A stretch of DNA of 64,000 bases. Source: Secundilactobacillus odoratitofui DSM 19909 = JCM 15043. Lineage in GTDB: Bacteria; Bacillota; Bacilli; Lactobacillales; Lactobacillaceae. The notes beneath the pieces were generated by a model. That model ran no database searches. It was not told where the DNA came from and saw only the letters and a list, made by a program, of their open reading frames with translations. Numbering within the stretch: position 1 is the stretch's first letter; every line of letters starts with the position of its first letter. The position numbers were made by a program, and so were the translations under genes. The stretch is from assembly GCF_001434895.1 (NCBI RefSeq), contig NZ_AZEE01000002.1:1-64000 (forward strand). The letters run 5' to 3'. Below, piece after piece: positions 1-64,000 of this stretch.

Positions 1-3000
1 TGTTTCTGGGTTGACCGTGATCTGGGTTTCCTTATCACCGTCAGTCGTGGCCTTTGGCGTAATGGTAAACGTCCCAGTTCCAGTAGTAATGTTGTAGTTT
101 ACATTCTCACCAGCATTTGCATCAAACGAAACAGTTTCATCATATTGACCAGCATTTTCGCCAGGAACACGTGAAACGGTATAGGTTAATTCATCACCAT
201 CAGCCAATTTTGATACTGTCACTGTCAATTCAGGATCTGGAGATGTCCCATAAACCTTTCCATTATCTTCAGGTGTGATCTCAGCAGTCGCCTTATCAAT
301 TACCAGAGTACCAACACCAAACGTCACACCACTCAAATCGTAGTTAGGGTTTGCGTCTTTGATTGCTTTCAAACCAGTAGCCTTTAACTTAACTTCATAA
401 CCATTGGCATTAGCATTCAAATGGCCATTTGTATAAACCGCACCCGTGATGTCAAAATCGCTGTCATCAAGATTCGGAATATTAATATCTTTATTAGTAG
501 AAGAGGTTACGGTAATCTGAGCGTCTTCTACTACCGTACCTTCATCAACTGTGCCGTACGTTTTCTTACCTGCAGTGATCGTAACAGAACCTTGAAGTGC
601 CAATGAAGTAATCGCAATGACACCAGCTACTACTCTAATTGTATAGTTACCATTATCATTTGAAATACTGTCTGCACCCGGCGATACAACTGACGCATAT
701 TCGCCCACACTAGACTTAGTTGTCGCATCACTAGCTACCGAGTATTCAATCTTATCGCTGCCCAGGTTACCAGTCATAGTTGCACTTAACTGACCGCTAT
801 ATGGAGAACCATCGTAAACCTTTGAACCACCATTAGCGGTAATGGTCAATTGAGCTTTGTTGACGATTAATTTGCTGGTGCCAAATGCATCCGCACCAAA
901 GGTATAGTTCGGGTTAGCGTCCTTGATGGCTTTGATGCCTGCATCCGTCAATTTAACCACGTAACCATCTGTATTCACCTTGAGGAAGCCCGCCGTTGAA
1001 TAGGCAGGGTCTTCGATCGTGTAATCATCACTAGTGAGGGCTGGCGAAACAAGATTTGCATCATTCGTGACAGTCACGGTTGGCGTTCCACCGTACGTAA
1101 TCTCAGATTTGTTCAAACTGAACGTTGCATCGGAAGCTGCTGGGGTAATCGTGAAGTCTCCCGTACCCGCAGTTAAGTTGTAATTGCCATTATCATTAGT
1201 CGAACTTGGGTCAGCAATGTTTACTGTTTGTGTGTACGTATTAACATCTTGACCAGGCTCACGACTTAAAGTGTATTCAATATTGTCGTCTGTTACTCCC
1301 CCAGAAACCGTTGCAGTAAGTGCTGGGTCAGAAGTTGCCTTGCCATCATAGACCTTACCGTTGGTAGCTGGAACAATCTTCGCATCAAGCTTGTTAACAA
1401 CTAATTGCCCCGTAACAAAGTCAGCATCAGTAAAGGTATAGTTCGGGTTTGCCTTCTTTAAAGCCGTAATCGCATCATCAGTTAAACTAATGTCGTAAGT
1501 ACCAGCTGCTAAATGATCAGTCGAACTGTATTTTGCACCGGTCAACTGGAAGTTATCTGAACTCAAACCGCCTTCAGGCAATACTAAACCAGTACCGGTC
1601 AGCGTCACAGTAGCGCCATAATCGGTTGTTGACTTCGTATACGTGCCGTAATTAACATCAGCTGCTGTTACTGTAAACGTACCAGTTGCATCAGCAGGTG
1701 TGATGGTCATCGTCCCATTAACCGTTGTGAACGTGTAATTAGGGTTAGGCGTTACTGTAACAACAATGTCTTTGTGTGCACCAACGTCTTCCGAAGTACC
1801 GGCTGGATCAAGAGACGTATCACGTGATACTTTGAAATCGGCCTTATCATTACCAACCATACTTTTACTAGTGATCGCCGTCCAATGTATAGCTGGATCT
1901 GTATCTGGTGTACCATAGGTCTTGGTTTGGTCGCCCGCTGTTACCGTAACGGCTCTTGGTGCCACCACAAGTGTGCCAGGAATAAATTGATTAGAAATAA
2001 AGCTGTAATTACTATTGGCATTTTCCAATGCTTGTACGCCATTGGTGGTTAAATTAACTGTGTAGCCAGATTGGTTGGCATTCAGGTAGTCGCCAGTGTA
2101 TGCCGTACGAGAGATATCAAAATTGGAATCGTCAAAATCGGTTGGAACAACTAGTTCAGATCCATCTGTCGCTGTTAACGTAACCTGGAAGCCAATATCA
2201 TTGGTCTTAGTCACATCACCATAAACCTTGTTTGTTGGTGCAGTCACCGTTATGGTTGCTGAAATTTTCTTGCGATTAATCGTCAAAGTACCAGGTTCAA
2301 TTGTAATGTCATAGTTTTTATTAACGGTCGAGTCATCAGTCAAGACAATCGTCAACGGGTGATCACCAACATTTGCATTGTTATCACTGTTGACAACCTG
2401 GTAATCCAAAGTTTGGCCATCTACCGCACCGGTAACATCAGCAGTTAAGCTCGGTGTTGTACCATAATCAACACTTACATCTTTTGCTTTAATTGTTGCG
2501 GTTGCCTGTTTAACAACAAACGTAGCGCTCGGTAATACAGACCCACTAAAATCATAGTTTGGATTCAATGCTTGAAAATCTGCGAAGCCGTTCTTTGTCA
2601 GAGCGATAGTGTGATTGTCGCCAGCATTCAGCAATGTTTTACCATCATATGCAGCACCATCAATAATGTAGTCCTGAGTAGACAATGCTGGCATTTGCAA
2701 ACCAGAAACGGTGGAAGTTAACGTTGCCTGGATTGCAGTATCACCGTATGTCATGTCTGTAACACTGATAGTCAGATTTGCGTCCACTTTTTGAGGTGTA
2801 ATCGTAAATTTACCATTTTCAAAGGTGTAAGTGTAGTTTGCATTCGCATCGGCTGATGGTTTGATGACATAGCCAGTTGTCTCGTTGACGTCTTCACCAG
2901 CATCACGAGTAGCTGATGTGGTGATTGTGTCACCATCAACTTTACCTGATACCGTTGCCGTTAACGCAGGATCAGTTGTCCCGTACGACTTGGATTTATC

Positions 3001-6000
3001 GTCAGCAGCAACAGTAACTGCCTTGGGCGTAACCGTTAAAGTACCAGTTTCAAATACAGTTGAAACATCATAATTAGGGTTTGCAGTTTGCAATGCTGTT
3101 TCAAAATCTCCAGTGACTTCGATAGTATAGTCACCGGCTTTTAAATGACCAGACGCAGTGATTGAGCCTACCGGAACCACCACAGCAAAATCAGCAGCAG
3201 TGTAATCAGGAATAACAAGCTTGTTGCCATCTTTATCGACAACGTTGAAAGTTAACCCCGTCACATTAGTCAAAGGTGTGGTAATAACCTGTGCACTACC
3301 AGTATCAGAGATGACTGGATCGGATCCGTATTCCATGGAAGCATCCGCAACCGTAATTGTTTCAGTGACTGGTGCAGGCGTGATAATAAATTTACCGGCT
3401 GTATTATGCAACGTATAGTTAGTGAGATCACGTGACGTTACCATGGCCGTTTGAACATATGAGCCTACATCTTCACCTGTCGCTCTATTCACACTGACGT
3501 CAAGAGTGTCACCATCCATCAGTCCGACAATATTATACGTCAACGTCGGATCTGGTTTTGTCCCATACACCTTCGTGTTGCCTGTCGTGATGTAAACATC
3601 CTTTGGATTGACAACCAAATGACCACTCACAAAATTATTAGCGGTTAAAATAAAATCGGGATTTTGAGCAATAAACTTATCGATTCCAGATTCCGCTATA
3701 TTGACCGTATAAGTACCGGCATTTAAGTAACCACTAGTCGTATAGGTTGCCACTGCACCGGTTGAGGCATCCGTAATTGTAAAGTCTGCATTAGTTAACG
3801 CATTAGTACCAGTCGGAACTGATAAGTTATCGTCATTGGTTTCAAAAAGGGTACTAATGTTGTACGTATCAGAACTGCTGCCAGCCTGAGTAATTGAGCC
3901 ATAATCCGTCGTATCTGACTTAATATCAATCCGATCAGAAGACAATTTCCCAGTAATCGTAAACCCATCTTTTAGTGACTGACTGGAAACAGCATAGTTA
4001 GGGCTACCAATAATTAAGACATCTATATCGTAAGTGCCAACATCTTCACCAATCTTACGTTCGACGTCGTAACCACCAATATCTGAAAATGTATCGCCTG
4101 ATGCTAAGCTTCCTGACAAAATTGTGGGAGTCAAAGCTGGATCAGCCTCACCTTTCATTTTTGTTGCAGGATTAGCTGTTAAAACAATCGGGCGTTTTTT
4201 AACTGTGATTGTTCCCGTTGCGGATAATGAAGACAAATTGTAGTTACTGTTTGCTTTTTCAAACGCTGAAATAAAGCTAGAACTTAGCTGATACGTGTAC
4301 GTACCAGCGTCAAGATGGCCATTTGAATATGATGCACTTTTGATGACATAATCATCAGCATTCAAAGTAACCGTCCCATTAGCTATTGAAGAACCATCCA
4401 CATTCTTTAACGTGGTATTACCAGTAATTGTCATCGAAACGGTATATCCCAAATCGGTGGTACCAGATTGGCTACCATCTGCATTCGTATCATCGCCGTA
4501 TCCAAGTGTGGCATTTGTTACTGCAAAAGTATCGTTAGCATCGACTGGTGTAATGCTTAAAGCACCAATTGAATCAGTTGTGACGTTAAAGTTAGGATTA
4601 TCACCTAGTGTAACGATGTAATTATATGTGCCGACATCCTCACCTGGTTTACGCGTAACCGTGTAGTTGATCGTATTGTTATTGAACGATGTACCAATAG
4701 TGGTCAATGTTGTCCAGTTTTCGGTGGAATAATCTGTACTCGTCAGTGCAACAACTGGCATAGGATCTGCCGTACCTACCGACTTTGAATTGCTTGGAAT
4801 TGAAATGGACAAATCTGCCGGAGTAACAGTAATCAGCCCATCCACAATCTGGTCTTTAGTAATCGTCAAATTGGATTTAGCAAAAATAGCTTGTAAGTCC
4901 GTAAAGCCTTGATCGGTCAACGCAACGGTATAAGCACCAACGTTTAGGCACCCATTTGTATAAGAAGCGCCCTCAATGACAAAATCAGATTGTGGCAAAT
5001 CGCCACGCTTAATGTCTGGTACCGCAACACCGTCTGTACCTTTGGTAGCGCTCACAGAAAGGGCATAGTCACCCTTAGCAACTTCGTCCTGTCCGTAAAC
5101 TAAATTTTCGTTCGTTATCGAGATTGTCCCGTTTGAACTATTAGGTGTGATGGTGAAGGTTCCGGCCTGATTGGAAGTATTGTAGTTGGGGTTTTCAGTG
5201 ACATTGATACTGATAGTATAAGTACCAATTGTTTCGCCAGCCTTACGAACCAGAGAGTATTTAATCGTATCAGTGCCAATCAATCCAGTGACTTTTGCAG
5301 TAAGTGCTGGATCAGCTTGTCCTAAGACTTTTTTGGCATCGTTTGCAACAATTGTGACGTTGGCTTTCTTCACATTAATTGACCCAGCAGTAACCATGTC
5401 ACTTGTAATGGTTGTATCCGGATTAGCGGTCTGAAGTGCTTTTAGACCATCCGCATTTAAACTAACAACATAGCTTCCTACATTCAAATGATTTGAGCCA
5501 CTATATGTTGCACCTTCGATAGTAAAATCTGCTGGTGTTAAAGTTGGTACCGTAATGTCACTAGAACTAGGTGTTAAAGTAAAACCGTAGCCACCCGTGC
5601 TACCATTAGAGACCGCACCATACGTTATATTGACATCATTAATATTTAAAGTTGAGCTCGAGGTCTTTTTATAAATTGTAAATACGCCAGTGTTAGTTTC
5701 AAACGTATAATTATCATTAGTTGGAACCGATGCAGTTTCAGTATACGTTCCAGGCGTTTCACCATTAACACGCTTAACTGTAACACCAAGGCTCGCTTTA
5801 GTGTCACCATCAGCCAATCCATTAGCTGAAAAATCTAATGCAGGGTCTGCGGCACCAACTGTTTTACCATTATCAGTAGGTGTAATCACGACGTTCGCGG
5901 GTGTAACTACCAAAGTTGAAGTCCCGTAATTATCAGCAGCTAACTTATACTTAGTATTTGCTTGTTGAACTGCAGTCATACCGAAGTCATTAAGTGCAAC

Positions 6001-7638
6001 TGTATAAGTACCGACTTTCAAATGTCCTGAAGCCGTGTAATCTGAACTTGCAATTTCATTACCATTTTCATCTGTGATTGTAAAGTCGCTGGTCGTTAAC
6101 CCCGAAGGTATAGTAATTGTGCCGTCTTTTGATTTCACAGTAATGCCATAATCAGATGAAGCCTTATACGCGTCATCTCCATATGTGACTGTCGTGGCAG
6201 TTGGTGCCACTACATCCGTTGTGACTGGGTTAACAACGTGTAATGTTGCAGTACCTTGAGTATAGGAAATGGTGCTTGCATTGAAATATTCGACAACAAA
6301 TGTATAATCGCCAGGAGTATTGGTTGAATAGTTGCCAGGATAAGTGGGCGACATGATTGAACCTGTTGATATTGTTTTACCGTTTTCATCCACAGCACTA
6401 ACAATATAAGATTTCAAATCCGGTAAACTAGCGCCGACCTGAACTGTTTGATCCTGAGTAGTAATGGCAGCCTGAGAGGTCTTATAAACATAGTTAAGAG
6501 AAATTTTATCATTAACAAAAGTAGCTTCAGTACTATTCCCAAAAGCATAAGTAATAATCCAGAGAAGATCTGACATACTGGTCAACGAATGACCTGACAG
6601 ATTAAACCACGAAATATTTGAAATCCAATAACTCAACGGTTGAGTTTGTCCACCAAGCGTAAACGTTGTTTTATCAGTGTCAATTTGATATCCCTTTTCA
6701 TAAGGTGGCTCAGTGATTAATGCACTGACTTGATCGAATGTCTCAGGAACTGTTGCATTCAAACTGGGTGATAAAGTTTTACCCGTTGAATCTTTAAATG
6801 ATTGTGAAACTGTAACCTTCCCCACATGATTGGTAACCGCGATTAGGGATCCGTTATTGTCCAAAACAAACGCATGCCCACCATTTTTAACTGCAGTTGC
6901 GTTGTATGATTTTAAGTAATCAATCACTTCGTCCGAGTTCATTGACTTCATTTCAGTATAAAGACTTTGTGTAATAGAAACTGGTGCGGAGGCCGAACTC
7001 GTCGCACTCTTGAGCGTTGCAACATTGCCAGTGTTAGCCGTAGAATTAACCTCACTAGAAGTAAACCCGGCATCCGAACTGGCCCCACTAGAAATAGTAG
7101 CACTCGAAACTTGTGCTGCTGCAGAATTGCTACTATTTGAGTTAGTTGATGAAGTATCACTTAAACTAGCGCTCTGAGTTGAGTTGGCAGTACTTGAAAC
7201 CGTACTGCTTTCCTTAGTAGATGTTGCGCTAGTTGCTGTCTCGGACGTAGCTGAGGCAGATGCTGGTGATACACTATCAGAACTAGCTGATGACACACTG
7301 GTGGCACTGGCATCGCTAGTTGCATCAGCCGAACTAGCCGGCGTAGCACTGGTCGTAGCTGATGCACTGGTGGCTGTGGTATCTGCAGCTTTAATCGTAT
7401 ACGTCCCCGACGCAACGCTCAGCTTTTTCGTACTACTGCTGGACGCAGCGTCAGTTGTTGTCTGGGCGTAGGTAATCGTACCAGAGCTAACCATCCCAGC
7501 GCCAAGTGACAGCATGAAGATACCAGCGTACAACCAGTTCTTCCCAGCCTTAAACATCTTATAATGTTCTTTTTTCTCACTAAATGCGTCGAAGCGTTTT
7601 TTACCAAAATTCTGATTAGAATTAAAATGTACTTTCAT
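1..7638 (-). CDS. Giant MBG-repeat surface adhesin, N-terminal 2546 codons (C-terminus outside window)
   Basis: An uninterrupted minus-strand frame runs from ATG at 7638 to the window edge. It is preceded by a strong GGAGGGGG ribosome site at 7641-7650. Residues 25-35 read HYKMFKAGKNW, a KxYKxGKxW-type signal motif, followed by a hydrophobic stretch ending near YAQ, so export by the accessory or canonical Sec route is expected. Residues about 60-230 are Ser/Thr/Ala-rich, a likely glycosylated stalk. A non-repetitive region follows to about residue 470. Then come 11 alternating domain pairs of about 185 residues: a 'TYG...ITxxDY/DF' module followed by an MBG module with a 'YGTxDPxLT...VxRxxGExxGxY...NPNY' signature. 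The cell-wall anchor is not visible. Pairs differ clearly from each other, so this is old rather than fresh amplification. Role in adhesion is inferred from family architecture; the ligand is unknown. Confidence 0.9.
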   Translation of the reverse strand, partial: MKVHFNSNQNFGKKRFDAFSEKKEHYKMFKAGKNWLYAGIFMLSLGAGMVSSGTITYAQTTTDAASSSSTKKLSVASGTYTIKAADTTATSASATTSATPASSADATSDASATSVSSASSDSVSPASASATSETATSATSTKESSTVSSTANSTQSASLSDTSSTNSNSSNSAAAQVSSATISSGASSDAGFTSSEVNSTANTGNVATLKSATSSASAPVSITQSLYTEMKSMNSDEVIDYLKSYNATAVKNGGHAFVLDNNGSLIAVTNHVGKVTVSQSFKDSTGKTLSPSLNATVPETFDQVSALITEPPYEKGYQIDTDKTTFTLGGQTQPLSYWISNISWFNLSGHSLTSMSDLLWIITYAFGNSTEATFVNDKISLNYVYKTSQAAITTQDQTVQVGASLPDLKSYIVSAVDENGKTISTGSIMSPTYPGNYSTNTPGDYTFVVEYFNASTISYTQGTATLHVVNPVTTDVVAPTATTVTYGDDAYKASSDYGITVKSKDGTITIPSGLTTSDFTITDENGNEIASSDYTASGHLKVGTYTVALNDFGMTAVQQANTKYKLAADNYGTSTLVVTPANVVITPTDNGKTVGAADPALDFSANGLADGDTKASLGVTVKRVNGETPGTYTETASVPTNDNYTFETNTGVFTIYKKTSSSTLNINDVNITYGAVSNGSTGGYGFTLTPSSSDITVPTLTPADFTIEGATYSGSNHLNVGSYVVSLNADGLKALQTANPDTTITSDMVTAGSINVKKANVTIVANDAKKVLGQADPALTAKVTGLIGTDTIKYSLVRKAGETIGTYTISINVTENPNYNTSNQAGTFTITPNSSNGTISITNENLVYGQDEVAKGDYALSVSATKGTDGVAVPDIKRGDLPQSDFVIEGASYTNGCLNVGAYTVALTDQGFTDLQAIFAKSNLTITKDQIVDGLITVTPADLSISIPSNSKSVGTADPMPVVALTSTDYSTENWTTLTTIGTSFNNNTINYTVTRKPGEDVGTYNYIVTLGDNPNFNVTTDSIGALSITPVDANDTFAVTNATLGYGDDTNADGSQSGTTDLGYTVSMTITGNTTLKNVDGSSIANGTVTLNADDYVIKSASYSNGHLDAGTYTYQLSSSFISAFEKANSNYNLSSLSATGTITVKKRPIVLTANPATKMKGEADPALTPTILSGSLASGDTFSDIGGYDVERKIGEDVGTYDIDVLIIGSPNYAVSSQSLKDGFTITGKLSSDRIDIKSDTTDYGSITQAGSSSDTYNISTLFETNDDNLSVPTGTNALTNADFTITDASTGAVATYTTSGYLNAGTYTVNIAESGIDKFIAQNPDFILTANNFVSGHLVVNPKDVYITTGNTKVYGTKPDPTLTYNIVGLMDGDTLDVSVNRATGEDVGSYVQTAMVTSRDLTNYTLHNTAGKFIITPAPVTETITVADASMEYGSDPVISDTGSAQVITTPLTNVTGLTFNVVDKDGNKLVIPDYTAADFAVVVPVGSITASGHLKAGDYTIEVTGDFETALQTANPNYDVSTVFETGTLTVTPKAVTVAADDKSKSYGTTDPALTATVSGKVDGDTITTSATRDAGEDVNETTGYVIKPSADANANYTYTFENGKFTITPQKVDANLTISVTDMTYGDTAIQATLTSTVSGLQMPALSTQDYIIDGAAYDGKTLLNAGDNHTIALTKNGFADFQALNPNYDFSGSVLPSATFVVKQATATIKAKDVSVDYGTTPSLTADVTGAVDGQTLDYQVVNSDNNANVGDHPLTIVLTDDSTVNKNYDITIEPGTLTINRKKISATITVTAPTNKVYGDVTKTNDIGFQVTLTATDGSELVVPTDFDDSNFDISRTAYTGDYLNANQSGYTVNLTTNGVQALENANSNYSFISNQFIPGTLVVAPRAVTVTAGDQTKTYGTPDTDPAIHWTAITSKSMVGNDKADFKVSRDTSLDPAGTSEDVGAHKDIVVTVTPNPNYTFTTVNGTMTITPADATGTFTVTAADVNYGTYTKSTTDYGATVTLTGTGLVLPEGGLSSDNFQLTGAKYSSTDHLAAGTYDISLTDDAITALKKANPNYTFTDADFVTGQLVVNKLDAKIVPATNGKVYDGKATSDPALTATVSGGVTDDNIEYTLSREPGQDVNTYTQTVNIADPSSTNDNGNYNLTAGTGDFTITPAASDATFSLNKSEITYGGTPTVTVTNDANLVSPALTSDDYTIEDPAYSTAGFLKVNTDGYVVKLTDAGIKAIKDANPNYTFGADAFGTSKLIVNKAQLTITANGGSKVYDGSPYSGQLSATMTGNLGSDKIEYSVASDATTKSSVGEYASVVSPGADSISNDNGNYTIRVVAGVIAITSLALQGSVTITAGKKTYGTVDEGTVVEDAQITVTSSTNKDINIPNLDDSDFDITGAVYTNGHLNANANGYEVKLKATGLKAIKDANPNYDLSGVTFGVGTLVIDKATAEITPEDNGKVYGTSPDPELTVTVSKLADGDELTYTVSRVPGENAGQYDETVSFDANAGENVNYNITTGTGTFTITPKATTDGDKETQITVNPET

Positions 7639-8183
7639 GATTTTACCCCCTCCAAAGTCATCACGGCATAATAAACGACTTGGTATCAAATTTATTGACA
7701 ATCATCGACTTAATAAAACCATTAACACCATTGATTAATCGTACGAATGATGACAGTCACGTGATTGAAAAAAGTTAATCGATCACTTAACTATTTCGTG
7801 TTCAATAAAGCCCCCATGACACCCCCATTCGTGTCTACTATGCCTATTTTTTCTAATTATATCTTCATACTACAACTTTAGGTAAACGTTGTCATTAATC
7901 ATAAATGCATCACTTAATAGGGTTAATTACATTTAAAATAAATGTTAAATCTTATTAAGACTGACATAAATATTAATGAACGTACTTACTTAATTCAGAA
8001 AATAGATAACCACGGTATTCTAACTTGTACGAATAAATAAGATCAACAAAAAAGCCCAAATTTTCCAATCATACGTTTGGGAAATGTTGGGTTAAATTAT
8101 TTTTGACTAAATCGATATATTTTATAAATTAATTTTAAAAAATATTTTATTTTTTCTATATCTTGTGCCTACACAATACAAGC
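7639..8183. other. AT-rich intergenic region between adhesin start and recQ end
   Basis: This 545-base stretch has no supportable gene. It carries the adhesin ribosome site at its left end, the recQ-side hairpin near 8050-8097, and long AT-rich tracts in between that must contain the adhesin promoter. No convincing -35/-10 pair could be picked by eye. Confidence 0.5.
8050..8097 (-). terminator. Imperfect hairpin downstream of recQ
   Basis: An AGCCCAAATTTTCC arm pairs imperfectly with GGGAAATGTTGGGTT, and A and T runs lie on both sides. Its position after the recQ stop and its flanks suggest a possibly bidirectional intrinsic terminator. Confidence 0.45.
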
Positions 8184-9947
8184 CTACGACTCCGCCTCAT
8201 CCCGAAACAGGTCAATCACCTGTAAGAACGCGGTCCCATACTTTGCCATCTTGTTGGCACCAATTCCTTTAACGGTTAACATTTCATCCTCGTCAACGGG
8301 CATTACCGAACACATATCACGTAATGTTTTATCTGAAAAAATCACAAATGGTGGTACTTGTTGTTTTTCAGCAAACTCACGGCGCAGGCTACGCAAGGCT
8401 TCGAACAACTCACTATTAACGGGTAACGCCTTGGTCGCGCGGATTGCCACCTTACGAAAGACTTGTTGGTTACCGTGCAAGACCTCACCACCTAGTTCAG
8501 TTACCCGAAGAACCGGATACTGACCACCGTCCGCAAACAGGTACCCAGCAGCCGTTAAGAAGTCAATTAACTCCGCCACGGATTTTTGAGACGCTTGCTT
8601 CATAATGCCATACGTACTGAGTTCATCAAAGTGCAGTTGTTTCACCCGTGCCACGTTCGATCCCGTCAGCACTTGCGCCACCAGGTTCTTACCAAAACGT
8701 TGATTCATTCGAATCACACAGGACAGCACTTTTTGAACATCTACGGTAATGTCAATGGCCTCCCGGTCGTCCAAACAGTTACTGCATTGACCGCAGGCTT
8801 CGCCATCTTCACCGAAATAATTTAAAATGTACTTTTGTAAACATTCCTGAGTATTCGCGTATTGTGACATTGCCTGCAGCTTATCATACTCGCGTTGTTT
8901 ATTGGCCTCGTCACGCTCAGACTGATCAATTAAGAAGTGCTGAATTTGAACGTCCGACAACCGAAACAGCAAAATGGCTTCACTCGGCAACCCATCTCGC
9001 CCCGCTCGGCCAGCCTCTTGGTAATACGACTCCAAACTGCCAGGCACTTGCGCGTGAATCACAAACCGCACGTTACTTTTATCGATACCCATTCCAAAGG
9101 CGTTGGTCGCCACCATCACAGGAGTTCGGTCATACAAGAAGTCTTCCTGATTCTGTCGCCGCTCTTCTTGATTCAACCCACCATGATACATTGTGGCGGA
9201 AACGTGCTTACGCTGCAGCAACTTAGTTAACCGCTCAACTTCCTTACGGGTGCTAGCGTACACGATGCCCGACTGATCTGGGTTCTCCTTTAAATAATCC
9301 ACTAAAAACTTATCATTATCCTGATCCTTCACCACTTTGAAGGCGAGGTTGGGACGAGAAAAGCCTGTTTTAACTTCTTGTTCGATATCCAACCGTGACA
9401 TGATATCTTGCGCCACTTTGGGGGTCGCCGTCGCGGTCAAGGCCACGATGGTTGGCTGACTTGGCAGCTGTTCAATCGCATTCGTCAAATTCAGATAACT
9501 GGGCCGAAAGTCGTGACCCCATTGCGAAATACAGTGGGCTTCATCAATCGCAACTAACGAAATAGGCAGCTGCTCAAGTCGCGCCAAGTAGTCCGAATCT
9601 AATCGTTCTGGTGAAACGTACAGTAATTTGACTGCTTTGGCCGCTGCTTGGTTAAACCGATCATTGATTGCCTGGTAATCCAACGAGCTATTAATGAACG
9701 TGGCCGGAATGCCGTTTTCGTTGAGGGCATCCACTTGGTCTTTCATCAGTGAAATCAAGGGTGACACCACCAGTGTGATACCGTCTTGAAGTAGCGCTGG
9801 AATCTGATAGCAAAGTGATTTGCCACCACCAGTCGGCATGATTGCTAGGACGCCCTTTTGCTGCATAATATCGTCAATAACCTCGGCTTGACCGGTTCGA
9901 AATGAATCGTAGCCGAACTGTGTTTTTAGAATTTCAAGTGGCGTCAT
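8184..9947 (-). CDS. recQ: ATP-dependent DNA helicase RecQ
   Basis: A 587-residue superfamily-2 3'-5' helicase acting in recombinational repair and stalled-fork processing. Visible motifs are Walker A TGGGKS at residues 39-44, DEAHCISQWGHDFR (Walker B and the aromatic-rich loop), the helicase C lobe with QEAGRAGRDG, and the zinc cysteines in CLQKY...CGQCSNC. An HRDC-like C-terminal segment contains VKGIGANKMAKYG. Length fits the bacterial RecQ family. The start is ATG at 9947, with AAGGAA seven bases upstream; a longer frame to 9989 has no ribosome site. It is monocistronic between the adhesin and a pair of repeat elements. Confidence 0.95.
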   Translation of the reverse strand: MTPLEILKTQFGYDSFRTGQAEVIDDIMQQKGVLAIMPTGGGKSLCYQIPALLQDGITLVVSPLISLMKDQVDALNENGIPATFINSSLDYQAINDRFNQAAAKAVKLLYVSPERLDSDYLARLEQLPISLVAIDEAHCISQWGHDFRPSYLNLTNAIEQLPSQPTIVALTATATPKVAQDIMSRLDIEQEVKTGFSRPNLAFKVVKDQDNDKFLVDYLKENPDQSGIVYASTRKEVERLTKLLQRKHVSATMYHGGLNQEERRQNQEDFLYDRTPVMVATNAFGMGIDKSNVRFVIHAQVPGSLESYYQEAGRAGRDGLPSEAILLFRLSDVQIQHFLIDQSERDEANKQREYDKLQAMSQYANTQECLQKYILNYFGEDGEACGQCSNCLDDREAIDITVDVQKVLSCVIRMNQRFGKNLVAQVLTGSNVARVKQLHFDELSTYGIMKQASQKSVAELIDFLTAAGYLFADGGQYPVLRVTELGGEVLHGNQQVFRKVAIRATKALPVNSELFEALRSLRREFAEKQQVPPFVIFSDKTLRDMCSVMPVDEDEMLTVKGIGANKMAKYGTAFLQVIDLFRDEAES

Positions 9948-10093
9948 GGTTAAGTTCCTTCCCGATTTGTTAATACTCAATTCTAACACATTCCACTTCT
10001 GCTGTTAGCTACGGGAAATCGTTGTGGTTTTGGTTAAATACCACTTTTAGAACACTGTAATAGATTGCATATCTGTCGAATTTTACTTGTCCT

Positions 10094-10270
10094 GCGCCTC
10101 CGGCTCCCGGTTCTGGGCGTTTCTTGCTGTGGGGCCGGTCCGAGCCCAAGAGCTGTCTCGGACCTCGAATTTGAACCGTGCCAAAGTTCGTGCACGTTTC
10201 AAATTCGTCCCCGACTGGTTCCCAGTCGTTTCACTGCAGGAAACGCCCAGAACCGTCCGCACTACGGCTG
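10094..10270 (+). repeat. Cloverleaf repeat element 1 (subfamily A)
   Basis: The outer stem 10109-10123 / 10240-10254 is a perfect 15 bp. It encloses three hairpins: 10137-10144/10157-10164, 10167-10181/10192-10206 and 10212-10218/10222-10228. Conserved single-stranded blocks are GCTGTGGGGCCGGT at the first junction, TCCCCGACT before hairpin 3, and TTTCACTGCAGG before the closing arm. Ends are GCGCCTCCGGC and GCACTACGGC. Short frames across it are shadows of the palindrome. Confidence 0.85.
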
Positions 10271-10359
10271 ACATTGTAGATATCCATAAGTAAAGTTAGA
10301 TTTGGGTTAACCTCTACATTCTGCTACTGGTTAACAATTTAAATATTTCAAATCAACAC

Positions 10360-10492
10360 ACGACCTATTATTAAATAGGTGCAATTTGCAAGTAATAGTT
10401 AATTTTCCACTTAAAATTGAGGATGACGAACAACGAAAATTTAGCTATTAACTCTGAATCAACTTTAATGCGCCTATTTAATAATAGGTCGT
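10360..10492. repeat. 133-bp inverted-repeat element with 23-bp ends (MITE-like)
   Basis: Bases 10360-10382 and 10470-10492 are inverted repeats matching at 22 of 23 positions. Each arm contains its own small palindrome (ACCTATT-ATTA-AATAGGT). Inner arms near 10389 and 10436 are also partly complementary. It carries no coding capacity and sits exactly between cloverleaf elements 1 and 2. No second copy was seen in the window. Confidence 0.6.
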
Positions 10493-10539
10493 CTATGCCA
10501 AGTAGACTTCAGCTTATTGACGTTTTGCATACGACGTCA

Positions 10540-10732
10540 GCTGGAGAGCAAACAGTGGTATTTTTTGGTGGTGGCAGTGACTAGTCCTCAGTTTGCGCGA
10601 AGCGCTTACTGAGACTGGACGAGTTTAAGACTCGTTGGGGTTTACGAGGCTTAAACTCGAGGTGGAAGACGCGTCAGCGGCTGCAACCGGTCCCACAGCC
10701 ACCACCAAAAAATACCGCTGTTTGCCGGAAGC
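10540..10732 (-). repeat. Cloverleaf repeat element 2 (subfamily B)
   Basis: The outer stem 10550-10574 / 10699-10723 is 25 bp with a single G-T wobble. Inside are a CTCAGT...ACTGAG hairpin and a CGAGTTTAAG...CTTAAACTCG hairpin, plus a weak third one. On the minus strand it reads GCTGTGGGACCGGT at the same place as subfamily A. It lies just beyond the asd terminator. Confidence 0.85.
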
Positions 10733-10757
10733 GTAATCAATAGAAAAACACCAAAAT

Positions 10758-10783
10758 AAAAAGAGCTGCCAAAGCAACTCTCA
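10758..10783 (-). terminator. Intrinsic terminator after asd
   Basis: On the minus strand AGAGTTGC-TTTG-GCAGCTCT is followed by TTTTTATTTT, seven bases after the asd stop. It ends the lysine operon. Confidence 0.85.
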
Positions 10784-10789
10784 AAAAAT

Positions 10790-11887
10790 TTAAGCATTCT
10801 TAGAAGTAATGTACCCCTGAGCCTTAAGTAATTCGGCACATTCAACGGCACCACCGGCAGCACCACGGGCAGTATTGTGAGACAGACCAACAAACTTCCA
10901 GTCGAAAATCTTGTCTTCACGTAACCGACCAATGGAAACGCCCATGCCGTTCTCGAAGTTAACGTCTAAGCGAACTTGTGGCCGATCATCTTCGGTCATG
11001 TACTGAATGAACTGCTTAGGTGCACTTGGTAGGCCTAACCGTTGGGGTTCGCCTTCGTAACTTTCCAACGCGTCAATCAACTCTTGCTTGGTTGGGTTTT
11101 TAGCGAAGTTAACGAACGTAGCAGCAGTGTGGCCATACAAAACGGGAACTCGCAAACACTGTGACGTAATGACAGTACCTTCATCCGGCACGATGCTCTT
11201 CGTATCAGCATCAACGTGGCCCCAGATTTTCAATGGTTCGCGTTCTGACTTTTCTTCTTCACCGGCAATGTATGGAATCACGTTACCTTCCATTTCAGGC
11301 CAGTCCTTAAACGTCTTACCCGCACCAGAAATGGCTTGGTAAGTCGTCGCAATCACTTGCGTTGGTTCGAATTGACGCCATGCAGACAACGCTGGCGTGT
11401 AACTTTGAATCGAACAGTTTGGCTTAACTGCAATGAAGCCACGCTTAGTGCCTAAACGTTCACGCTGATATTTGATGACATCGGTGTGTTCTGGGTTGAT
11501 TTCAGGAATCACCATTGGTACGTCTGGGGTCCAACGGTGCGCACTGTTGTTAGAAACCACTGGCGTTTCAGTCTTAGCATAGGCTTCTTCCAAAGCACGC
11601 GTATCAGCTTTGTCCAAACTGATGGCACTAAATACAAAGTCAACTTGGCTGGCAATCTTATCAACTTGCGCAGCGTCTTGCACAACCATGTCTGAAACGA
11701 CATCGGGCACAGTGCCTTCCAACTTCCAGCGACCATCAACCGCCTGAGCGTAGGTCTTGCCAGCACTGTGTGCGCTCGCTGCAACAGCCACAATCTCGAA
11801 CCAGGGGTGATCTGCGAGAATCTTAATAAACCGTTGACCGACCATCCCCGTGGCACCAATAATACCGACTTTTAACTTATCACTCAT
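10790..11887 (-). CDS. asd: Aspartate-semialdehyde dehydrogenase
   Basis: A 365-residue cytosolic enzyme that reduces aspartyl-4-phosphate to aspartate semialdehyde, the branch point to lysine, threonine and methionine. The N-terminus has the NADP-binding GIIGATGMVGQRF. The catalytic cysteine is in KPNCSIQSYTPAL, and AISGAGKTFKDWPEM follows. The sequence resembles the archaeal/fungal-type subfamily rather than the classic E. coli type (judged from memory of the families). The start is ATG 11887 with GAGGG upstream; the longer frame lacks a ribosome site. It is the last gene of the lysine operon, 86 bases after patA. Confidence 0.93.
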   Translation of the reverse strand: MSDKLKVGIIGATGMVGQRFIKILADHPWFEIVAVAASAHSAGKTYAQAVDGRWKLEGTVPDVVSDMVVQDAAQVDKIASQVDFVFSAISLDKADTRALEEAYAKTETPVVSNNSAHRWTPDVPMVIPEINPEHTDVIKYQRERLGTKRGFIAVKPNCSIQSYTPALSAWRQFEPTQVIATTYQAISGAGKTFKDWPEMEGNVIPYIAGEEEKSEREPLKIWGHVDADTKSIVPDEGTVITSQCLRVPVLYGHTAATFVNFAKNPTKQELIDALESYEGEPQRLGLPSAPKQFIQYMTEDDRPQVRLDVNFENGMGVSIGRLREDKIFDWKFVGLSHNTARGAAGGAVECAELLKAQGYITSKNA

Positions 11888-11973
11888 AACGAATCCCTCA
11901 ACTTCCACACACATATTTCAAATCTAATTTTAATAATGCTAATTAAACTGTATTTGACACAATCAGTCAAGCC

Positions 11974-13161
11974 CTAGGCCTTAATCGAGTCGACAAACGC
12001 TGCCATTCGTTTCATGGCTTCAGCCAAAACAGCATCTGAAGCCGCATAGGAGAAGCGAATGTAGCCCTCACCACCAGCACCAAAAGCACTGCCTGGCACG
12101 CCGCCGACTTTGCCCTTTTCAGCTAAGTCTTCTGCAAAACGAACGTCATCTTGACCATAAGCAGCTGGGATTTTGACGAAGGCGTAAAAGGCGCCACTTG
12201 GCGTTGCCATATCCAGGCCCATCTTGGCGAAGGCCGCTTGTACGAAATCACGGCGCTTCTGATAAGCCTCTCGCATCACGATTGGATCATCTAACCCATT
12301 ATTCAGCGCTTCAGCGGCCGCTGCTTGAGCTGGATTCGATGGTGAGGTGACCATGAAGGCGTGCATCTTAGTTGCATTGGCAATGAATTCGGTTGGACCA
12401 GCAATGTAGCCCATCCGATAACCAGTCATGGCGTGCGACTTCGACAAGCCGTTGATCAAGATCGTCCGTTCTGGAATCACCTTCGCGATTGAGAAATGGT
12501 CAACGCCAAAGGTCAACTCGCTATAAATTTCATCAGCAATCACGTATAAATGATGGTCAGCAATTACCTTAGCCAAGCCTTCTAGCGTCGATTGGGGGTA
12601 TTCAACCCCAGTTGGATTACCAGGATAGTTTAACAAGACGGCCTTCACTGAATCACCCGCTTCGGCCAAAACCTGTTCCAGATGTTCCGGTGTTAACACG
12701 AAACCATCAGCAGAAGTATCCACCTGAATCGTTTCAGCGCCAGCAATCGTGACTAATGGAAAATACAGTGGAAAGGCTGGTGTTGGAATCACAACCTTAT
12801 CACCTGGGTTCAAAATGGTTAGCAAGGTGGCGCAAACTGCTTCAGTCGCCCCAACGGTCGCAATAATCTCAGTTTCTGGATCGTAGTCGAGGTTCTGACT
12901 CGTTTTCAAGTAGTGGTGAATCCCCTGACGAAGGTAAGGCGTCCCCTTTTGTGGCGAATAATGGGAATCATTTTCCGTAATACTCTTAATCGCCGCCTGC
13001 TTTACGTGCTCTGGCACGTTCATATCAGGTTCACCCAAGGTCAATTTAATAATCCCAGGAACCTTCGAAAACTTCTGATCCACTGCCCGAATACCGGACG
13101 GCCCCACTTGATTGAGGCGTTGGTTCACTTGTTGCGATAACTCACTCGCCAATTTTGGCAT
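11974..13161 (-). CDS. patA: N-acetyl-LL-diaminopimelate aminotransferase (PatA-type)
   Basis: A 395-residue fold-type I PLP aminotransferase. Visible are NYPGNPTGVEY, the ADEIYSEL segment, the PLP lysine in INGLSKSHAMTGYRMG, and the substrate-carboxylate arginine in YIRFSYAAS. Position between dapB and asd in the lysine operon assigns it to transamination of N-acetyl-2-amino-6-oxopimelate. ATG 13161 has GGAGTG at the right distance; an in-frame GTG nine bases upstream lies inside that ribosome site. It is clearly paralogous to the aminotransferase at 55527-56696, so specificity rests on context. Confidence 0.88.
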   Translation of the reverse strand: MPKLASELSQQVNQRLNQVGPSGIRAVDQKFSKVPGIIKLTLGEPDMNVPEHVKQAAIKSITENDSHYSPQKGTPYLRQGIHHYLKTSQNLDYDPETEIIATVGATEAVCATLLTILNPGDKVVIPTPAFPLYFPLVTIAGAETIQVDTSADGFVLTPEHLEQVLAEAGDSVKAVLLNYPGNPTGVEYPQSTLEGLAKVIADHHLYVIADEIYSELTFGVDHFSIAKVIPERTILINGLSKSHAMTGYRMGYIAGPTEFIANATKMHAFMVTSPSNPAQAAAAEALNNGLDDPIVMREAYQKRRDFVQAAFAKMGLDMATPSGAFYAFVKIPAAYGQDDVRFAEDLAEKGKVGGVPGSAFGAGGEGYIRFSYAASDAVLAEAMKRMAAFVDSIKA

Positions 13162-13217
13162 GATAGTCACTCCGATTTCACATAAATTAAGAATTCAATA
13201 ATAAGATTATAAAACAA

Positions 13218-13997
13218 TTAAAGAACATTTTCGAGCCCAACGACTAATTCGTGCAGAGACTCAACGTGATCCATCGCGACTTTGACACCGGTCATAAACG
13301 ATTGGCGATCAAATGAATCCTGGCGAATCGTTAAGGCTTCACCCGGACCACCAAAGAGGACTTGTTCGTGAGCGACGTAACCCGGTAACCGAACGGCATG
13401 AATGTGAATGCCGTGATAATCGCCACCGCGAACGCCCGCTAAGCTTTCGGTTTCATCAGGATTACCCTGCTCGTGTTCAGGACGAACTTCATCAATTAAC
13501 TTGGCCGTGCTCAATGCCGTGCCAGAAGGGGCATCCGCCTTGTTATCATGGTGCATCTCGATAATTTCAACATCCGGGAAGTATTTGGCAGCCTCCTGCG
13601 CAAACTTCATCAATAACACGGCTGACATCCCAAAGTTAGGTGCGATCAGCCCGCCCAGTTGTTTAGCACTGGCCAACTGTTGTAATTCAGCAACTTGGGC
13701 ATCCGTTAAGCCCGTAGTGCCGATTACTGGGTGAATACCGTGTTCGATTGCGAACTTGGTGTTGGCGTACACTGCGCTTGGCAAGGTGAAGTCGATCCAA
13801 ATATCAGCATCCGTTTCAATTTGGTCTAAATCATCGAATACTTTAACGGTGGCTGGTAAGTTATAATCAGCTGGATTCAGTGACGTCAACCCACCCGCAA
13901 AACCAGCAACCAATTCATACCCCTCAGTTTCTTCGACTAAGTGCACCGCTTTTTGTCCCATAGCACCGGTAAATCCGGCTACAATTACCTTTGTCAT
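13218..13997 (-). CDS. dapB: 4-hydroxy-tetrahydrodipicolinate reductase
   Basis: A 259-residue NAD(P)H-dependent reductase. The Rossmann motif is [13 protein letters not shown] at the N-terminus. GTTGLT is in the middle. The signature [15 protein letters not shown] carries the catalytic His and Lys. Length is that of the family (about 250-270). Its ATG lies two bases after the dapA stop, so the two are translated together; product of DapA passes directly to DapB. Confidence 0.96.
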
Positions 13998-13999
13998 CT

Positions 14000-14923
14000 C
14001 TAATTAGCTCCTAACTCAACTGGCACATCGTGTAACAACGCATCTGCCTCTAAATCTAAGGCAACGGCCAATTGTTGTTTTTCGGCGTCATTTAACGACA
14101 GAATTGGTAACCGGCAGCCACCAACAGAGAAACCTTGGGCATTTAAGACTGCCTTGACTGGTGATGGTGATGGGAACATGAACAAAGCAGCCATCTTTGG
14201 CGTTAATTGACGCTTCAGTTGACCAGCGGTTGCTAAATCGCCAGCGTACAGTGCGTCATACATTGCCCGCATCTGGGGACCATAAATGTGAGCAGCTACG
14301 GAAATCACACCAGCACCACCAACCACGCGCGCTGATAAAGCCTGAGCGTCTTCACCACTGTAAACGCTGAAGCCTTCAGCGCTGTGTTCTACCAAGTACT
14401 CAATGTCTTCGATTGAGGTACATTGCTTGACCCCTGCAATCATGGGGTGTTGTGATAATTCAACCACAGTGTCATTTGCCATCGTCACGCCCGTTCGACC
14501 AGGAATGTTATAAATGATGATTGGCTTTTCAGCGGCATCAGCAACGGCTGTAAAGTGGGCAATCATGCCTCGTTGGTTAGGCTTGTTGTAGTAAGGGACC
14601 ACCACGAGTTCATAATCAACACCGGCAATTTGGCTAACCTCACGCGTAAAATCAATGGTTTCCTGGGTATTATTACTCCCGGTCCCAGCAATCACTGGTA
14701 CACGACCGTTAATGATTTGAGCAAATCGCGTATACAGTTCAATCTTTTCATCGTGACTGAGCGTTGGTGTTTCACCAGTTGTACCACCAATCACAAATCC
14801 TTTGTTGCCAACGGCCAGCAAGTGCTCCGTCAACCGTTCGAGTGCTGGATAGTCAATATGATTCTGTTCGTCAAATGGTGTAATAATTGCGGTCATGAGA
14901 TCAACATTGTTTAAAGTTGTCAT
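14000..14923 (-). CDS. dapA: 4-hydroxy-tetrahydrodipicolinate synthase
   Basis: A 307-residue class I aldolase-type (beta/alpha)8 barrel that condenses pyruvate with aspartate semialdehyde. It shows [10 protein letters not shown] (pyruvate-binding Thr-Thr), the catalytic tyrosine in VVPYYNKP, and the Schiff-base lysine in IAGVKQCTS. The start is ATG 14923 with an AAGGGGA ribosome site. It is fourth in the lysine operon, 35 bases after the deacetylase. Confidence 0.96.
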
Positions 14924-14958
14924 TTTAAAGTCCCCTTTTCATTAACACGTGCTTACGG

Positions 14959-16116
14959 TTATGCGGTCATCCGGTCGTTCAAAAAGGCCGTGATTGCGTT
15001 GATGCCTTTACTAATTGCTGATTCATCTGGATTTAGCGTTGCTGAGTGAAGTTGTGAATCATCTTCAACGCCCAGCCAAAACATGGTGCCCGGAATCTTA
15101 GATAGTAGGTAGCCAAAGTCCTCACCAGTCATTGCCGGCTTCGTTTCGACAAAGGTCACCTCAGGATTATTTTTCATAAAGTTAATGAAACGTTTCGTCA
15201 ACTCTGGGGCATTTTCAACCGGAAGATAGCCACCCTGGTTCAAGCTGACTGTCACTTCGGCGTTAAAACTCTTAGCGATGCCTTCACCAACTTCGCGCAA
15301 GCGCTGATCAATTTTTTCAATCATCACCTGAGTTAAGCCGCGAATCGTCCCTTCGATGTGAGCGTGACCCGCAATCACGTTACGAATCGTGCCGGCCTCT
15401 AGCTTACCCAAGGTAATGACACCACCCTCGATGGGATCAATACTACGCGAGATGATGGTTTGAACTTGGCCAATCAACTGAGCGGCTGCCACCACCATAT
15501 CGTTGGCATCTTGTGGGTACGCGGCGTGACCACCTTTACCTTCAAGGTCAATATTGACTTCGGTTGTACCGGCAAACAGTGTCCCGAGTCGAGCACCAAT
15601 TGCACCAGCTGGTAAATCGGGGTTATCGTGTAACCCGTAAAATTCATTCGGTCGCCATTCGCCCTCAAATACGTTAAGCTCGTAAGCTAATTTACCACCG
15701 TTCTCGCTTTCCTCAGCTGGCTGGAAGAAGAAGATCAGGTTATCAACGGGCTGATGTTCTGAGAAATAACTCAACACACCTAACGCAACGGTCATGTGAA
15801 TATCATGTCCACAAGCGTGCATCACACCTGGATTCTTGGAAGCAAACGGCAAACCCGTTTTTTCGCTGACAGGAAGCGCATCAATATCGGTCCGATAACC
15901 AAGCGTTCGTTTCGGGTTGCTGCCTGTGACACGTACCAACAGCGCCGTTGGTAAGTCTTTAATGTGTTTGACTTGCAGATTGGTTTGATCAAAACTGGCA
16001 ATCACTTTTTCCAGGTAGGCCGAAGTACGAACTTCCTTCAAGGCCAACTCTGGCATTGCGTGTAAATCACGACGAATCTGAATCAAGGCTTCTTCTGTCA
16101 GTACTGTCATTGTCAT
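14959..16116 (-). CDS. dapL: N-acetyldiaminopimelate deacetylase (M20 family)
   Basis: A 385-residue M20 amidohydrolase removing the acetyl group from N-acetyl-LL-diaminopimelate. Metal ligands are visible in HACGHDIHMTVALG, QPAEESENGG, YGLHDNPDLPAGAIG and the C-terminal LHSATLNPDE; the dimerisation-domain hallmark GKGGHAAYPQ is present. The symbol follows the B. subtilis usage (ykuR). The start lies on the dapH stop: GTG at 16119 overlaps it, ATG at 16116 follows immediately, and another ATG is at 16110; the exact initiator is uncertain. Operon position excludes a general hippurate hydrolase role as the main one. Confidence 0.9.
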   Translation of the reverse strand: MTMTVLTEEALIQIRRDLHAMPELALKEVRTSAYLEKVIASFDQTNLQVKHIKDLPTALLVRVTGSNPKRTLGYRTDIDALPVSEKTGLPFASKNPGVMHACGHDIHMTVALGVLSYFSEHQPVDNLIFFFQPAEESENGGKLAYELNVFEGEWRPNEFYGLHDNPDLPAGAIGARLGTLFAGTTEVNIDLEGKGGHAAYPQDANDMVVAAAQLIGQVQTIISRSIDPIEGGVITLGKLEAGTIRNVIAGHAHIEGTIRGLTQVMIEKIDQRLREVGEGIAKSFNAEVTVSLNQGGYLPVENAPELTKRFINFMKNNPEVTFVETKPAMTGEDFGYLLSKIPGTMFWLGVEDDSQLHSATLNPDESAISKGINAITAFLNDRMTA

Positions 16117-16826
16117 CACAACTTTCTTAAATCATCTTCGAGACCGGTCTTTGATTCGGTCTTTTCGTCAACGTTTTTAATGAATCGGGCTGGCACACCG
16201 GCAACCATCGTGTGGGGTGCGACATCTTGTGTAACCACCGCACCGGCTGCAACAACGGCACCTTCGCCAACGTGAACGCCTTCAATCACCACAGCATTTG
16301 CACCAATCATGACGTTATCATCAACACGAACGGGTTCAGCAGAAGCTGGTTCAACTACCCCGGCTAAAACGGTCCCGGCGCCGATGTGAGTGTGCTTACC
16401 AACAATCGCACGGCCGCCAAGTACAGCGCCCATATCAATCATGGTATCAGCGCCAATTTCAGCACCAATGTTAATGGTTGCGCCCATCATAATCACGGCG
16501 TTATCGCCAATTAAAACTTGATCCCGAATGATTGCGCCTGGTTCGATTCTGGCATTGACCCCTTTCAAGTCCATTAAAGGGACCGCCGTGTTGCGCGTTT
16601 GATTTTCAACTTCTGTGTCGGTAATCACCGCTTTGTGCGCTTCAAGGAAAGGTCCAATCTCTGCCCAGTCTCCAAACAAGACCCCGGTCTTCGTTTCAAC
16701 AAAGGCTTTGATACTTGCAGGTACTTCTAAGTTAGCCAAATCACCTTTGATGTATACCTTAACGGGTGTCTTCTTGGGTGCGTTGGCGATGTAATCAATA
16801 ATTGCTTGTGCGTCTAATTCTGCCAT
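16116..16826 (-). CDS. dapH: Tetrahydrodipicolinate N-acetyltransferase
   Basis: A 236-residue left-handed beta-helix acetyltransferase. It has a short N-terminal helical domain, then hexapeptide repeats from about residue 90 (for example [31 protein letters not shown]) and the C-terminal [14 protein letters not shown]. It commits the pathway to acetylated rather than succinylated intermediates, consistent with the neighbouring M20 deacetylase. It lies 45 bases after lysA and overlaps the start of the deacetylase gene. Confidence 0.95.
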
Positions 16827-16871
16827 GAATTTATCCTCATCTCTCTGATATGAATTATAATAGGAAGTTTT

Positions 16872-18188
16872 TTAGTTATTTTTCGTATATGATCGATCTA
16901 ACCGGGTCAAATCGGCGTAGGTTTCACGCTCAACAACCAGTGCTGATTCGCCGTTTTCCACGAAGACCACTGCTGGTCGTGGATTACGATTATAGTTGGA
17001 AGCCATCGAGTAACCATAGGCACCCGTATCGAGGATGGCAAGTAAGTCGCCCGGTTTAGTTTCCGGTAGCGCCTGTTCGTTGATCAGGATATCACCAGAT
17101 TCACAATACTTGCCGGCAATGTGAACCGTTTCAGTCGTTTTGGCGGTTGGGTTGTTTGCGAGCACTGCTTCGTACTCCGCTTGGTAAAGGGCTGGGCGGA
17201 TATTATCCCCCATCCCACCGTCTACGGTTAAATAGGAAGTTAACCCAGGCACATCCTTACGTGACCCAATCGTGTAGAGGCTGTAACCTGCAGGACCAGC
17301 AATGGAGCGACCAGGTTCGATCCAAACGGCCGGCATATTTAAGTGATGTTCACCGGCGCTTTGCTTGATGGTCTTTACAATGGCATCAACGAACGCTTCT
17401 GGCGCGAGTGGGTGGTCATCTTGCGTGTATTGAATCCCGAAGCCACCACCAACGTTAATAACTTCTGGCTGGTAGTTAAACTGTTCGTGCCAATCGGCTG
17501 CAATTTCAACCAGTTTTTCGGCCGCCATTTGGAAGCCGTTCAGTTCAAAGATTTGTGATCCAATATGAGCGTGAATGCCCAACATGTTCATTCGGTCATT
17601 AGCAAGCACGATTTGAAGCGCCTTAGCGGCTTGACCTGAGTTAAGGTCAAAGCCAAACTTGCTGTCTTCTTGACCGGTCGAAATGTATTCGTGGGTGTGC
17701 GCCGAAATACCTGGTGTGATCCGCATCATAACTGAAATACTGGCGTCATGCTCACGTAAGACCTGGTCCAGTAAATCAATTTCGTGGAAGTTATCCAAGA
17801 CGATCACCCCGACATGATGTTCAACGGCCATCTCAAGTTCAGCCAACGACTTGTTATTACCGTGGAAGCTGACCCTTGCCATTGGGAAGTTGGCTTGAAT
17901 TGCAGTGTAAAGTTCACCGCCGGAAACAACATCAATGTGGGCTTCTTCTTGGTCAATCACCTGGTACATGGCAATTGTTGCGAAAGCCTTGCTGGCATAA
18001 CTCACTGCGTAGTTCACATCGTTATCTTCAAACACGGATTTGAAGCGCCGAATCTGATCACGAATTTTTGACACATCGTACACTGCCAAAGGGGTTTGGT
18101 ACTTAGCAGCTAACTCAGTTGCATCTACCCCACCAATCGTTAAATGTCCTGCTTCGTTGATCTGTTGGTCCGTCAATTGTTCGCTCAT
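16872..18188 (-). CDS. lysA: Diaminopimelate decarboxylase
   Basis: A 438-residue PLP enzyme of the alanine-racemase fold converting meso-diaminopimelate to lysine. Recognisable features are the PLP lysine in AVSYASKAFAT, GIHAHIGSQIF, INVGGGFGIQY, the EPGRSIAGPAG block and the catalytic cysteine in AGKYCESGDIL. The start is ATG 18188 with GGAGGG at seven bases; a longer frame to 18260 would run through the riboswitch terminator and is rejected. First gene of the lysine operon and directly controlled by the lysine riboswitch. Confidence 0.96.
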   Translation of the reverse strand: MSEQLTDQQINEAGHLTIGGVDATELAAKYQTPLAVYDVSKIRDQIRRFKSVFEDNDVNYAVSYASKAFATIAMYQVIDQEEAHIDVVSGGELYTAIQANFPMARVSFHGNNKSLAELEMAVEHHVGVIVLDNFHEIDLLDQVLREHDASISVMMRITPGISAHTHEYISTGQEDSKFGFDLNSGQAAKALQIVLANDRMNMLGIHAHIGSQIFELNGFQMAAEKLVEIAADWHEQFNYQPEVINVGGGFGIQYTQDDHPLAPEAFVDAIVKTIKQSAGEHHLNMPAVWIEPGRSIAGPAGYSLYTIGSRKDVPGLTSYLTVDGGMGDNIRPALYQAEYEAVLANNPTAKTTETVHIAGKYCESGDILINEQALPETKPGDLLAILDTGAYGYSMASNYNRNPRPAVVFVENGESALVVERETYADLTRLDRSYTKNN

Positions 18189-18222
18189 GTTATGCCCTCC
18201 GGTGATTGTGGTTATACGAAAA

Positions 18223-18257
18223 GGGATCCTTTTGTTCACGCTAAACAAAAGGATCCC
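18223..18257 (-). terminator. Riboswitch-controlled terminator in the lysA leader
   Basis: A perfect 14-bp stem (18223-18236 / 18244-18257) with a 7-base loop is followed on the minus strand by TTTTCG. It lies between the lysine aptamer and lysA, where the L-box expression platform is expected. The short T-run suggests moderate termination. Confidence 0.85.
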
Positions 18258-18290
18258 CAAATTTAATCACATAAATTAATGGTCTCATTT

Positions 18291-18463
18291 TCGATAGCGC
18301 CCCGCGAGCTATTGCCCGCGACAGTTCGTGGCCTCTTAAACCACGTCCCAGCTAACTAAGTTCTGTAAAGCCTAGCGCTTCGGCAACCGCCCCTTTTAGT
18401 CTGCTTCATCGTCATTACAGTGACTTCACAGACTGACTCTTGTTGGTTGCGACCTCTTCGATT
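18291..18463 (-). promoter_or_regulatory. Lysine riboswitch (L-box)
   Basis: Reading the minus strand, the L-box landmarks appear in order: GAAGAGGTCGCAACC, AAGAGTCAGTCTGTGAAG, AGGGGCGGTTGCCGAAGCG, and a long arm closing with GGGGCGCTATCGA. These match the consensus AGAGGTGCG ... GAGGGG.NGCCGAAG known from lysC leaders. Lysine binding should favour the downstream terminator and shut off the seven-gene operon. Confidence 0.92.
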
Positions 18464-18472
18464 TATTCAAAG

Positions 18473-18499
18473 TCTATAATTGTTTTCACAGATAGTCAA
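18473..18499 (-). promoter_or_regulatory. Probable promoter of the lysine operon
   Basis: On the minus strand TTGACT (18499-18494) and TATAGA (18478-18473) lie 15 bases apart, just upstream of the aptamer. Spacing is short of the ideal 17, so the exact hexamers are tentative. Confidence 0.5.
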
Positions 18500-18572
18500 G
18501 TGATTTTTCATAATTTACTTAGATTAAGTGCTCGAAGGATTTGAAATGATTGCGGTTGAATGATTACCATGT

Positions 18573-18787
18573 GCGCCTTTCGGCCCACTGCCACTCCGAC
18601 TATCAGCTTGGCGCCGCTACTGTGGGACCAGCTTCAGCCACGCATAACCCGCGTGGCTTACGCTTCGCTTCTGAGCCTCAAAACCCGAGTCTCAGAAACG
18701 TCCAGAGGTTGTAAGCGCTAGAAGCGCCAACAACCACTTGTCACTGCAACCGCGCCAAGCTGATAGTCTCCGTTCTCGTTGCGGAGT
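18573..18787 (+). repeat. Cloverleaf repeat element 3 (subfamily B)
   Basis: The outer stem 18598-18614 / 18752-18768 is a perfect 17 bp. Three hairpins follow: a strong GCCACGC...GCGTGGC, then TCTGAG...CTCAGA, then GGTTGT...ACAACC (both read on the minus strand). The junction TACTGTGGGACCAGC corresponds to the family's GCTGTGGG block. It stands directly upstream of the lysine-operon promoter. Confidence 0.85.
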
Positions 18788-19083
18788 AGGTAAATTAAAC
18801 GATAACTTTGAACAGAATCTTAAACGGATTCTTTCAAGACCATCATCACTGTTAAAGTGACATAGAGTACTTCTACGTGGCAACGTTTTTTATTGCGTAA
18901 ATCATCAGGTACTTTTTAATACTAGACGTGTTTACTGAGTTCAATTTCATTGTGTTCTCGGAAAACTCGTTGAGTCGTTTAATTAAATTGGGCAAAAACT
19001 AACAATCGAAGTGGCGTGCGTACTTAACTTTAGGACCATGTCATAATCGTTTCTTGAATGCGTTCATCAATTCTTCCAAATTA
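18788..19083. other. Spacer between cloverleaf elements 3 and 4
   Basis: No gene is supportable here. It is AT-rich with a few small hairpins, and lies between the divergent lysine operon and aspartokinase gene. Confidence 0.5.
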
Positions 19084-19264
19084 GCCGCAGAGTCACTCGC
19101 TTTTTTCGGTGGCAGTGACAAGAACTTGTTGGCGCTTCAGCGGTTACAAGTTCTGGACGTATTTGAGACTCGGTGCTTTACCGTGGCTCAAATATGAGGC
19201 GTAAGACGCATCGCGGCTGAAGCCGGTCCCACAGCTACCGAAAAAAGCGAGTGACCGGAGGCGC
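19084..19264 (-). repeat. Cloverleaf repeat element 4 (subfamily B)
   Basis: The outer stem 19093-19110 / 19237-19254 is a perfect 18 bp. Inner hairpins are AGAACTTGT...ACAAGTTCT and TATTTGAG...CTCAAATA. GGTCCCACAGC near the right end is the family junction block in minus orientation. It forms a (+)/(-) pair with element 3. Confidence 0.87.
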
Positions 19265-19358
19265 CATCGTGCACAAACTCATATCGATGCAAAAGCTAAA
19301 AAAACTTTATATCTACTAAGTGCTCACTCAAACTGTGGGTATTTTCACATTTCAACGG

Positions 19359-19386
19359 TTGCGAAACCAAAATAAACTGTTAGAAT
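19359..19386 (+). promoter_or_regulatory. Probable promoter of the aspartokinase gene
   Basis: TTGCGA at 19359-19364 and TAGAAT at 19381-19386 are separated by 16 bases, about 55 bases upstream of the start codon. No riboswitch-like leader is present between it and the gene. Confidence 0.55.
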
Positions 19387-19440
19387 TCAATGTAATTATT
19401 AACCGTTCGTGAAAATTGCGACGGACAGGGAGTGTTGAAT

Positions 19441-20817
19441 GTGAAAGTCGTTAAGTTTGGGGGCAGCTCGTTAGCAGACGGCGCCCAGTTTGAAAAGGTG
19501 ATTGGCATTATGACCGCCGATCCACAGCGTCAGGTAATGATTACCAGTGCGCCAGGAAAACGGCATGATGGTGATATTAAAGTCACCGATTTATTAATTA
19601 AATATGCAGAATTAACGATTAAACATGCAGATACTGGTGAGATCTTCGACCAGATTTTCGCGCGTTATCAAGCGATTGGTGACTACTTCAACTTAGGTGA
19701 AGATGCTTTAGCGCCAATTTGGATGGCGTTAAGTCAACTGCCAACGACAACTTATCCGGATGACGAGTACCTCATGGCCGCCTTTAAAGCCCACGGTGAA
19801 CGCCTCAACGCCAGGCTCATGGCAACTGTGATGACACATCTGGGTATCAAGGCGCGCTTCGTTGATCCAAGTGAAGCTGGTATTGTGGTCAGCGATGACC
19901 CTAACAACGCCACTGTCTTACCGGAAACTTATGACCGCCTGGCTCAGTTGCAATACACCGATGAATTGTTAGTCTTTCCGGGCTTCTTCGGCTTCACAGA
20001 AACAGGTCAAATTGCCACCTTCTCACGTGGCGGTTCCGATATTACCGGTGCCATCGTTGCACGCGGACTGAACGCCGATTTGTACGAAAACTTTACCGAT
20101 GTTGACGCCATTTACGCCGCTAATCCCAAAATTGTTGATCAACCAATGGCAATTGAGCGCATGACTTACCGGGAAATGCGAGAACTGTCATACGCCGGTT
20201 TCTCAGTTTTTCACGATGAAGCCATTATTCCGGCCATTCAAGGCCAAATTCCAATTAACGTCAAAAACACCAACCGGCCGGAACTACCTGGCACGTTGAT
20301 CGTACCTGAGACTAACTTCCGTCCGGCTCAAACGATCACTGGGGTTGCCAGTTCCAACCGGTTTGCTGCACTGTACATTCACCGATATTTGCTCAACAAG
20401 GAAGTTGGGTTCACGCTGAAATTGCTCCAAGTCTTTAAAAAGTACAATGTGTCTTATGAACACATGCCATCTGGGATTGATGACTTAACGGTGATTTTTG
20501 ACAAAACGCAATTTGACGATGAGACAGTTCACGCAATGTGTCACGACGTGCAGGAGGCTTTGCATCCTGACACGATTGAATGGATTGATGATTACGCCAT
20601 TATCATGGTGGTCGGTGAAGGCATGCGCAACAAAATTGGTGTGATTGAACACATTGTTGAACCACTTGTTGCTCACGACATTGGCGTTCACATGATCAAC
20701 CAAGGTGCTTCTAGAATCTCAATCATGCTTGGCACTCGCCGGGCTGATGCGGACGAAGCCGTTAAGAGTATTTACGATGCCTTTTTTAACCACCAACCAA
20801 CTTTACAAAAGAATTAA
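19441..20817 (+). CDS. lysC: Aspartate kinase
   Basis: A 458-residue enzyme phosphorylating aspartate, the first step to diaminopimelate, lysine and threonine. The kinase domain shows KFGGSSLADG near the N-terminus, TFSRGGSDITGAIVA and NFTDVDAIYAANP. The C-terminal third carries two ACT-like regulatory modules, with NKIGVIEHIVEPL and MINQGASRISIMLGTR. GTG 19441 lies eight bases after AGGGAG; the earlier GTG at 19432 falls inside that ribosome site. It is divergent from the lysine operon and not under the riboswitch, so control is more likely allosteric or promoter-level. It could be a threonine-pathway isozyme; linkage to dapF favours lysine and cell wall. Confidence 0.9.
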   Translation: MKVVKFGGSSLADGAQFEKVIGIMTADPQRQVMITSAPGKRHDGDIKVTDLLIKYAELTIKHADTGEIFDQIFARYQAIGDYFNLGEDALAPIWMALSQLPTTTYPDDEYLMAAFKAHGERLNARLMATVMTHLGIKARFVDPSEAGIVVSDDPNNATVLPETYDRLAQLQYTDELLVFPGFFGFTETGQIATFSRGGSDITGAIVARGLNADLYENFTDVDAIYAANPKIVDQPMAIERMTYREMRELSYAGFSVFHDEAIIPAIQGQIPINVKNTNRPELPGTLIVPETNFRPAQTITGVASSNRFAALYIHRYLLNKEVGFTLKLLQVFKKYNVSYEHMPSGIDDLTVIFDKTQFDDETVHAMCHDVQEALHPDTIEWIDDYAIIMVVGEGMRNKIGVIEHIVEPLVAHDIGVHMINQGASRISIMLGTRRADADEAVKSIYDAFFNHQPTLQKN

Positions 20818-20899
20818 GTTAATTTAGCAGACAAATTAGAGTAAGCCTGATAGAATGGGCTCATTATCAGCAACGAATGATTAGATTGGAGCGCTTAAT

Positions 20900-21910
20900 A
20901 TGGTGCAATTACGCAAGGTACACGGGTCTGAGAACCACTTTTTCTTATTAGATCAGACAACGCTTGAACAACCACTTACGGATTCTGAGCTAGTGGCGTT
21001 AGCACAACAAATCACGAATCCGGCAACTGGTATTTTAGATGGCGCAGACGGTGTGTTGGTCGTAGACAAATCCGACCACGACAACGTACTGGGTCAAATG
21101 CGGGTCATCAACGCAGATGGCAGCGAAGCCTCAATGTGTGGAAACGGCCTCCGAACCGTTTCACGGTACTTGGCCGAAAAATATCACATGAACCAGTTCA
21201 AAGTGGAAACCATGACCGCTGATCTTCAGGTAAGCCGCCAAAGTGACTTGGCGCCTGAAGTTCCCGCATTCAGCGTAGAAATCTCACCGGTTCGTTTCAA
21301 CCCAGAGGCCTTTCCATTCGAAAACCTCGGTGATCAACCTTTGATTGACCAGCCAGTGCCAGCCTTCGTCGCCGGTCTGAACTTCACAGCGATTGCTGTA
21401 CCTAATCCACACTTGATTAGTTTTGTTGATGAAGACGTGATGAACGGTAACGAACTTGGTGAATTAGGGGCCCGCTTAAACGGCCATAATAATTACTTCC
21501 CAGATGGTGTGAACGTCAGTTTTGCTCAGATTCTGGGCAAGAACCAATTGTTCGTTCGAACCTACGAACGTGGTGTTGGCTTCACAAACGCTTGCGGCAC
21601 CGGAATGTCAGCGACGAGCTTGGCATTTGCTATGACTCACGCCAACCTCGGTGAATTCGATCACACGATTACCGTCTATAATCCAGGTGGCATGGTTAAA
21701 ACTAAGGTTCATCAAACTGAGGAACGCTACTGGATCGACCTGATTGGTAACGCCACAGAAACCCACCACATTGAAGTTGCGGAAAGTGCACTACACGCAG
21801 CAAACGTCACTGATGACAACACTGAAATTTCAGAAACTAACGAAGAAACTGCCTATCTCCAATTTGTGGACCAGTTACCAAAAGTGTCTGCAATTGCGGT
21901 TAAGAAGTAA
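20900..21910 (+). CDS. dapF: Diaminopimelate epimerase
   Basis: A 336-residue PLP-independent racemase producing meso-diaminopimelate for peptidoglycan and lysine. The two catalytic cysteines are in ASMCGNGLRT and TNACGTGMSAT, and GNGLRTVSRYLAE is the family signature. It is longer than the usual 270-290 residues because of an acidic C-terminal tail after about residue 300. ATG 20900 has GGAG nearby. It follows the aspartokinase by 82 bases with no terminator between, so co-transcription is likely. Confidence 0.95.
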   Translation: MVQLRKVHGSENHFFLLDQTTLEQPLTDSELVALAQQITNPATGILDGADGVLVVDKSDHDNVLGQMRVINADGSEASMCGNGLRTVSRYLAEKYHMNQFKVETMTADLQVSRQSDLAPEVPAFSVEISPVRFNPEAFPFENLGDQPLIDQPVPAFVAGLNFTAIAVPNPHLISFVDEDVMNGNELGELGARLNGHNNYFPDGVNVSFAQILGKNQLFVRTYERGVGFTNACGTGMSATSLAFAMTHANLGEFDHTITVYNPGGMVKTKVHQTEERYWIDLIGNATETHHIEVAESALHAANVTDDNTEISETNEETAYLQFVDQLPKVSAIAVKK

Positions 21911-21930
21911 TTGAATGAATATTCAATAAT

Positions 21931-21982
21931 AACAAAAAATGACGCCTTTCAAAAACTTCGTTGAAAGGCGTCATTTTTTGTT
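21931..21982. terminator. Strong bidirectional terminator after dapF
   Basis: A 22-bp perfect stem (21931-21952 / 21961-21982) is flanked by A and T runs. It ends dapF and could also serve the minus-strand lplA transcript. Confidence 0.9.
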
Positions 21983-22089
21983 ATTTGCGATACTTTGATT
22001 CCGTAGTTTTGTACTCTAACTTATTACACCAACAGTTAAAAAACTGATGTAACGTAGTGCCAGAAGTGGCAGTTACACGTCCAAGTCGA

Positions 22090-22395
22090 CTACTGTTTTT
22101 CCCGCATCATTGCGACCAACTCATCACTCACAAACTCACTGGTAAATCGCGACATGGGTGTTATCGCATGTCGATCCTTGTATGCGACGGGTCTCGTCTC
22201 AATCACAGCGACTGATAAGTGGTTTTCGGTCAAAAACACTTGGCCAACACCCTTAAACTTTCCTTTGGTATGGCGACCAGTTCGCCACGAATGTAGCTGA
22301 CTAGTCGCAGCATCTTTAACAATGTATTGACCACTATCGTCTTGTTCAACCGGCACACCAATGTATTCTTCAACCGGGTACTTCGCCTTTGCCAT
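22090..22395 (-). CDS. Small protein of unknown function co-transcribed with lplA
   Basis: A 101-residue soluble protein, not recognised. It is charged, with basic N-terminal half (GRHTKGKFKGVG) and a C-terminal helix (SDELVAMMREKQ). There is no signal peptide, membrane segment or known motif. ATG 22395 lies 13 bases after the lplA stop, so it almost certainly shares the lplA transcript. A functional link to lipoate use is only inferred from this. Confidence 0.75.
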   Translation of the reverse strand: MAKAKYPVEEYIGVPVEQDDSGQYIVKDAATSQLHSWRTGRHTKGKFKGVGQVFLTENHLSVAVIETRPVAYKDRHAITPMSRFTSEFVSDELVAMMREKQ

Positions 22396-22408
22396 GTGTG
22401 ATTATCCC

Positions 22409-23449
22409 CTACCGTTTTTCAATCAATAACTCTGCCACGAGTGCCGTAATTTCTTCATCCGACAGCTCTTTTTTTAACCAACGCTTACTGAGACGATGTG
22501 ACAAATCCTCCGCCGTTAAACTTGCGCCCGTGAGCTGGGTTTCAAGTTTATGGGCGAGTTTTTCATCTAATAGGTCACCATAGACGGCCACTTTCGTAAT
22601 CGTGGTGCCCTCCACCTTCAAATTCAGTGCTAACCGGCCGCCAGCAAATTCTTTAAACCGGTACCGGTTAAAGCCTGGGTTTTCACCGTAATTCCAGTCA
22701 TCGGTGCGGTACTGTTCTGCTAATCGCTCATCGATGATCTGCCAATCTTTATCGCTCAAATGATACGTTTCAATATCTGAAAGTTTTTCAACGTGGAATA
22801 ATTTAAGTAGCAATTGCTCTTTAAAAGCTTCACTGCTCAAATTTTGGTACTCGGGCGCTAAGTGCAACCGAATGTTTTCAATGTTACTCCGGTTAGATTT
22901 CACCCATTTACCATTGATGCGGGACTCAACTGGGTGCAACGCTTGACTGGCAGCATCCAAATTCATATCAAACATCAGGGTGCCACCAGCTGCGTAGGCA
23001 TCGCCGGACTTCACCATGGTCATCCCGGTAAACTTATGGTCATTAACCACCAAGTCGGAGCGACCACGTAATTCAGCATCGGTTGCCCCCAACTCATGTA
23101 AGGCATCCAGAATTGGTTGGGCAAACACACTGTAGTTCCCCCACTCCGCATCATCATCAGTGTCACCAACCACGATGTTTTCAAAAATTAAATTGCCCAT
23201 ATCATGGTAAACCGCACCACCACCGGAAGAGCGGCGCACTAACTTAATGTCGTTTTCACGTAAATACGGCACGTTGACCTCAGCAAAAATATTTTGGTTC
23301 ACGCCTACAATCACTGACGGTTCGTTGATATACATGATCAAACCATGCCCTGGTAGTTTCAAGTCATTGATCAGGTAATTGTCTAAAGACTGGTTCACAA
23401 TTGGATCATAAACGGGTTTGCCATTTCGGCTGGTATCGATTAAAAACAT
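22409..23449 (-). CDS. lplA: Lipoate-protein ligase A
   Basis: A 346-residue enzyme that activates free lipoate with ATP and transfers it to a lysine of a carrier domain. The catalytic N-terminal domain shows RRSSGGGAVYHDMGNL and the KFTGMTMVKSGDAYAAGGTLMF region with the conserved lysine. The C-terminal accessory domain contains WNYGENPGFN. ATG 23449 has AGGAGG nine bases upstream; a longer frame to 23488 lacks one. It is divergent from a GcvH-like lipoyl acceptor at 23641, a natural substrate. Confidence 0.93.
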   Translation of the reverse strand: MFLIDTSRNGKPVYDPIVNQSLDNYLINDLKLPGHGLIMYINEPSVIVGVNQNIFAEVNVPYLRENDIKLVRRSSGGGAVYHDMGNLIFENIVVGDTDDDAEWGNYSVFAQPILDALHELGATDAELRGRSDLVVNDHKFTGMTMVKSGDAYAAGGTLMFDMNLDAASQALHPVESRINGKWVKSNRSNIENIRLHLAPEYQNLSSEAFKEQLLLKLFHVEKLSDIETYHLSDKDWQIIDERLAEQYRTDDWNYGENPGFNRYRFKEFAGGRLALNLKVEGTTITKVAVYGDLLDEKLAHKLETQLTGASLTAEDLSHRLSKRWLKKELSDEEITALVAELLIEKR

Positions 23450-23640
23450 CCTGTTGTGCCTCCTGTATGCGTTTTCTACTGTTTCCATTCTACTTGGTTT
23501 CTGCGCTGGTGACTAGTCCGATGTTTCGACCGTCAGTCGTTTAGCCATCAGCTAAAAACTTGATGTTCTAAACGCTTTCCTTATTTCACAAAGCCCGTTA
23601 TACTAGTAGCAATAAGTTTACGTTGAAGGGACCGATTATC

Positions 23641-24012
23641 ATGGGATTTTGGACAAAATTCGTTAATAGTATTAAACAACTTTTTAACGGTAAGCAAAAG
23701 TTTGCGCCGCAAGAAAAGGACGGCATTTGGTATCAAGAGATTAAGCCAGGCATTGTCCGGATGGGGATTACCAATCAAGCCTACGAAGACCTGGGCGACA
23801 TTTCATTCATGGACTTCTCTTCCGCTGATAACAACCTTGAGACTGGCGATGACCTGTTAGAATTAGAGGGCGCCAAGGCTGTCGAAACGTTGAAAACACC
23901 AGTCAGTGGTAAAATCATCAACCGCAACAACGATTTATTGACCCAAACCGACCAGTTGGCCAATCAATCTACTGAAAGTAATTGGTTAGTGGACGTTCAA
24001 ACAACTGCATAA
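23641..24012 (+). CDS. gcvH: GcvH-like lipoyl carrier protein
   Basis: A 123-residue protein of the glycine-cleavage H family. The lipoylation lysine is Lys79 in LLELEGAKAVETLKTPVSG, comparable to the ES.KA..D..SP motif of GcvH, and the C-terminus has the usual NWLVDV. A basic amphipathic stretch precedes the domain (residues 1-25). ATG 23641 has GAAGGG upstream. No glycine-cleavage P, T or L gene is nearby, so it is more likely a GcvH-L type lipoyl relay or acceptor for the divergent LplA than part of a glycine-cleavage system. It is followed directly by a terminator. Confidence 0.85.
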   Translation: MGFWTKFVNSIKQLFNGKQKFAPQEKDGIWYQEIKPGIVRMGITNQAYEDLGDISFMDFSSADNNLETGDDLLELEGAKAVETLKTPVSGKIINRNNDLLTQTDQLANQSTESNWLVDVQTTA

Positions 24013-24023
24013 CCTTCATTAAA

Positions 24024-24054
24024 GCGATTATGGTGTCAGCCATAATCGTTTTTT
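24024..24054 (+). terminator. Intrinsic terminator after the GcvH-like gene
   Basis: GCGATTATGG-TGTCAG-CCATAATCG is followed by six T. Confidence 0.9.
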
Positions 24055-24190
24055 GATGGCAGCAGGTAAAAATATGGTCATCCTTAAGTAGACTATTTTT
24101 GACACGTTCAAAGTATTTTTAACACGCTTCCAATTGATGGTCATGTCGCTCCACTGTGCTCTTAACGCTAAAACGAGAAGCATCTTACTA

Positions 24191-24287
24191 GTCAATTTTT
24201 GACTCATTTTCGAGTCAATCACTGATTCGGTACGCAAATTAGATCAATCGGTGTAAGCTGTAAGTAAATTCAATGTCAAAAATTGAC
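24191..24287. promoter_or_regulatory. Paired 13-bp operator-like sites upstream of the tartrate regulator
   Basis: GTCAATTTTTGAC at 24191-24203 and its exact inverse GTCAAAAATTGAC at 24275-24287 flank the presumed promoter of the AraC gene, the second one overlapping the region just before its ribosome site. A direct repeat TATTTTTGACACG / TATTTTTAACACG lies near 24090-24122. Autoregulation is a plausible reading. Confidence 0.5.
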
Positions 24288-24309
24288 AGATTGATAAGGA
24301 GTGAACACG

Positions 24310-25332
24310 ATGTTAGCAAACCACAACTATTCTTCAACGACCAATGTCAACTTTGATTTACTCACTTACATGATCGGCAGTTACCACTACAACTGGCACG
24401 AACAGCTTGAACTACTCTGGTTGCTAAAAGGTCACGTGGAAGCCAACGTTGATGGTGAGCGCTTTTTGCTCAATCCTGATGATCTCATTTTAATCAATAC
24501 TAATTGTGGTCATGCAACGTTTGCGCGTTCAAGTGATTGCATTGCAATGCGCCTACATATTACGTCGACCTTTTTAACTGACCAAGGTGTCTCACTCAAT
24601 CACGGGGCTTTTCAACTCAATAGTGTTACCGTCCCTCAACATCAGGATTACGCTCTCATCCGCAAAATTTTGGCGCGATTGCAACTCGCTGACACCACAC
24701 ACCGTTCAATTTTTGAAATTAATGCACTTTACTATCGTTTGATCAGTCTCTTGTTACAGGACTTTTTTAATCCAGAAGTTACGATCAACGCACCGTTAAA
24801 ACGTCGTCAGGGGTCATTAAACCGCGTCATTCAATATCTAAACCATACTTATGATCAAGCAGTCACTTTAGACCGAGTGGCCGCCATCAGTCATTATTCA
24901 TCTGCGTACCTGTCTCGCGTGTTTAAGTCTGAACTTGGCATTAATTTTTATGAATACTTAACGCGGTGTCGGCTGCAGCACGCCGTTTACGACTTAGAGG
25001 ACCGAACTATGAAAATTGCTGATGTAGCGTTCAAAAACGGTTTCAAGGAAGTCAAATCCTTTAATTTAATGTTTAAAAAACACTTTGGCCAGACACCTTC
25101 TAACTATCGTGAACACCTCCAACTTGAAAGCCGACCACAAAAAGACCAGTTCAAGCAGCCACTTAATGTAAAACAAACCGATTGGGTATTCGCTCAGTTG
25201 CAACAAGTTATTAATTCGACAACCACTGACTCACTAAGTGCCTGCAATCACTGTGTTTATAAACGTCAATTTTCGGATTACCAAGCCCTCAAAGTTAAAG
25301 TTGGTCAACTAAAGAAAGTGCTCAATCAATAA
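24310..25332 (+). CDS. AraC-family regulator of the tartrate cassette
   Basis: A 340-residue regulator. Residues 1-150 form a cupin-like sensor domain (WHEQLELLWLLKGHVEA, LNPDDLILINTNC). Residues about 175-275 hold the two AraC helix-turn-helix units, with VTLDRVAAISHYSSAYLSRVFK and IADVAFKNGFKEVKSFNLMFKK before GQTPSNYR. An 80-residue C-terminal extension with a CNHCVYK motif is unusual for the family. ATG 24310 has AAGGAG eight bases before; an in-frame GTG upstream overlaps the ribosome site. It sits directly upstream of ttdA on the same strand with its own terminator, so it is probably the activator of those genes. Confidence 0.88.
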   Translation: MLANHNYSSTTNVNFDLLTYMIGSYHYNWHEQLELLWLLKGHVEANVDGERFLLNPDDLILINTNCGHATFARSSDCIAMRLHITSTFLTDQGVSLNHGAFQLNSVTVPQHQDYALIRKILARLQLADTTHRSIFEINALYYRLISLLLQDFFNPEVTINAPLKRRQGSLNRVIQYLNHTYDQAVTLDRVAAISHYSSAYLSRVFKSELGINFYEYLTRCRLQHAVYDLEDRTMKIADVAFKNGFKEVKSFNLMFKKHFGQTPSNYREHLQLESRPQKDQFKQPLNVKQTDWVFAQLQQVINSTTTDSLSACNHCVYKRQFSDYQALKVKVGQLKKVLNQ

Positions 25333-25401
25333 AACTGGGGTAACCAATTTTTGTCATCAAATTTAAAACAGGCAAAACTTAATATCATCATTCAACCCTG
25401 A

Positions 25402-25451
25402 GAAAGAGGCAGTTATCGTTTTTATAGCGGTAACTGCCTCTTTCTTTTTTT
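25402..25451 (+). terminator. Intrinsic terminator after the AraC regulator
   Basis: A 14-bp stem (GAAAGAGGCAGTTA / TAACTGCCTCTTTC) with a 15-base loop is followed by a run of seven T. Confidence 0.92.
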
Positions 25452-25508
25452 ATCGTTCTTAACAATGATTTCAAAACATTGTGAATGATTTTACGAAATT
25501 CTAAGCTT

Positions 25509-25529
25509 GTAATCGGTTGGTAATCGGTT
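25509..25529. promoter_or_regulatory. Tandem GTAATCGGTT sites upstream of ttdA
   Basis: GTAATCGGTT occurs at 25509-25518 and 25520-25529, one helical turn apart, 58 bases before the ttdA start. Face-to-face direct repeats are typical of AraC-type activator sites; the binding factor is inferred to be the upstream regulator. Confidence 0.5.
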
Positions 25530-25586
25530 CGTTTCTAAACTGGCTTGCGCCTAAACTATTGGTGTAATCAACGAGGAGGAATAATC

Positions 25587-26516
25587 ATGGATACAATGAC
25601 TTACGACTACACCGAACCAGAATTATCAACCAAGGGTCAGCAAATGCGTGATTTATTAGCAACTTACATTGCGTTAATTAGTCACCGACTACCTGATGAC
25701 GTCACGGCTAAATTACAGGAACTTGCAAAAATTGAAGTTGATCCACTTCAAAAGCTGGTTTACGACACAATGATGGAAAACCAGCTGTTAGCGAATAAGC
25801 TCGAGCGTCCCAGTTGTCAAGATACTGGCGCCCTACAATTCTTTATCAAATGTGGTGCTAAATTCCCACTCCTAGGCGAATTGAACCAGATTCTCAAAGA
25901 TGCCGTTTATCGTGGTACCAAAAAAGCACCGCTCCGACACAATGCTGTCCAAACTTTTGATGAATTTAACACCGGTATGAACATTGGTGATGGAATTCCA
26001 TCAATTTTCCTACAAATTGACGGCGACAGCACTGACATTGAAATGTACGTCTACATGGCTGGTGGCGGTTGTACATTACCAGGTGCCGCTAAAGTACTCA
26101 TGCCTGGTGAAGGCTACGAAGGCGTTGTCCGGTTCGTCATGGATCGCATGACTAGCTACGGGATCAATGCTTGCCCACCATTATTAGTTGGTGTGGGTGT
26201 TGGGACTTCCGTTGAAACCGCTGCTTTAAATTCTAAGCTGGCGTTAATGCGTCGGGTTGATAGCGAAAGCGACAACGCTAACGCCGCCAAATTGGAACAC
26301 CTATTAGAAGATGGCATCAACCATATCGGCCTTGGCCCACAAGGCTTTGGTGGTCAAAAGTCCGTTATGGGCGTCAACGTGGTCAATACCGCGCGTCACC
26401 CATCAACCATCGGTGTTGCTGTCAGCACTGGTTGCTGGTCACACCGTCGTGGCCTCATTAAATTTGATGAAGACTTAAATTACGAATTACCACTGAACGA
26501 AGGAGTCGAACTCTAA
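25587..26516 (+). CDS. ttdA: L(+)-tartrate dehydratase, alpha subunit
   Basis: A 309-residue subunit of the class I fumarase/tartrate dehydratase family, which carries the [4Fe-4S] cluster. Candidate cluster cysteines are in [18 protein letters not shown] and [11 protein letters not shown]. Length fits TtdA (about 303). With TtdB it dehydrates L-tartrate to oxaloacetate; a fumarase role is possible but the split subunits and the antiporter downstream favour tartrate. ATG 25587 follows GAGGAGGA; a longer frame to 25545 is not supported. Confidence 0.88.
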
Positions 26517-27127
26517 TGAAAACATATCACTTAACAACACCAATCTCAGATGATGACATTAAAGACATTCGCATTGGCGACATCGTATACCTGAACGGAT
26601 CGCTCACGACTTGTCGTGACGTTGCCCATCGGCGACTCGTTGAAGAACACCGTCCTTTACCAGTTGACGTTCGAAACAAGGCGATTCTTCATGCCGGACC
26701 AATTATCAAGGACTTAGGCGACGACCACTATGAAATGGTTGCGGTAGGTCCCACCACAAGTATGCGGATGGAAAAATTTGAGGAAGAATTTGTTAAACAA
26801 ACTGGCGTGAAATTAATTCTTGGTAAGGGTGGCATGGGCCCCGGCACCGAACGTGCTTGCAAGAATTACAAGGCACTCCACCTCGTGTATCCAGCCGGTA
26901 ACGCCGTTTACGCTGCCCTTCACGTCGAAAAAATTGTGGATGCGCAGTGGAAGGACCTTGGCATGCCCGAAACACTTTGGTCATGTGAGGTGAAAGATTT
27001 CGGCCCACTCATCGTTTCCATCGATACTAACGGCGACAATTTATTCGAAAAAAACAAAGTGATCTTCAACCAGCGTAAGGAAGCTGAAATCAAGAAGATC
27101 AACGAACAGGTCAAATTTATCAAATAA
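26516..27127 (+). CDS. ttdB: L(+)-tartrate dehydratase, beta subunit
   Basis: A 203-residue swivelling-domain subunit. The family signatures [20 protein letters not shown] and GPTTSMRME are present, along with GKGGMGPGT. Its ATG shares one base with the ttdA stop (TAATG), giving tight coupling and equal stoichiometry. It works as the partner of TtdA in the cytoplasm. Confidence 0.9.
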
Positions 27128-27161
27128 TTTCAAAACGAATAAATGATAGGTCTCACTTTGA

Positions 27162-27201
27162 CAGTCAAAGATGGTGGTCACACGCAACCCATCTTTGGCT
27201 G
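27162..27201 (+). terminator. Hairpin between ttdB and the dehydrogenase gene
   Basis: CAGTCAAAGATGG pairs with CCATCTTTGGCTG (one mismatch), followed by TTTGTTT. It may be a partial terminator or processing site that lowers expression of the downstream genes. Confidence 0.6.
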
Positions 27202-27259
27202 TTTGTTTAAAGTACGACCTGTTCAATTCAATCTCAATCATCACTGAGGAGTGAACATT

Positions 27260-28177
27260 ATGAGTAAAATAGTTTTAGTTGGCGACGGTGCGGTCGGTTC
27301 TGCTTTTGCCTATTCAGTTTTACAGCATGGTATCGTCGACGAATTAGTCCTCGTTGACTTGCGTAAGACTTATACCATGGGTGATGCAGCTGACTTAGAG
27401 GACGTCACCCCGATGCTTTATCCAGCACGTGTTTACGCCGGTAACTACCAGGACGCCGCTGACGCAGATATTGTGGTCATTACAGCTGGCATACCACGTC
27501 AAGTAAATGAATCACGCTTAGATTTAGTCAATAAAAACCGGCAAATTTTAGCCTCAATTGTTCAGCCAATTGTTGAAAGCGGTTTCTCTGGTTGCTTCGT
27601 TGTCTCGGCCAATCCAGTTGATCTTCTGACTGCCCTGACTCAGCATTTATCAGGTTTCCCAAAGCAAAAAGTTATCGGTACTGGCACCGCTTTAGACAGT
27701 GCACGTCTCCAAGTTGCACTGTCACGTGCACTCAACATCAGTACCCGTGGGATTGATGCATACGTTCTCGGCGAACATGGTGATAGCTCCTTTGGTGCAT
27801 TCGACGAGGCCACGATTAACGGTCAACCATTAAGAAGCTACCCGGGCGTGACACCTGAATTGCTGACAACGATGATGCACCAAGTCCAGGGCAAAGGTGG
27901 GCAAATTATTACCAATAAGGGGGCCACCTATTACGGTGTTGCGACTAGTTTAACGAAAATTTGTCAGGCTATTTTGCTGGATCAGGCGATTGCACTGCCC
28001 GTCTCAGCTCCGTTGGATGGCCAGTACGGCCTTCATGGTCTGTACCTTGGCACACCGGCCATCATTGCGAGAGGCGGTATTCGAGCCGTTCTTGAAGCAC
28101 AACTTTCAGAAACTGAGCACCAGCAAATGCTGGCTTCAGCAGCAACCATCAATTCATTATTGATGGCGGTTGAATGA
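27260..28177 (+). CDS. Lactate/malate dehydrogenase family, probably malate-specific
   Basis: A 305-residue NAD-dependent 2-hydroxyacid dehydrogenase. It has VGDGAVGSAFAY at the N-terminus, Asp33 for NAD, DSARL and the catalytic His in LGEHGDSS. The substrate-specificity loop reads AGIPRQVNESR: Arg80 takes the place of the Gln typical of lactate dehydrogenases (AGxPQKPGETR), as in malate dehydrogenases. This and its place after ttdAB suggest reduction of oxaloacetate from tartrate to malate with NAD regeneration. ATG 27260 has GAGGAG upstream. Lactate activity cannot be excluded. Confidence 0.82.
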   Translation: MSKIVLVGDGAVGSAFAYSVLQHGIVDELVLVDLRKTYTMGDAADLEDVTPMLYPARVYAGNYQDAADADIVVITAGIPRQVNESRLDLVNKNRQILASIVQPIVESGFSGCFVVSANPVDLLTALTQHLSGFPKQKVIGTGTALDSARLQVALSRALNISTRGIDAYVLGEHGDSSFGAFDEATINGQPLRSYPGVTPELLTTMMHQVQGKGGQIITNKGATYYGVATSLTKICQAILLDQAIALPVSAPLDGQYGLHGLYLGTPAIIARGGIRAVLEAQLSETEHQQMLASAATINSLLMAVE

Positions 28178-28190
28178 TTGGAGGCGCCTG

Positions 28191-29609
28191 ATGACATTAC
28201 ATCACGTCGATTACAAAAAATTGATTCTACCGATATTGGTTGGCCTCATCATCTGGGGATGCACCCCTTTTAAACCTGCAGGCGTTTCATTAGCTGCCTG
28301 GCACATGTTCGCAATCTTCGTTGCAACCATTATTGGCTGCATCACGCAACCCATCCCAATCGCTGGTGTGGCGATTATCGCGCTAACGATCTGCGTCTTA
28401 TTCAAAGTCACCACCATCGATCAAGCGATGACCGGCTTTGGTGATAGTACCGTTTGGATGATTGCTATGGCCTACTTCCTATCTCGTGGATTCGTCAAAA
28501 CTGGCTTAGGTCGTCGCGTAGCCTTACTGTTCGTTCGGTTATTTGGTAAGAAGACGCTTGGGCTGGCCTACGCTCTGATTGGTGTCGATCTGGTCACATC
28601 ACCGGCCACACCAAGCAACACTGCTCGTGCTGGTGGCATCGTTTTTCCCATCATCGAGTCAGTTTCGGCTGCCTATCATTCAAGTCCAGAAGATGGCACG
28701 CAACGTAAAGTTGGGTCGTTCTTAATCTTCTCTGCCTTCCACGGCAATATTGCGACCAGTGGCTTCTTCATGACTGCCATGGCCCCTAACTTAGTTGCCG
28801 TCGCCTTAGCGAAGAGTATGCATATTAAGATTACTTGGATGAACTGGTTTATGGCCGGACTCGTCCCTGGGCTGATTTGTCTGCTGGTTGTGCCCCTTTT
28901 GATCTATAAGCTCTACCCACCTGAGGTGAAGGATACACCAAATGCCAATGCGTGGGCCGATGATGAGTTAGCTAAAATGGGGCAGTTAACTCGAGCCGAA
29001 AAACTAATGGCGTTAATTTTCATCATGGCACTGGTTCTTTGGATTTTCTCAAGTTTTATTGGCCTTGACGCAACACTAGTAGCCTTCTTGGCCGTTTCAC
29101 TATTACTCATGACTGGTGTATTATCCGTTCAAGACATTTTACATGAAACCGGTGCCTGGAATACGCTGGTCTGGTTTTCAATTCTCATTTTTATGGCCGG
29201 ACAACTAAATAGTCTAGGCTTCATTCCTTGGCTATCCCAAGCAATCGGTACGAGCCTGCATGGCGTTAGCTGGGGGATCGTGTTAGCTGTATTGATGCTA
29301 GTCTACTTTTACGCACACTACTTGTTTGCTGGCGCCACCGCACACGTTTCTGCGATGTACGGTGCCTTTCTAGGCGTCGCAATCTCAGCGGGTGCGCCAC
29401 CACTGTTAGCCGCACTCCTACTGGGTTTTGATGGTGCCATCTTTAGCTCAACGACCCATTACGCGAACGGTCCTTCGTCAATCATGTTTGGGCCTGGCTA
29501 CGTCGCTCAAAACGACTGGTGGAAAATGAACTTTATTCTTGGCCTGTTCTATCTCCTTGTCTGGGGTGTGGTGGGCGCACTCTGGATGAAGGTAATTGGC
29601 TTGTGGTAG
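28191..29609 (+). CDS. DASS-family dicarboxylate (tartrate) antiporter
   Basis: A 472-residue polytopic membrane protein with about 12 hydrophobic segments. It belongs to the DASS/CitT group: SPATPSNTARAGGIVFPI and GNIATSGFFMTAMAPNLV are the two substrate- and sodium-site signatures. It resembles TtdT tartrate/succinate exchangers. Start is ATG 28191 with GGAGG; the upstream TTG lacks a site. It lies 13 bases after the dehydrogenase gene and completes an import-dehydrate-reduce-export cassette. Confidence 0.87.
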   Translation: MTLHHVDYKKLILPILVGLIIWGCTPFKPAGVSLAAWHMFAIFVATIIGCITQPIPIAGVAIIALTICVLFKVTTIDQAMTGFGDSTVWMIAMAYFLSRGFVKTGLGRRVALLFVRLFGKKTLGLAYALIGVDLVTSPATPSNTARAGGIVFPIIESVSAAYHSSPEDGTQRKVGSFLIFSAFHGNIATSGFFMTAMAPNLVAVALAKSMHIKITWMNWFMAGLVPGLICLLVVPLLIYKLYPPEVKDTPNANAWADDELAKMGQLTRAEKLMALIFIMALVLWIFSSFIGLDATLVAFLAVSLLLMTGVLSVQDILHETGAWNTLVWFSILIFMAGQLNSLGFIPWLSQAIGTSLHGVSWGIVLAVLMLVYFYAHYLFAGATAHVSAMYGAFLGVAISAGAPPLLAALLLGFDGAIFSSTTHYANGPSSIMFGPGYVAQNDWWKMNFILGLFYLLVWGVVGALWMKVIGLW

Positions 29610-29649
29610 TACATCGTTAGTTGATTAATAGTGACAGTTTGTGCTCGAT

Positions 29650-29826
29650 GTCACCTTCGGCTCCCGGCAAGGGTGGGACCCGCTGTGGGGCCGGTTCAAG
29701 CCCAAATTCAGTCTTGAACCTCGAAGTTGAACCGTGCCAAAATGCGTGCACGTTTCAACTTAGTCCCCGACTAGTATCCCAGTCGTTTCACTGCAGGTCC
29801 CACCCTTGCCGTCCGCACTACGGCTT
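29650..29826 (+). repeat. Cloverleaf repeat element 5 (subfamily A)
   Basis: The outer stem 29666-29680 / 29796-29810 is a perfect 15 bp of sequence unlike element 1. Hairpin 1 is GGTTCAAG/CTTGAACC, where element 1 has GGTCCGAG/CTCGGACC. Junction blocks GCTGTGGGGCCGGT and TTTCACTGCAGG are unchanged. It follows the antiporter gene. Confidence 0.87.
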
Positions 29827-29925
29827 AGATTGAAGTTAAACGAAACACGATGTCAATTTCGTTGAAATTTATTGATAAAATAATTTATGTCAATCGTGAT
29901 TCAGAAAAGCTAACCCACCGTGTAA

Positions 29926-30080
29926 GCCGTAGTGCCAGAAGTCAGTCATTTTAACGGGTGGCACTGGACGTTTCTGAGACTCGTGGGTTTCGAGGCTCAG
30001 AAGCGAGACGGAAAACGCGAAGCGGTTGCAGTCGGTCCCACAGCTACTTGTTAAAATGACTGACTGGCGGCTGAAGGCGG
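29926..30080 (-). repeat. Cloverleaf repeat element 6 (subfamily B, one hairpin lost)
   Basis: The outer stem 29941-29955 / 30050-30064 is a perfect 15 bp. The TTTCTGAG...CTCAGAA hairpin and the GGTCCCACAGC junction remain. The hairpin present at the left of other B copies is missing, which shortens the copy. Left edge is GCCGTAGTGCC, the shared family end. Confidence 0.85.
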
Positions 30081-30106
30081 CCTTTTATCGCACTTCCCGA
30101 CATCAA

Positions 30107-30142
30107 AAAACGCGCTAACCAAATTGGTTAACGCGTTTTCCT
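30107..30142 (-). terminator. Intrinsic terminator, downstream of the 48-residue gene
   Basis: AACGCG and TAACCAA arms pair with TTGGTTA and CGCGTT, flanked by A-run and T-run on the two strands. Serves the minus-strand small gene. Confidence 0.8.
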
Positions 30143-30156
30143 TGTTCAAATTACTG

Positions 30157-30303
30157 TTAATTTTGGTCTTCTAACTTCTCGGCTGCTTCATCAATCGTTG
30201 CGAAGCCAGACTTGCCACTCTTGGCCTTTGGGTGCTTTGCGCGCTCTTCCTCTGCTTTTTCGATCAATGCCTTACGCTGTTCTTTACTTAACTTGTTAGC
30301 CAT
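30157..30303 (-). CDS. Small 48-residue charged protein, unknown
   Basis: An ATG at 30303, preceded by a GGGAGCG ribosome site nine bases upstream, opens a 48-codon frame ending in TAA at 30157. The product is strongly charged: SKEQRKALIEKAEEERAK is predicted helical, a Lys/Gly-rich hinge follows, and a second acidic helix ends the protein. No signal or membrane segment is seen. A good ribosome site, a dedicated terminator and coding-like composition make it a likely real gene. No function can be assigned. Confidence 0.7.
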   Translation of the reverse strand: MANKLSKEQRKALIEKAEEERAKHPKAKSGKSGFATIDEAAEKLEDQN

Positions 30304-30927
30304 AAAATCGCGCTCCCTTTTTTGTCTGAATTAAATGTTAGGACTTCCTAACAACTTCATGCTAGCACTAATTGGCCAAAATGTTAAATTTTAATGTCAA
30401 TGGTCATAAACTGTGTATTAATACGAATATCATTCAGTTTAAATGATTGTTCCTTATTAATATAGATTTACAGCAATATGGTTAAAAAACTAGAATGTTT
30501 CACATTATAAACGAATGAAATATCTCGTTTTCGCTAGCTTTATTCGCAATTTTACGCTAAAATAAATTTCAATCTGGCATTTAGTGTGCACAACTTAAGC
30601 AATATTCACAAAAAAATTATTGCATATGCATTTTTTGTATATCATTTGTGTGACATAGAATAACTGATTTTTCCAATGTTTGGCAAGAATGTGATTGTAT
30701 CAGGGTTTAAGATTTATATTTGAAAAATCAAAAAAATAAAATAGCGCTATCAAAAGTGAAATGATAAGTTTTATAGTTATGCATTATATCCGTTTAAAAC
30801 TTATAAATAACTGAAAACAGCATATTTTATGTATAAAGTTTCTTGACTTTTTCTCATGAATCTCTTATCTTATACAAAAAGCAATTAACACCGTCCTGTG
30901 AGGCGGAAATTGAGGAGGTTATCAAAC
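30304..30927. promoter_or_regulatory. Long AT-rich carAB upstream region
   Basis: Roughly 620 bases without a gene. A well-formed promoter is at 30843-30848 (TTGACT), a 17-base spacer, and 30866-30871 (TATCTT). Just upstream lie several AT-rich palindromic tracts such as TTGCATATGCA (30622-30632) that could be ARG-box-like operator sites. No PyrR-type attenuator or terminator hairpin separates the promoter from carA, which argues for arginine-type rather than pyrimidine-type control; this is inference. Confidence 0.6.
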
Positions 30928-31998
30928 ATGAAAAAATATTTAACACTCGAAAACGGTGATCAATTTGTCGGTACGGCTGTTGGTGATTTAAGCAAAGAAA
31001 TCAAAGGTGAACTCGTCTTCACTACCAGCATGGTCGGCTACCAAGAAACACTCACTGATCCATCGTACACTAACCAGATTATTACATTTACCTATCCCCT
31101 AATCGGCAACTATGGGATCTCGCTACACGCGAACCAGTCCCCAGCGGTTGCTGCATCGGCCGTTGTTATGCAAGAGATTGCAACGACGGTTTTTCATTAC
31201 CAAAGTGTCATGACGCTAGACGAATTCTTGAAGAAGTCTGAAGTGCCTGGCATTGCTGGTATTGATACGCGTCAACTGACGAAGATTATTCGCAAGCACG
31301 GGACGATGAAGGCTAGTCTCACAAACCAACCACTCGCACAGAGTTCGTTTGCGAAGTCTAAGTCGGTGGATATGGTTGTTAAGTCCGCCACCTTCACAAC
31401 GCCTCAGGATCAACATCCCGACCACGTCGTCTTGGTGGATTTTGGTGTGAAAACCAACATTGTTGAATCATTGAAGAACTTTGGCGCCAACGTAACTGTC
31501 GTAACGCCTGAGGCCAGCTTTGATTCAATTGCGGCTTTACATCCAGATGGCATTTTACTCTCCAACGGGCCTGGCGATCCCGAAGACTGGGCAGACTTTT
31601 TGCCGGTCATCCGTGAGCTCCAGAGCCATTACCCACTATTCGGTATCTGCTTGGGTCATCAATTATTGGCACTCGCAAACGGCGCGCGGACCTATAAGAT
31701 GGTCTTCGGCCACCGTGGCATTAATCATCCCGTTAAAAACCTCCTCACAAATGAAGTGGTGATTACCAGCCAAAACCATGGTTACGCCGTCGATATCGAT
31801 TCTGTAACAGACACCCCCCTCGAGGTCACTGCCATTGAGATCAATGACAAGACGTGCGAAGGCTTGCGCTATCCCGGTCGACCAGTCTTCTCGGTCCAAT
31901 ATCACCCAGAAGCGGCGCCTGGACCGCACGAAGCCACGCGTTTATTCAACCAATTCATTGACCTGATGCACACGAACGGGGGAGTTAAGCATGCCTAA
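30928..31998 (+). CDS. carA: Carbamoyl-phosphate synthase, small (glutaminase) subunit
   Basis: A 356-residue subunit. The N-terminal CarA-specific domain ([20 protein letters not shown]) is followed by a class I glutamine amidotransferase with the nucleophile in [10 protein letters not shown] and the His-Glu pair in [13 protein letters not shown]. It supplies ammonia to CarB for arginine and pyrimidine synthesis. ATG 30928 has GAGGAGG seven bases ahead. It overlaps carB by eight bases. Confidence 0.96.
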
Positions 31999-34900
31999 GA
32001 GAACTGATTTAAACAAAATTGTTATTATTGGATCCGGTCCAATCGTGATCGGTCAAGCGGCCGAATTTGACTACGCTGGTAGTCAAGCCTGCTTGAGTCT
32101 AAAAGAAGAGGGTTACGAAACCGTCCTGATTAACTCAAACCCAGCCACAATCATGACTGATGACGAGATTGCAGATAAGGTGTATCTCGAACCCTTAACC
32201 ATTGAGAGCGTTACAGCAATTCTTAAAAAAGAACAGCCAGACGCCATTTTACCAACGCTTGGTGGCCAAACTGGCTTGAACCTAGCCGTTGAACTTGCCA
32301 AAACTGGTATTTTGGATGAACTGAACATTGAACTATTAGGGACGAACCTGCACACCATTAACCAAGCGGAAGACCGTGAAGAATTCAAGGCCTTGATGAA
32401 TGACTTGTCCCAACCGATTCCACCTTCGAAGACCGTTTATGATTTACAAACTGGGCTTGATTTTGCACACGAAATTGGTTATCCAGTTATCATCCGTCCT
32501 GCCTACACTCTCGGCGGTACTGGCGGCGGTTTTGCAAACAATGATGACGAAATGACGACCGTTTTGAATCGTGGTTTAACCATGTCGCCGGAAACCGAAT
32601 GCCTGATTGAAAAAAGCATTGCTGGCTACAAAGAAATCGAATTTGAAGTCATGCGTGACCACAACGGGTCCTCAATTATCGTCACTGGGATGGAAAACTT
32701 TGATCCTGTTGGTGTGCATACCGGCGATTCCATCGTCTTTGCGCCAACTCAGACCCTTACCGATAAGGAATATCAACGACTACGTGACGCGTCACTTACG
32801 ATCGTGAACGCTTTGAAGATTGAAGGCGGCTGTAACGTCCAACTCGCCCAAGATCCTTACAGCGAGGCCTACTACGTCATCGAAGTCAATCCACGGGTCA
32901 GTCGTTCATCAGCGCTAGCTTCAAAGGCGACTGGTTATCCGATTGCCAAAATTGCAGCTAAGATTGCGGTTGGTTTAAACCTGGATGAAATCATCAACCC
33001 CATCACACAGACCACCTACGCGATGTTCGAACCCGCTTTGGACTACGTGGTTGCCAAGATTCCCCGTTTTGCCTTTGATAAATTCTACAACGCTGACCGG
33101 ACATTAGGCACTCAAATGAAAGCCACTGGTGAAGTCATGGCCATTGGCAGTAACATCGAAGAATCACTGCTGAAAGCAGTTCAGTCATTGGAACTGGACG
33201 CTCACATGCAAAACACGCTATTACCAGAAGATGCTGAGGGTAAATCGCTAGCTGATTTACTGGCCACCATCCCAGTTGACACTGACATCCGTTTGTTCGA
33301 ACTATTCGCCGCTATTGCTAAGGGCGCAACGCTTGAACAGTTACACGATGCCACCAAAATTGACGAGTTCTTCTTAATCAAACTTATGAATATCATGGCC
33401 ATGCAAAAACAACTGATGACCGGCATGTTAACCGCCGACTTAGTGTTAAAAGCGCAAAAGTTAGGCTTTGATGACGCCATGATCAAGTCCGTTTGCCAAG
33501 TTACTGATCACGAACTTGATCAGCTCCACGGTATGGCGGATCAAAAATTGGTCTACAAAATGGTGGATACCTGTGCTGCTGAGTTCGAGAGCTTCACACC
33601 TTACTTCTATAATACAGTTGGCACCGAAAACGAAAGTAAACCGCTGGGTAACAGCATTATCGTTCTTGGCGCTGGCCCTATCCGGATTGGCCAAGGTGTT
33701 GAGTTTGATTACACCACGGTTCACTCGGTCAAAGCAATTCAGTCCGCCGGTTACAACGCAATTATCATTAATAACAACCCCGAAACGGTCTCAACCGATT
33801 TCTCAATCTCTGACAAGCTATACTTTGAACCACTCACCATTGATTCCGTCATGAACATCATTAACCTCGAACAACCGCTAGGGGTCATCGTCCAATTTGG
33901 TGGTCAAACTGCCATTAACTTGACCCAACAGTTAACGGATCGTGGCGTTAAGATTCTCGGCACCAACATGGCAGGTATCAACCAAACCGAAAACCGTCAT
34001 GAATTCGAAGAACTGTTGATTGATCAAAACATCGCCCACCCCCAAGGACATACCGCAATGAGTATGGTTGAAGCGCATCACATCGCTGCTACCCTTGGTT
34101 ACCCAGTGCTAGTTCGTCCGAGCTTCGTTCTCGGTGGCAAAGGCATGGCCATCGTGCATAACCAAGACGAGCTCAACGATTATCTAGTCCCAGCACTCAA
34201 ACACAGCGGTGGCCAACCGATTTTGGTTGATAAATACATCATGGGCACTGAATGTGAAGTCGATATTCTAAGCGACGGTCAACAGGTCTTTATTCCCGGC
34301 ATTATGGAACACTTGGAAGGCGCTGGCGTTCACTCTGGTGATTCGATTGCCATGTACCCACCACAGCATTTGACGGCCGCACAAAAGTCGGAAATTGTTG
34401 AAATCGCCACTAAGATTGGTAAGTCTGTGCACTGTATTGGCATGATGAACATTCAATTCATCGTCGCAGACCAAGTCTACGTCATCGAAGTCAACCCCCG
34501 GGCCTCACGAACTGTGCCGTTCATGAGTAAGATCACGCACAAGCATTTGGCCCAGTTGGCGACTCAGCTGATTATTGGCAAATCGCTCGCTGATATCAAC
34601 TTGAATCCCGGCCTGTTCCCAGAACCAGCCAGTGTTTATGTCAAAGCGCCAGTCTTCTCATTTGCTAAGTTGCCCGGAGCCCCAACCGCGCTCAGTCCAG
34701 AAATGAAGTCAACCGGTGAAGACTTAGGTCACGGTGCAACTCTCGCCGAAGCATTGCACAAAGCCTTCTTTGATAGCTATCACTTTGACAGTCACACCAA
34801 GGGCAACATTTTGGTAACCCCACTTGATGCCGAAAATACTGATTTGATGGCAGCACTTGATGCAGGTGGTTATCCGCATCAGGTTTATCAACTAGATCAA

Positions 34901-35071
34901 GCATGGCCTGACGAACTCGCCTTTGTTCTAGCAACTGAAGACGAGTCCGACCTAGCCAAACAATTAACTACCCGTGCGTTAAGTCACGAAGTCACCTTGT
35001 TTACTGCCAGTGATACCGTTGCTGCACTTGTCAGCGTTCCTCACAGTGCTAACGCAAGGCAAGCTGGTTAA
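31991..35071 (+). CDS. carB: Carbamoyl-phosphate synthase, large subunit
   Basis: A 1026-residue protein with two homologous ATP-grasp halves: [18 protein letters not shown] near residue 13 and [17 protein letters not shown] near residue 560. Each half ends with a VIEVNPR(V/A)SR signature. An MGS-like allosteric domain follows from about residue 930. It is slightly shorter than the usual 1060-1070 residues, the deficit lying in the C-terminal regulatory domain. It forms the CarAB complex with the overlapping carA product. Confidence 0.96.
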
Positions 35072-35082
35072 ATAAAAAATTT

Positions 35083-35122
35083 AAATGCCCTCATCAAAAT
35101 TATTTTGATGAGGGCATTTTTT
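35083..35122. terminator. Terminator between carB and the lipoprotein gene (convergent)
   Basis: AAATGCCCTCATCAAAA pairs with TTTTGATGAGGGCATTT with A/T runs on both sides; works for both convergent genes. Confidence 0.92.
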
Positions 35123-35141
35123 GACGTTATCAATATTGCTT

Positions 35142-36032
35142 TTACTCTGAAACTCCTGCTGTCTTCGAACTATCAAACACCGTGTGTGCTTTACCCGAAA
35201 CCCGTTCAATGAGCGCAGTACCTTCTTTTGGCGTTTTCTTACCGTGAACTTGTTTGTGTTCAAGGTAACCAATGAATTTATCAGTCACCATCGTGGTTGC
35301 TTTGTGGAAGCGGTGACGATAGACCACCTTAGCACCATCCGTTTGAACATAAAAATCTGTTAACGGACGAATCTTTTGTTCAGTCTGACCAGGTTTAGCA
35401 TTCTTGATCCAGTCATCAGACGAAGTAAATTGTGCTAAATACGGGTCGTAATCGTAATGTCGATAAATCATTCGCTCACTGGTCGTCTTACCGGCCTTAG
35501 TCGTCACCTTAACTGTTAGCTTTTCTGGTTTAGGCGTCAAATACTTCGCCGTCTCGATTCGCCAGCGACGTTCTTTAAGTTCACGAATCGCATCACGAGT
35601 GGCGGCCCGCTTAGCCGCAGACTTAATCGTTTTAGCCTTCAGTTCGTTTGTCAGCGCTAGTTCATCGGCTTTACTGGTATCGTACGCGGCCTGGCGCTTA
35701 AGGTTAAACGATTGACGGTCTGCCCGCTTTGCCCGAGCAATCATTTGACCATCCGTCAGCCGGTTATAACTACTCATCGCGGCATCACCCGTTCGATAAA
35801 CGGTGACCTTGCCGTTTTGAGTGACGATGAGATAAGCAATCGTACTATCTGCCGTCACGTTTTTCCCATTCGTTTCTAACCAAATGTGTTGTTTGGTGGA
35901 CTGAGCGGCCTTCGCAAACGTTTTAGGTTGTGACTTCGTTGCTGAATGCGAAGTTGTCTGCCCACAACCTGCCAGCAACAATCCCAGTATCCCAATCATG
36001 ACCCCAAGTTTTCCTAAATGTCGGTGCTGCAC
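35142..36032 (-). CDS. Lipoprotein of unknown function
   Basis: A 296-residue exported protein. A short basic N-terminus, a hydrophobic core and the lipobox LLAGC (Cys23) are visible, so it should be lipid-anchored on the outer face of the membrane. The mature part has a Ser/Thr linker, a stretch of Lys/Arg/Ala-rich helices (about 95-180) and a beta-rich C-terminal half (TVKVTTKAGKTTSERMIYRHYD). No catalytic motif is recognised. The initiator is GTG 36032, eight bases after GAGGAGG. It is divergent from the gene at 36276. Confidence 0.85.
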   Translation of the reverse strand: MQHRHLGKLGVMIGILGLLLAGCGQTTSHSATKSQPKTFAKAAQSTKQHIWLETNGKNVTADSTIAYLIVTQNGKVTVYRTGDAAMSSYNRLTDGQMIARAKRADRQSFNLKRQAAYDTSKADELALTNELKAKTIKSAAKRAATRDAIRELKERRWRIETAKYLTPKPEKLTVKVTTKAGKTTSERMIYRHYDYDPYLAQFTSSDDWIKNAKPGQTEQKIRPLTDFYVQTDGAKVVYRHRFHKATTMVTDKFIGYLEHKQVHGKKTPKEGTALIERVSGKAHTVFDSSKTAGVSE

Positions 36033-36275
36033 GATACGTTCCTCCTCGCGAAGTCTATAATAAGTTAATTATCGACTACGGATAAGTCTAAATGCAACTA
36101 CTGATTCACTTCGACTTGAATTTGTATTCCGTTTGTCAATTTTTTGTAAAATTAGCGGCCATACATTTCAATGAAACCGTTTACTTTATTATTGACACTA
36201 GGCTTTTAACCTGAGATGATTAATTTGAAAAGTTGTTTCAAAGATACACCCACTTGATTTAAGGAGGGATTGAGA

Positions 36276-36905
36276 ATGATTAAAGATCAAGATCCAAAAA
36301 CCGAGAACCGGCAACTCCAGTTAACCCTTTGGCTGTTGGTTCATTCGCCCAAACCAGTTGCATTAAGCGACCTTGCGCTACGAGTAAATGCCGATGTTGA
36401 TACGGTACGTCATGATTTGAACTGGATTTCAGATTATCTGGCCCACTACACGTTAGTCGTCGACCCATCCGTAGATCAACAGGTGACGGTATACGGCCGT
36501 GAAAACAACATCTTCCGCGCTAGCCTGGACTTATTAGCGTCCAAGTCACAACCTGGCCAATTGGTGACACACTTACCAATGACTGATGAACAACTGGAAG
36601 AACAATTGACTGATCGACTGGCCGGCCTGGTTCAGACCATGCCGTTAAATATCGGTGCGCAACAGGCCATTTATGATTACATGTGGACCGTGGCGATGCG
36701 TTATCGTTATGGCACCGTAAAGCGGGCTGCCTTAGCCACGCTCTTTACGCCTGGTCAATTAGCGTTAATTTCACGTGAAAAGGACATTCACCACTGGTCG
36801 CAACATACCATCGAAGTTCTGGAGGGTGATTTACCAGCCAATCACGATATGCCCTTGATTGAAGGCTACCTTTTAACGTTGCGGGTATGGTTATATTCTC
36901 ATTAA
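36276..36905 (+). CDS. Helix-turn-helix regulator fragment-like protein (BglG/Mga-like, short)
   Basis: A 209-residue protein. Residues 10-75 look like the winged-helix pair of BglG/Mga-type regulators: LWLLVHSPKPVALSDLALR and ADVDTVRHDLNWISDYLA. Residues 100-205 are helical, with a weak PRD-like appearance. It is too short for a full BglG or Mga protein, and no phosphotransferase domains are visible. ATG 36276 has AAGGAGG. The divergent lipoprotein gene may be its target; the function is inferred only. Confidence 0.65.
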   Translation: MIKDQDPKTENRQLQLTLWLLVHSPKPVALSDLALRVNADVDTVRHDLNWISDYLAHYTLVVDPSVDQQVTVYGRENNIFRASLDLLASKSQPGQLVTHLPMTDEQLEEQLTDRLAGLVQTMPLNIGAQQAIYDYMWTVAMRYRYGTVKRAALATLFTPGQLALISREKDIHHWSQHTIEVLEGDLPANHDMPLIEGYLLTLRVWLYSH

Positions 36906-36973
36906 TAATGGTATCTAAGCGTTGGCCTGGTGCTGACGCTTTTTAATTACTTTTGCGGCTGGTGGATTAATGC

Positions 36974-37150
36974 TCGCCTTCGGCAGCCTGTCAGGGTGGG
37001 CACCTGCTGTGGGGTCGGTTCGAGCCAAATGACGGTCTTGAACCTCGAATCAAAGCCACACTCAAGCCCGTTGTGTGTCTTTGATTCGTCCCCGGCTGTA
37101 ACCAGCCGTTTCACTGCAGGTACCCACCCTGACAAACTGCGCTACGGCTG
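36974..37150 (+). repeat. Cloverleaf repeat element 7 (subfamily A)
   Basis: The outer stem 36989-37004 / 37119-37134 pairs at 15 of 16 positions. Hairpin 2 is GAATCAAAG/CTTTGATTC and hairpin 3 is CGGCTG/CAGCCG; both differ from element 1 by compensatory changes. Junction blocks are kept. Confidence 0.87.
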
Positions 37151-37334
37151 TACACAGTTCACTGCTTCAATAATTGCGGACAAGTTCACCATTTGCACAA
37201 AAAATAGTTTATAGGGTATCTTTGACTCTCATAAACTTTTCCAATCCAGCATTTGAATTGTGCACCCACTTCTATCCATAAATACGCGAACCTCATCTGT
37301 ATATCTCCATTATTTTGATTCAACCCACTAGATC
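37151..37334. other. Spacer between cloverleaf elements 7 and 8
   Basis: AT-rich sequence without a supportable gene or clear signal. Confidence 0.5.
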
Positions 37335-37523
37335 AGCCGAAGTGCCACCAGCCGTCTTGGTCCGTAGCAGTGACTAGTCCTTGTTAGCGCGCAGCGTTTA
37401 CAAGGACTGAACGGTTTTGAGACTCGGCGAATTTTCCGAGGCTCAAAATCGAGGCGGAAGACGGGGTACCCGGCTGCAGCCGGTTCCACAGCAACGGGCC
37501 AAGACGGCTGGTGGCCGGAGGCG
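37335..37523 (-). repeat. Cloverleaf repeat element 8 (subfamily B)
   Basis: The outer stem 37344-37360 / 37499-37515 is a perfect 17 bp. Inner hairpins are AGTCCTTGT...ACAAGGACT and GGTTTTGAG...CTCAAAATC. Ends GCCGAAGTGCC and CCGGAGGCG match the family. Confidence 0.87.
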
Positions 37524-37578
37524 ACTGGTTGAGTCATAGTTGATAAATTAACGTTTACAACAGTTGCTTTTTGCTGTT

Positions 37579-37788
37579 CTATTGCTGAAACGTGTTCGCC
37601 AAAACAAGCTTTAAAAAATAACACGATAGGGCCCGCACCCCCTCGCCGGGGGCACGGGCCCTTCACTGTGCTATTGCCGAAACGTGTTCAACCGCACGTC
37701 TAGTTCTAAAAAAATAAGGGCATCCCGTGCACCCCCTCACCGGGGGCACCCGTGATGCCCTTATTTTTTTAGAACTAGACGTGCGGTT
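37579..37788 (-). terminator. Two tandem related hairpins downstream of the xylosidase gene
   Basis: CTATTGC(T/C)GAAACGTGTTC recurs at 37579-37597 and 37671-37689, a 92-base period. Each is followed by a GC-rich hairpin sharing the core CACCCCCTC.CCGGGGGCAC: 37628-37662, and the much longer 37690-37788 with about 45 paired positions. The long hairpin ends seven bases beyond the xylosidase stop and has A/T runs in its stem, so it should stop transcription from both sides. Confidence 0.75.
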
Positions 37789-37795
37789 TTACACT

Positions 37796-39412
37796 CTATA
37801 ATTCCTTATAATCAAAATACCCAAATTCAGCAGGTTGATCATACCCAGCGTAATCCACAGCGGCTAAGCCCACAAAGGCGCCGGTGAAGAAGCCACCGTA
37901 GTTTTGTAGTACGTAGTCATCAGAAAGAATGGCTGCATCTAAGGTTACTGGAATCTCGTGCCAGTTTTGACCATCGAATGAGTATTCGTAACTGTACGAC
38001 TGCTTACGCGCCTTCACTTTGAACCAAACATTTTCAGTCCCATCAGGAATCGCAATGGCATCATCCTTCAGGTATGACGTGTAGTTACCATTATTGTTTT
38101 CGCCAATTTCAATCACGTGGCCCTTCTTTTCATCCCAGGTGATGAAGATGAATGACCAGTGCTTGTCGTTGTAGAAGTTAGTTAACCCAGCCATTTGTTG
38201 GTAAGTGAATGGATCAAACTTAACCTTGGTTTCAGCATCAAAATCAAATGCTTGCCAACGACGGGCAATCATCGACACATCGAAGTTGCTTGCCAATGAG
38301 TTCTTACCAATCAGCGTTAATTTACCATCACCGGTAGAACCCACTTCAGCCGTAAATGGTGTCCGTAAAGTGTTCCATTCACCATTTAATTCAGGTGTAT
38401 CGAATTCGTCGTGTTGTGACCCGTCAACTGGTGCGTCAGTTAAGATAGCATCCTTAGGCGCCTCAACTTCAACAGTTCCACCGTGACCACCAACAATACG
38501 AGGCCAGCCTTGATCATCCCATTCAACTTTTTGAATAGAAGTTTCACGACCAAGCGTACACCAACCACGAGGATCATAAGCTGATTCATTTTCGTGGTTC
38601 CAAGGACGACCACAAAGTGATGCGTAGTACCATTCGCCACCTGGTGTGTCGACTAAAGCGCCGTGACCTTGTTTTTGAATACCCAAATCAGGGGTATCAA
38701 AGTTGGTCAGGAATGGGCCATCTGGTTCACTTTCAAACGAAAGTTCGTCCAAGCTCTTAGAACGAGCAACGACTTCTTGGTGGGTATATACCGTACCACC
38801 TTGGGCGGCGAACAAGTAGTAATAACCGTTAATCTTGTAAAGGTGTGGTCCTTCAACCAGCTTAACCTTCGTCCCATTGTAAATGTTACGGGCAGTTTCT
38901 GGCCTTAACTTCATGATGTCAGTATCAAACTCAGTTAAGGTGATCCCGTTGAATGGGTGGTGGTATTCACGGTGATCCCAGGTTTGTTGGACCAAGTATT
39001 TACGACCATTATCATCGTGGAACAGCGAGGCATCAAAGCCCACCCCATTCACGCGAATTGGGTCAGTCCACGGTCCGCGGATGTCCGTAGCCGTGGTCAA
39101 GTAGTTGGTCATATCCTTGAAGGCACCCTCGGTGATCTTCACGTCTGTATAAATCAACCAGAATTTACCATCAGCATAGGTTAAATCTGGGGCCCAAATC
39201 CCACCTGAAGCGGGGTTACCTTTCATATCCAGTAAAGTAGTCGTTGAGAGTGGTGAAGGTAGCAAGTTCCAGTGAACCATATCCTTTGATTCGTGAAGAC
39301 GAACGCCTGGGAACCATTCGAAGGTCGAGTTAGCGATGTAGTAAGTGTCGCCCACTCGAATCATGCTAGGGTCTGCGTTAAAACCGTGTAAAACAGGATT
39401 CTGAATTTTCAT
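37796..39412 (-). CDS. xynB: Beta-xylosidase, GH43 family
   Basis: A 538-residue intracellular glycosidase. An N-terminal five-bladed propeller domain has catalytic acids visible in GFNADPSMIRVG (general base), GIWAPDLTYADGKFW (pKa modulator) and LVEGPHLYKINGYYY (general acid). A C-terminal beta-sandwich from about residue 330 completes the GH43_11-type architecture, and length is as expected. No signal peptide is present, so it cleaves imported xylosides. ATG 39412 has AAGGAA; it lies 51 bases after the transporter gene. Confidence 0.92.
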   Translation of the reverse strand: MKIQNPVLHGFNADPSMIRVGDTYYIANSTFEWFPGVRLHESKDMVHWNLLPSPLSTTTLLDMKGNPASGGIWAPDLTYADGKFWLIYTDVKITEGAFKDMTNYLTTATDIRGPWTDPIRVNGVGFDASLFHDDNGRKYLVQQTWDHREYHHPFNGITLTEFDTDIMKLRPETARNIYNGTKVKLVEGPHLYKINGYYYLFAAQGGTVYTHQEVVARSKSLDELSFESEPDGPFLTNFDTPDLGIQKQGHGALVDTPGGEWYYASLCGRPWNHENESAYDPRGWCTLGRETSIQKVEWDDQGWPRIVGGHGGTVEVEAPKDAILTDAPVDGSQHDEFDTPELNGEWNTLRTPFTAEVGSTGDGKLTLIGKNSLASNFDVSMIARRWQAFDFDAETKVKFDPFTYQQMAGLTNFYNDKHWSFIFITWDEKKGHVIEIGENNNGNYTSYLKDDAIAIPDGTENVWFKVKARKQSYSYEYSFDGQNWHEIPVTLDAAILSDDYVLQNYGGFFTGAFVGLAAVDYAGYDQPAEFGYFDYKEL

Positions 39413-39463
39413 GAGTATTATTCCTTCCAAAAGTTATTTTAATTGAATACTTGTGACTTAAAG

Positions 39464-40948
39464 TTAGTCTTGAGTAGCTTTAGTCTTACGATCTTGTTCG
39501 AGTTCGATGTTAATTTCAGCCACACGCTTATCCGTTAATGGGTAACGGCTCATGACAAACATGGCAACGATAGCTAAGGCAATTGGAATCCAGATCATTG
39601 ACCATTGGATACCAGCTAAGGCTGAAGCCGATTGGTGAGCAGCGGTGCCATCAAAGTGCGTAAAGGCGTTGATGTAACCAGGGATGATCCCACCTAAAGC
39701 CAAGCCAATCTTGAAGAACAGACCCATGATGGCGTTAATGATACCAGCCACCCGTTTCTTAGACTTGTATTCGCCGTAAGAAACAACTTCGGGTACCATT
39801 GACCACATGTAACCGGTAGCGGCAGTTAAACCCCATTGTTGTAAGAAACGACCGATGTAACCTAGGGCAGTTGCGTTTCTAAATGCAGGCATGCCCCATA
39901 CCCAGATCACTAATTGACCGGCAATGAAGAGCGTCAAGAAAAGGTAGAAGAAGCCCTTCTTACCAATCTTCTTACGCACAATTGGCCATAAGAACACGAG
40001 GAAGATACCAGGAATTGAACCAATTAAGTTGATTGAAGCCATCCATTCTGGGTGACCCACAGTGTATTGCATGTAGAAAGCCCAAACGGTGTTGCCAAAG
40101 AACATGAAAGTGAAACCAATTAAGAAGAAGAAACCAAGAATTTGAAGTGGCTTGTTGTTCTTAAGTTCAGTGAACAAATCACTGTACTTAACAGAATCGG
40201 ATTCTTCCTTAGTTGGTAAGACCCGTTCCTTCACGCCTGAGTACGTGAACATTAACATGATAAAACCAATCACCATGTAAATTGACATCACGAGGAAGTA
40301 GGCACCACCGGCCTTTGGTGAAGCATAGTTCCCAAGGTTTAACTTGATGCCAAAGAAACCAATATCTTTAAGTTGTTTTGCTGGTGAAGCCATTTGTACA
40401 AACAATGGCAAGAACGTATAAACTAACAAGTTACCAATGTTCGCTTCAGTCATCCGGACCGTCGTTAACGTTGACACTTCATCGTTGTCACGTGTTAAAC
40501 TGGCATTCAAGGCACCGTATGGAATGTTAACCAATGAGTAAACCATGGCAGTGGCCATATAAGCAACGAACGCGTAAATGACGTTACCACGAACGGCATC
40601 GATCGGTAAGAATAACAGTGCCGACAAGATGGTCAACGGAATCCCATACTTAATTAAGAATGGGCGATATTTCCCAATTTTAGGGTTGAAGTTGTGACGG
40701 TCCACGTAGGCCCCCACCCATGGATCCCAGAAAACGTTGATCCAACGAACGACCAAGAAGATTGTTGCGCCAGCAGCTGCTGAGATACCGTAAACGGTGG
40801 TGAGATAGAATAAGAGCATTGAACCGATGGTACCAAAAATTAAGTTTTGCGCGAGGTCACCTGCCCCGTAACTAATTCGTTCACGCCAAGATAACTTGGC
40901 AAATTCGTCGTTTTGCACAACGGCGTCTTGCTTAGGCACTGATGCCAT
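39464..40948 (-). CDS. GPH-family xyloside/sugar:cation symporter
   Basis: A 494-residue membrane protein with about 12 transmembrane segments. The GPH family is indicated by LSWRERISYGAGDLAQNL at the N-terminus and the loop DPWVGAYVDRHNFNPKIGKYRP. There is no C-terminal IIA-like domain, unlike the LacS branch. Association with GH43 points to import of xylosides or xylo-oligosaccharides. ATG 40948 has GGAGG at eight bases. The leader carries a hairpin and likely operator sites. Confidence 0.88.
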   Translation of the reverse strand: MASVPKQDAVVQNDEFAKLSWRERISYGAGDLAQNLIFGTIGSMLLFYLTTVYGISAAAGATIFLVVRWINVFWDPWVGAYVDRHNFNPKIGKYRPFLIKYGIPLTILSALLFLPIDAVRGNVIYAFVAYMATAMVYSLVNIPYGALNASLTRDNDEVSTLTTVRMTEANIGNLLVYTFLPLFVQMASPAKQLKDIGFFGIKLNLGNYASPKAGGAYFLVMSIYMVIGFIMLMFTYSGVKERVLPTKEESDSVKYSDLFTELKNNKPLQILGFFFLIGFTFMFFGNTVWAFYMQYTVGHPEWMASINLIGSIPGIFLVFLWPIVRKKIGKKGFFYLFLTLFIAGQLVIWVWGMPAFRNATALGYIGRFLQQWGLTAATGYMWSMVPEVVSYGEYKSKKRVAGIINAIMGLFFKIGLALGGIIPGYINAFTHFDGTAAHQSASALAGIQWSMIWIPIALAIVAMFVMSRYPLTDKRVAEINIELEQDRKTKATQD

Positions 40949-40980
40949 AACTGTTTCCTCCATTCTGACTTTGAATAGTC

Positions 40981-41029
40981 ATTTGGTTGGTTCAAAAGAA
41001 CAACCAAATATCGATAAGTGCACCTTATC
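40981..41029 (-). promoter_or_regulatory. Leader inverted repeats before the xyloside transporter
   Basis: ATTTGGTTGGTTC-AAAA-GAACAACCAAAT (40981-41009) forms a near-perfect hairpin. GATAAG-TGCAC-CTTATC at 41013-41029 is a second inverted repeat, operator-like in size. One may bind the divergent-side AraC regulator. Confidence 0.5.
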
Positions 41030-41102
41030 ACGAACTATTCTGCTAACCATTTTTATCATGTGAGTGATATGTTTGGACAAACTAGTTTGCTACGGTTCAA
41101 AT

Positions 41103-41116
41103 TGTATCCGTTTTCA
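41103..41116. promoter_or_regulatory. Candidate catabolite-responsive element (cre)
   Basis: TGTATCCGTTTTCA matches the CcpA consensus TGWAANCGNTNWCA at all but one defined position, and lies between the transporter and its regulator. Confidence 0.55.
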
Positions 41117-41243
41117 CGGTACCTGGCTATCTTACTTCGTGCCCAAAATTAGTTAAAATATGACCTTGGCGATAACGAACTAGTCAAAAATAACACTTTT
41201 ACAATCAAGTAAAAGTGCATTAATATACGGAATTTTCAATATT

Positions 41244-42149
41244 TTATTCAAAGTAACCACTATCTTTAACGTTGCGTACCGAACGCTTGCCAGACAGTTG
41301 TCGTTGGTACTTACTTGGCGTAATACCCGCCCACTTTTTAAATTGTTTCGTGAAATTTGACACGCTGCTTGCACCCAACATCTCAGCGACCATTTCAATT
41401 GAATTTTCCGGCGAACCGAGTAATAGCTTGGCCTTACGGTACTTTTGTTCCTCAATAAAATGAAGTGGTGTGATGCCATACACCTTTTTGAACGTTCGGT
41501 GACCATATCCAGAACTAATACCGAGTGTCAGACAGATATCACCAAATGAAAAATCCGGAATTTCTGGTTGATCGATTTTGTCTTCAATCAAAGTCGCCAT
41601 GTCCCGGCTGATCTGAGCCTCACGCTCTGAATACTTGGCATTCGAGGGCTGATAGTGTTTCACGTTAGCCATTAGACCATACAAAAAATTCAGGAGCGTA
41701 ATCTGAATCTTAATCTTCTTTTGTTCCATATCCAGATTCGGCCTAAGACTATCTGCCACCATTTCTTCAGCGGTCGACTGAGCTAACTTGGCAATGGGTG
41801 TATTCGCTTTCAAAACTTTGTTAGCAACGTTGCCAATAATTTCCGATTTCAACGCCAAACTTTCAATATTGAAATGGAAGGTAATGTAAGTCATTTCAGC
41901 CGTTGCGCTAGCATTTTCGTTAGTGTGTAACGTTCCCGGCGAAATAATTAACGCGTCGCCAGCGCCATACGTATAACTCGAAAGACCTTTTATCTCCGTT
42001 TTTTGCTGACCAGAAACAATACACATCAACTCAAACGCCTGATGTTTCTGTTCAAAAAAACGCCAGCCCCCAGGGACTGTTCTTTGGTGCCCACCAAATA
42101 AGTAGAGACTCGACTCAACGACGGGCAACGACACAAATTGTTTCGTCAT
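41244..42149 (-). CDS. AraC-family regulator of xyloside genes
   Basis: A 301-residue regulator. The N-terminal cupin-type sensor domain includes GWRFFEQKHQAFELMCIVSG and YGAGDALIISPGTLH. The C-terminal AraC domain has FSFGDICLTLGISSGYGHRTFKK and EMVAEMLGASSVSNFTKQFKK before GITPSKYQR. It is transcribed towards, and upstream of, the xyloside transporter and xylosidase, so control of those two genes is likely. The start is chosen as ATG 42149; GTG 42158 and ATG 42161 lie too close to GGAGG. Confidence 0.87.
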   Translation of the reverse strand: MTKQFVSLPVVESSLYLFGGHQRTVPGGWRFFEQKHQAFELMCIVSGQQKTEIKGLSSYTYGAGDALIISPGTLHTNENASATAEMTYITFHFNIESLALKSEIIGNVANKVLKANTPIAKLAQSTAEEMVADSLRPNLDMEQKKIKIQITLLNFLYGLMANVKHYQPSNAKYSEREAQISRDMATLIEDKIDQPEIPDFSFGDICLTLGISSGYGHRTFKKVYGITPLHFIEEQKYRKAKLLLGSPENSIEMVAEMLGASSVSNFTKQFKKWAGITPSKYQRQLSGKRSVRNVKDSGYFE

Positions 42150-42270
42150 GACTGCCACCATCCTCCAAAAGGCTTTCCGCCTAAAAAATACATGTCATGT
42201 ATGATACTCATTCTATTCATCATGCATTTATAAGTCAAATTATATGCATAAAGTTAAAAACATGGTGTTA

Positions 42271-42304
42271 GTCATAAAATAACTCATACTGGTTATTTTA
42301 TGAC
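42271..42304. repeat. Perfect 13-bp inverted repeat upstream of the acetyltransferase
   Basis: GTCATAAAATAAC / GTTATTTTATGAC with an 8-base spacer. It could be an operator or a weak terminator; no T-run follows immediately. Confidence 0.6.
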
Positions 42305-42473
42305 CTTTAGTACCTCGTTTAACGTTTTACCTTTTAAAATTAATGCTACAATAACGTAAAAATCATTCTTGTGATTTTTGTAACTTTTTCCCGATGAATT
42401 TTGCTTTTTCTAACAGCCGGTCTATAATATTGATTACCGCTTCAAATATTACGTTGTTTGTTGGAGGATTCAA

Positions 42474-42959
42474 ATGCTCACATTTCAAGAAGCACAACCC
42501 GCTGATCTTGACCAGATCATGACAATTGAAAATCAAGGCTTTAATCAAGACGAAGCCGCAACCAGACCAAGCATGGCCGAACGAATTAAGCGGATCAGTG
42601 ATACGTTTATCGTTGCCAAGGAAGACAACCGTGTTTTAGGCTATGTCGTTGGCCCTGCTTCAGATGAACGCTATATCACCGATGATCTTTTCGAGCATCT
42701 TGAAGCTAATCAACAGACTGATCGGTATCAGACTATTCTCAGTTTGGCAGTTGAAGCTAAATTTCAAAAGCACGGACTGGCAGGTAATCTATTAACCAAA
42801 CTTGCTGAAGTTGCCCGCTCACAAGGACGTGAAGCCATTACGTTGACCTGTCTTGAACGACTGGTCCCCTTTTATGAGCGTCATGGTTACGTCAATGAAG
42901 GCGTGTCTGAGTCAACACACGCTGGTGAGACGTGGTATAACTTAGTATTGACGCTGTAA
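42474..42959 (+). CDS. GNAT-family N-acetyltransferase
   Basis: A 161-residue single-domain acetyltransferase. The acetyl-CoA site motif is visible as LAVEAKFQKHGLAGNLLTKLA, and the C-terminal strand is VPFYERHGYVNEGV. Domain order resembles the arylalkylamine N-acetyltransferase-like branch, but the substrate cannot be told. ATG 42474 follows TTGGAGG. It appears to stand alone. Confidence 0.85.
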   Translation: MLTFQEAQPADLDQIMTIENQGFNQDEAATRPSMAERIKRISDTFIVAKEDNRVLGYVVGPASDERYITDDLFEHLEANQQTDRYQTILSLAVEAKFQKHGLAGNLLTKLAEVARSQGREAITLTCLERLVPFYERHGYVNEGVSESTHAGETWYNLVLTL

Positions 42960-43042
42960 TATCAGTCGCTCACCCTCAGCTATTGCTGAACGGAACAGTA
43001 GTTGTATTTATTTTCATTAAATCAACCAACCAACTTGATTAC

Positions 43043-43091
43043 AAAAAAGCTTCAGGACGATACCAACTACGGTAAAGTCCTGAAGCTTTTT
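43043..43091. terminator. Bidirectional terminator between the acetyltransferase and serine operon
   Basis: AAAAAGCTTCAGGAC pairs with GTCCTGAAGCTTTTT around an 18-base loop; ends the serine operon (minus) and the acetyltransferase (plus). Confidence 0.9.
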
Positions 43092-43099
43092 GAGTCGTC

Positions 43100-43711
43100 T
43101 TAATAGCGACGATTGTAGAACCAGACGTAGTAGCGACCGTCGATCAAACTAATCTTCGTCACACTCGTATTTTCAGGTTCAGGCAACGTCATTACGTTGG
43201 TTGGATCAAGTGCGGCTAGGACCGCCGCCTTCACCGTGAAACCGTGAGTCACTGCAATAATCTTACCATTCGGCTGCCGAGTAGCGTACTCATTCATGAA
43301 AGTCCGCACTCGGTTAACAACATGTCCGAAAGACTCGCCATCCGTTGCTAAAGTTGTATAGCTCGGTAACACATCATGTAGAACTGGATCAAACACTTCG
43401 GGGTGGTCACGCTCCAATTCTGCGTTTTGGCGGCCATCCCAGCTGCCATAAGAAATTTCGAGTAGTCGATCATCGACTTCAACTGGCAACTGAGCGGTTT
43501 GGTTAACAATTGCAGCTGTTCGGCGTGTACGATCTAAGGGACTAACCACCACTTGATCAGCAAATCCAATGTCAAAATGATCGTGCAACTGTTGCGCCTG
43601 CTGTTCACCGGTTGGCGTCAGCTGCGTGATTTCTGAATTAATAGTGCCCTGTTTTAACCCCATGGCGTTAGCTTGTGTTTGGCCATGACGAATAAAGTAA
43701 AAATCAGTCAT
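43100..43711 (-). CDS. Histidine phosphatase superfamily protein, candidate phosphoserine phosphatase
   Basis: A 203-residue phosphoglycerate-mutase-like phosphatase. The phosphohistidine motif is FIRHGQTQAN near the N-terminus, the acid is in LLEISYGSWDGR, and the second histidine is in AVTHGFTVKA. It is 24 bases after serA with its own GAGGAAA site, so it belongs to the serine operon, where phosphoserine phosphatase would otherwise be missing. Metal-independent phosphoserine phosphatases of this superfamily are known (Hydrogenobacter PspA). The assignment here is inferred from context; a general sugar-phosphate phosphatase is the alternative. Confidence 0.8.
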   Translation of the reverse strand: MTDFYFIRHGQTQANAMGLKQGTINSEITQLTPTGEQQAQQLHDHFDIGFADQVVVSPLDRTRRTAAIVNQTAQLPVEVDDRLLEISYGSWDGRQNAELERDHPEVFDPVLHDVLPSYTTLATDGESFGHVVNRVRTFMNEYATRQPNGKIIAVTHGFTVKAAVLAALDPTNVMTLPEPENTSVTKISLIDGRYYVWFYNRRY

Positions 43712-43735
43712 TATTTTCCTCGTCTTTCAAAGTCA

Positions 43736-44905
43736 TTACTGCTCGCGTTTTAAAATTCGAGCACGGTAAACGGCGTCAATGGCACTGAGTTGATCAATAA
43801 TTGCAGCATCCTGTTGTTGCAAATGGTTCACATCGATAATCGTGTAAGCCACGTCATTCTTGGCAGCGTTACTCATATTTTCGATGTTAATGTTCGCATT
43901 GGCCAAAATTGTAGCAATTTGGCCGACCATGTTAGGAATGTTTTTGTGCATGACCGTTATCCGGTATGGTGCGACAAATGGGACCTGTAAATTTGGCAAG
44001 TTCACACTGTTTAAAACGTTCCCGGTTTCCAAGAAGGTCATAATCGAGTCAGCACCCTGTACGGCACCATTTGTCTCAGCTTCTGCAGTGGACCCACCAA
44101 TGTGCGGTGTGATCACAACATCATTCCGATTCAGAATTTCATCACTACCAAAGTCGGTAAAGTACGCCTCCGCTCGGCCATCATCCAGTGCCTTGATCAT
44201 CTCGGTGTTATCAACAATACCACCCCGAGCAAAGTTAAAGACTTTGACGCCCGGCTTCATGGCTGCAAAAGCATCTGCATCGATCATGCCGGTCGTTTCA
44301 GCGTTTTTAGGCACGTGAACGGTCACATAATCGGCAACGGCTAACGCTTCATCCAGAGTCTTGGCACGCTTAATATCCGTCGAAATACGCCATGCGGCAT
44401 CTGAAGATAGGTACGGATCATAAGCGACCACCTTCATGCCTAAATTGCTGGCAGCGTTAGCAACTAGTGAGCCCACATGGCCAACACCAATCACGGCTAA
44501 CGTCTGGCCAAGCAGCTCTTGACCATTGAATTTTGTCTTATCACGTTCCGTACGTTTTGAAATGTCTGCACCACTATTATTAGCGGCATAATCAGCTGCC
44601 GCAAACAAATTTCGTGAAGCCGCAATTAAAACGGCAATCATTAACTCTTTCACTGCATTGGCATTACTACCTGGTGTCGTGAAAACAGCGGTCCCATTTG
44701 CTGTTGCTTTATCCAACGGAATGTTATTAAACCCGGCGCCACAACGGGCGATTACCTTCAACGTTTCAGGAAAATCATGCTCGTGTAAATCGACTGAGCG
44801 AATCAGGTAACCATCTGCATCATCCGTTTGATTGATCTGATAATCATCATTAAAGCGGTCTAAGCCGGTTTGTACAATCGCATTATAGGTTTTAATTTGA
44901 TACAT
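43736..44905 (-). CDS. serA: D-3-phosphoglycerate dehydrogenase
   Basis: A 389-residue enzyme starting serine synthesis. It has the NAD-binding GQTLAVIGVGHVGSLVA, the signature FNFARGGIVDNTEM with the catalytic Arg, and ITPHIGGSTAEAETNG with the catalytic His. A C-terminal ACT domain (HKNIPNMVGQIATILANANINIENM) probably senses serine. ATG 44905 has TAGGAGG; it is 11 bases after serC. The product feeds SerC. Confidence 0.94.
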   Translation of the reverse strand: MYQIKTYNAIVQTGLDRFNDDYQINQTDDADGYLIRSVDLHEHDFPETLKVIARCGAGFNNIPLDKATANGTAVFTTPGSNANAVKELMIAVLIAASRNLFAAADYAANNSGADISKRTERDKTKFNGQELLGQTLAVIGVGHVGSLVANAASNLGMKVVAYDPYLSSDAAWRISTDIKRAKTLDEALAVADYVTVHVPKNAETTGMIDADAFAAMKPGVKVFNFARGGIVDNTEMIKALDDGRAEAYFTDFGSDEILNRNDVVITPHIGGSTAEAETNGAVQGADSIMTFLETGNVLNSVNLPNLQVPFVAPYRITVMHKNIPNMVGQIATILANANINIENMSNAAKNDVAYTIIDVNHLQQQDAAIIDQLSAIDAVYRARILKREQ

Positions 44906-44916
44906 CCTATTACCTC

Positions 44917-45993
44917 CTAAAGGTTCTTTTCAAAGTGATAAAGTTCGTTTACTAACGCTTGAACGCCTTCAAATGGCATCGCGTTATACAAGCTGGCACG
45001 TAATCCACCAACGCTTCGGTGCCCCTTAAGGTTCATTAAGCCGTGGTCGGTCAAATCAGCCACCGCTGCATCATCCAACTTTGCGTCACCAGTCATAAAC
45101 GGCACGTTTGTGAGTGACCGATCTGCTGGCTTTACAGGGTTATTGAAAACTTTAGAGTGGTCTAAAAAGTCGTACAGTAGACTAGCCTTTTTCTGATTAC
45201 GTCGTTCAATTTCGTCGATACCACCAATTGACTTAAGCCATTTCAAAGTTAACCCAGTCGCGTAAATATTGAAGACTGGCGGTGTATTTGGCATCGAATT
45301 CTTCTTGGCAAACAAGCTGTAGTCAAAGACGCTTGGAATATGGTCAACTTCTTTGATCAGTGACTTCTTGACAATGACGATGGTGACGCCAGCCGGGCCC
45401 AAGTTCTTCTGCACACCGGCGAAAATCAAATCAAAGTCACTAACGTTATAGCGTTGCGCCATGATGTTAGATGACATATCGCCTACCAGCGGCACACCGC
45501 TGGTTTTAGGCAGTGCATGATAAGCAGTGCCTTCGATCGTGTTGTTCGTACAGATGTGCATGTAATCGTACGTATCAGCAGGAAGTGTCATGGTCAGCGC
45601 CGGTAATTTATCGTAATGGGTCCCTTTAGTTGTCGCCAAGGTGTCTACGGTAACCCCAAGTTTAGTGGCCTCGTCACCAGCCTTTGCTGCCCAGTGACCG
45701 CTATCAAGCAATGCGATTCGATGATGTGTTGTTGCCAGATTCAGTGGCACAGCCGCAAATTGGCCAGTCCCACCGCCTTGGAAAAAGAGTACCTCATAGT
45801 CATCTGGTATCGCCATCAAGTCGCGCAGATCCTGTTGAGCGGTGTTGATAATCTCATCAAACATGGCAGAACGATGAGAAATTTCTAGAATGCTCATGCC
45901 TGATCCCTGGAGTGAGGGAAGCTCTGTTTGAATTTGTTGAATCACTTCATCAGGTAAAGTTGCCGGACCAGCGGCGAAATTATAAACTGTCAT
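44917..45993 (-). CDS. serC: Phosphoserine aminotransferase
   Basis: A 358-residue class V PLP aminotransferase. FAAGPATLPDEVIQQIQ at the N-terminus, LFFQGGGTGQFAAVP, and the PLP lysine in FAGVQKNLGPAGVT identify SerC. GHRSVGGLRASLYNA holds the carboxylate-binding Arg. ATG 45993 lies eight bases after GGAGG; a GTG one codon upstream is possible but less well placed. First structural gene of the serine operon and the direct target of the leader attenuator. Confidence 0.95.
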   Translation of the reverse strand: MTVYNFAAGPATLPDEVIQQIQTELPSLQGSGMSILEISHRSAMFDEIINTAQQDLRDLMAIPDDYEVLFFQGGGTGQFAAVPLNLATTHHRIALLDSGHWAAKAGDEATKLGVTVDTLATTKGTHYDKLPALTMTLPADTYDYMHICTNNTIEGTAYHALPKTSGVPLVGDMSSNIMAQRYNVSDFDLIFAGVQKNLGPAGVTIVIVKKSLIKEVDHIPSVFDYSLFAKKNSMPNTPPVFNIYATGLTLKWLKSIGGIDEIERRNQKKASLLYDFLDHSKVFNNPVKPADRSLTNVPFMTGDAKLDDAAVADLTDHGLMNLKGHRSVGGLRASLYNAMPFEGVQALVNELYHFEKNL

Positions 45994-46022
45994 CACGCAT
46001 TCCTCCGAATAATTTATGGTAT

Positions 46023-46056
46023 TAAAAAGCCCCCACAGCGTACACTGTGAGGGCGG
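46023..46056 (-). terminator. Attenuator terminator in the serC leader
   Basis: On the minus strand GCCCTCACAG-TGTACG-CTGTGGGGGC is followed by TTTTTAATA. The 5' arm (46045-46052, CCTCACAG) is exactly complementary to an upstream CTGTGAGG segment at 46077-46084, which can therefore form an antiterminator. Confidence 0.85.
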
Positions 46057-46134
46057 TTCATTCAGTCGTTAGACGGCCTCACAGTTGAAAATAACTTTCA
46101 TCTGTGATGACCTGTGGTGCATGTGAAAAGGGGT

Positions 46135-46197
46135 CTACACAGAAGATACTGCAGACCAGGAGGATGATGTAATTTGGTTAGTTAATAAGTTTGTCAT
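46135..46197 (-). CDS. Serine-rich leader peptide of the serC-serA operon
   Basis: A 20-residue reading frame with a textbook ribosome site (AGGAGG, eight bases before ATG 46197) lies in the serC leader. Its second half is TSSSWSAVSSV, with six serines in nine residues and a stop directly after. Segments that can pair alternately follow: 46138-46143, 46101-46107, 46077-46084 and the terminator arm. Ribosome stalling at Ser codons is predicted to allow antitermination. This is ribosome-mediated attenuation by inference from layout; no T-box motif is present. Confidence 0.85.
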   Translation of the reverse strand: MTNLLTNQITSSSWSAVSSV

Positions 46198-46307
46198 GAT
46201 GATATCCTCCTCTTTTCTTTAATTAAAATTTAACAGAACTTATTTTGAAAGTCAACGGGTATTTTCGGTCATCAATTGACACATACTTTCGTCGGCCAAT
46301 TAATCCT

Positions 46308-46483
46308 GCGCCTCCGGCTCCCGGTTCTGGCCGTTTCCTGCTGTGGGGCCGGTCCGAGCCAAAGAGCTGTCTCGGGCCTCGAAGTTGAACCGTGCCAAAG
46401 CCCCTGCACGTTTCAACTTCGTCCCCGACTGGTTCCCAGTCGTTTCACTGCAGGAAACGGCCAGAACCGGGAACACTACGGCT
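46308..46483 (+). repeat. Cloverleaf repeat element 9 (subfamily A)
   Basis: The outer stem 46323-46341 / 46450-46468 is a perfect 19 bp. It differs from element 1 by matched changes on both arms (TGGCC/GGCCA for TGGGC/GCCCA). All three hairpins are intact. No partner element is found next to it. Confidence 0.87.
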
Positions 46484-46575
46484 TACATCATACCTACAAC
46501 AATGGTCAAGTATCTGTGTTACGTTCAACAAGGCCTTAAATTGAAACTGTTGTAAGTTAATTGGCCTCTCAATAA

Positions 46576-46768
46576 TTAAAACGCACGTGCAATCAATAAA
46601 ATGCCTGTCAGTATTAAGAAACCGGCCACAAAGATCACCGCTGTAGCTGCACTGAACACCGGGTTAAATAGCATGATGATGCCTACGATAACCCCTAAGA
46701 TTGTTCACACTTACCCGTATTCTTGTAATGGCATCAATGACCGCTAACTCAGCAACTGCCCTCCGAAG
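46576..46768 (-). pseudogene. Remnant of an HdeD/DUF308-like membrane protein
   Basis: The minus strand encodes ILGVIVGIIMLFNP and a following hydrophobic helix up to TAA at 46576, as in the last repeats of HdeD-family proteins. An in-frame TGA lies just before it at 46705-46707. The preceding part (RAVAELAVIDAITRI) continues in another frame, and further upstream TAG codons interrupt. The start and most of the gene are gone, so it is a decayed fragment. Confidence 0.65.
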
Positions 46769-46817
46769 CTACTAGAAATCAGAAGACTTGCTCTCATAAT
46801 CGGCTGAAAAATGCGTA

Positions 46818-46866
46818 AACAAAAAACCGCACCGCGTTATTGGGGAACAACGCAGTGCGGTTTCTC
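46818..46866 (-). terminator. Strong terminator with no assigned upstream gene
   Basis: On the minus strand a 15-bp stem with one mismatch and a GC-rich base ends in six T. Its 5' neighbour is the candidate non-coding RNA. Confidence 0.8.
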
Positions 46867-47081
46867 TGAAGCTGCAATGGTGCTGAAAGTCACGTTGGTG
46901 GAGTACAACTGAGCTTTCAAGGTCGCCGTTACATACAAATTGGTCGGGACGGATGGTTCGTCGCCACCGCCTCCCGAAGTTTTAGTGACACGCCCGCATC
47001 ACACGCCCCCACGCATGAATGAGACATTGTCGTTCCGTTTCAGCCGAATCATTACTGTTAGACGGCTCTTGTTCACGGTTT
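46818..47081 (-). ncRNA. Candidate non-coding RNA of about 264 nt
   Basis: A promoter-like pair TTGATA (47116-47111) and AATACA (47093-47088), 17 bases apart, precedes a GC-rich, hairpin-prone stretch. A strong terminator (46818-46866, AACCGCAC.GCGTT / AACGC.GTGCGGTT then TTTTTTG) ends it. No frame has both a ribosome site and coding character. It does not match SRP RNA, 6S, tmRNA or RNase P landmarks as far as can be judged by eye. A decayed gene is the alternative. Confidence 0.4.
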
Positions 47082-47206
47082 GAGAGTTGTATTAAAATTC
47101 CCCCGATTAATATCAACGTTATATAGCCTTATCAGAAATATTAAGCCCGAGTACTTCAATACCCTTTCATTATCTCGGTTCATTGTACAAAATTCAATGG
47201 GTGTAC

Positions 47207-47240
47207 TCTCCCAGTTTTTTCAATTTTTTTGAAAAAACTG
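47207..47240 (+). promoter_or_regulatory. TCTCCCA-T-tract palindrome upstream of the Mga-like gene
   Basis: TCTCCCA is followed by the palindrome CAGTTTTTTCAA/TTGAAAAAACTG. A closely similar block (TCTCCCATTTTTTTTAATTTTTTCAAAAAA, minus strand) occurs at 52223-52263. Shared regulatory site is inferred. Confidence 0.5.
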
Positions 47241-47351
47241 ACGATTTAACTTGGGCTGCAACTCTGATTTACGGGACAAACACGAGTATAATAAGGTATA
47301 ATTTAGAGTAGGAATAATTCGTACTTTAAATGATTGGGATGGCTGATTTAG

Positions 47352-48848
47352 ATGAACTACACTTTCTTATTAACTAAAAACGACTACATCTGCTACAGTA
47401 TTCTATCGTTGTTTACTCAGCAGACTAATCTGGTGTTGAACAAGGATGCGTTAGCTCAAGAACTGTCCCTTACAACTTACCAACTCAACAAATACTTCGA
47501 AAGCATCAACACTGATTTAGCGCTGATTGCCGGTAAGACACCTTGCTATATTGATGAACCCAATAAGGGTCAGTGGCAGGCACATGGATTAAACACCTAC
47601 TGCCTCCAAAAAGCAGCGTTGCTCTACCTCAATCGATCACCACTCTTCACCGCTTTGGAGTATCAATTCTTCTACGAAAACTTATACACCAAGAAGGAAT
47701 ACGTTGCCGCTAATTTCATGAGTAGCTCAGTATTTTATCGTTCCTTAGATTCACTCGAGGCGATTCTCAAAAAGCACGGCTTCTACCAAGCTAGCAGCTT
47801 GTATGCTGGCAAGGAATTTACGATTCGGCTACATCTATTCCAACTCTATTACACGATGTATAACAGTGTTTCGGATCCATTCGAAGCGCTGAACCCTTTG
47901 ATCAATGACCTGATTGAAGCCATTCAAGCTGGCTTACCTGATCAACTGGATCCGACTCAAGAAACAAAGTTGTCAACTTTTTTGCGAATTTGGTTATTGC
48001 GCCAGTTAGATAAGCATCCAATCAGTCATCATCAGCGGCTGCAAGTTGAACCGGACGAGCGTAATCAAGCCATGCTGTCACGTTTACAAACGTTATTAGC
48101 TGATCAACTCACATTGAGCAATGATGAATTTAACTATCTTTACAGTTTTCTCATCGCCCAGGGTTATCTCGGCAGTGAACAGATGCATGCTTTATCTGCC
48201 GGGATTCCGGCTATTGACGAGTTAACGAACCAGTTTTTAACCGAAATTCGTTCTAGCAACGTCTTATTGGCAACCAATTTTGTTAATGACCAGTTGCTTG
48301 AAGATAGCTTGCTGAGCATTCACTTTCAGTTCACAACTTTTTACATTGAGCCAACAACGTTCATCAATCCTGAACAAGTGCAATTCTTTGCCGAACTTTA
48401 TCCCGCCTTTGACGTTGCGGTTTCACACAATATCACGAAGCTCCAACGCCGGGAAGATCTACGTTTGACTCAGAAAATGGCTGTTAACTTGTACTTTAGT
48501 TACATGTTCGCCTTGATCAACTCGATTCCACCTGAACTGATGCGCGACCAGGTTCATATCTGCGTCGACTTCTCTCAAGGAACGCTTTACACCAATTATG
48601 TCATTCAATCACTGGACGCATTTAATCACGCCCACATCATTATCGATCCACACTTAACGCCGGAAACGGATATTTATATTTCTGATTTTCATTCACCGAA
48701 AGTCGATCGCACCCAAGTTATCTGGCAAGATCCGCCAACTCCGGTTGATTGGTCTAACTTGGCCGACTTAATCTTAGATACCAAACGGGACAAGTTACCA
48801 CAACTTTTCCCAGAACAGAAAGGAAGTGACGTTGATGACACGCAATAA
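47352..48848 (+). CDS. Mga-like transcriptional regulator of surface protein
   Basis: A 498-residue cytosolic protein. The N-terminus (about 10-60) has a winged-helix segment (LNKDALAQELSLTTYQLNKYFESIN), and residues 80-180 fit an Mga-type second HTH (FFYENLYTKKEYVAANFMSSSVFYRSLDSL). Helical PRD-like regions follow, and the C-terminal 100 residues look like an EIIB-like fold (VHICVDFSQGTLYTNYV). Length is that of Mga/AtxA regulators. It overlaps the surface-protein gene by 14 bases, so the two are coupled, as in loci where Mga controls adhesins. No conventional strong ribosome site was found before ATG 47352. Confidence 0.8.
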   Translation: MNYTFLLTKNDYICYSILSLFTQQTNLVLNKDALAQELSLTTYQLNKYFESINTDLALIAGKTPCYIDEPNKGQWQAHGLNTYCLQKAALLYLNRSPLFTALEYQFFYENLYTKKEYVAANFMSSSVFYRSLDSLEAILKKHGFYQASSLYAGKEFTIRLHLFQLYYTMYNSVSDPFEALNPLINDLIEAIQAGLPDQLDPTQETKLSTFLRIWLLRQLDKHPISHHQRLQVEPDERNQAMLSRLQTLLADQLTLSNDEFNYLYSFLIAQGYLGSEQMHALSAGIPAIDELTNQFLTEIRSSNVLLATNFVNDQLLEDSLLSIHFQFTTFYIEPTTFINPEQVQFFAELYPAFDVAVSHNITKLQRREDLRLTQKMAVNLYFSYMFALINSIPPELMRDQVHICVDFSQGTLYTNYVIQSLDAFNHAHIIIDPHLTPETDIYISDFHSPKVDRTQVIWQDPPTPVDWSNLADLILDTKRDKLPQLFPEQKGSDVDDTQ

Positions 48849-51039
48849 TAAAACCCAAACCAAATGGCTCGCTGCCTGTTTATTCTCTGCCACCGTATTA
48901 GCTGGTTTACAGCTTCAGATGGCACCAGTATCAGCCAACACAATCACGACTACGGTCACAACAACTAATACCAATACGAATAATAACAATGGCGTGCTGT
49001 CTGGCATCGTTACGGGTTCATTTGCTCACAATCCTGGTGGTAGCACCACGACAACCTCATCAACGTCGTCTAACTCTGGCACCTCAACAGAGACTTCCGG
49101 TGCTGGTGTGACTTCTGCCGTCGCTTCTGGCGCAGCTAGTGGCTCATCCAGCACAGCCGTTTCATCAGAAACACAGTCATCAAGTGTTTCTGCATCCACT
49201 GACAACACCAGCTCAGCAACTACAAATTGGTTCTCTGGTGCTACCTCGGGGGTTAATGTCAGCGCTTCTTCAAGCACTCCTGCCACGACAAGTGATCTTG
49301 CTTCGGTTGTGACATCAACTAATGCCGATTCTTCAGCTCAAAGTGCTTTTGCAACTAGCAATGCATCTACCACCAGTAATGCCAGTTACCAGGCTTCGCT
49401 ATCTGCTAGCTATGAAACTTCGAGCAGCAATACTAGTGCGATTTCCAGCTTAACCAGCAGCGAAGTGATGAGTAGTATTTTGTCTTCACTTAGTGCTGCC
49501 AGCAATAGTGCTACATCATCAATCATGTCAGATCAAAGCACTACGAGTAGTTTGGTTAGCAACGTTGCTTCAGCATCAAGCGAAGCGGAAGTTACCGCGA
49601 CAACTGGCGAATTGATTATTCACCGAGTAAACGGTTTGACACAGCAAACATTGAGTAGCACTCAACTGACTGTTCCGGTTGGTCCTGTCACAGCTGATAG
49701 TGCGACCTACGTTTCACAATTAACTGGTTATGGTTATGTTGGTGATTTGGCAACCGAATTACCAACAACCTTTACGACTGGTGTCCAATCAGTCACTCTG
49801 ACTTACATGCCACTTTCTGCCATTGTTGTGCGCTACGTGGATGCAACTGATCCAACTCACGTGCTTTGGACTTATACGCTGCCAACTAATTACGCGACGC
49901 TTGGTCAAACCTATCAAACAAACTATACTGACCTACCATTCAGCGGTTACCAATACGTCTATGCAACAAGTAACGCCACCGGAACAATTCGTCAGACTGT
50001 TCAATCTTTGACGAATGCTAACTCAGTGGTCGTGACTTACTATTACAAGCCAACCAGTTCAACAAGTCAGGTTGATACGTCGAGCTGGCAGTTGACGACT
50101 GCTACGACACAAGTCACCGGTAGTTCCGCGTACAGCATCGGTGTGTCACTCACGACTGATCAATCTACTTCTACGCTGATTGGCAGCATTGGCCCCGTTG
50201 TTTTAACGGGCAATTCTGCGACTGACGTGTCGAATCCAGCAACTACGACCGGAGAACTGAAAACAAACGCTGCAACTGACACCACAACGACAACCAGCGA
50301 GGCTGACTCAACTAATATTCACTTTGTAACATCACTTGGAACCGAAGTTGGTCAAACCACTGTAACGGGTCAAACTGGCACTCGTGTCAACGATGCGCTC
50401 AACCCGACACTGACTGATCTCCGTCAACAAGGTTACGTGGTCTTAAACAACGGCGTGTCACCGACCCAACACTTTGGTAATACTGAAACAGATTACACAG
50501 TCAAAGTGTCAAAGCCCGACACCAGCGCTAATCCGTTTAAGCGCCCAACCATGCCACTTGTCGCACAGTTAGGCAACGCCTCTACATCCGTTAGCGTTAC
50601 TCATGATGTCACCAGCAACGAACTTGGACAGTCGCCTGCAGCTGCTTTAAATAACCTTTCGGCTTCTGGTCAAAACGCGACCCGATCAACCACGTCAACA
50701 GATCAGCCGACTAATTCAACGCAAACAAACCAACCTGCTAGTGCTCAATCTACTAATCAGCAAAGTAACAGTAATAACAGCACGAATCACGCTACAAACT
50801 CAAACAACAACACGACTAACGCTGCGCAACAACAGCAAAATATCGCCAAGAAAGCGACGACCAAGACGGCACTCGACAACCAACAAAGTGAACAAATTCA
50901 CCGAGACGCGGTTGCTAACGATGGTCAGTCACACGGTTCTGGTAGCGCAATTGGTGGCGGTGGCAGTAACCCTGTCACTGGCTTGGCAGCCTACTTTATT
51001 AGTCTGAACGGCAAAATTAACTTAGGTGCGCGAAATTAG
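48835..51039 (+). CDS. Ser/Thr-rich MucBP-like secreted surface protein
   Basis: A 734-residue exported protein. A signal peptide (KWLAACLFSATVLAGL ... VSA-N) is followed by a low-complexity Ser/Thr/Ala region to about residue 255. Then come MucBP-like beta modules (GELIIHRVNG, AIVVRYVDATDP with QTYQTNYTDLPFSGYQYV, and a third IHFVTSLGTEVGQ). A long Gln/Asn/Thr-rich stretch ends in GGGGSNPVTGLAAYFIS. NPVTG looks like a decayed LPxTG-type signal, but the membrane helix and basic tail are incomplete. ATG 48835 follows AAAGGAAG and lies inside the regulator's end. Adhesion role is inferred from domains. Confidence 0.85.
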   Translation: MTRNNKTQTKWLAACLFSATVLAGLQLQMAPVSANTITTTVTTTNTNTNNNNGVLSGIVTGSFAHNPGGSTTTTSSTSSNSGTSTETSGAGVTSAVASGAASGSSSTAVSSETQSSSVSASTDNTSSATTNWFSGATSGVNVSASSSTPATTSDLASVVTSTNADSSAQSAFATSNASTTSNASYQASLSASYETSSSNTSAISSLTSSEVMSSILSSLSAASNSATSSIMSDQSTTSSLVSNVASASSEAEVTATTGELIIHRVNGLTQQTLSSTQLTVPVGPVTADSATYVSQLTGYGYVGDLATELPTTFTTGVQSVTLTYMPLSAIVVRYVDATDPTHVLWTYTLPTNYATLGQTYQTNYTDLPFSGYQYVYATSNATGTIRQTVQSLTNANSVVVTYYYKPTSSTSQVDTSSWQLTTATTQVTGSSAYSIGVSLTTDQSTSTLIGSIGPVVLTGNSATDVSNPATTTGELKTNAATDTTTTTSEADSTNIHFVTSLGTEVGQTTVTGQTGTRVNDALNPTLTDLRQQGYVVLNNGVSPTQHFGNTETDYTVKVSKPDTSANPFKRPTMPLVAQLGNASTSVSVTHDVTSNELGQSPAAALNNLSASGQNATRSTTSTDQPTNSTQTNQPASAQSTNQQSNSNNSTNHATNSNNNTTNAAQQQQNIAKKATTKTALDNQQSEQIHRDAVANDGQSHGSGSAIGGGGSNPVTGLAAYFISLNGKINLGARN

Positions 51040-51062
51040 CGATTTTTAATCGCTTTTTTGGC
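51039..51062 (+). terminator. Terminator after the surface-protein gene
   Basis: AGCGATTTTTAATCGCT is followed by TTTTTGG; it overlaps the stop codon. Confidence 0.8.
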
Positions 51063-51244
51063 GACTTCTCGAATCCAAATCTGAATCCCTTCTCAAGGAA
51101 CAATATTTATATCAATCTACTGAGGTAGAAACGTCACAAACAGACAAACGTGTATCTAACTATTGGGTCCACCGATATTTAGTCTTTTACTGAACATCTG
51201 CAATCAGTGATAATATACCGTAAGTCTTCGCTTGCTAGATGTAA

Positions 51245-51314
51245 ACCAAAAACACATCAATGTTTTCAACTCCAACGGCCCCCCGTTAGCTGAAAACATT
51301 GATGTGTTTTTGGT
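51245..51314. terminator. Perfect 24-bp hairpin after the AP2-domain gene
   Basis: Bases 51245-51268 and 51291-51314 are exact inverted repeats with A and T runs inside the arms and a GC-rich loop. It can terminate both strands. Confidence 0.88.
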
Positions 51315-51325
51315 TAAATACTTTC

Positions 51326-51820
51326 TTATGCGTTAACCCGCTTTTCTTCGCGTGCCAACAATGGTCCAAGGTATTGATCAACCGCTTTCTCACGCGCTTC
51401 AACTGCATCGTCAAATCTCACAAAACTGTGATTTAAAACGAGCGTCCCTCTAACCATCAAGCGCGCAACCCAGTGCTTCGAACGCGTATCAAAGGAAACG
51501 CCAGCAACGCCAGAATGGTTATTCTTACGTCGGTTGAGCACTGAAATTAGGCTGGTGCCTTCGACTTGTCGTAGGTTACTCACGTTACCACGGTGGGCTA
51601 ATAACTTGTTATTAGTCTGCATGACTTCGCGACCACGATCACGTCTCAAACATCCACAACTCTTCGTGCTCCCACTACGTAGCAGGTAACCATCGACAAC
51701 AACCTCTTTGCCGCAATCACAGTGGCAACGCCACATTGCGTTACCGTTCTTGTTTTTACCAGCAAAGCCAACTACCGTTAGTCGGGAAAAACGTTTATTT
51801 GTTAAGTCTATTCGTCTCAT
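51326..51820 (-). CDS. AP2-domain protein with N-terminal zinc motif
   Basis: A 164-residue protein. The N-terminal part has a treble-clef-like cysteine set in WRCHCDCGKEV and KSCGCLRRD. The C-terminal part (NHSGVAGVSFDTRSKHW ... RFDDAVEAREKA) is an AP2/ERF-like DNA-binding module. This combination is common in phage- and homing-endonuclease-associated proteins; no HNH nuclease residues are seen. ATG 51820 has AGGAG nine bases before. It is 15 bases after the small membrane-protein gene. Mobile origin is likely, function unknown. Confidence 0.82.
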   Translation of the reverse strand: MRRIDLTNKRFSRLTVVGFAGKNKNGNAMWRCHCDCGKEVVVDGYLLRSGSTKSCGCLRRDRGREVMQTNNKLLAHRGNVSNLRQVEGTSLISVLNRRKNNHSGVAGVSFDTRSKHWVARLMVRGTLVLNHSFVRFDDAVEAREKAVDQYLGPLLAREEKRVNA

Positions 51821-51835
51821 CGTTAATCGCTCCTA

Positions 51836-52123
51836 TCATCGTTGTGCTGACGCTGATTGCGTCGCCCGTTGTGTTTGTTTTCTAGCCGTCTTCTTTTGTC
51901 GAGGATGACGGGTTCGATAAGCATCAAGTTCAAACAATCCGAGTAAGCTGAGTAGTAGTCCTAAACCAATAAATACGGCTTCAGTTAGGTCGTCGGTGTT
52001 TTGAGTCAGGTTCGTCGTTGCAGCCTGAACAGTTGTTGGTAATTGCGTGATGCCAAAACTAAATGCTGCACCTAACGATACCCAAACATAGCCGACTTTA
52101 GACCTTAATCGTGTCGTCTGCAT
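51836..52123 (-). CDS. Small exported membrane protein
   Basis: A 95-residue protein with a signal peptide (KVGYVWVSLGAAFSFGITQL, cleavage near VQA), a short exposed Thr/Asn-rich segment, one transmembrane helix (EAVFIGLGLLLSLLGLF) and a highly basic tail rich in Arg, Lys and Gln. It resembles the C-terminal anchor of a wall protein but has no LPxTG. ATG 52123 has GGAGGGGG. It is co-transcribed with the AP2-domain gene. Confidence 0.75.
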   Translation of the reverse strand: MQTTRLRSKVGYVWVSLGAAFSFGITQLPTTVQAATTNLTQNTDDLTEAVFIGLGLLLSLLGLFELDAYRTRHPRQKKTARKQTQRATQSASAQR

Positions 52124-52222
52124 AGTCACTCAGCCCCCTCCAAAGATTGTTTGATGCGCTTTTCTTTACACTCTTTATATTACGCTGAAACCCTTTAAAA
52201 TCAACGGTTTTCGGCCGGTTAC

Positions 52223-52263
52223 GTCTCCCACTTTTTTTGAAAAAATTAAAAAAAATGGGAGAC
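52223..52263 (-). promoter_or_regulatory. Second TCTCCCA-T-tract palindrome
   Basis: GTCTCCCA...TGGGAGAC arms surround an A/T-only core. It sits 100 bases upstream of the small membrane-protein gene and resembles the site at 47207-47240. Confidence 0.5.
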
Positions 52264-52355
52264 CAAGCGTGGAGAACTTTGGTTAATGCCGTAATAGCCA
52301 TGTTTCTCCCGTGATGGTGTTTTTGTATACGCCTTACTTCGACCATTCGAGACAA

Positions 52356-52393
52356 AAAACGACCCAACACTATGATAGCCGTTGAGTCGTTTT
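52356..52393 (-). terminator. Terminator after the metalloprotease gene
   Basis: On the minus strand AAACGACTCAAC pairs with GTTGGGTCGTTT and is followed by a T-run. Confidence 0.85.
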
Positions 52394-52405
52394 ATAATGC
52401 CTTGA

Positions 52406-53170
52406 TTAATCTGCTAATATCACCGCCAACTTACCGCGGCTGATATCCGTTTTACTAAGCGGGTTCGCCCAAATATTGGCCGATGTCACGTCATCATAAT
52501 GATAAATATCCGAGAACCCAATGCCCGCATACATTAAATCAGCAGGATTCTTAGAGTGTGACAGCCCTAAGCTATGACCAAATTCATGCGCCAAAATCCG
52601 TGAATACTCAACTTGACGTGCTACATCAGTGGTAGTGTCATCAATTGAACTCTTCACTAAATCGATTTGATTGCCATTTTGACGAGCATAATTTAGCTTC
52701 ATATATTTATTGATATCTAGCCATTCATGATTAAAGAACGGCTGTGAAACCTCTACAGACTGGCTGGTAGGCCGCCACCAAGCAATCTGCTCACCATCAC
52801 CGGCACTACTAGCAGAAGTCAGTTTAATTGTCAGTGTGTGGTGTTTTTTGGTTCCCGTTACAAAAACGGTTTGGCCAAGCTGACTGTTCCAATCTCTCAT
52901 GGCAACCTTAATTGACTTCGTTAGCCCTTTTGTACGAGTCTGATCGTACACCCAAATTTTGGTGTGATTATCAAAAGCGGTCTGATAGCCCTGATCAATC
53001 CCGTACGTCGCCATCAACTCATCTTCGTGTAGTTGATAGTAACTCGCAGTGTGCGCTAGAACACGCTTGGTAGGAGTCGGTGTCCGCTTGCTTTTGGCGG
53101 CCGCTGTCGTAGGACCAGCGACAGCCGTAACTGCTAAAACCGTTGTGAGTAAAATCATCCAGCGACGCAT
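52406..53170 (-). CDS. Exported matrixin-like zinc metalloprotease (paralogue 1)
   Basis: A 254-residue secreted protein. A signal peptide (MILLTTVLAVTAVAGPTTAAA) is followed by a pro-like region, then a metzincin domain. The zinc site is ILAHEFGHSLGLSHS (HExxHxxGxxH), and LMYAG downstream supplies the Met-turn. DWNSQLGQTVFVTGT is shared with the second copy at 61247. ATG 53170 follows GGAGGG; an ATG two codons earlier is inside that site. It is 49 bases after the esterase gene, probably one transcript. Substrate unknown. Confidence 0.85.
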   Translation of the reverse strand: MRRWMILLTTVLAVTAVAGPTTAAAKSKRTPTPTKRVLAHTASYYQLHEDELMATYGIDQGYQTAFDNHTKIWVYDQTRTKGLTKSIKVAMRDWNSQLGQTVFVTGTKKHHTLTIKLTSASSAGDGEQIAWWRPTSQSVEVSQPFFNHEWLDINKYMKLNYARQNGNQIDLVKSSIDDTTTDVARQVEYSRILAHEFGHSLGLSHSKNPADLMYAGIGFSDIYHYDDVTSANIWANPLSKTDISRGKLAVILAD

Positions 53171-53219
53171 AATCATCCCTCCATTTCGATGTCATCAGTG
53201 TGTCCTTCACCAGAGTTAA

Positions 53220-53984
53220 TCAGTCGGCCTCATCAATAATTGGAAGTGTCTGAGTCAAAAAAGTTGCGATATCCGTAGCTAATTGACGCCCAGCTGGACT
53301 GTATGTCATCACGTGGGGCGCATCTGGATAGCTGTGATAGGTAACGGGTGCACTTGGTGCCAAGTAGTCAGCCAACTGACGGCCAATCGTTCGATCCAAA
53401 AGTTCGTCGGCCTCAGCCTGGGCAATAAAGACGGGCTTGGTTAACCCGTTGATTGCATCATGCACAGGGATCGTATATTCAGAAATCGCCGTTAGCATCT
53501 CACTGATGTGGTGCGTCAAAAAAGCCATTTTCGGTTCAATCTCGTTTTGGGGTAACTTCAACTTCTGATACCAAGCCAGACATTCCTGCAAAAAGCGGTC
53601 AGCAACGCGACTCTTATCCACTGGAAACAGTGGTGTATCAATCGTGCCGCCCGCCACAACCTCATCAAACTTGGCCAGTGCCTTCATTGCGAATAATCCA
53701 CCAAGTGATTCGCCAAAAATAGCGATTTGATGGTGACCATCAACTTCAAGCTGGTGAATGGCCGCAATGGTATCCTGCCACCATTGTTCCGGTCGTCCTT
53801 GCATAAAAATCTGCTTAGGGTCTGCGGTCCCATGACCGGTAAACATCGGTCCCATCACGGTATAGCCTTGCTTTTGCAGACTTCTACCGAGCACTCGAAC
53901 ATCGGTCGGGGTGCCAGAGAAAGTGTGTAATAAAATAACAGCGGGTTGGCCGCCCTTAAAATAAAATGGTTCTGGAAGTGCCAT
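53220..53984 (-). CDS. Alpha/beta-hydrolase, carboxylesterase-like
   Basis: A 254-residue cytosolic serine hydrolase. The nucleophile elbow is FGESLGGLFA, the acid is in AQAEADELLD, and the histidine in YPDAPHVMTY. HTFSGTPTDVRVLGRSL supplies the oxyanion-hole region. Pattern and length resemble Est30-type carboxylesterases and monoacylglycerol lipases. ATG 53984 has GGTGAGG. First gene of a two-gene unit with the metalloprotease. Confidence 0.87.
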   Translation of the reverse strand: MALPEPFYFKGGQPAVILLHTFSGTPTDVRVLGRSLQKQGYTVMGPMFTGHGTADPKQIFMQGRPEQWWQDTIAAIHQLEVDGHHQIAIFGESLGGLFAMKALAKFDEVVAGGTIDTPLFPVDKSRVADRFLQECLAWYQKLKLPQNEIEPKMAFLTHHISEMLTAISEYTIPVHDAINGLTKPVFIAQAEADELLDRTIGRQLADYLAPSAPVTYHSYPDAPHVMTYSPAGRQLATDIATFLTQTLPIIDEAD

Positions 53985-54224
53985 GCGCCTCACCACCTTT
54001 CAAAAATTGATATCGTTTTCACCTTCTATTTTACACTAAAATCAGTGAAAAAGAAGCTGGTGTGCACTTGAAATCGATGGGCTTAATCCGAGTTTTCCCG
54101 TCTTATTGACGCTAAGATTAATAGCGTGCGGGCCCGTTACATCAGAGATTAATTCAGTTTTAAAATTTAAATTACAATTAACTTAGTATCATAATCTGTA
54201 ATAGCCATTGTGCGATCTATATTC
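53985..54224. other. Intergenic region upstream of the esterase
   Basis: AT-rich; it must hold the esterase promoter. No clear gene or structured element is seen before cloverleaf element 10. Confidence 0.4.
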
Positions 54225-54400
54225 AGCCGGAGGTAGGCTGTCAGGGTCGTGACCTGCAGCGGAACGACTGGACACAGTCGGGGACGAATTGAAGACATAC
54301 AACGGGCTTTGGTATGTCTTCAATTCGAGGCTCGAGACCGATTTTTGGCTCGAACCGGCCCCACAGCAGGTCACGACCTTGACGGACTACTGTAGGCGAC
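54225..54400 (-). repeat. Cloverleaf repeat element 10 (subfamily A)
   Basis: The outer stem 54239-54254 / 54369-54384 pairs throughout with two G-T wobbles. Read on the minus strand, hairpin 1 is GGTTCGAG/CTCGAGCC, hairpin 2 GAATTGAAG/CTTCAATTC and hairpin 3 CGACTG/CAGTCG. No partner element adjoins it. Confidence 0.86.
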
Positions 54401-54429
54401 ATCATATCCAAACATTTCTAATGATACAG

Positions 54430-54469
54430 AAAAGCGATGACTCTCATTTAAAGAATCATCGCTTTTTAA
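54430..54469 (-). terminator. Terminator after the hydroxyacid dehydrogenase gene
   Basis: AAAAGCGATGA pairs with TCATCGCTTTT with A/T flanks; ends the aminotransferase operon. Confidence 0.82.
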
Positions 54470-54509
54470 TTCAATTTAAAATAATTTCGGTCATAAACCT
54501 AGCTTCGTA

Positions 54510-55505
54510 TTAAGCCAACACCTGATGCCGACTAACACCACCGTTGGCAATGGTCAAAACATCATCCAACGCAATCTCAACCATGTTTGCCACCGCTGCA
54601 TCCGAATAAAAGCCGATGTGGGGACTCACACTCACATTTGGCATCGTCAGTAGTTTAGCTAACGGCGCGTTATCCAGTGGTCGATCGGACCAATCTTGGC
54701 TGAAAATCTGGCTGTCGCCTTCAATGGTGTCAATGCCCGCGCCAGCAATTTCGCCATTTTCTAACGCCGCTACCAAGTCCGTGGCCACAACAACTGGACC
54801 GCGAGAAGCGTTAATGAAAAAGGCGGATGGCTTCATCATTTTGAAAACTTTGGCGTCGATCATGTGGGTCGTCTCAGCCGTTAACGGTGTGTGCATCGTA
54901 ACAATATCAGCGGTTTTGTAGACTGTTTCGTGATCCACGTAGGTCAGTGTATCGCCCAATTCTGGTCGGTGAATCGGATCGGCAGCAATGACCGTTGATC
55001 CCAGTGCCTTGAAAATTCTAGCGACCGCACTGCCAATTTTACCAGCACCAATGATGCCAATGGTCAGATTATGAATTTCGTTGGCCTCCAAACCGCCCCA
55101 AGTAAAATCGTGATTGGTCTCACGCGCTTGGGTGATACCAAGATGGCGAACAAGTCGCATCACGTGAGCCAGTACGAGCTCACTGACCGAGCGAGGTGAA
55201 TAAGCCGGCACATTAGTTACGACCAAGTGATTCTTAGCAGCTAGGGCCAAATCAATGATTTCATAGCCCGTAATGCGTAGCGTGATTTGTTTAATGCCAA
55301 ACGCGTGGAGCTGTTCGTAAATGGTCGGTGCTTCGACTGGAATATGTTGCTGAATCACAATACCGTCATAACCATTAGCCAGTTGAACCGTTTTCTCGGT
55401 CAATGGCACATCATTCGTGTCGACCTGAACATCTGGATGCAGACTCATCCAGTGTTTCACGGCAACCTTTTCATCTTCACGTGCATGATATAACAAGAAT
55501 TTCAA
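54510..55505 (-). CDS. D-2-hydroxyacid dehydrogenase (D-LDH-like, perhaps aryl-lactate)
   Basis: A 331-residue NAD-dependent dehydrogenase of the D-isomer family. NAD motif GIIGAGKIGSAVARI, catalytic Arg in INASRGPVVV, Glu in AGIDTIEGD and His in VSPHIGFYSD are all visible. Length matches D-lactate and D-hydroxyisocaproate dehydrogenases. The initiator is probably TTG 55505 (KFLLYHAREDE is the usual N-terminus), with AAGGAAGG upstream. It follows the aminotransferase by 21 bases under an aromatic leader, so reduction of phenylpyruvate-type 2-oxo acids is a reasonable guess. Confidence 0.88.
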   Translation of the reverse strand: MKFLLYHAREDEKVAVKHWMSLHPDVQVDTNDVPLTEKTVQLANGYDGIVIQQHIPVEAPTIYEQLHAFGIKQITLRITGYEIIDLALAAKNHLVVTNVPAYSPRSVSELVLAHVMRLVRHLGITQARETNHDFTWGGLEANEIHNLTIGIIGAGKIGSAVARIFKALGSTVIAADPIHRPELGDTLTYVDHETVYKTADIVTMHTPLTAETTHMIDAKVFKMMKPSAFFINASRGPVVVATDLVAALENGEIAGAGIDTIEGDSQIFSQDWSDRPLDNAPLAKLLTMPNVSVSPHIGFYSDAAVANMVEIALDDVLTIANGGVSRHQVLA

Positions 55506-55526
55506 AATTCTGCCTTCCTTCACTCT

Positions 55527-56696
55527 CTAGTGGGCCTGTGCGAACGCTTGAATGCGTGCAACGGCCTTTTCTAAATCTTCTGTGCTTGCGGCGTAACTTA
55601 ACCGAACGTACCCTTCACCACCGGGGCCAAATGAAGCACCTGGAATCACGGCAACTTTTGCTTCCTTAGCTAATTCGTAACAAAAGGCAACACTGTCTTG
55701 ATTCAAATTAGCTGGAATCTTCGCGAATAAGTAGAAGGCCCCCTTTGGACTAGCACATTCAAAACCAGCCTTTTGTAACCCAGCAAGTAATAGGTCGCGA
55801 CGTTGTTGGTAAATCTTACGCATGGCCACGCCATCATCCGGACCATTTTTGAAGGCTTCTTCCGCTGCGGCCTGTGCGTTAGCGGTGGCTGATGTAATCG
55901 CGAATTGATGGACTTTTGCGATTTCAGCAATCACGTCCACCGGTCCACAGATGAGGCCAATTCGCCAGCCGGTCATGGCATGTGACTTGGAAACGCCGTT
56001 CAACAATACCGTTTGTTCTGGTAGGATACTGCCCATCGAGACGTGGGTCTCGCCATAAGTCAGTTCGGAATAAATTTCGTCACTCAAAACAAAGATATCA
56101 TACTGCTTTAAAACGGCAGCTAGTTTTTCGAGATCTTCTCGACTGTAAGTGACACCAGTTGGGTTACTTGGGAAGTTTAGCACCACGGCTTTTACAGTGT
56201 CGCGGTTGGCTTCGATTGCCGCCTGTAATTTTTCGGGTGACAAGACGAACCCGTTATCAGACGTATCAACGAAAATTGGCTTAGCGCCATTTAAGATCGA
56301 CACTGGGATGTATTGTGGGAAGATTGGCGTTGGAATAATCACTGAATCGCCAGGATTTAAGATTGCGGTTAACGAACTAAAAATACCTTCCGTAGCACCC
56401 GTCGTCACTAAGATTTGCGATTCTGGATCATAGTTTAAATCGTACTTGTTTTTTAAAAAGTCGGCGGCCGCTTGACGTAACCCCGCCGTCCCACGTGAGT
56501 CCGTGTAGTGACTCTCGTTATTTTCAATACTTTGAATCGCTGCTTGCTTCACGTGATCCGGTGTGTTGAAATCCGGTTCGCCCAGGGTAAGCTTCACAAT
56601 ATCTGGTATCGTCGAGATTTCTTGATTGAACTTTAAAATTGATGATGGTTGAATCTGACTTAACTCATGCTTCATACTTTCTGATAAACGGCTCAT
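55527..56696 (-). CDS. PLP aminotransferase, probably aromatic amino acid specific
   Basis: A 389-residue fold-type I aminotransferase. NFPSNPTGVTY, LSDEIYSELTYG, the PLP lysine in NGVSKSHAMTGWRIG and YVRLSYAAS are present. It is a close paralogue of PatA at 11974-13161. The upstream leader peptide rich in Phe, Tyr and Trp argues that aromatic amino acids are its substrates or products; this is inference. ATG 56696 has AAGGAG eight bases before. Confidence 0.87.
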   Translation of the reverse strand: MSRLSESMKHELSQIQPSSILKFNQEISTIPDIVKLTLGEPDFNTPDHVKQAAIQSIENNESHYTDSRGTAGLRQAAADFLKNKYDLNYDPESQILVTTGATEGIFSSLTAILNPGDSVIIPTPIFPQYIPVSILNGAKPIFVDTSDNGFVLSPEKLQAAIEANRDTVKAVVLNFPSNPTGVTYSREDLEKLAAVLKQYDIFVLSDEIYSELTYGETHVSMGSILPEQTVLLNGVSKSHAMTGWRIGLICGPVDVIAEIAKVHQFAITSATANAQAAAEEAFKNGPDDGVAMRKIYQQRRDLLLAGLQKAGFECASPKGAFYLFAKIPANLNQDSVAFCYELAKEAKVAVIPGASFGPGGEGYVRLSYAASTEDLEKAVARIQAFAQAH

Positions 56697-56717
56697 GGCA
56701 CACACTCCTTAAAATTT

Positions 56718-56749
56718 AAAAGACCCGCACAGTTTAAACTGCACGGGTC
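56718..56749 (-). terminator. Attenuator terminator before the aminotransferase
   Basis: On the minus strand GACCCGTGCAGTTT pairs with AAACTGTGCGGGTC (one mismatch pair) and TTTT follows. The 5' arm (56739-56747) can pair instead with CTGCGTGGG at 56770-56778. Confidence 0.88.
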
Positions 56750-56840
56750 CATGATTTTCATGGTTTTAGCCCACGCAGTCGTTCACTGATCTGCGTGGTC
56801 GGTTAGCATTCATGACAAAATGCTTCTGGCTCTTCACAGA

Positions 56841-56903
56841 TCAGCTCTGGAAAAACCAAAAGTAAAATCGACTATTCAATTGAGAAATGGCATTCACGTT
56901 CAT
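56841..56903 (-). CDS. Aromatic leader peptide of the aminotransferase operon
   Basis: A 20-codon frame with GAGAGG eight bases before ATG 56903. It ends RFYFWFFQS-stop: six aromatic residues in a row, just before the stop codon. Downstream segments are mutually exclusive. Segment 1 (56835-56844, overlapping the stop) pairs with segment 2 (56786-56795) over 8 bp. Segment 2 also pairs with segment 3 through CCACGCAG/CTGCGTGG. Segment 3 (56770-56778) pairs with the terminator arm. Starvation for aromatic residues is predicted to cause antitermination. Confidence 0.87.
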   Translation of the reverse strand: MNVNAISQLNSRFYFWFFQS

Positions 56904-56980
56904 TTTAGTTACCTCTCAGAATAGATGATAGTTTTATCATAGCATTTTAATTTTGTTTGTCAAAGTCGATTTGCATAACT

Positions 56981-57030
56981 ATAAAAAAGCCACTTCCTAC
57001 AAACCGTGCAGGAAGTGGCTTTAACGACTC
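56981..57030 (-). terminator. Terminator after the GH25 gene
   Basis: AAAGCCACTTCCT pairs with AGGAAGTGGCTTT, flanked by A/T runs. Confidence 0.9.
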
Positions 57031-57043
57031 AATTAATCATACT

Positions 57044-57952
57044 TTATTCAGCTTGAACGTAGGCCTTATTAGCGGTGATATACGACCCATCCGAAAGTTG
57101 GATTCGGTAAGTCCCGCCGCTAGATTTAGCAATGGTCTTGGCCGTCAACGTGGTGTTGTACTTCACACCGGCAATCTTGCCAGTCAGGTTAGCCGTCTTA
57201 TAACGGTTGATTCCACGAGTTGCCCGAATCTTCTGGCCGGCTTTCACACTGCTCATGTAAGTAGCCTTGGTCGACTTGGTCCAGTTGGCAACCGTGCTGC
57301 TGTTTTGAATCTTGCTCAAATCAACGTGGCCGCTAATACCGGAGAGTGAACCGGTACTGGTATATTGCCACAACGCAGCGGTGTACTTCGGCTTCGCTGA
57401 TGAATACTTAGCTAACCAGGCACCATCAAACTTAGAGTAGTTGATTTTGTGTGAGGTGACGAAACTTTCATATGTGTAGTAAACCAATGGCTTGTTGGTC
57501 AGGCTACGCATCGTCTTTAACCACGCGTTGACGTAGGTCTGTTCGGAACTCTTCACACCAGATTTACGCTTCTCATTATCCAACACCAGGAACTTAGCCT
57601 TAGTACTTGAAAGTGCGTAGAATTGACGGGCATCCTTCTGGGCATCAGCCACACTGTCAAATTCCGCATAATCATATTGACCAAATGGTACACCGTACTT
57701 AGCAGCGCCATTAGCGTTCACATTCCGTTTTGTATCAATTCGATAATCTGAATCGCCTGCGTTACCGTGCTTCACACGAATAATGGTCATCTTCAGGTCC
57801 TTTGAAGCCTTTGACCAATTAATGTTACCCTGATACTGCGATACATCGGCAACCTTAGTCTTAGCAGCAAACGCCGTTGTGCTGATTGCCAGTACACTCG
57901 CTAATGCTAATGAACCCGCGAAAACTTTCTTAAATAGTTGAGTTGATTTCAT
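57044..57952 (-). CDS. Secreted GH25 muramidase with C-terminal wall-binding module
   Basis: A 302-residue exported lysozyme-type hydrolase. The signal peptide (VFAGSLALASVLAIS ... AFA) is followed by a GH25 domain (ADVSQYQGNINW, VPFGQYDYAEF, FLVLDNEKRKS with the catalytic acids, AALWQYTSTG). The C-terminal 90 residues form SH3-like repeats of the kind seen in lactobacillus wall proteins (KAGQKIRATRGINRYKTA, GTYRIQLSDGSYI). It cuts peptidoglycan in turnover or competition. A GGGGAG ribosome site precedes ATG 57952. Confidence 0.9.
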   Translation of the reverse strand: MKSTQLFKKVFAGSLALASVLAISTTAFAAKTKVADVSQYQGNINWSKASKDLKMTIIRVKHGNAGDSDYRIDTKRNVNANGAAKYGVPFGQYDYAEFDSVADAQKDARQFYALSSTKAKFLVLDNEKRKSGVKSSEQTYVNAWLKTMRSLTNKPLVYYTYESFVTSHKINYSKFDGAWLAKYSSAKPKYTAALWQYTSTGSLSGISGHVDLSKIQNSSTVANWTKSTKATYMSSVKAGQKIRATRGINRYKTANLTGKIAGVKYNTTLTAKTIAKSSGGTYRIQLSDGSYITANKAYVQAE

Positions 57953-58229
57953 ATGTTACTCCCCTTAAGTCGAATTTATTGATTACCTCCAGTGTAACCC
58001 GTTCACAAAACAGATGGAACACACCCGAATTACAGTCCATTAACAATTCTGTTACATCGCCTGAAATTATTTTGAAACAATTTGAAAATTTAGCAATCCT
58101 CACGTTTTTTCGAATTAATTTGATGACGTTCAAGAATGATACGTATCCGAACGATTCAAGATAATTGTCGCCACGCCGTTTTCCTGTCATAATGGCCGAA
58201 AACAACCCGTTACTTATGGAGGGATTATC
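57953..58229. promoter_or_regulatory. Divergent promoter region of the muramidase and mhqO-like genes
   Basis: A clear plus-strand promoter is TTGTCG (58165-58170), 17 bases, CATAAT (58188-58193). The rest is AT-rich without other recognisable signals. Confidence 0.6.
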
Positions 58230-59201
58230 ATGGCAAAAACTGATTTAATTGGCCTGCACCACGTCACCGCGATTACGTCGAGTGCACCCAAGATGTTTGA
58301 TTTCATGACTAACTTATTGGGCCTGCACCTCATTAAAAAAACCGTTAACCAAGATGACGTCTCCACCTATCACCTGTACTTTACTGATGATATGGGCACA
58401 GCTGGTACTGACATCACCTTTTTTGATTTTCCTGGCATTGATCAGGGTAAATTTGGCAAAAATAGCATCTCCCGAATTGGGTTTCGGGTGCCTAATGACG
58501 ACGCCCTGACTTACTGGGCACAGCGTTTAGCAGACGCCGGTGTTGTGACGGACGCTATTCAAACTCAGTTTGGTGCAAAAGTGTTGCCCTTTTATGATTT
58601 TGATCAGCAACGTTACCAGCTCGTTTCTGACGAACATAACGTCGGCCTTGAAGGCGGGACACCCTACCGTCAAAGTCAAGTGCCTGCTGACATGGCAATC
58701 AGTGGCTTAGGGCCAACCATCATTACCGTTTCAGAACCAGAACGGCTGGGCCGCCTCTTAGTTGACGTGATGGGCTTTACTGAGCTGGACCATCAAGACG
58801 GACAAGTTCTCTATGAACTTCACGAAGGTGGTCATGGCGCCCAGGTCATCGTTGAACGCAGTCTTATTTTACCCGATGGTATCCAGGGCTATGGTACTGT
58901 CCATCACATGGCCTTTCGTACCCATGATACTGAAAGCCTTCGTTACTGGATCGAACGGGTGCAAAACGCTGGCCTGCACGATTCCGGTTTCGTTGAACGC
59001 TTCTACTTCCAGTCTGAATACTTCCGCGCTGCCCCAGGCGTGTTATTTGAAATTGCGACGGACGGGCCTGGATTCTTGCAAGACGAAACTTACGACGAAG
59101 CCGGTGTTCACTTAGAATTACCACCATTTTTGGAAGGCCAACGTGCTGAAATTGAAGCTAACCTGGTGCCGTTTAACTCCGGCGAGGTCACTCATGACTG
59201 A
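58230..59201 (+). CDS. mhqO: Ring-cleaving dioxygenase-like VOC protein (MhqO/MhqA type)
   Basis: A 323-residue protein of two vicinal-oxygen-chelate modules. Metal-binding residues are visible in GLHHVTAITSS, TVHHMAFRT and GVLFEIATDGPGF. The arrangement and the next gene match the Bacillus mhq quinone-detoxification pair. Likely role is handling of quinones or related electrophiles in the cytoplasm. ATG 58230 has GGAGGG, and the promoter lies at 58165-58193. It overlaps the following gene by eight bases. Confidence 0.87.
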   Translation: MAKTDLIGLHHVTAITSSAPKMFDFMTNLLGLHLIKKTVNQDDVSTYHLYFTDDMGTAGTDITFFDFPGIDQGKFGKNSISRIGFRVPNDDALTYWAQRLADAGVVTDAIQTQFGAKVLPFYDFDQQRYQLVSDEHNVGLEGGTPYRQSQVPADMAISGLGPTIITVSEPERLGRLLVDVMGFTELDHQDGQVLYELHEGGHGAQVIVERSLILPDGIQGYGTVHHMAFRTHDTESLRYWIERVQNAGLHDSGFVERFYFQSEYFRAAPGVLFEIATDGPGFLQDETYDEAGVHLELPPFLEGQRAEIEANLVPFNSGEVTHD

Positions 59202-59805
59202 TATTCATGCAGCTTTTTTCTCTGGCCATACTGAACTTGCCCCCGTTTTAATGCTCCACGGCACTGGTGGTGATGAGAGTGACCTGTTACCGATTGCCAC
59301 CTTCTTGTTTCCGCAGCATCCAAAACTTGGCATCCGTGGCCGAGTTAGCGAAAACGGCAGCAATCGCTACTTCATGCGTCACACTGACGGGACTTTTGAT
59401 CTCGACAGTCTGAGTCACGAGACGGACTGGCTACTGGAAGCAATTCAAACAAAAACGACTGAACACCATCTCGACGCCAGCCGACTGATCGTCCTTGGCT
59501 TTTCAAATGGCGCCAACGTTGCGGCGTACGCGATGCTGCATAAGACAGTCCCGTTTAAGCGCGCAGTTTTATTACACCCGATGTTGATTGATCCCGCTGA
59601 AAGTGTGGCTAACCTAGCTGATACACGGGTGTTTACCAGTTACGGTGACGTTGACCCCATTGTATCCAAAGATAATTTTGATGCACTCACCGCACAATTA
59701 ACGGCGCAGCAGGCAAGCGTGGAACCATTCAAAAACCACCAATCCCACCATTTAACACAAGCTGAATTGTTGGCTGCCAAGGATTGGTTAACTAAGAATG
59801 CCTGA
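59194..59805 (+). CDS. mhqD: Phospholipase/carboxylesterase-like hydrolase (MhqD type)
   Basis: A 203-residue alpha/beta hydrolase. It shows LMLHGTGGDESDLLP (oxyanion hole), the nucleophile in VLGFSNGANVA, Asp in YGDVDPIVS and His in SHHLTQAE. Length and order match MhqD, which accompanies MhqO in quinone resistance. ATG 59194 lies inside the end of mhqO with a GAGG site, giving translational coupling. Confidence 0.88.
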   Translation: MTDIHAAFFSGHTELAPVLMLHGTGGDESDLLPIATFLFPQHPKLGIRGRVSENGSNRYFMRHTDGTFDLDSLSHETDWLLEAIQTKTTEHHLDASRLIVLGFSNGANVAAYAMLHKTVPFKRAVLLHPMLIDPAESVANLADTRVFTSYGDVDPIVSKDNFDALTAQLTAQQASVEPFKNHQSHHLTQAELLAAKDWLTKNA

Positions 59806-59825
59806 ACTATAACGATAATTAAAAA

Positions 59826-59870
59826 ATACGTCCAAGCGCAACTTTTCATTGCTCTTGGGCGTATTTATCA
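59826..59870. terminator. Convergent terminator between mhqD and ackA
   Basis: AATACG.CCAAG.GCAA pairs with TTGC.CTTGG.CGTATT, flanked by A-run and T-run; usable on both strands. Confidence 0.85.
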
Positions 59871-59875
59871 TTGTG

Positions 59876-61078
59876 TTATTTTACGACAACTTCGTCACTC
59901 ACTAATCCCCACACATCTCGCGCCATCGCCAACTCTTCGTTAGTCGGAATGAGTAAAATTGCGGTCGAACTAGCTTTTGCCTGTAACGGACCCTCTGCAC
60001 CAATTGTATTCAATTCAGGATCAAGTTGAATGCCGAGCACCGCTAATCGGTCAATAATGGCTGCCCGAATATCGGCGTCTTTTTCACCAATCCCACCGGC
60101 AAAAACAAGTGCGTCGGCGCCACCGATTTCTGTATAGTAAGCACCGACCAGTTTTACAACTTGGTTAACAAACATCTCCAATGCTAACTGTGCGCGTCGA
60201 TTATCCTTAGCAGCTGTGTGTAAGTCCCGCATATCCGACGAAACCCCGGATACACCTAATAAGCCAGATGATGCATTTAGTTCTTGAATCACCACTTCTG
60301 GTGTTTCAAGCGACAGTCGTTTCATTAAGTAGGGCACCAAGCTTGGGTCAACGTCACCACTACGCGTCCCCATCATCACACCCGTTACGGGGGTCATTCC
60401 CATTGAAGTATCAAATGGTTGACCCTGCTTAACGGCCGTGATGGAAGCACCACTACCAAGGTGCATGGTAATGAGGTTGAGCTCAGATAATGGTCGGTCA
60501 AGTTGCTCTGCCGCGCGGGCCGCTAAAAATTGATGCGAAATGCCATGCTCGCCGTAACGCCGAATCTGGTATTTTTTAGTCCATTCATACGGGATACCAT
60601 AAATTGCGGTCTTTTCTGGTAATCCGTGGAAGTAACTACTATCAAACACCGCGTACTGAGGCACACCAGGGAGCCGTTGTGCTAATAATTCGATACAACG
60701 GACTTCCAGCGGATTGTGTAACGGCGCCAGTTCACTGAGACCCTGGAGCTGATTGATTCGACTCGGTGTCAGTTTAATGGCTTCCTTAAAGACGGTGCCA
60801 CCTGCCACAACACGGTGACCAACCGCCTGAACTTCATCCAGTGTCTTGACGCCACCCACAGTAACCAGTCGTTTTAACACTCGATCAATAGCTGTGATTT
60901 CGTCAAGGGTCTCCACAACTTCCTTGGTCTTTTTGCCATTGACCGCTACTTTGACAATTGTGCCTGGTAAGTTCAAACGTTCTACTTGTCCACTTGCAAT
61001 CACCCGTTCTTTCGGCATGGTCACTAACTGCCATTTCAGTGAGGAGCTGCCGGCGTTAATCAGTAGTATTTTAGTCAT
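59876..61078 (-). CDS. ackA: Acetate kinase
   Basis: A 400-residue ASKHA-fold kinase interconverting acetyl phosphate and acetate with ADP/ATP, an energy-yielding step of heterolactic metabolism. Family signatures are LINAGSSSLKWQL at the N-terminus, GHRVVAGG, AVFDSSYFHGLPE, MTPVTGVMMGTRSGDVDP with the catalytic Arg, and FAGGIGEKDADIRAA. Length is exactly that of the family. ATG 61078 follows GGAGG. It appears monocistronic. Confidence 0.97.
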   Translation of the reverse strand: MTKILLINAGSSSLKWQLVTMPKERVIASGQVERLNLPGTIVKVAVNGKKTKEVVETLDEITAIDRVLKRLVTVGGVKTLDEVQAVGHRVVAGGTVFKEAIKLTPSRINQLQGLSELAPLHNPLEVRCIELLAQRLPGVPQYAVFDSSYFHGLPEKTAIYGIPYEWTKKYQIRRYGEHGISHQFLAARAAEQLDRPLSELNLITMHLGSGASITAVKQGQPFDTSMGMTPVTGVMMGTRSGDVDPSLVPYLMKRLSLETPEVVIQELNASSGLLGVSGVSSDMRDLHTAAKDNRRAQLALEMFVNQVVKLVGAYYTEIGGADALVFAGGIGEKDADIRAAIIDRLAVLGIQLDPELNTIGAEGPLQAKASSTAILLIPTNEELAMARDVWGLVSDEVVVK

Positions 61079-61246
61079 GGTGGTTACCTCCGTTTACCTT
61101 CATTTTACAGGATACGACCGGCAATTTCGGTAATTTCACGGAAAGGTCACACACCTTTCGAAATAAGCGCATATTTATTGAGATCATTCGTTAAATTAGA
61201 TAAGATAGAATTGTACACAAGGGATTACTTTGGAGGAGGAGATTTC

Positions 61247-62131
61247 TTGAAGTTACATCATACTAATCTTTTAACGTTTACGGCCGCCTTAATTGCTTCG
61301 GTTAGTCTACCGCTTACAACGCTTGTAACGACAGGCCACGCCGCAACTTTGTCACCGACGACCACAACGCTAAATCAGAACCGTAGTTATTACCGTGCCA
61401 ACGCGCGTCCGCTGGCACAGCACTATGAACTCGACTACGGCCAACAGACCGCTCTATCTGGTCAAACCACCACCCGCGTGTATCTGGCAAGCAACGATTC
61501 ACGTCTAAAAACCAGTGTTAAGTTAGCCATGTCTTACTGGAATCAAAAACTGGGGCGCACCGTCTTCATTCAGGGAACCAAAAACAACCATAACCTGGCA
61601 GTTACCTTAACGAATAAAAACACCTCAGCAGACGCATGGTGGCGTCCCGGAACACGTCAGATACAATTAGAAAAGGCCGACTATACGCAAAACACGAGTA
61701 AAATCAAGCGTAAGATGACAACCCACTTAACCACCAGCGCTGTGAATGCGGCCAATAAACGAATCACCCTGTACAGTCGCTCAATTGCCGGCAGCCCCAA
61801 CTACGTCTCAAAGTATAACCGTTATCGTCAGACTCAGATCAAGTCCGCCAACACTAAAATTGCCAAACAAAAGCAAACAATCAACCGTCAACGACTTGAC
61901 CTAAAAGCCCGTAGCTTTAACTATGCCGGTATCATCGCTCATGAAATGGGTCATTCTCTCGGTCTCTTACACTCACAAAACCACACCGACGCCATGTCAG
62001 CAACAAGTTCGACCCCCGAAGTTTATAACTACAGCAAGGTTAAGACCAGTAAAACTGGGTATAACCACCTTGATCGAACTGACGTGAACCGGGCGAAGTT
62101 AGCATTGAAAGTCCATGACGCCCGCTCGTAA
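61247..62131 (+). CDS. Exported matrixin-like zinc metalloprotease (paralogue 2)
   Basis: A 294-residue secreted protein. The signal peptide (LLTFTAALIASVSLPLTTL, cleavage near GHA) is followed by a domain homologous to 52406-53170: SYWNQKLGRTVFIQGTKN and ADAWWRPGTRQ. A Lys/Gln-rich helical insertion (about 150-225) precedes the zinc site IIAHEMGHSLGLLHS. The only initiator matching the strong GGAGGAGGAG site is TTG 61247. It stands alone after ackA. Substrate unknown. Confidence 0.85.
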   Translation: MKLHHTNLLTFTAALIASVSLPLTTLVTTGHAATLSPTTTTLNQNRSYYRANARPLAQHYELDYGQQTALSGQTTTRVYLASNDSRLKTSVKLAMSYWNQKLGRTVFIQGTKNNHNLAVTLTNKNTSADAWWRPGTRQIQLEKADYTQNTSKIKRKMTTHLTTSAVNAANKRITLYSRSIAGSPNYVSKYNRYRQTQIKSANTKIAKQKQTINRQRLDLKARSFNYAGIIAHEMGHSLGLLHSQNHTDAMSATSSTPEVYNYSKVKTSKTGYNHLDRTDVNRAKLALKVHDARS

Positions 62132-62474
62132 CACTTAAATTTTGTTTTCCCCCTTTGAGGCCGAGACGGTTGTCTGGGCCTTTTCATTTCGGCAACAGTT
62201 TGTACGCCTCAATCAACTTAAATCAGAAAGTTTTTTTACGGTGAAACCATACTCAATAACCCGAATTACGCCAATACTTATCTATCAATCAGTACTAAAA
62301 TGCTTCAATATTTCAAGTTGAAATACCCGCACTGCCATGTTAAGATAACTTTGACAAATCAACTTCAATCGTACATATCACCAATCAACACCTATTCACG
62401 TTTGGTGAATGCACATAGCGCTATTATTCATTAAAAAGCAGGTCACGCAATTGCGTGACCTGCTTTTTGTATGC
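62132..62474. other. Intergenic region after the second metalloprotease
   Basis: Contains a GC-rich interrupted hairpin (GGCCGAGACGGTTGTCTGGGCC) near 62158-62180 followed by TTTTC, a likely terminator for the protease, then AT-rich sequence. A strong hairpin at its right end serves the acyltransferase gene. No gene is supportable. Confidence 0.5.
62433..62468 (-). terminator. Terminator after the acyltransferase gene
   Basis: AAAAAGCAGGTCACGCAA pairs with TTGCGTGACCTGCTTTTT, almost without a loop; strong and symmetrical. Confidence 0.9.
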
Positions 62475-63497
62475 TTAGTTTAATTTTTGGGAACGAAATT
62501 GCTTAAGGACCATCCGGTAGACCCCTGCAATCAGCATCGGCACGACGAGGCCCAAAAACCATAACGCTGGAATATGATTCAAGATGGACACGTGTGACAC
62601 CACATCTATCGTTAATTGAACCATGCAGATAATTGGAACGGCAAAGCGGCCAACTGGTAATAACCAATCAAACCAACGTTTTTTCGCCAACCAATAGCAA
62701 ACAATCCCAATTGCTAACGTCATAAAAAGTGGCACAAAAGCGGCCATGTAAGGTGTCTTGATGTGATGTTCCTTTAAGACCAACTCAAAGTTCAATCCCC
62801 ATTCGTAGCGACAGTAAACCATAATCCCGTAGATCACCAATCCAGCTGTGGCATAAAACCGACCAAACTGCATTTTATCCCAGTTTTGATAAACATAGTA
62901 ACCACTAATCATCCAGAGCGTGGTCATCAAGACTAAGTCAGCTCCCCAAGGCATGTACTGGAAATGAAGAAAGCCAATCGTGCCATACATCACACTTAAC
63001 GCAAACATGGCGAGTGCAATGAACACTTGAATAGCTGGGCTGTCGACCCAACTCACCAGTAGGGTGACGATAAGCACCGTTAGGAGGTACACGGTAAACA
63101 GCCACATCAAGGTCAGGTCGCCGTCTAGCGTCTGGCCGCCATACAATAAACGTAAGAAGAAGTAGCCAGTGTAACGCCAGCTATCTTGGTGAATAAAGTG
63201 ACTAGCGAGCACCAAGAGTGCACCAGAAGCCAAGTATGTTCCCAAAATTGGCACTAGCCGCTGCACCACAAAGTGCCAAAAAGCTGCCCAAGTTCTCGCA
63301 ATCGGCGTAATTGCCACCCCGCCAATAATAAATAATAGCGGAATATCCCACCAATTTGTCACGATATATAACGTTTCACTCACATGATTAACGCTGATAT
63401 TCGGGTAAATTGCGTGGTCAAATACAATTGCCATGATTGCCACTGCCCTTACCAGCTGAACCCACTTGGGATTCGACTGCGCTTCACTTCGCGTCAT
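62475..63497 (-). CDS. Acyltransferase-3 family membrane protein
   Basis: A 340-residue polytopic protein with about ten hydrophobic segments. The family hallmark is VRAVAIMAIVFDHAIYP near the N-terminus, with the conserved Arg and His, followed by LFIIGGVAI. Such enzymes acylate cell-wall polymers or exopolysaccharides at the membrane. The target is not visible. ATG 63497 has AAGGAG nine bases before; longer frames lack a site. Confidence 0.82.
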   Translation of the reverse strand: MTRSEAQSNPKWVQLVRAVAIMAIVFDHAIYPNISVNHVSETLYIVTNWWDIPLLFIIGGVAITPIARTWAAFWHFVVQRLVPILGTYLASGALLVLASHFIHQDSWRYTGYFFLRLLYGGQTLDGDLTLMWLFTVYLLTVLIVTLLVSWVDSPAIQVFIALAMFALSVMYGTIGFLHFQYMPWGADLVLMTTLWMISGYYVYQNWDKMQFGRFYATAGLVIYGIMVYCRYEWGLNFELVLKEHHIKTPYMAAFVPLFMTLAIGIVCYWLAKKRWFDWLLPVGRFAVPIICMVQLTIDVVSHVSILNHIPALWFLGLVVPMLIAGVYRMVLKQFRSQKLN

Positions 63498-63542
63498 GCA
63501 CCATTTCTCCTTCTCTTCTCTCAATTGACGACCGTTCATCAC

Positions 63543-63584
63543 AGCAAATCAGCTTGCTCATCCAGTTGATGAACAAGCTGATTG
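63543..63584 (-). terminator. Hairpin between the wall-protein fragment and the acyltransferase
   Basis: AATCAGCTTG.TCAT pairs with ATGA.CAAGCTGATT. A clear T-run is lacking, so termination is uncertain. Confidence 0.5.
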
Positions 63585-63614
63585 AAGTGACTGCGTCGCC
63601 TGCACATCACTAGT

Positions 63615-64000
63615 TTAATAGAATGCTAATGCCCGTGTCCAATACTTACCGTTAACTAAATAGTAAGTTGACGTTTTGCCATTCAAAACGGATACGCGAC
63701 GCGCACGTTTGGTAATCTCAACTGACTTAGAACCCAGGTCAGCCGTAGTACCAGCCAATTTAGCTAAATCAGGATCATCAAACACTTTAGTATACATCGT
63801 GTACTTCTTAATTGGATTCAGGGTCTTCTCATAAGTTTCGTAAGTAATCTTATCAAACTTCAAAGCGCTGGCACGAATCCAGTACTTACGTGCACTAGTG
63901 TTTGAACTGAAGCGAATTCGATACCACTTACCACTATCAGCGGTTGCACGCATATCAACGTAGACAATACCAGACTTCTTCGCCTTTGCCCAACCGTCCT
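63615..64000 (-). CDS. C-terminus of a wall-binding SH3-like repeat protein (start outside window)
   Basis: The minus-strand frame is open from the window edge (reading DGWAKAKKSGIVYVDM) to TAA at 63615. It shows two basic SH3-like modules with GKWYRIRF / YWIRASALKF and TYYLVNGKYWTRALAF. These are of the kind found at the C-termini of lactobacillus muramidases and surface proteins, including the GH25 enzyme at 57044. The catalytic part, if any, is off the window. Confidence 0.75.
   Translation of the reverse strand, partial: DGWAKAKKSGIVYVDMRATADSGKWYRIRFSSNTSARKYWIRASALKFDKITYETYEKTLNPIKKYTMYTKVFDDPDLAKLAGTTADLGSKSVEITKRARRVSVLNGKTSTYYLVNGKYWTRALAFY

Follow-up and report, generated by a model that had tools for sequence, protein, structure and literature searches.

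The window analysed here, a 64,000 nt stretch of the Secundilactobacillus odoratitofui genome, carries ten copies of an extragenic cloverleaf repeat, here called arms, which range from 156 to 197 nt by profile search. Eight of them make up four units, each with a left arm on the plus strand and a right arm on the minus strand. In unit 1 a subtype A arm (10095-10271, +; profile/model match and DNA folding) and a subtype B arm (10537-10733, −; profile/model match) enclose a spacer (10272-10536) within which the 16-nt palindrome CCTATTNNNNAATAGG occurs twice; one inner palindrome of this sequence lies at 10364-10379 and the second inner palindrome at 10473-10488. Unit 2 has a left arm of a B2-like subtype whose 3' end differs (18573-18767, +) and a right arm of subtype B (19081-19263, −; profile/model match and DNA folding). 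Unit 3 joins a subtype A arm (29652-29827, +) to an arm of subtype B1 without the third hairpin (29924-30079, −), and unit 4 a subtype A arm (36975-37149, +) to a subtype B arm (37333-37523, −; profile/model match and DNA folding). The two remaining arms, both of subtype A, stand alone (46309-46485, +, and 54223-54398, −) and are partnerless among the 138 places found in the genome.

An earlier note on this DNA had listed ten copies and each was found where it had been placed. Covariance model matches in positions 1-64000 are exactly these ten, although nine sat in the model alignment and their matches hold by construction. The note overlooked the convergent arm pairs, four of which lie in the window. 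Most copies are arms of paired units rather than independent elements, and 46 of the 138 places are single.

Reading and folding of all ten places bore out a shared plan. In plus orientation, an arm runs from its 5' end into an outer stem, followed by a GC-T-GTG segment that pairs with CAC-T-GC and a short GGAC/GTCC stem enclosing hairpins H1 and H2; hairpin H3, the TCACTGC block, the outer stem and the 3' end complete it. The usual arm has three hairpins on a stem of 15-25 bp, and this holds as a general plan from which the copy at 29926 departs in having no third hairpin. The outer stems, formerly described as unrelated between copies, differ strongly between subtypes but show visible kinship within a subtype (by eye). 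The proposed common ends GCGCCTCCGGC and GCACTACGGC are present in some subtypes and absent from others, and the copy at 18573 ends differently. CTAC is present in 37 of the 44 own-genome arms having a CTNCGGC 3' end, an end type that is missing from 39 of 83 arms; read on the minus strand, many arms carry a GTAG tag at one end.

Conserved pairing and the nature of the fold

Three of the window copies were folded as DNA; their z-scores were -9.4, -9.3 and -10.5, and none of 200 shuffles was equally stable. A profile search seeded with the ten copies and iterated returned 90 rows from the window and 47 own-genome stretches, 80 of them outside the window and a few being opposite-strand shadows or fragments. 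Alignment A1 (60 copies) consists of 59 from a set of 80 cores and one copy placed by hand; four copies with a long third hairpin, three badly anchored ones and 14 others, for brevity, were dropped. Among these 60 own-genome copies 94.2% of cells were paired and 28 of 41 pairs had changed on both sides. Double-changed cells numbered 352, whereas shuffling of columns gave 95 and sliding of partners 20-63. The covariation score of 0.380 fell to 0.132 on shuffling and to no more than 0.091 on sliding. This covariation supports the earlier claim that the fold is constrained by pairing, but strong covariation alone is no proof of a functional RNA.

Certain mismatches are kept as well. Of 233 aligned copies 222 retain the C.T mismatch of hairpin 2, made up of 77/83 from the own genome and 145/150 foreign ones (alignment A2, the best 150 of 212 matches); within the foreign set it is found in 16/18 copies from Secundilactobacillus similis, 22/22 from genome G029 and 103/106 from named loci. 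The C.T mismatch of hairpin 1 is kept in 74/83 own and 87/150 foreign copies, most of the remainder having C-G, and the T.T mismatch at the root in 64/83 own and 19/150 foreign copies, T-A prevailing in the latter.

G.U pairs are usually commoner in RNAs than the counts of G.T found in many of these stems. When helices were found without regard to G.T, own copies (n=83) contained 4180 Watson-Crick, 25 G.T and 84 A.C pairs, and copies from named loci (n=106) 5156, 64 and 68, respectively. A.C outnumbered G.T by 34 to 3 in S. similis helices, with the remaining sets near even (27 vs 24; 68 vs 64). Counted by alignment columns, own copies had 3050 Watson-Crick, 40 G.T and 72 A.C pairs and foreign copies 5263, 211 and 112. 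G.T is thus not negligible in the foreign copies, where it lies mostly in four columns (63, 48, 35 and 16), one of them mostly unpaired. Many stem columns with multiple Watson-Crick types have no G.T at all; A2 column pair 141/173 has 142 Watson-Crick pairs of four types, 0 G.T and 0 A.C. A.C exceeds G.T in the own and S. similis sets but G.T exceeds A.C in the foreign columns, and we therefore claim no strand. A tRNA acceptor-stem control (22 tRNA calls, 15 distinct) gave 80 Watson-Crick, 5 G.T, 3 A.C and 17 other pairs, counts that faulty stem trimming makes unusable.

These data favour a DNA fold over an RNA fold, because the stems draw on all four Watson-Crick pairs with little G.T and because the hairpin-2 C.T mismatch is so widely kept. 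A transcript is unlikely to be the working form, since the two arms of one unit lie on opposite strands. Where the earlier note had left RNA and DNA side by side, the evidence leans towards DNA. An RNA family, whether of structured non-coding RNAs or of cis-regulatory leaders, would fit the strong covariation and extragenic location, as well as the three foreign columns with 63, 48 and 35 G.T. It is nevertheless quite unlikely, given the rarity of G.T in the most variable stem columns, the reading of one arm in sense and the other in antisense by any transcript of a unit, and the mixed gene context described below. Rfam scans of the window and of five loci gave no match on the elements, and structured RNA was rejected.

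Abundance, host range and genomic location

A covariance model built from the 60 own-genome copies detected at least 138 places in the S. odoratitofui genome, plus matches in relatives. The own-genome figure (140 matches minus one opposite-strand shadow and one partial match) is a lower bound, as the best 150 of 605 candidates were scored. Fifteen of 60 genomes, own genome included, match the model; in this search the counts for the own genome, S. similis (G010) and G029 are "at least" values, the best 58 candidates of each having been scored. Among the matches listed from a pattern scan are Levilactobacillus mulengensis, Levilactobacillus cerevisiae, Levilactobacillus wangkuiensis, Levilactobacillus lanxiensis, Lactiplantibacillus mudanjiangensis, S. 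similis, Companilactobacillus hulinensis, Companilactobacillus nantensis, Companilactobacillus huachuanensis and Companilactobacillus insicii. All scored loci of these species match the model at E <= 0.01 except L115 (the one locus from L. cerevisiae), L133 and L169 (207 bases long). Pattern loci outside Lactobacillaceae reached at best 26.7 bits (20 of 34 scored with the model). Copy number varies greatly among relatives, as judged with a model from one genome.

The repeat is apparently undescribed so far, as judged from Rfam and open PMC papers. Rfam had no match on arms, either in five loci searched to an E value of 1 or in the window at gathering scores, where its sole match is a lysine riboswitch (18287-18466). 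No such family came up in searches of open PMC papers, and PMC2267715, in its accessible part, names Lactobacillus once, in a table row for L. johnsonii. The earlier statement that no named family has this shape is in keeping with these results.

None of 51 own-genome clusters overlaps an ORF of at least 200 codons, and overlaps elsewhere number 0/18 in S. similis, 0/20 in G029 and 3/85 at named loci. The own flanking ORFs are arranged tail-tail (20), in tandem (23) or head-head (6), with two clusters at a locus edge. Arms often lie about 100-150 nt from the flanking ORFs. About 594 kb of contig C5 holds no listed copy, a hint of uneven distribution. The dnaA gene is on contig C24, 2 kb from one arm, and no pattern was seen.

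By our reading, four own loci (L008, L010, L011 and L029) have a counterpart in relatives with an arm in the same place and on the same side. At the remaining own loci with an orthologous neighbourhood the matching arm is absent or different, and loci shared across genera hold copies of different subtypes. A DNA site on the chromosome that serves a host protein involved in the nucleoid, segregation or supercoiling and is kept in place would fit the four shared positions, the regular arrangement with its frequent distance to flanking ORFs and the stretch of contig C5 free of listed copies. We regard it as very unlikely in view of the loci with no matching arm or a different one, the change of subtype across genera, the evolution of arm cores at near the fourfold rate (see below) and, with the one-genome model, the great differences in number among relatives. 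In-place maintenance across genera was dropped as a proof of function, arm position being common at some loci while the subtype differs. A clean empty site was not found; the indels seen between sister species comprised deletions and chimeras besides one tandem duplication of 249 bp.

Units of two inward-facing arms

Every one of the 46 neighbour pairs less than 1.5 kb apart among the 138 own-genome places is convergent (+ then −). The single places also number 46, and an unfiltered search at 17 of the single loci found no partner. In a further set of model matches, those within 600 bp of each other are ordered +− in 27 cases, ++ in 6, −− in 8 and −+ in none; within 2 kb the corresponding numbers are 33, 8, 16 and 7. 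Arms at short range thus point towards each other, at times two deep. The subtypes of the two arms travel together: in 32 own units, when one arm is at least 0.82 alike the other averages 0.745, compared with 0.666 +/- 0.015 after shuffling and a highest value of 0.713 in 200 shuffles.

The unit is clearest in S. similis, where it consists, in order, of a terminal inverted repeat, an arm, a spacer, another cloverleaf-like arm in opposite orientation and a terminal inverted repeat. Both repeat words were located in 8 of 15 loci, at a distance of 703-887 bp from each other. Such units recur as wholes, complete with terminal repeats and homologous spacers, amid unrelated flanks. With up to two mismatches the terminal-repeat word had counts of 118/122, against 0/0 for the reversed control; among the exact places listed there was no + to − pair 1-4 kb apart. 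A comparison of six of these units gave a likeness of 0.84-0.93 for the arms, 0.62-0.77 for the spacers, 0.79-0.81 for the left terminal repeat and 0.88 for the right one. No target-site duplication was evident at the ends by eye, and several units appeared, also by eye, to directly follow a terminator's T-run.

No copy of the S. similis terminal repeat turned up in the own genome, where 14 of 14 matches of a repeat-plus-arm query were to the arm only. Own-genome spacers of units with near-identical arms gave no alignment (mean z 0.3, -0.1 and 0.2 in three groups), in a test with the power to detect similarity like that in S. similis. CCTATTNNNNAATAGG has 14 genome sites, 11 of which lie 78-161 nt 3' of an arm core, and spacer and arms therefore belong together in at least one own subfamily.

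Rewriting of stems, proposed movement and relation to known systems

At 11 orthologous locus pairs from three Levilactobacillus species, coding identity was 0.945 and identity at fourfold sites 0.849; arm cores (0.863) were hardly more conserved than this or than the spacers (0.826). In 23 orthologous arms, counted after leaving out arms aligned over less than 85% or at an edge, 37 of 818 pairs had changed on both sides and were still Watson-Crick, a number to which two poorly aligned arms that were kept in (identity 0.68 and 0.65) contributed 10. Single changes numbered 66 and unpaired double changes 8. Under independence about 7.4 double changes would be expected, a third of them paired (about 2.5, our estimate). 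Divergence was 0.095 at paired and 0.112 at unpaired sites. The stem changes come in blocks, and H3 stems swap within a small set common to loci and species, led by AGCTGAG/CTCAGCT (14/105), AACTGAG/CTCAGTT (11/105) and GGCTGGG/CCCAGCC (10/105).

Part of the apparent compensation probably stems from template switching or gene conversion, since pair-preserving blocks are replaced at near-synonymous rates between sister species. Template switching is proposed as a means to keep hairpins perfect in the accessible part of PMC8794818. Hairpin correction would erase the hairpin-2 mismatch, yet this is kept, and selection on the folded form therefore remains part of the explanation. The earlier attribution to selection rather than mere descent thus needs tempering: paired sites change much like unpaired ones and in blocks, whereas the kept C.T argues for selection on the fold.

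Near-neutral, block-wise stem change is also what might be seen in a derivative of an ordinary DNA transposon (a MITE or foldback element) on whose terminal inverted repeats a DDE transposase acts; the cloverleaves would then be incidental palindromes tidied by template switching and conversion. S. similis units do have terminal inverted repeats outside the cloverleaves, and no coding sequence was recognised in nine long gaps. This explanation is unlikely, however: no target-site duplication was seen by eye at the S. similis ends, blind correction of hairpins should have erased the hairpin-2 C.T, a search of the own genome did not find their terminal repeat, and the S. similis cloverleaves are more alike than the spacers and left terminal repeat, although not than the right one.

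A mover was looked for. No ORF in the nine long gaps read as a transposase and two gaps held host-like genes (by eye); a plasmid search with two queries found no match and a viral search no exact match. An autonomous parent element was thus not found in these gaps, plasmids and viruses. Y1_Tnp genes were absent from the own genome, L. wangkuiensis and C. nantensis, and their presence in 11 of 21 genomes asked had no visible relation to the repeat, so that a Y1/RAYT enzyme was rejected as the mover. SbcD occurs in 6/6 genomes asked and is not discriminating.

On balance, and somewhat more probably than not, we see the elements as the inward-facing ends of a non-coding extragenic unit that has spread in lactobacilli in the manner of a REPIN, with much larger ends; by analogy the unit is probably REPIN-like and mobile. 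Arms would fold when their strand is single during replication, a putative single-stranded DNA recombinase would recognise both arms by their mismatched hairpins and boundary tags, and would then copy or move the unit into intergenic DNA. The long hairpins may also switch templates and exchange blocks with other copies, which would keep stems paired while their sequence wanders. A bolder and rather doubtful idea is that this is a new class of mobile DNA, with cloverleaf ends either read by a putative single-stranded DNA recombinase or replicated from their own hairpins, in which stems drift while pairing and mismatch stay fixed. If true, high-copy lactobacilli would offer a ready system in which to watch stem rewriting. 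The very abundant and apparently undescribed lactobacillar repeat, with its strict orientation rule and clear record of pairwise stem rewriting, makes two questions testable: whether selection, template switching or conversion keeps DNA hairpins perfect, and by what means large folded repeats move in a RAYT-free genome.

Among known systems, pneumococcal BOX and Bacillus cereus bcr1 elements are structured intergenic repeats and share this likeness; the convergent paired plan is not known from either, which sets them apart by description. Integron attC sites are recognised as a folded strand through imperfect palindromes, their sequence being free. Palindrome-associated elements of the IS200/IS605 type have mismatched hairpins at their ends and are not known to make target duplications. 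Unlike these, the ends of the present repeat are inverted and form cloverleaves, and its own genome has no Y1_Tnp. MITEs and foldback elements are likewise non-coding and dispersed, with terminal inverted repeats as in S. similis, but the arm structure here is conserved beyond sequence and the gap, plasmid and viral searches found no parent transposon. REPINs, as described in the accessible part of PMC3116915, are also extragenic, with many copies, inverted doublets, conserved ends, a variable spacer and compensatory changes, and the GTAG tag that many arms carry may have its counterpart in the part of PMC3733652 available to us, whose main text there does not name lactobacilli or Firmicutes. 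The REPIN feature of two inverted palindromes as the dispersal unit is found here too, with 46/46 close pairs convergent, arms that travel together and 46/138 places single. The differences are that the arms in the window are cloverleaves of 156-197 nt, compared with REP palindromes of 20-40 nt, and that the own genome has no Y1_Tnp gene of the kind that RAYTs represent. By analogy, then, the repeat appears to work like a REPIN, and it is not filed as one.

Arms and palindromes along the source genome

The covariance model, built from 60 copies of the genome's own, places arms at no fewer than 138 sites in the Secundilactobacillus source genome, a lower bound as 150 of 605 candidates were scored. 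None of these listed places falls in a stretch of about 594 kb on contig C5 (~85916-680181), and outside it their density is at least about 6 per 100 kb. Two copies of the 16-nt inner palindrome lie about 300 bp apart on contig C4 (105987-106002 and 106291-106306), with none of the 138 listed arms within 6 kb of them, and this pair is perhaps an armless unit.

Arms and look-alikes in other genomes

In G029, a relative rich in arms, a + arm and a - arm separated by 1.2 kb (locus L108, 1434-2916) flank an ORF which, read by eye, we take to be a FusB/FBP-like gene. Compared with L. wangkuiensis, Levilactobacillus lanxiensis carries one arm duplicated in tandem over 249 bp (loci L173/L181): arms undergo recombination. 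The CALMII loci of a Steroidobacter MAG (L114, L138, L148 and others) contain many exact matches to the junction pattern, but those scored with the covariance model reached a maximum of 26.7 bits; they probably represent an unrelated repeat.

Features near units in the window

A lysine riboswitch (18287-18466, - strand; Rfam model match, 92.7 bits) has unit 2 (18573-18767, +, and 19081-19263, -) about 100 bp upstream. At 37628-37790, two neighbouring strong hairpins with a common GCACCCCCTC-CCGGGGGCAC core were read by eye, as were long A and T runs on the sides of the second. Judged from its sequence, the hairpin pair resembles a bidirectional terminator.
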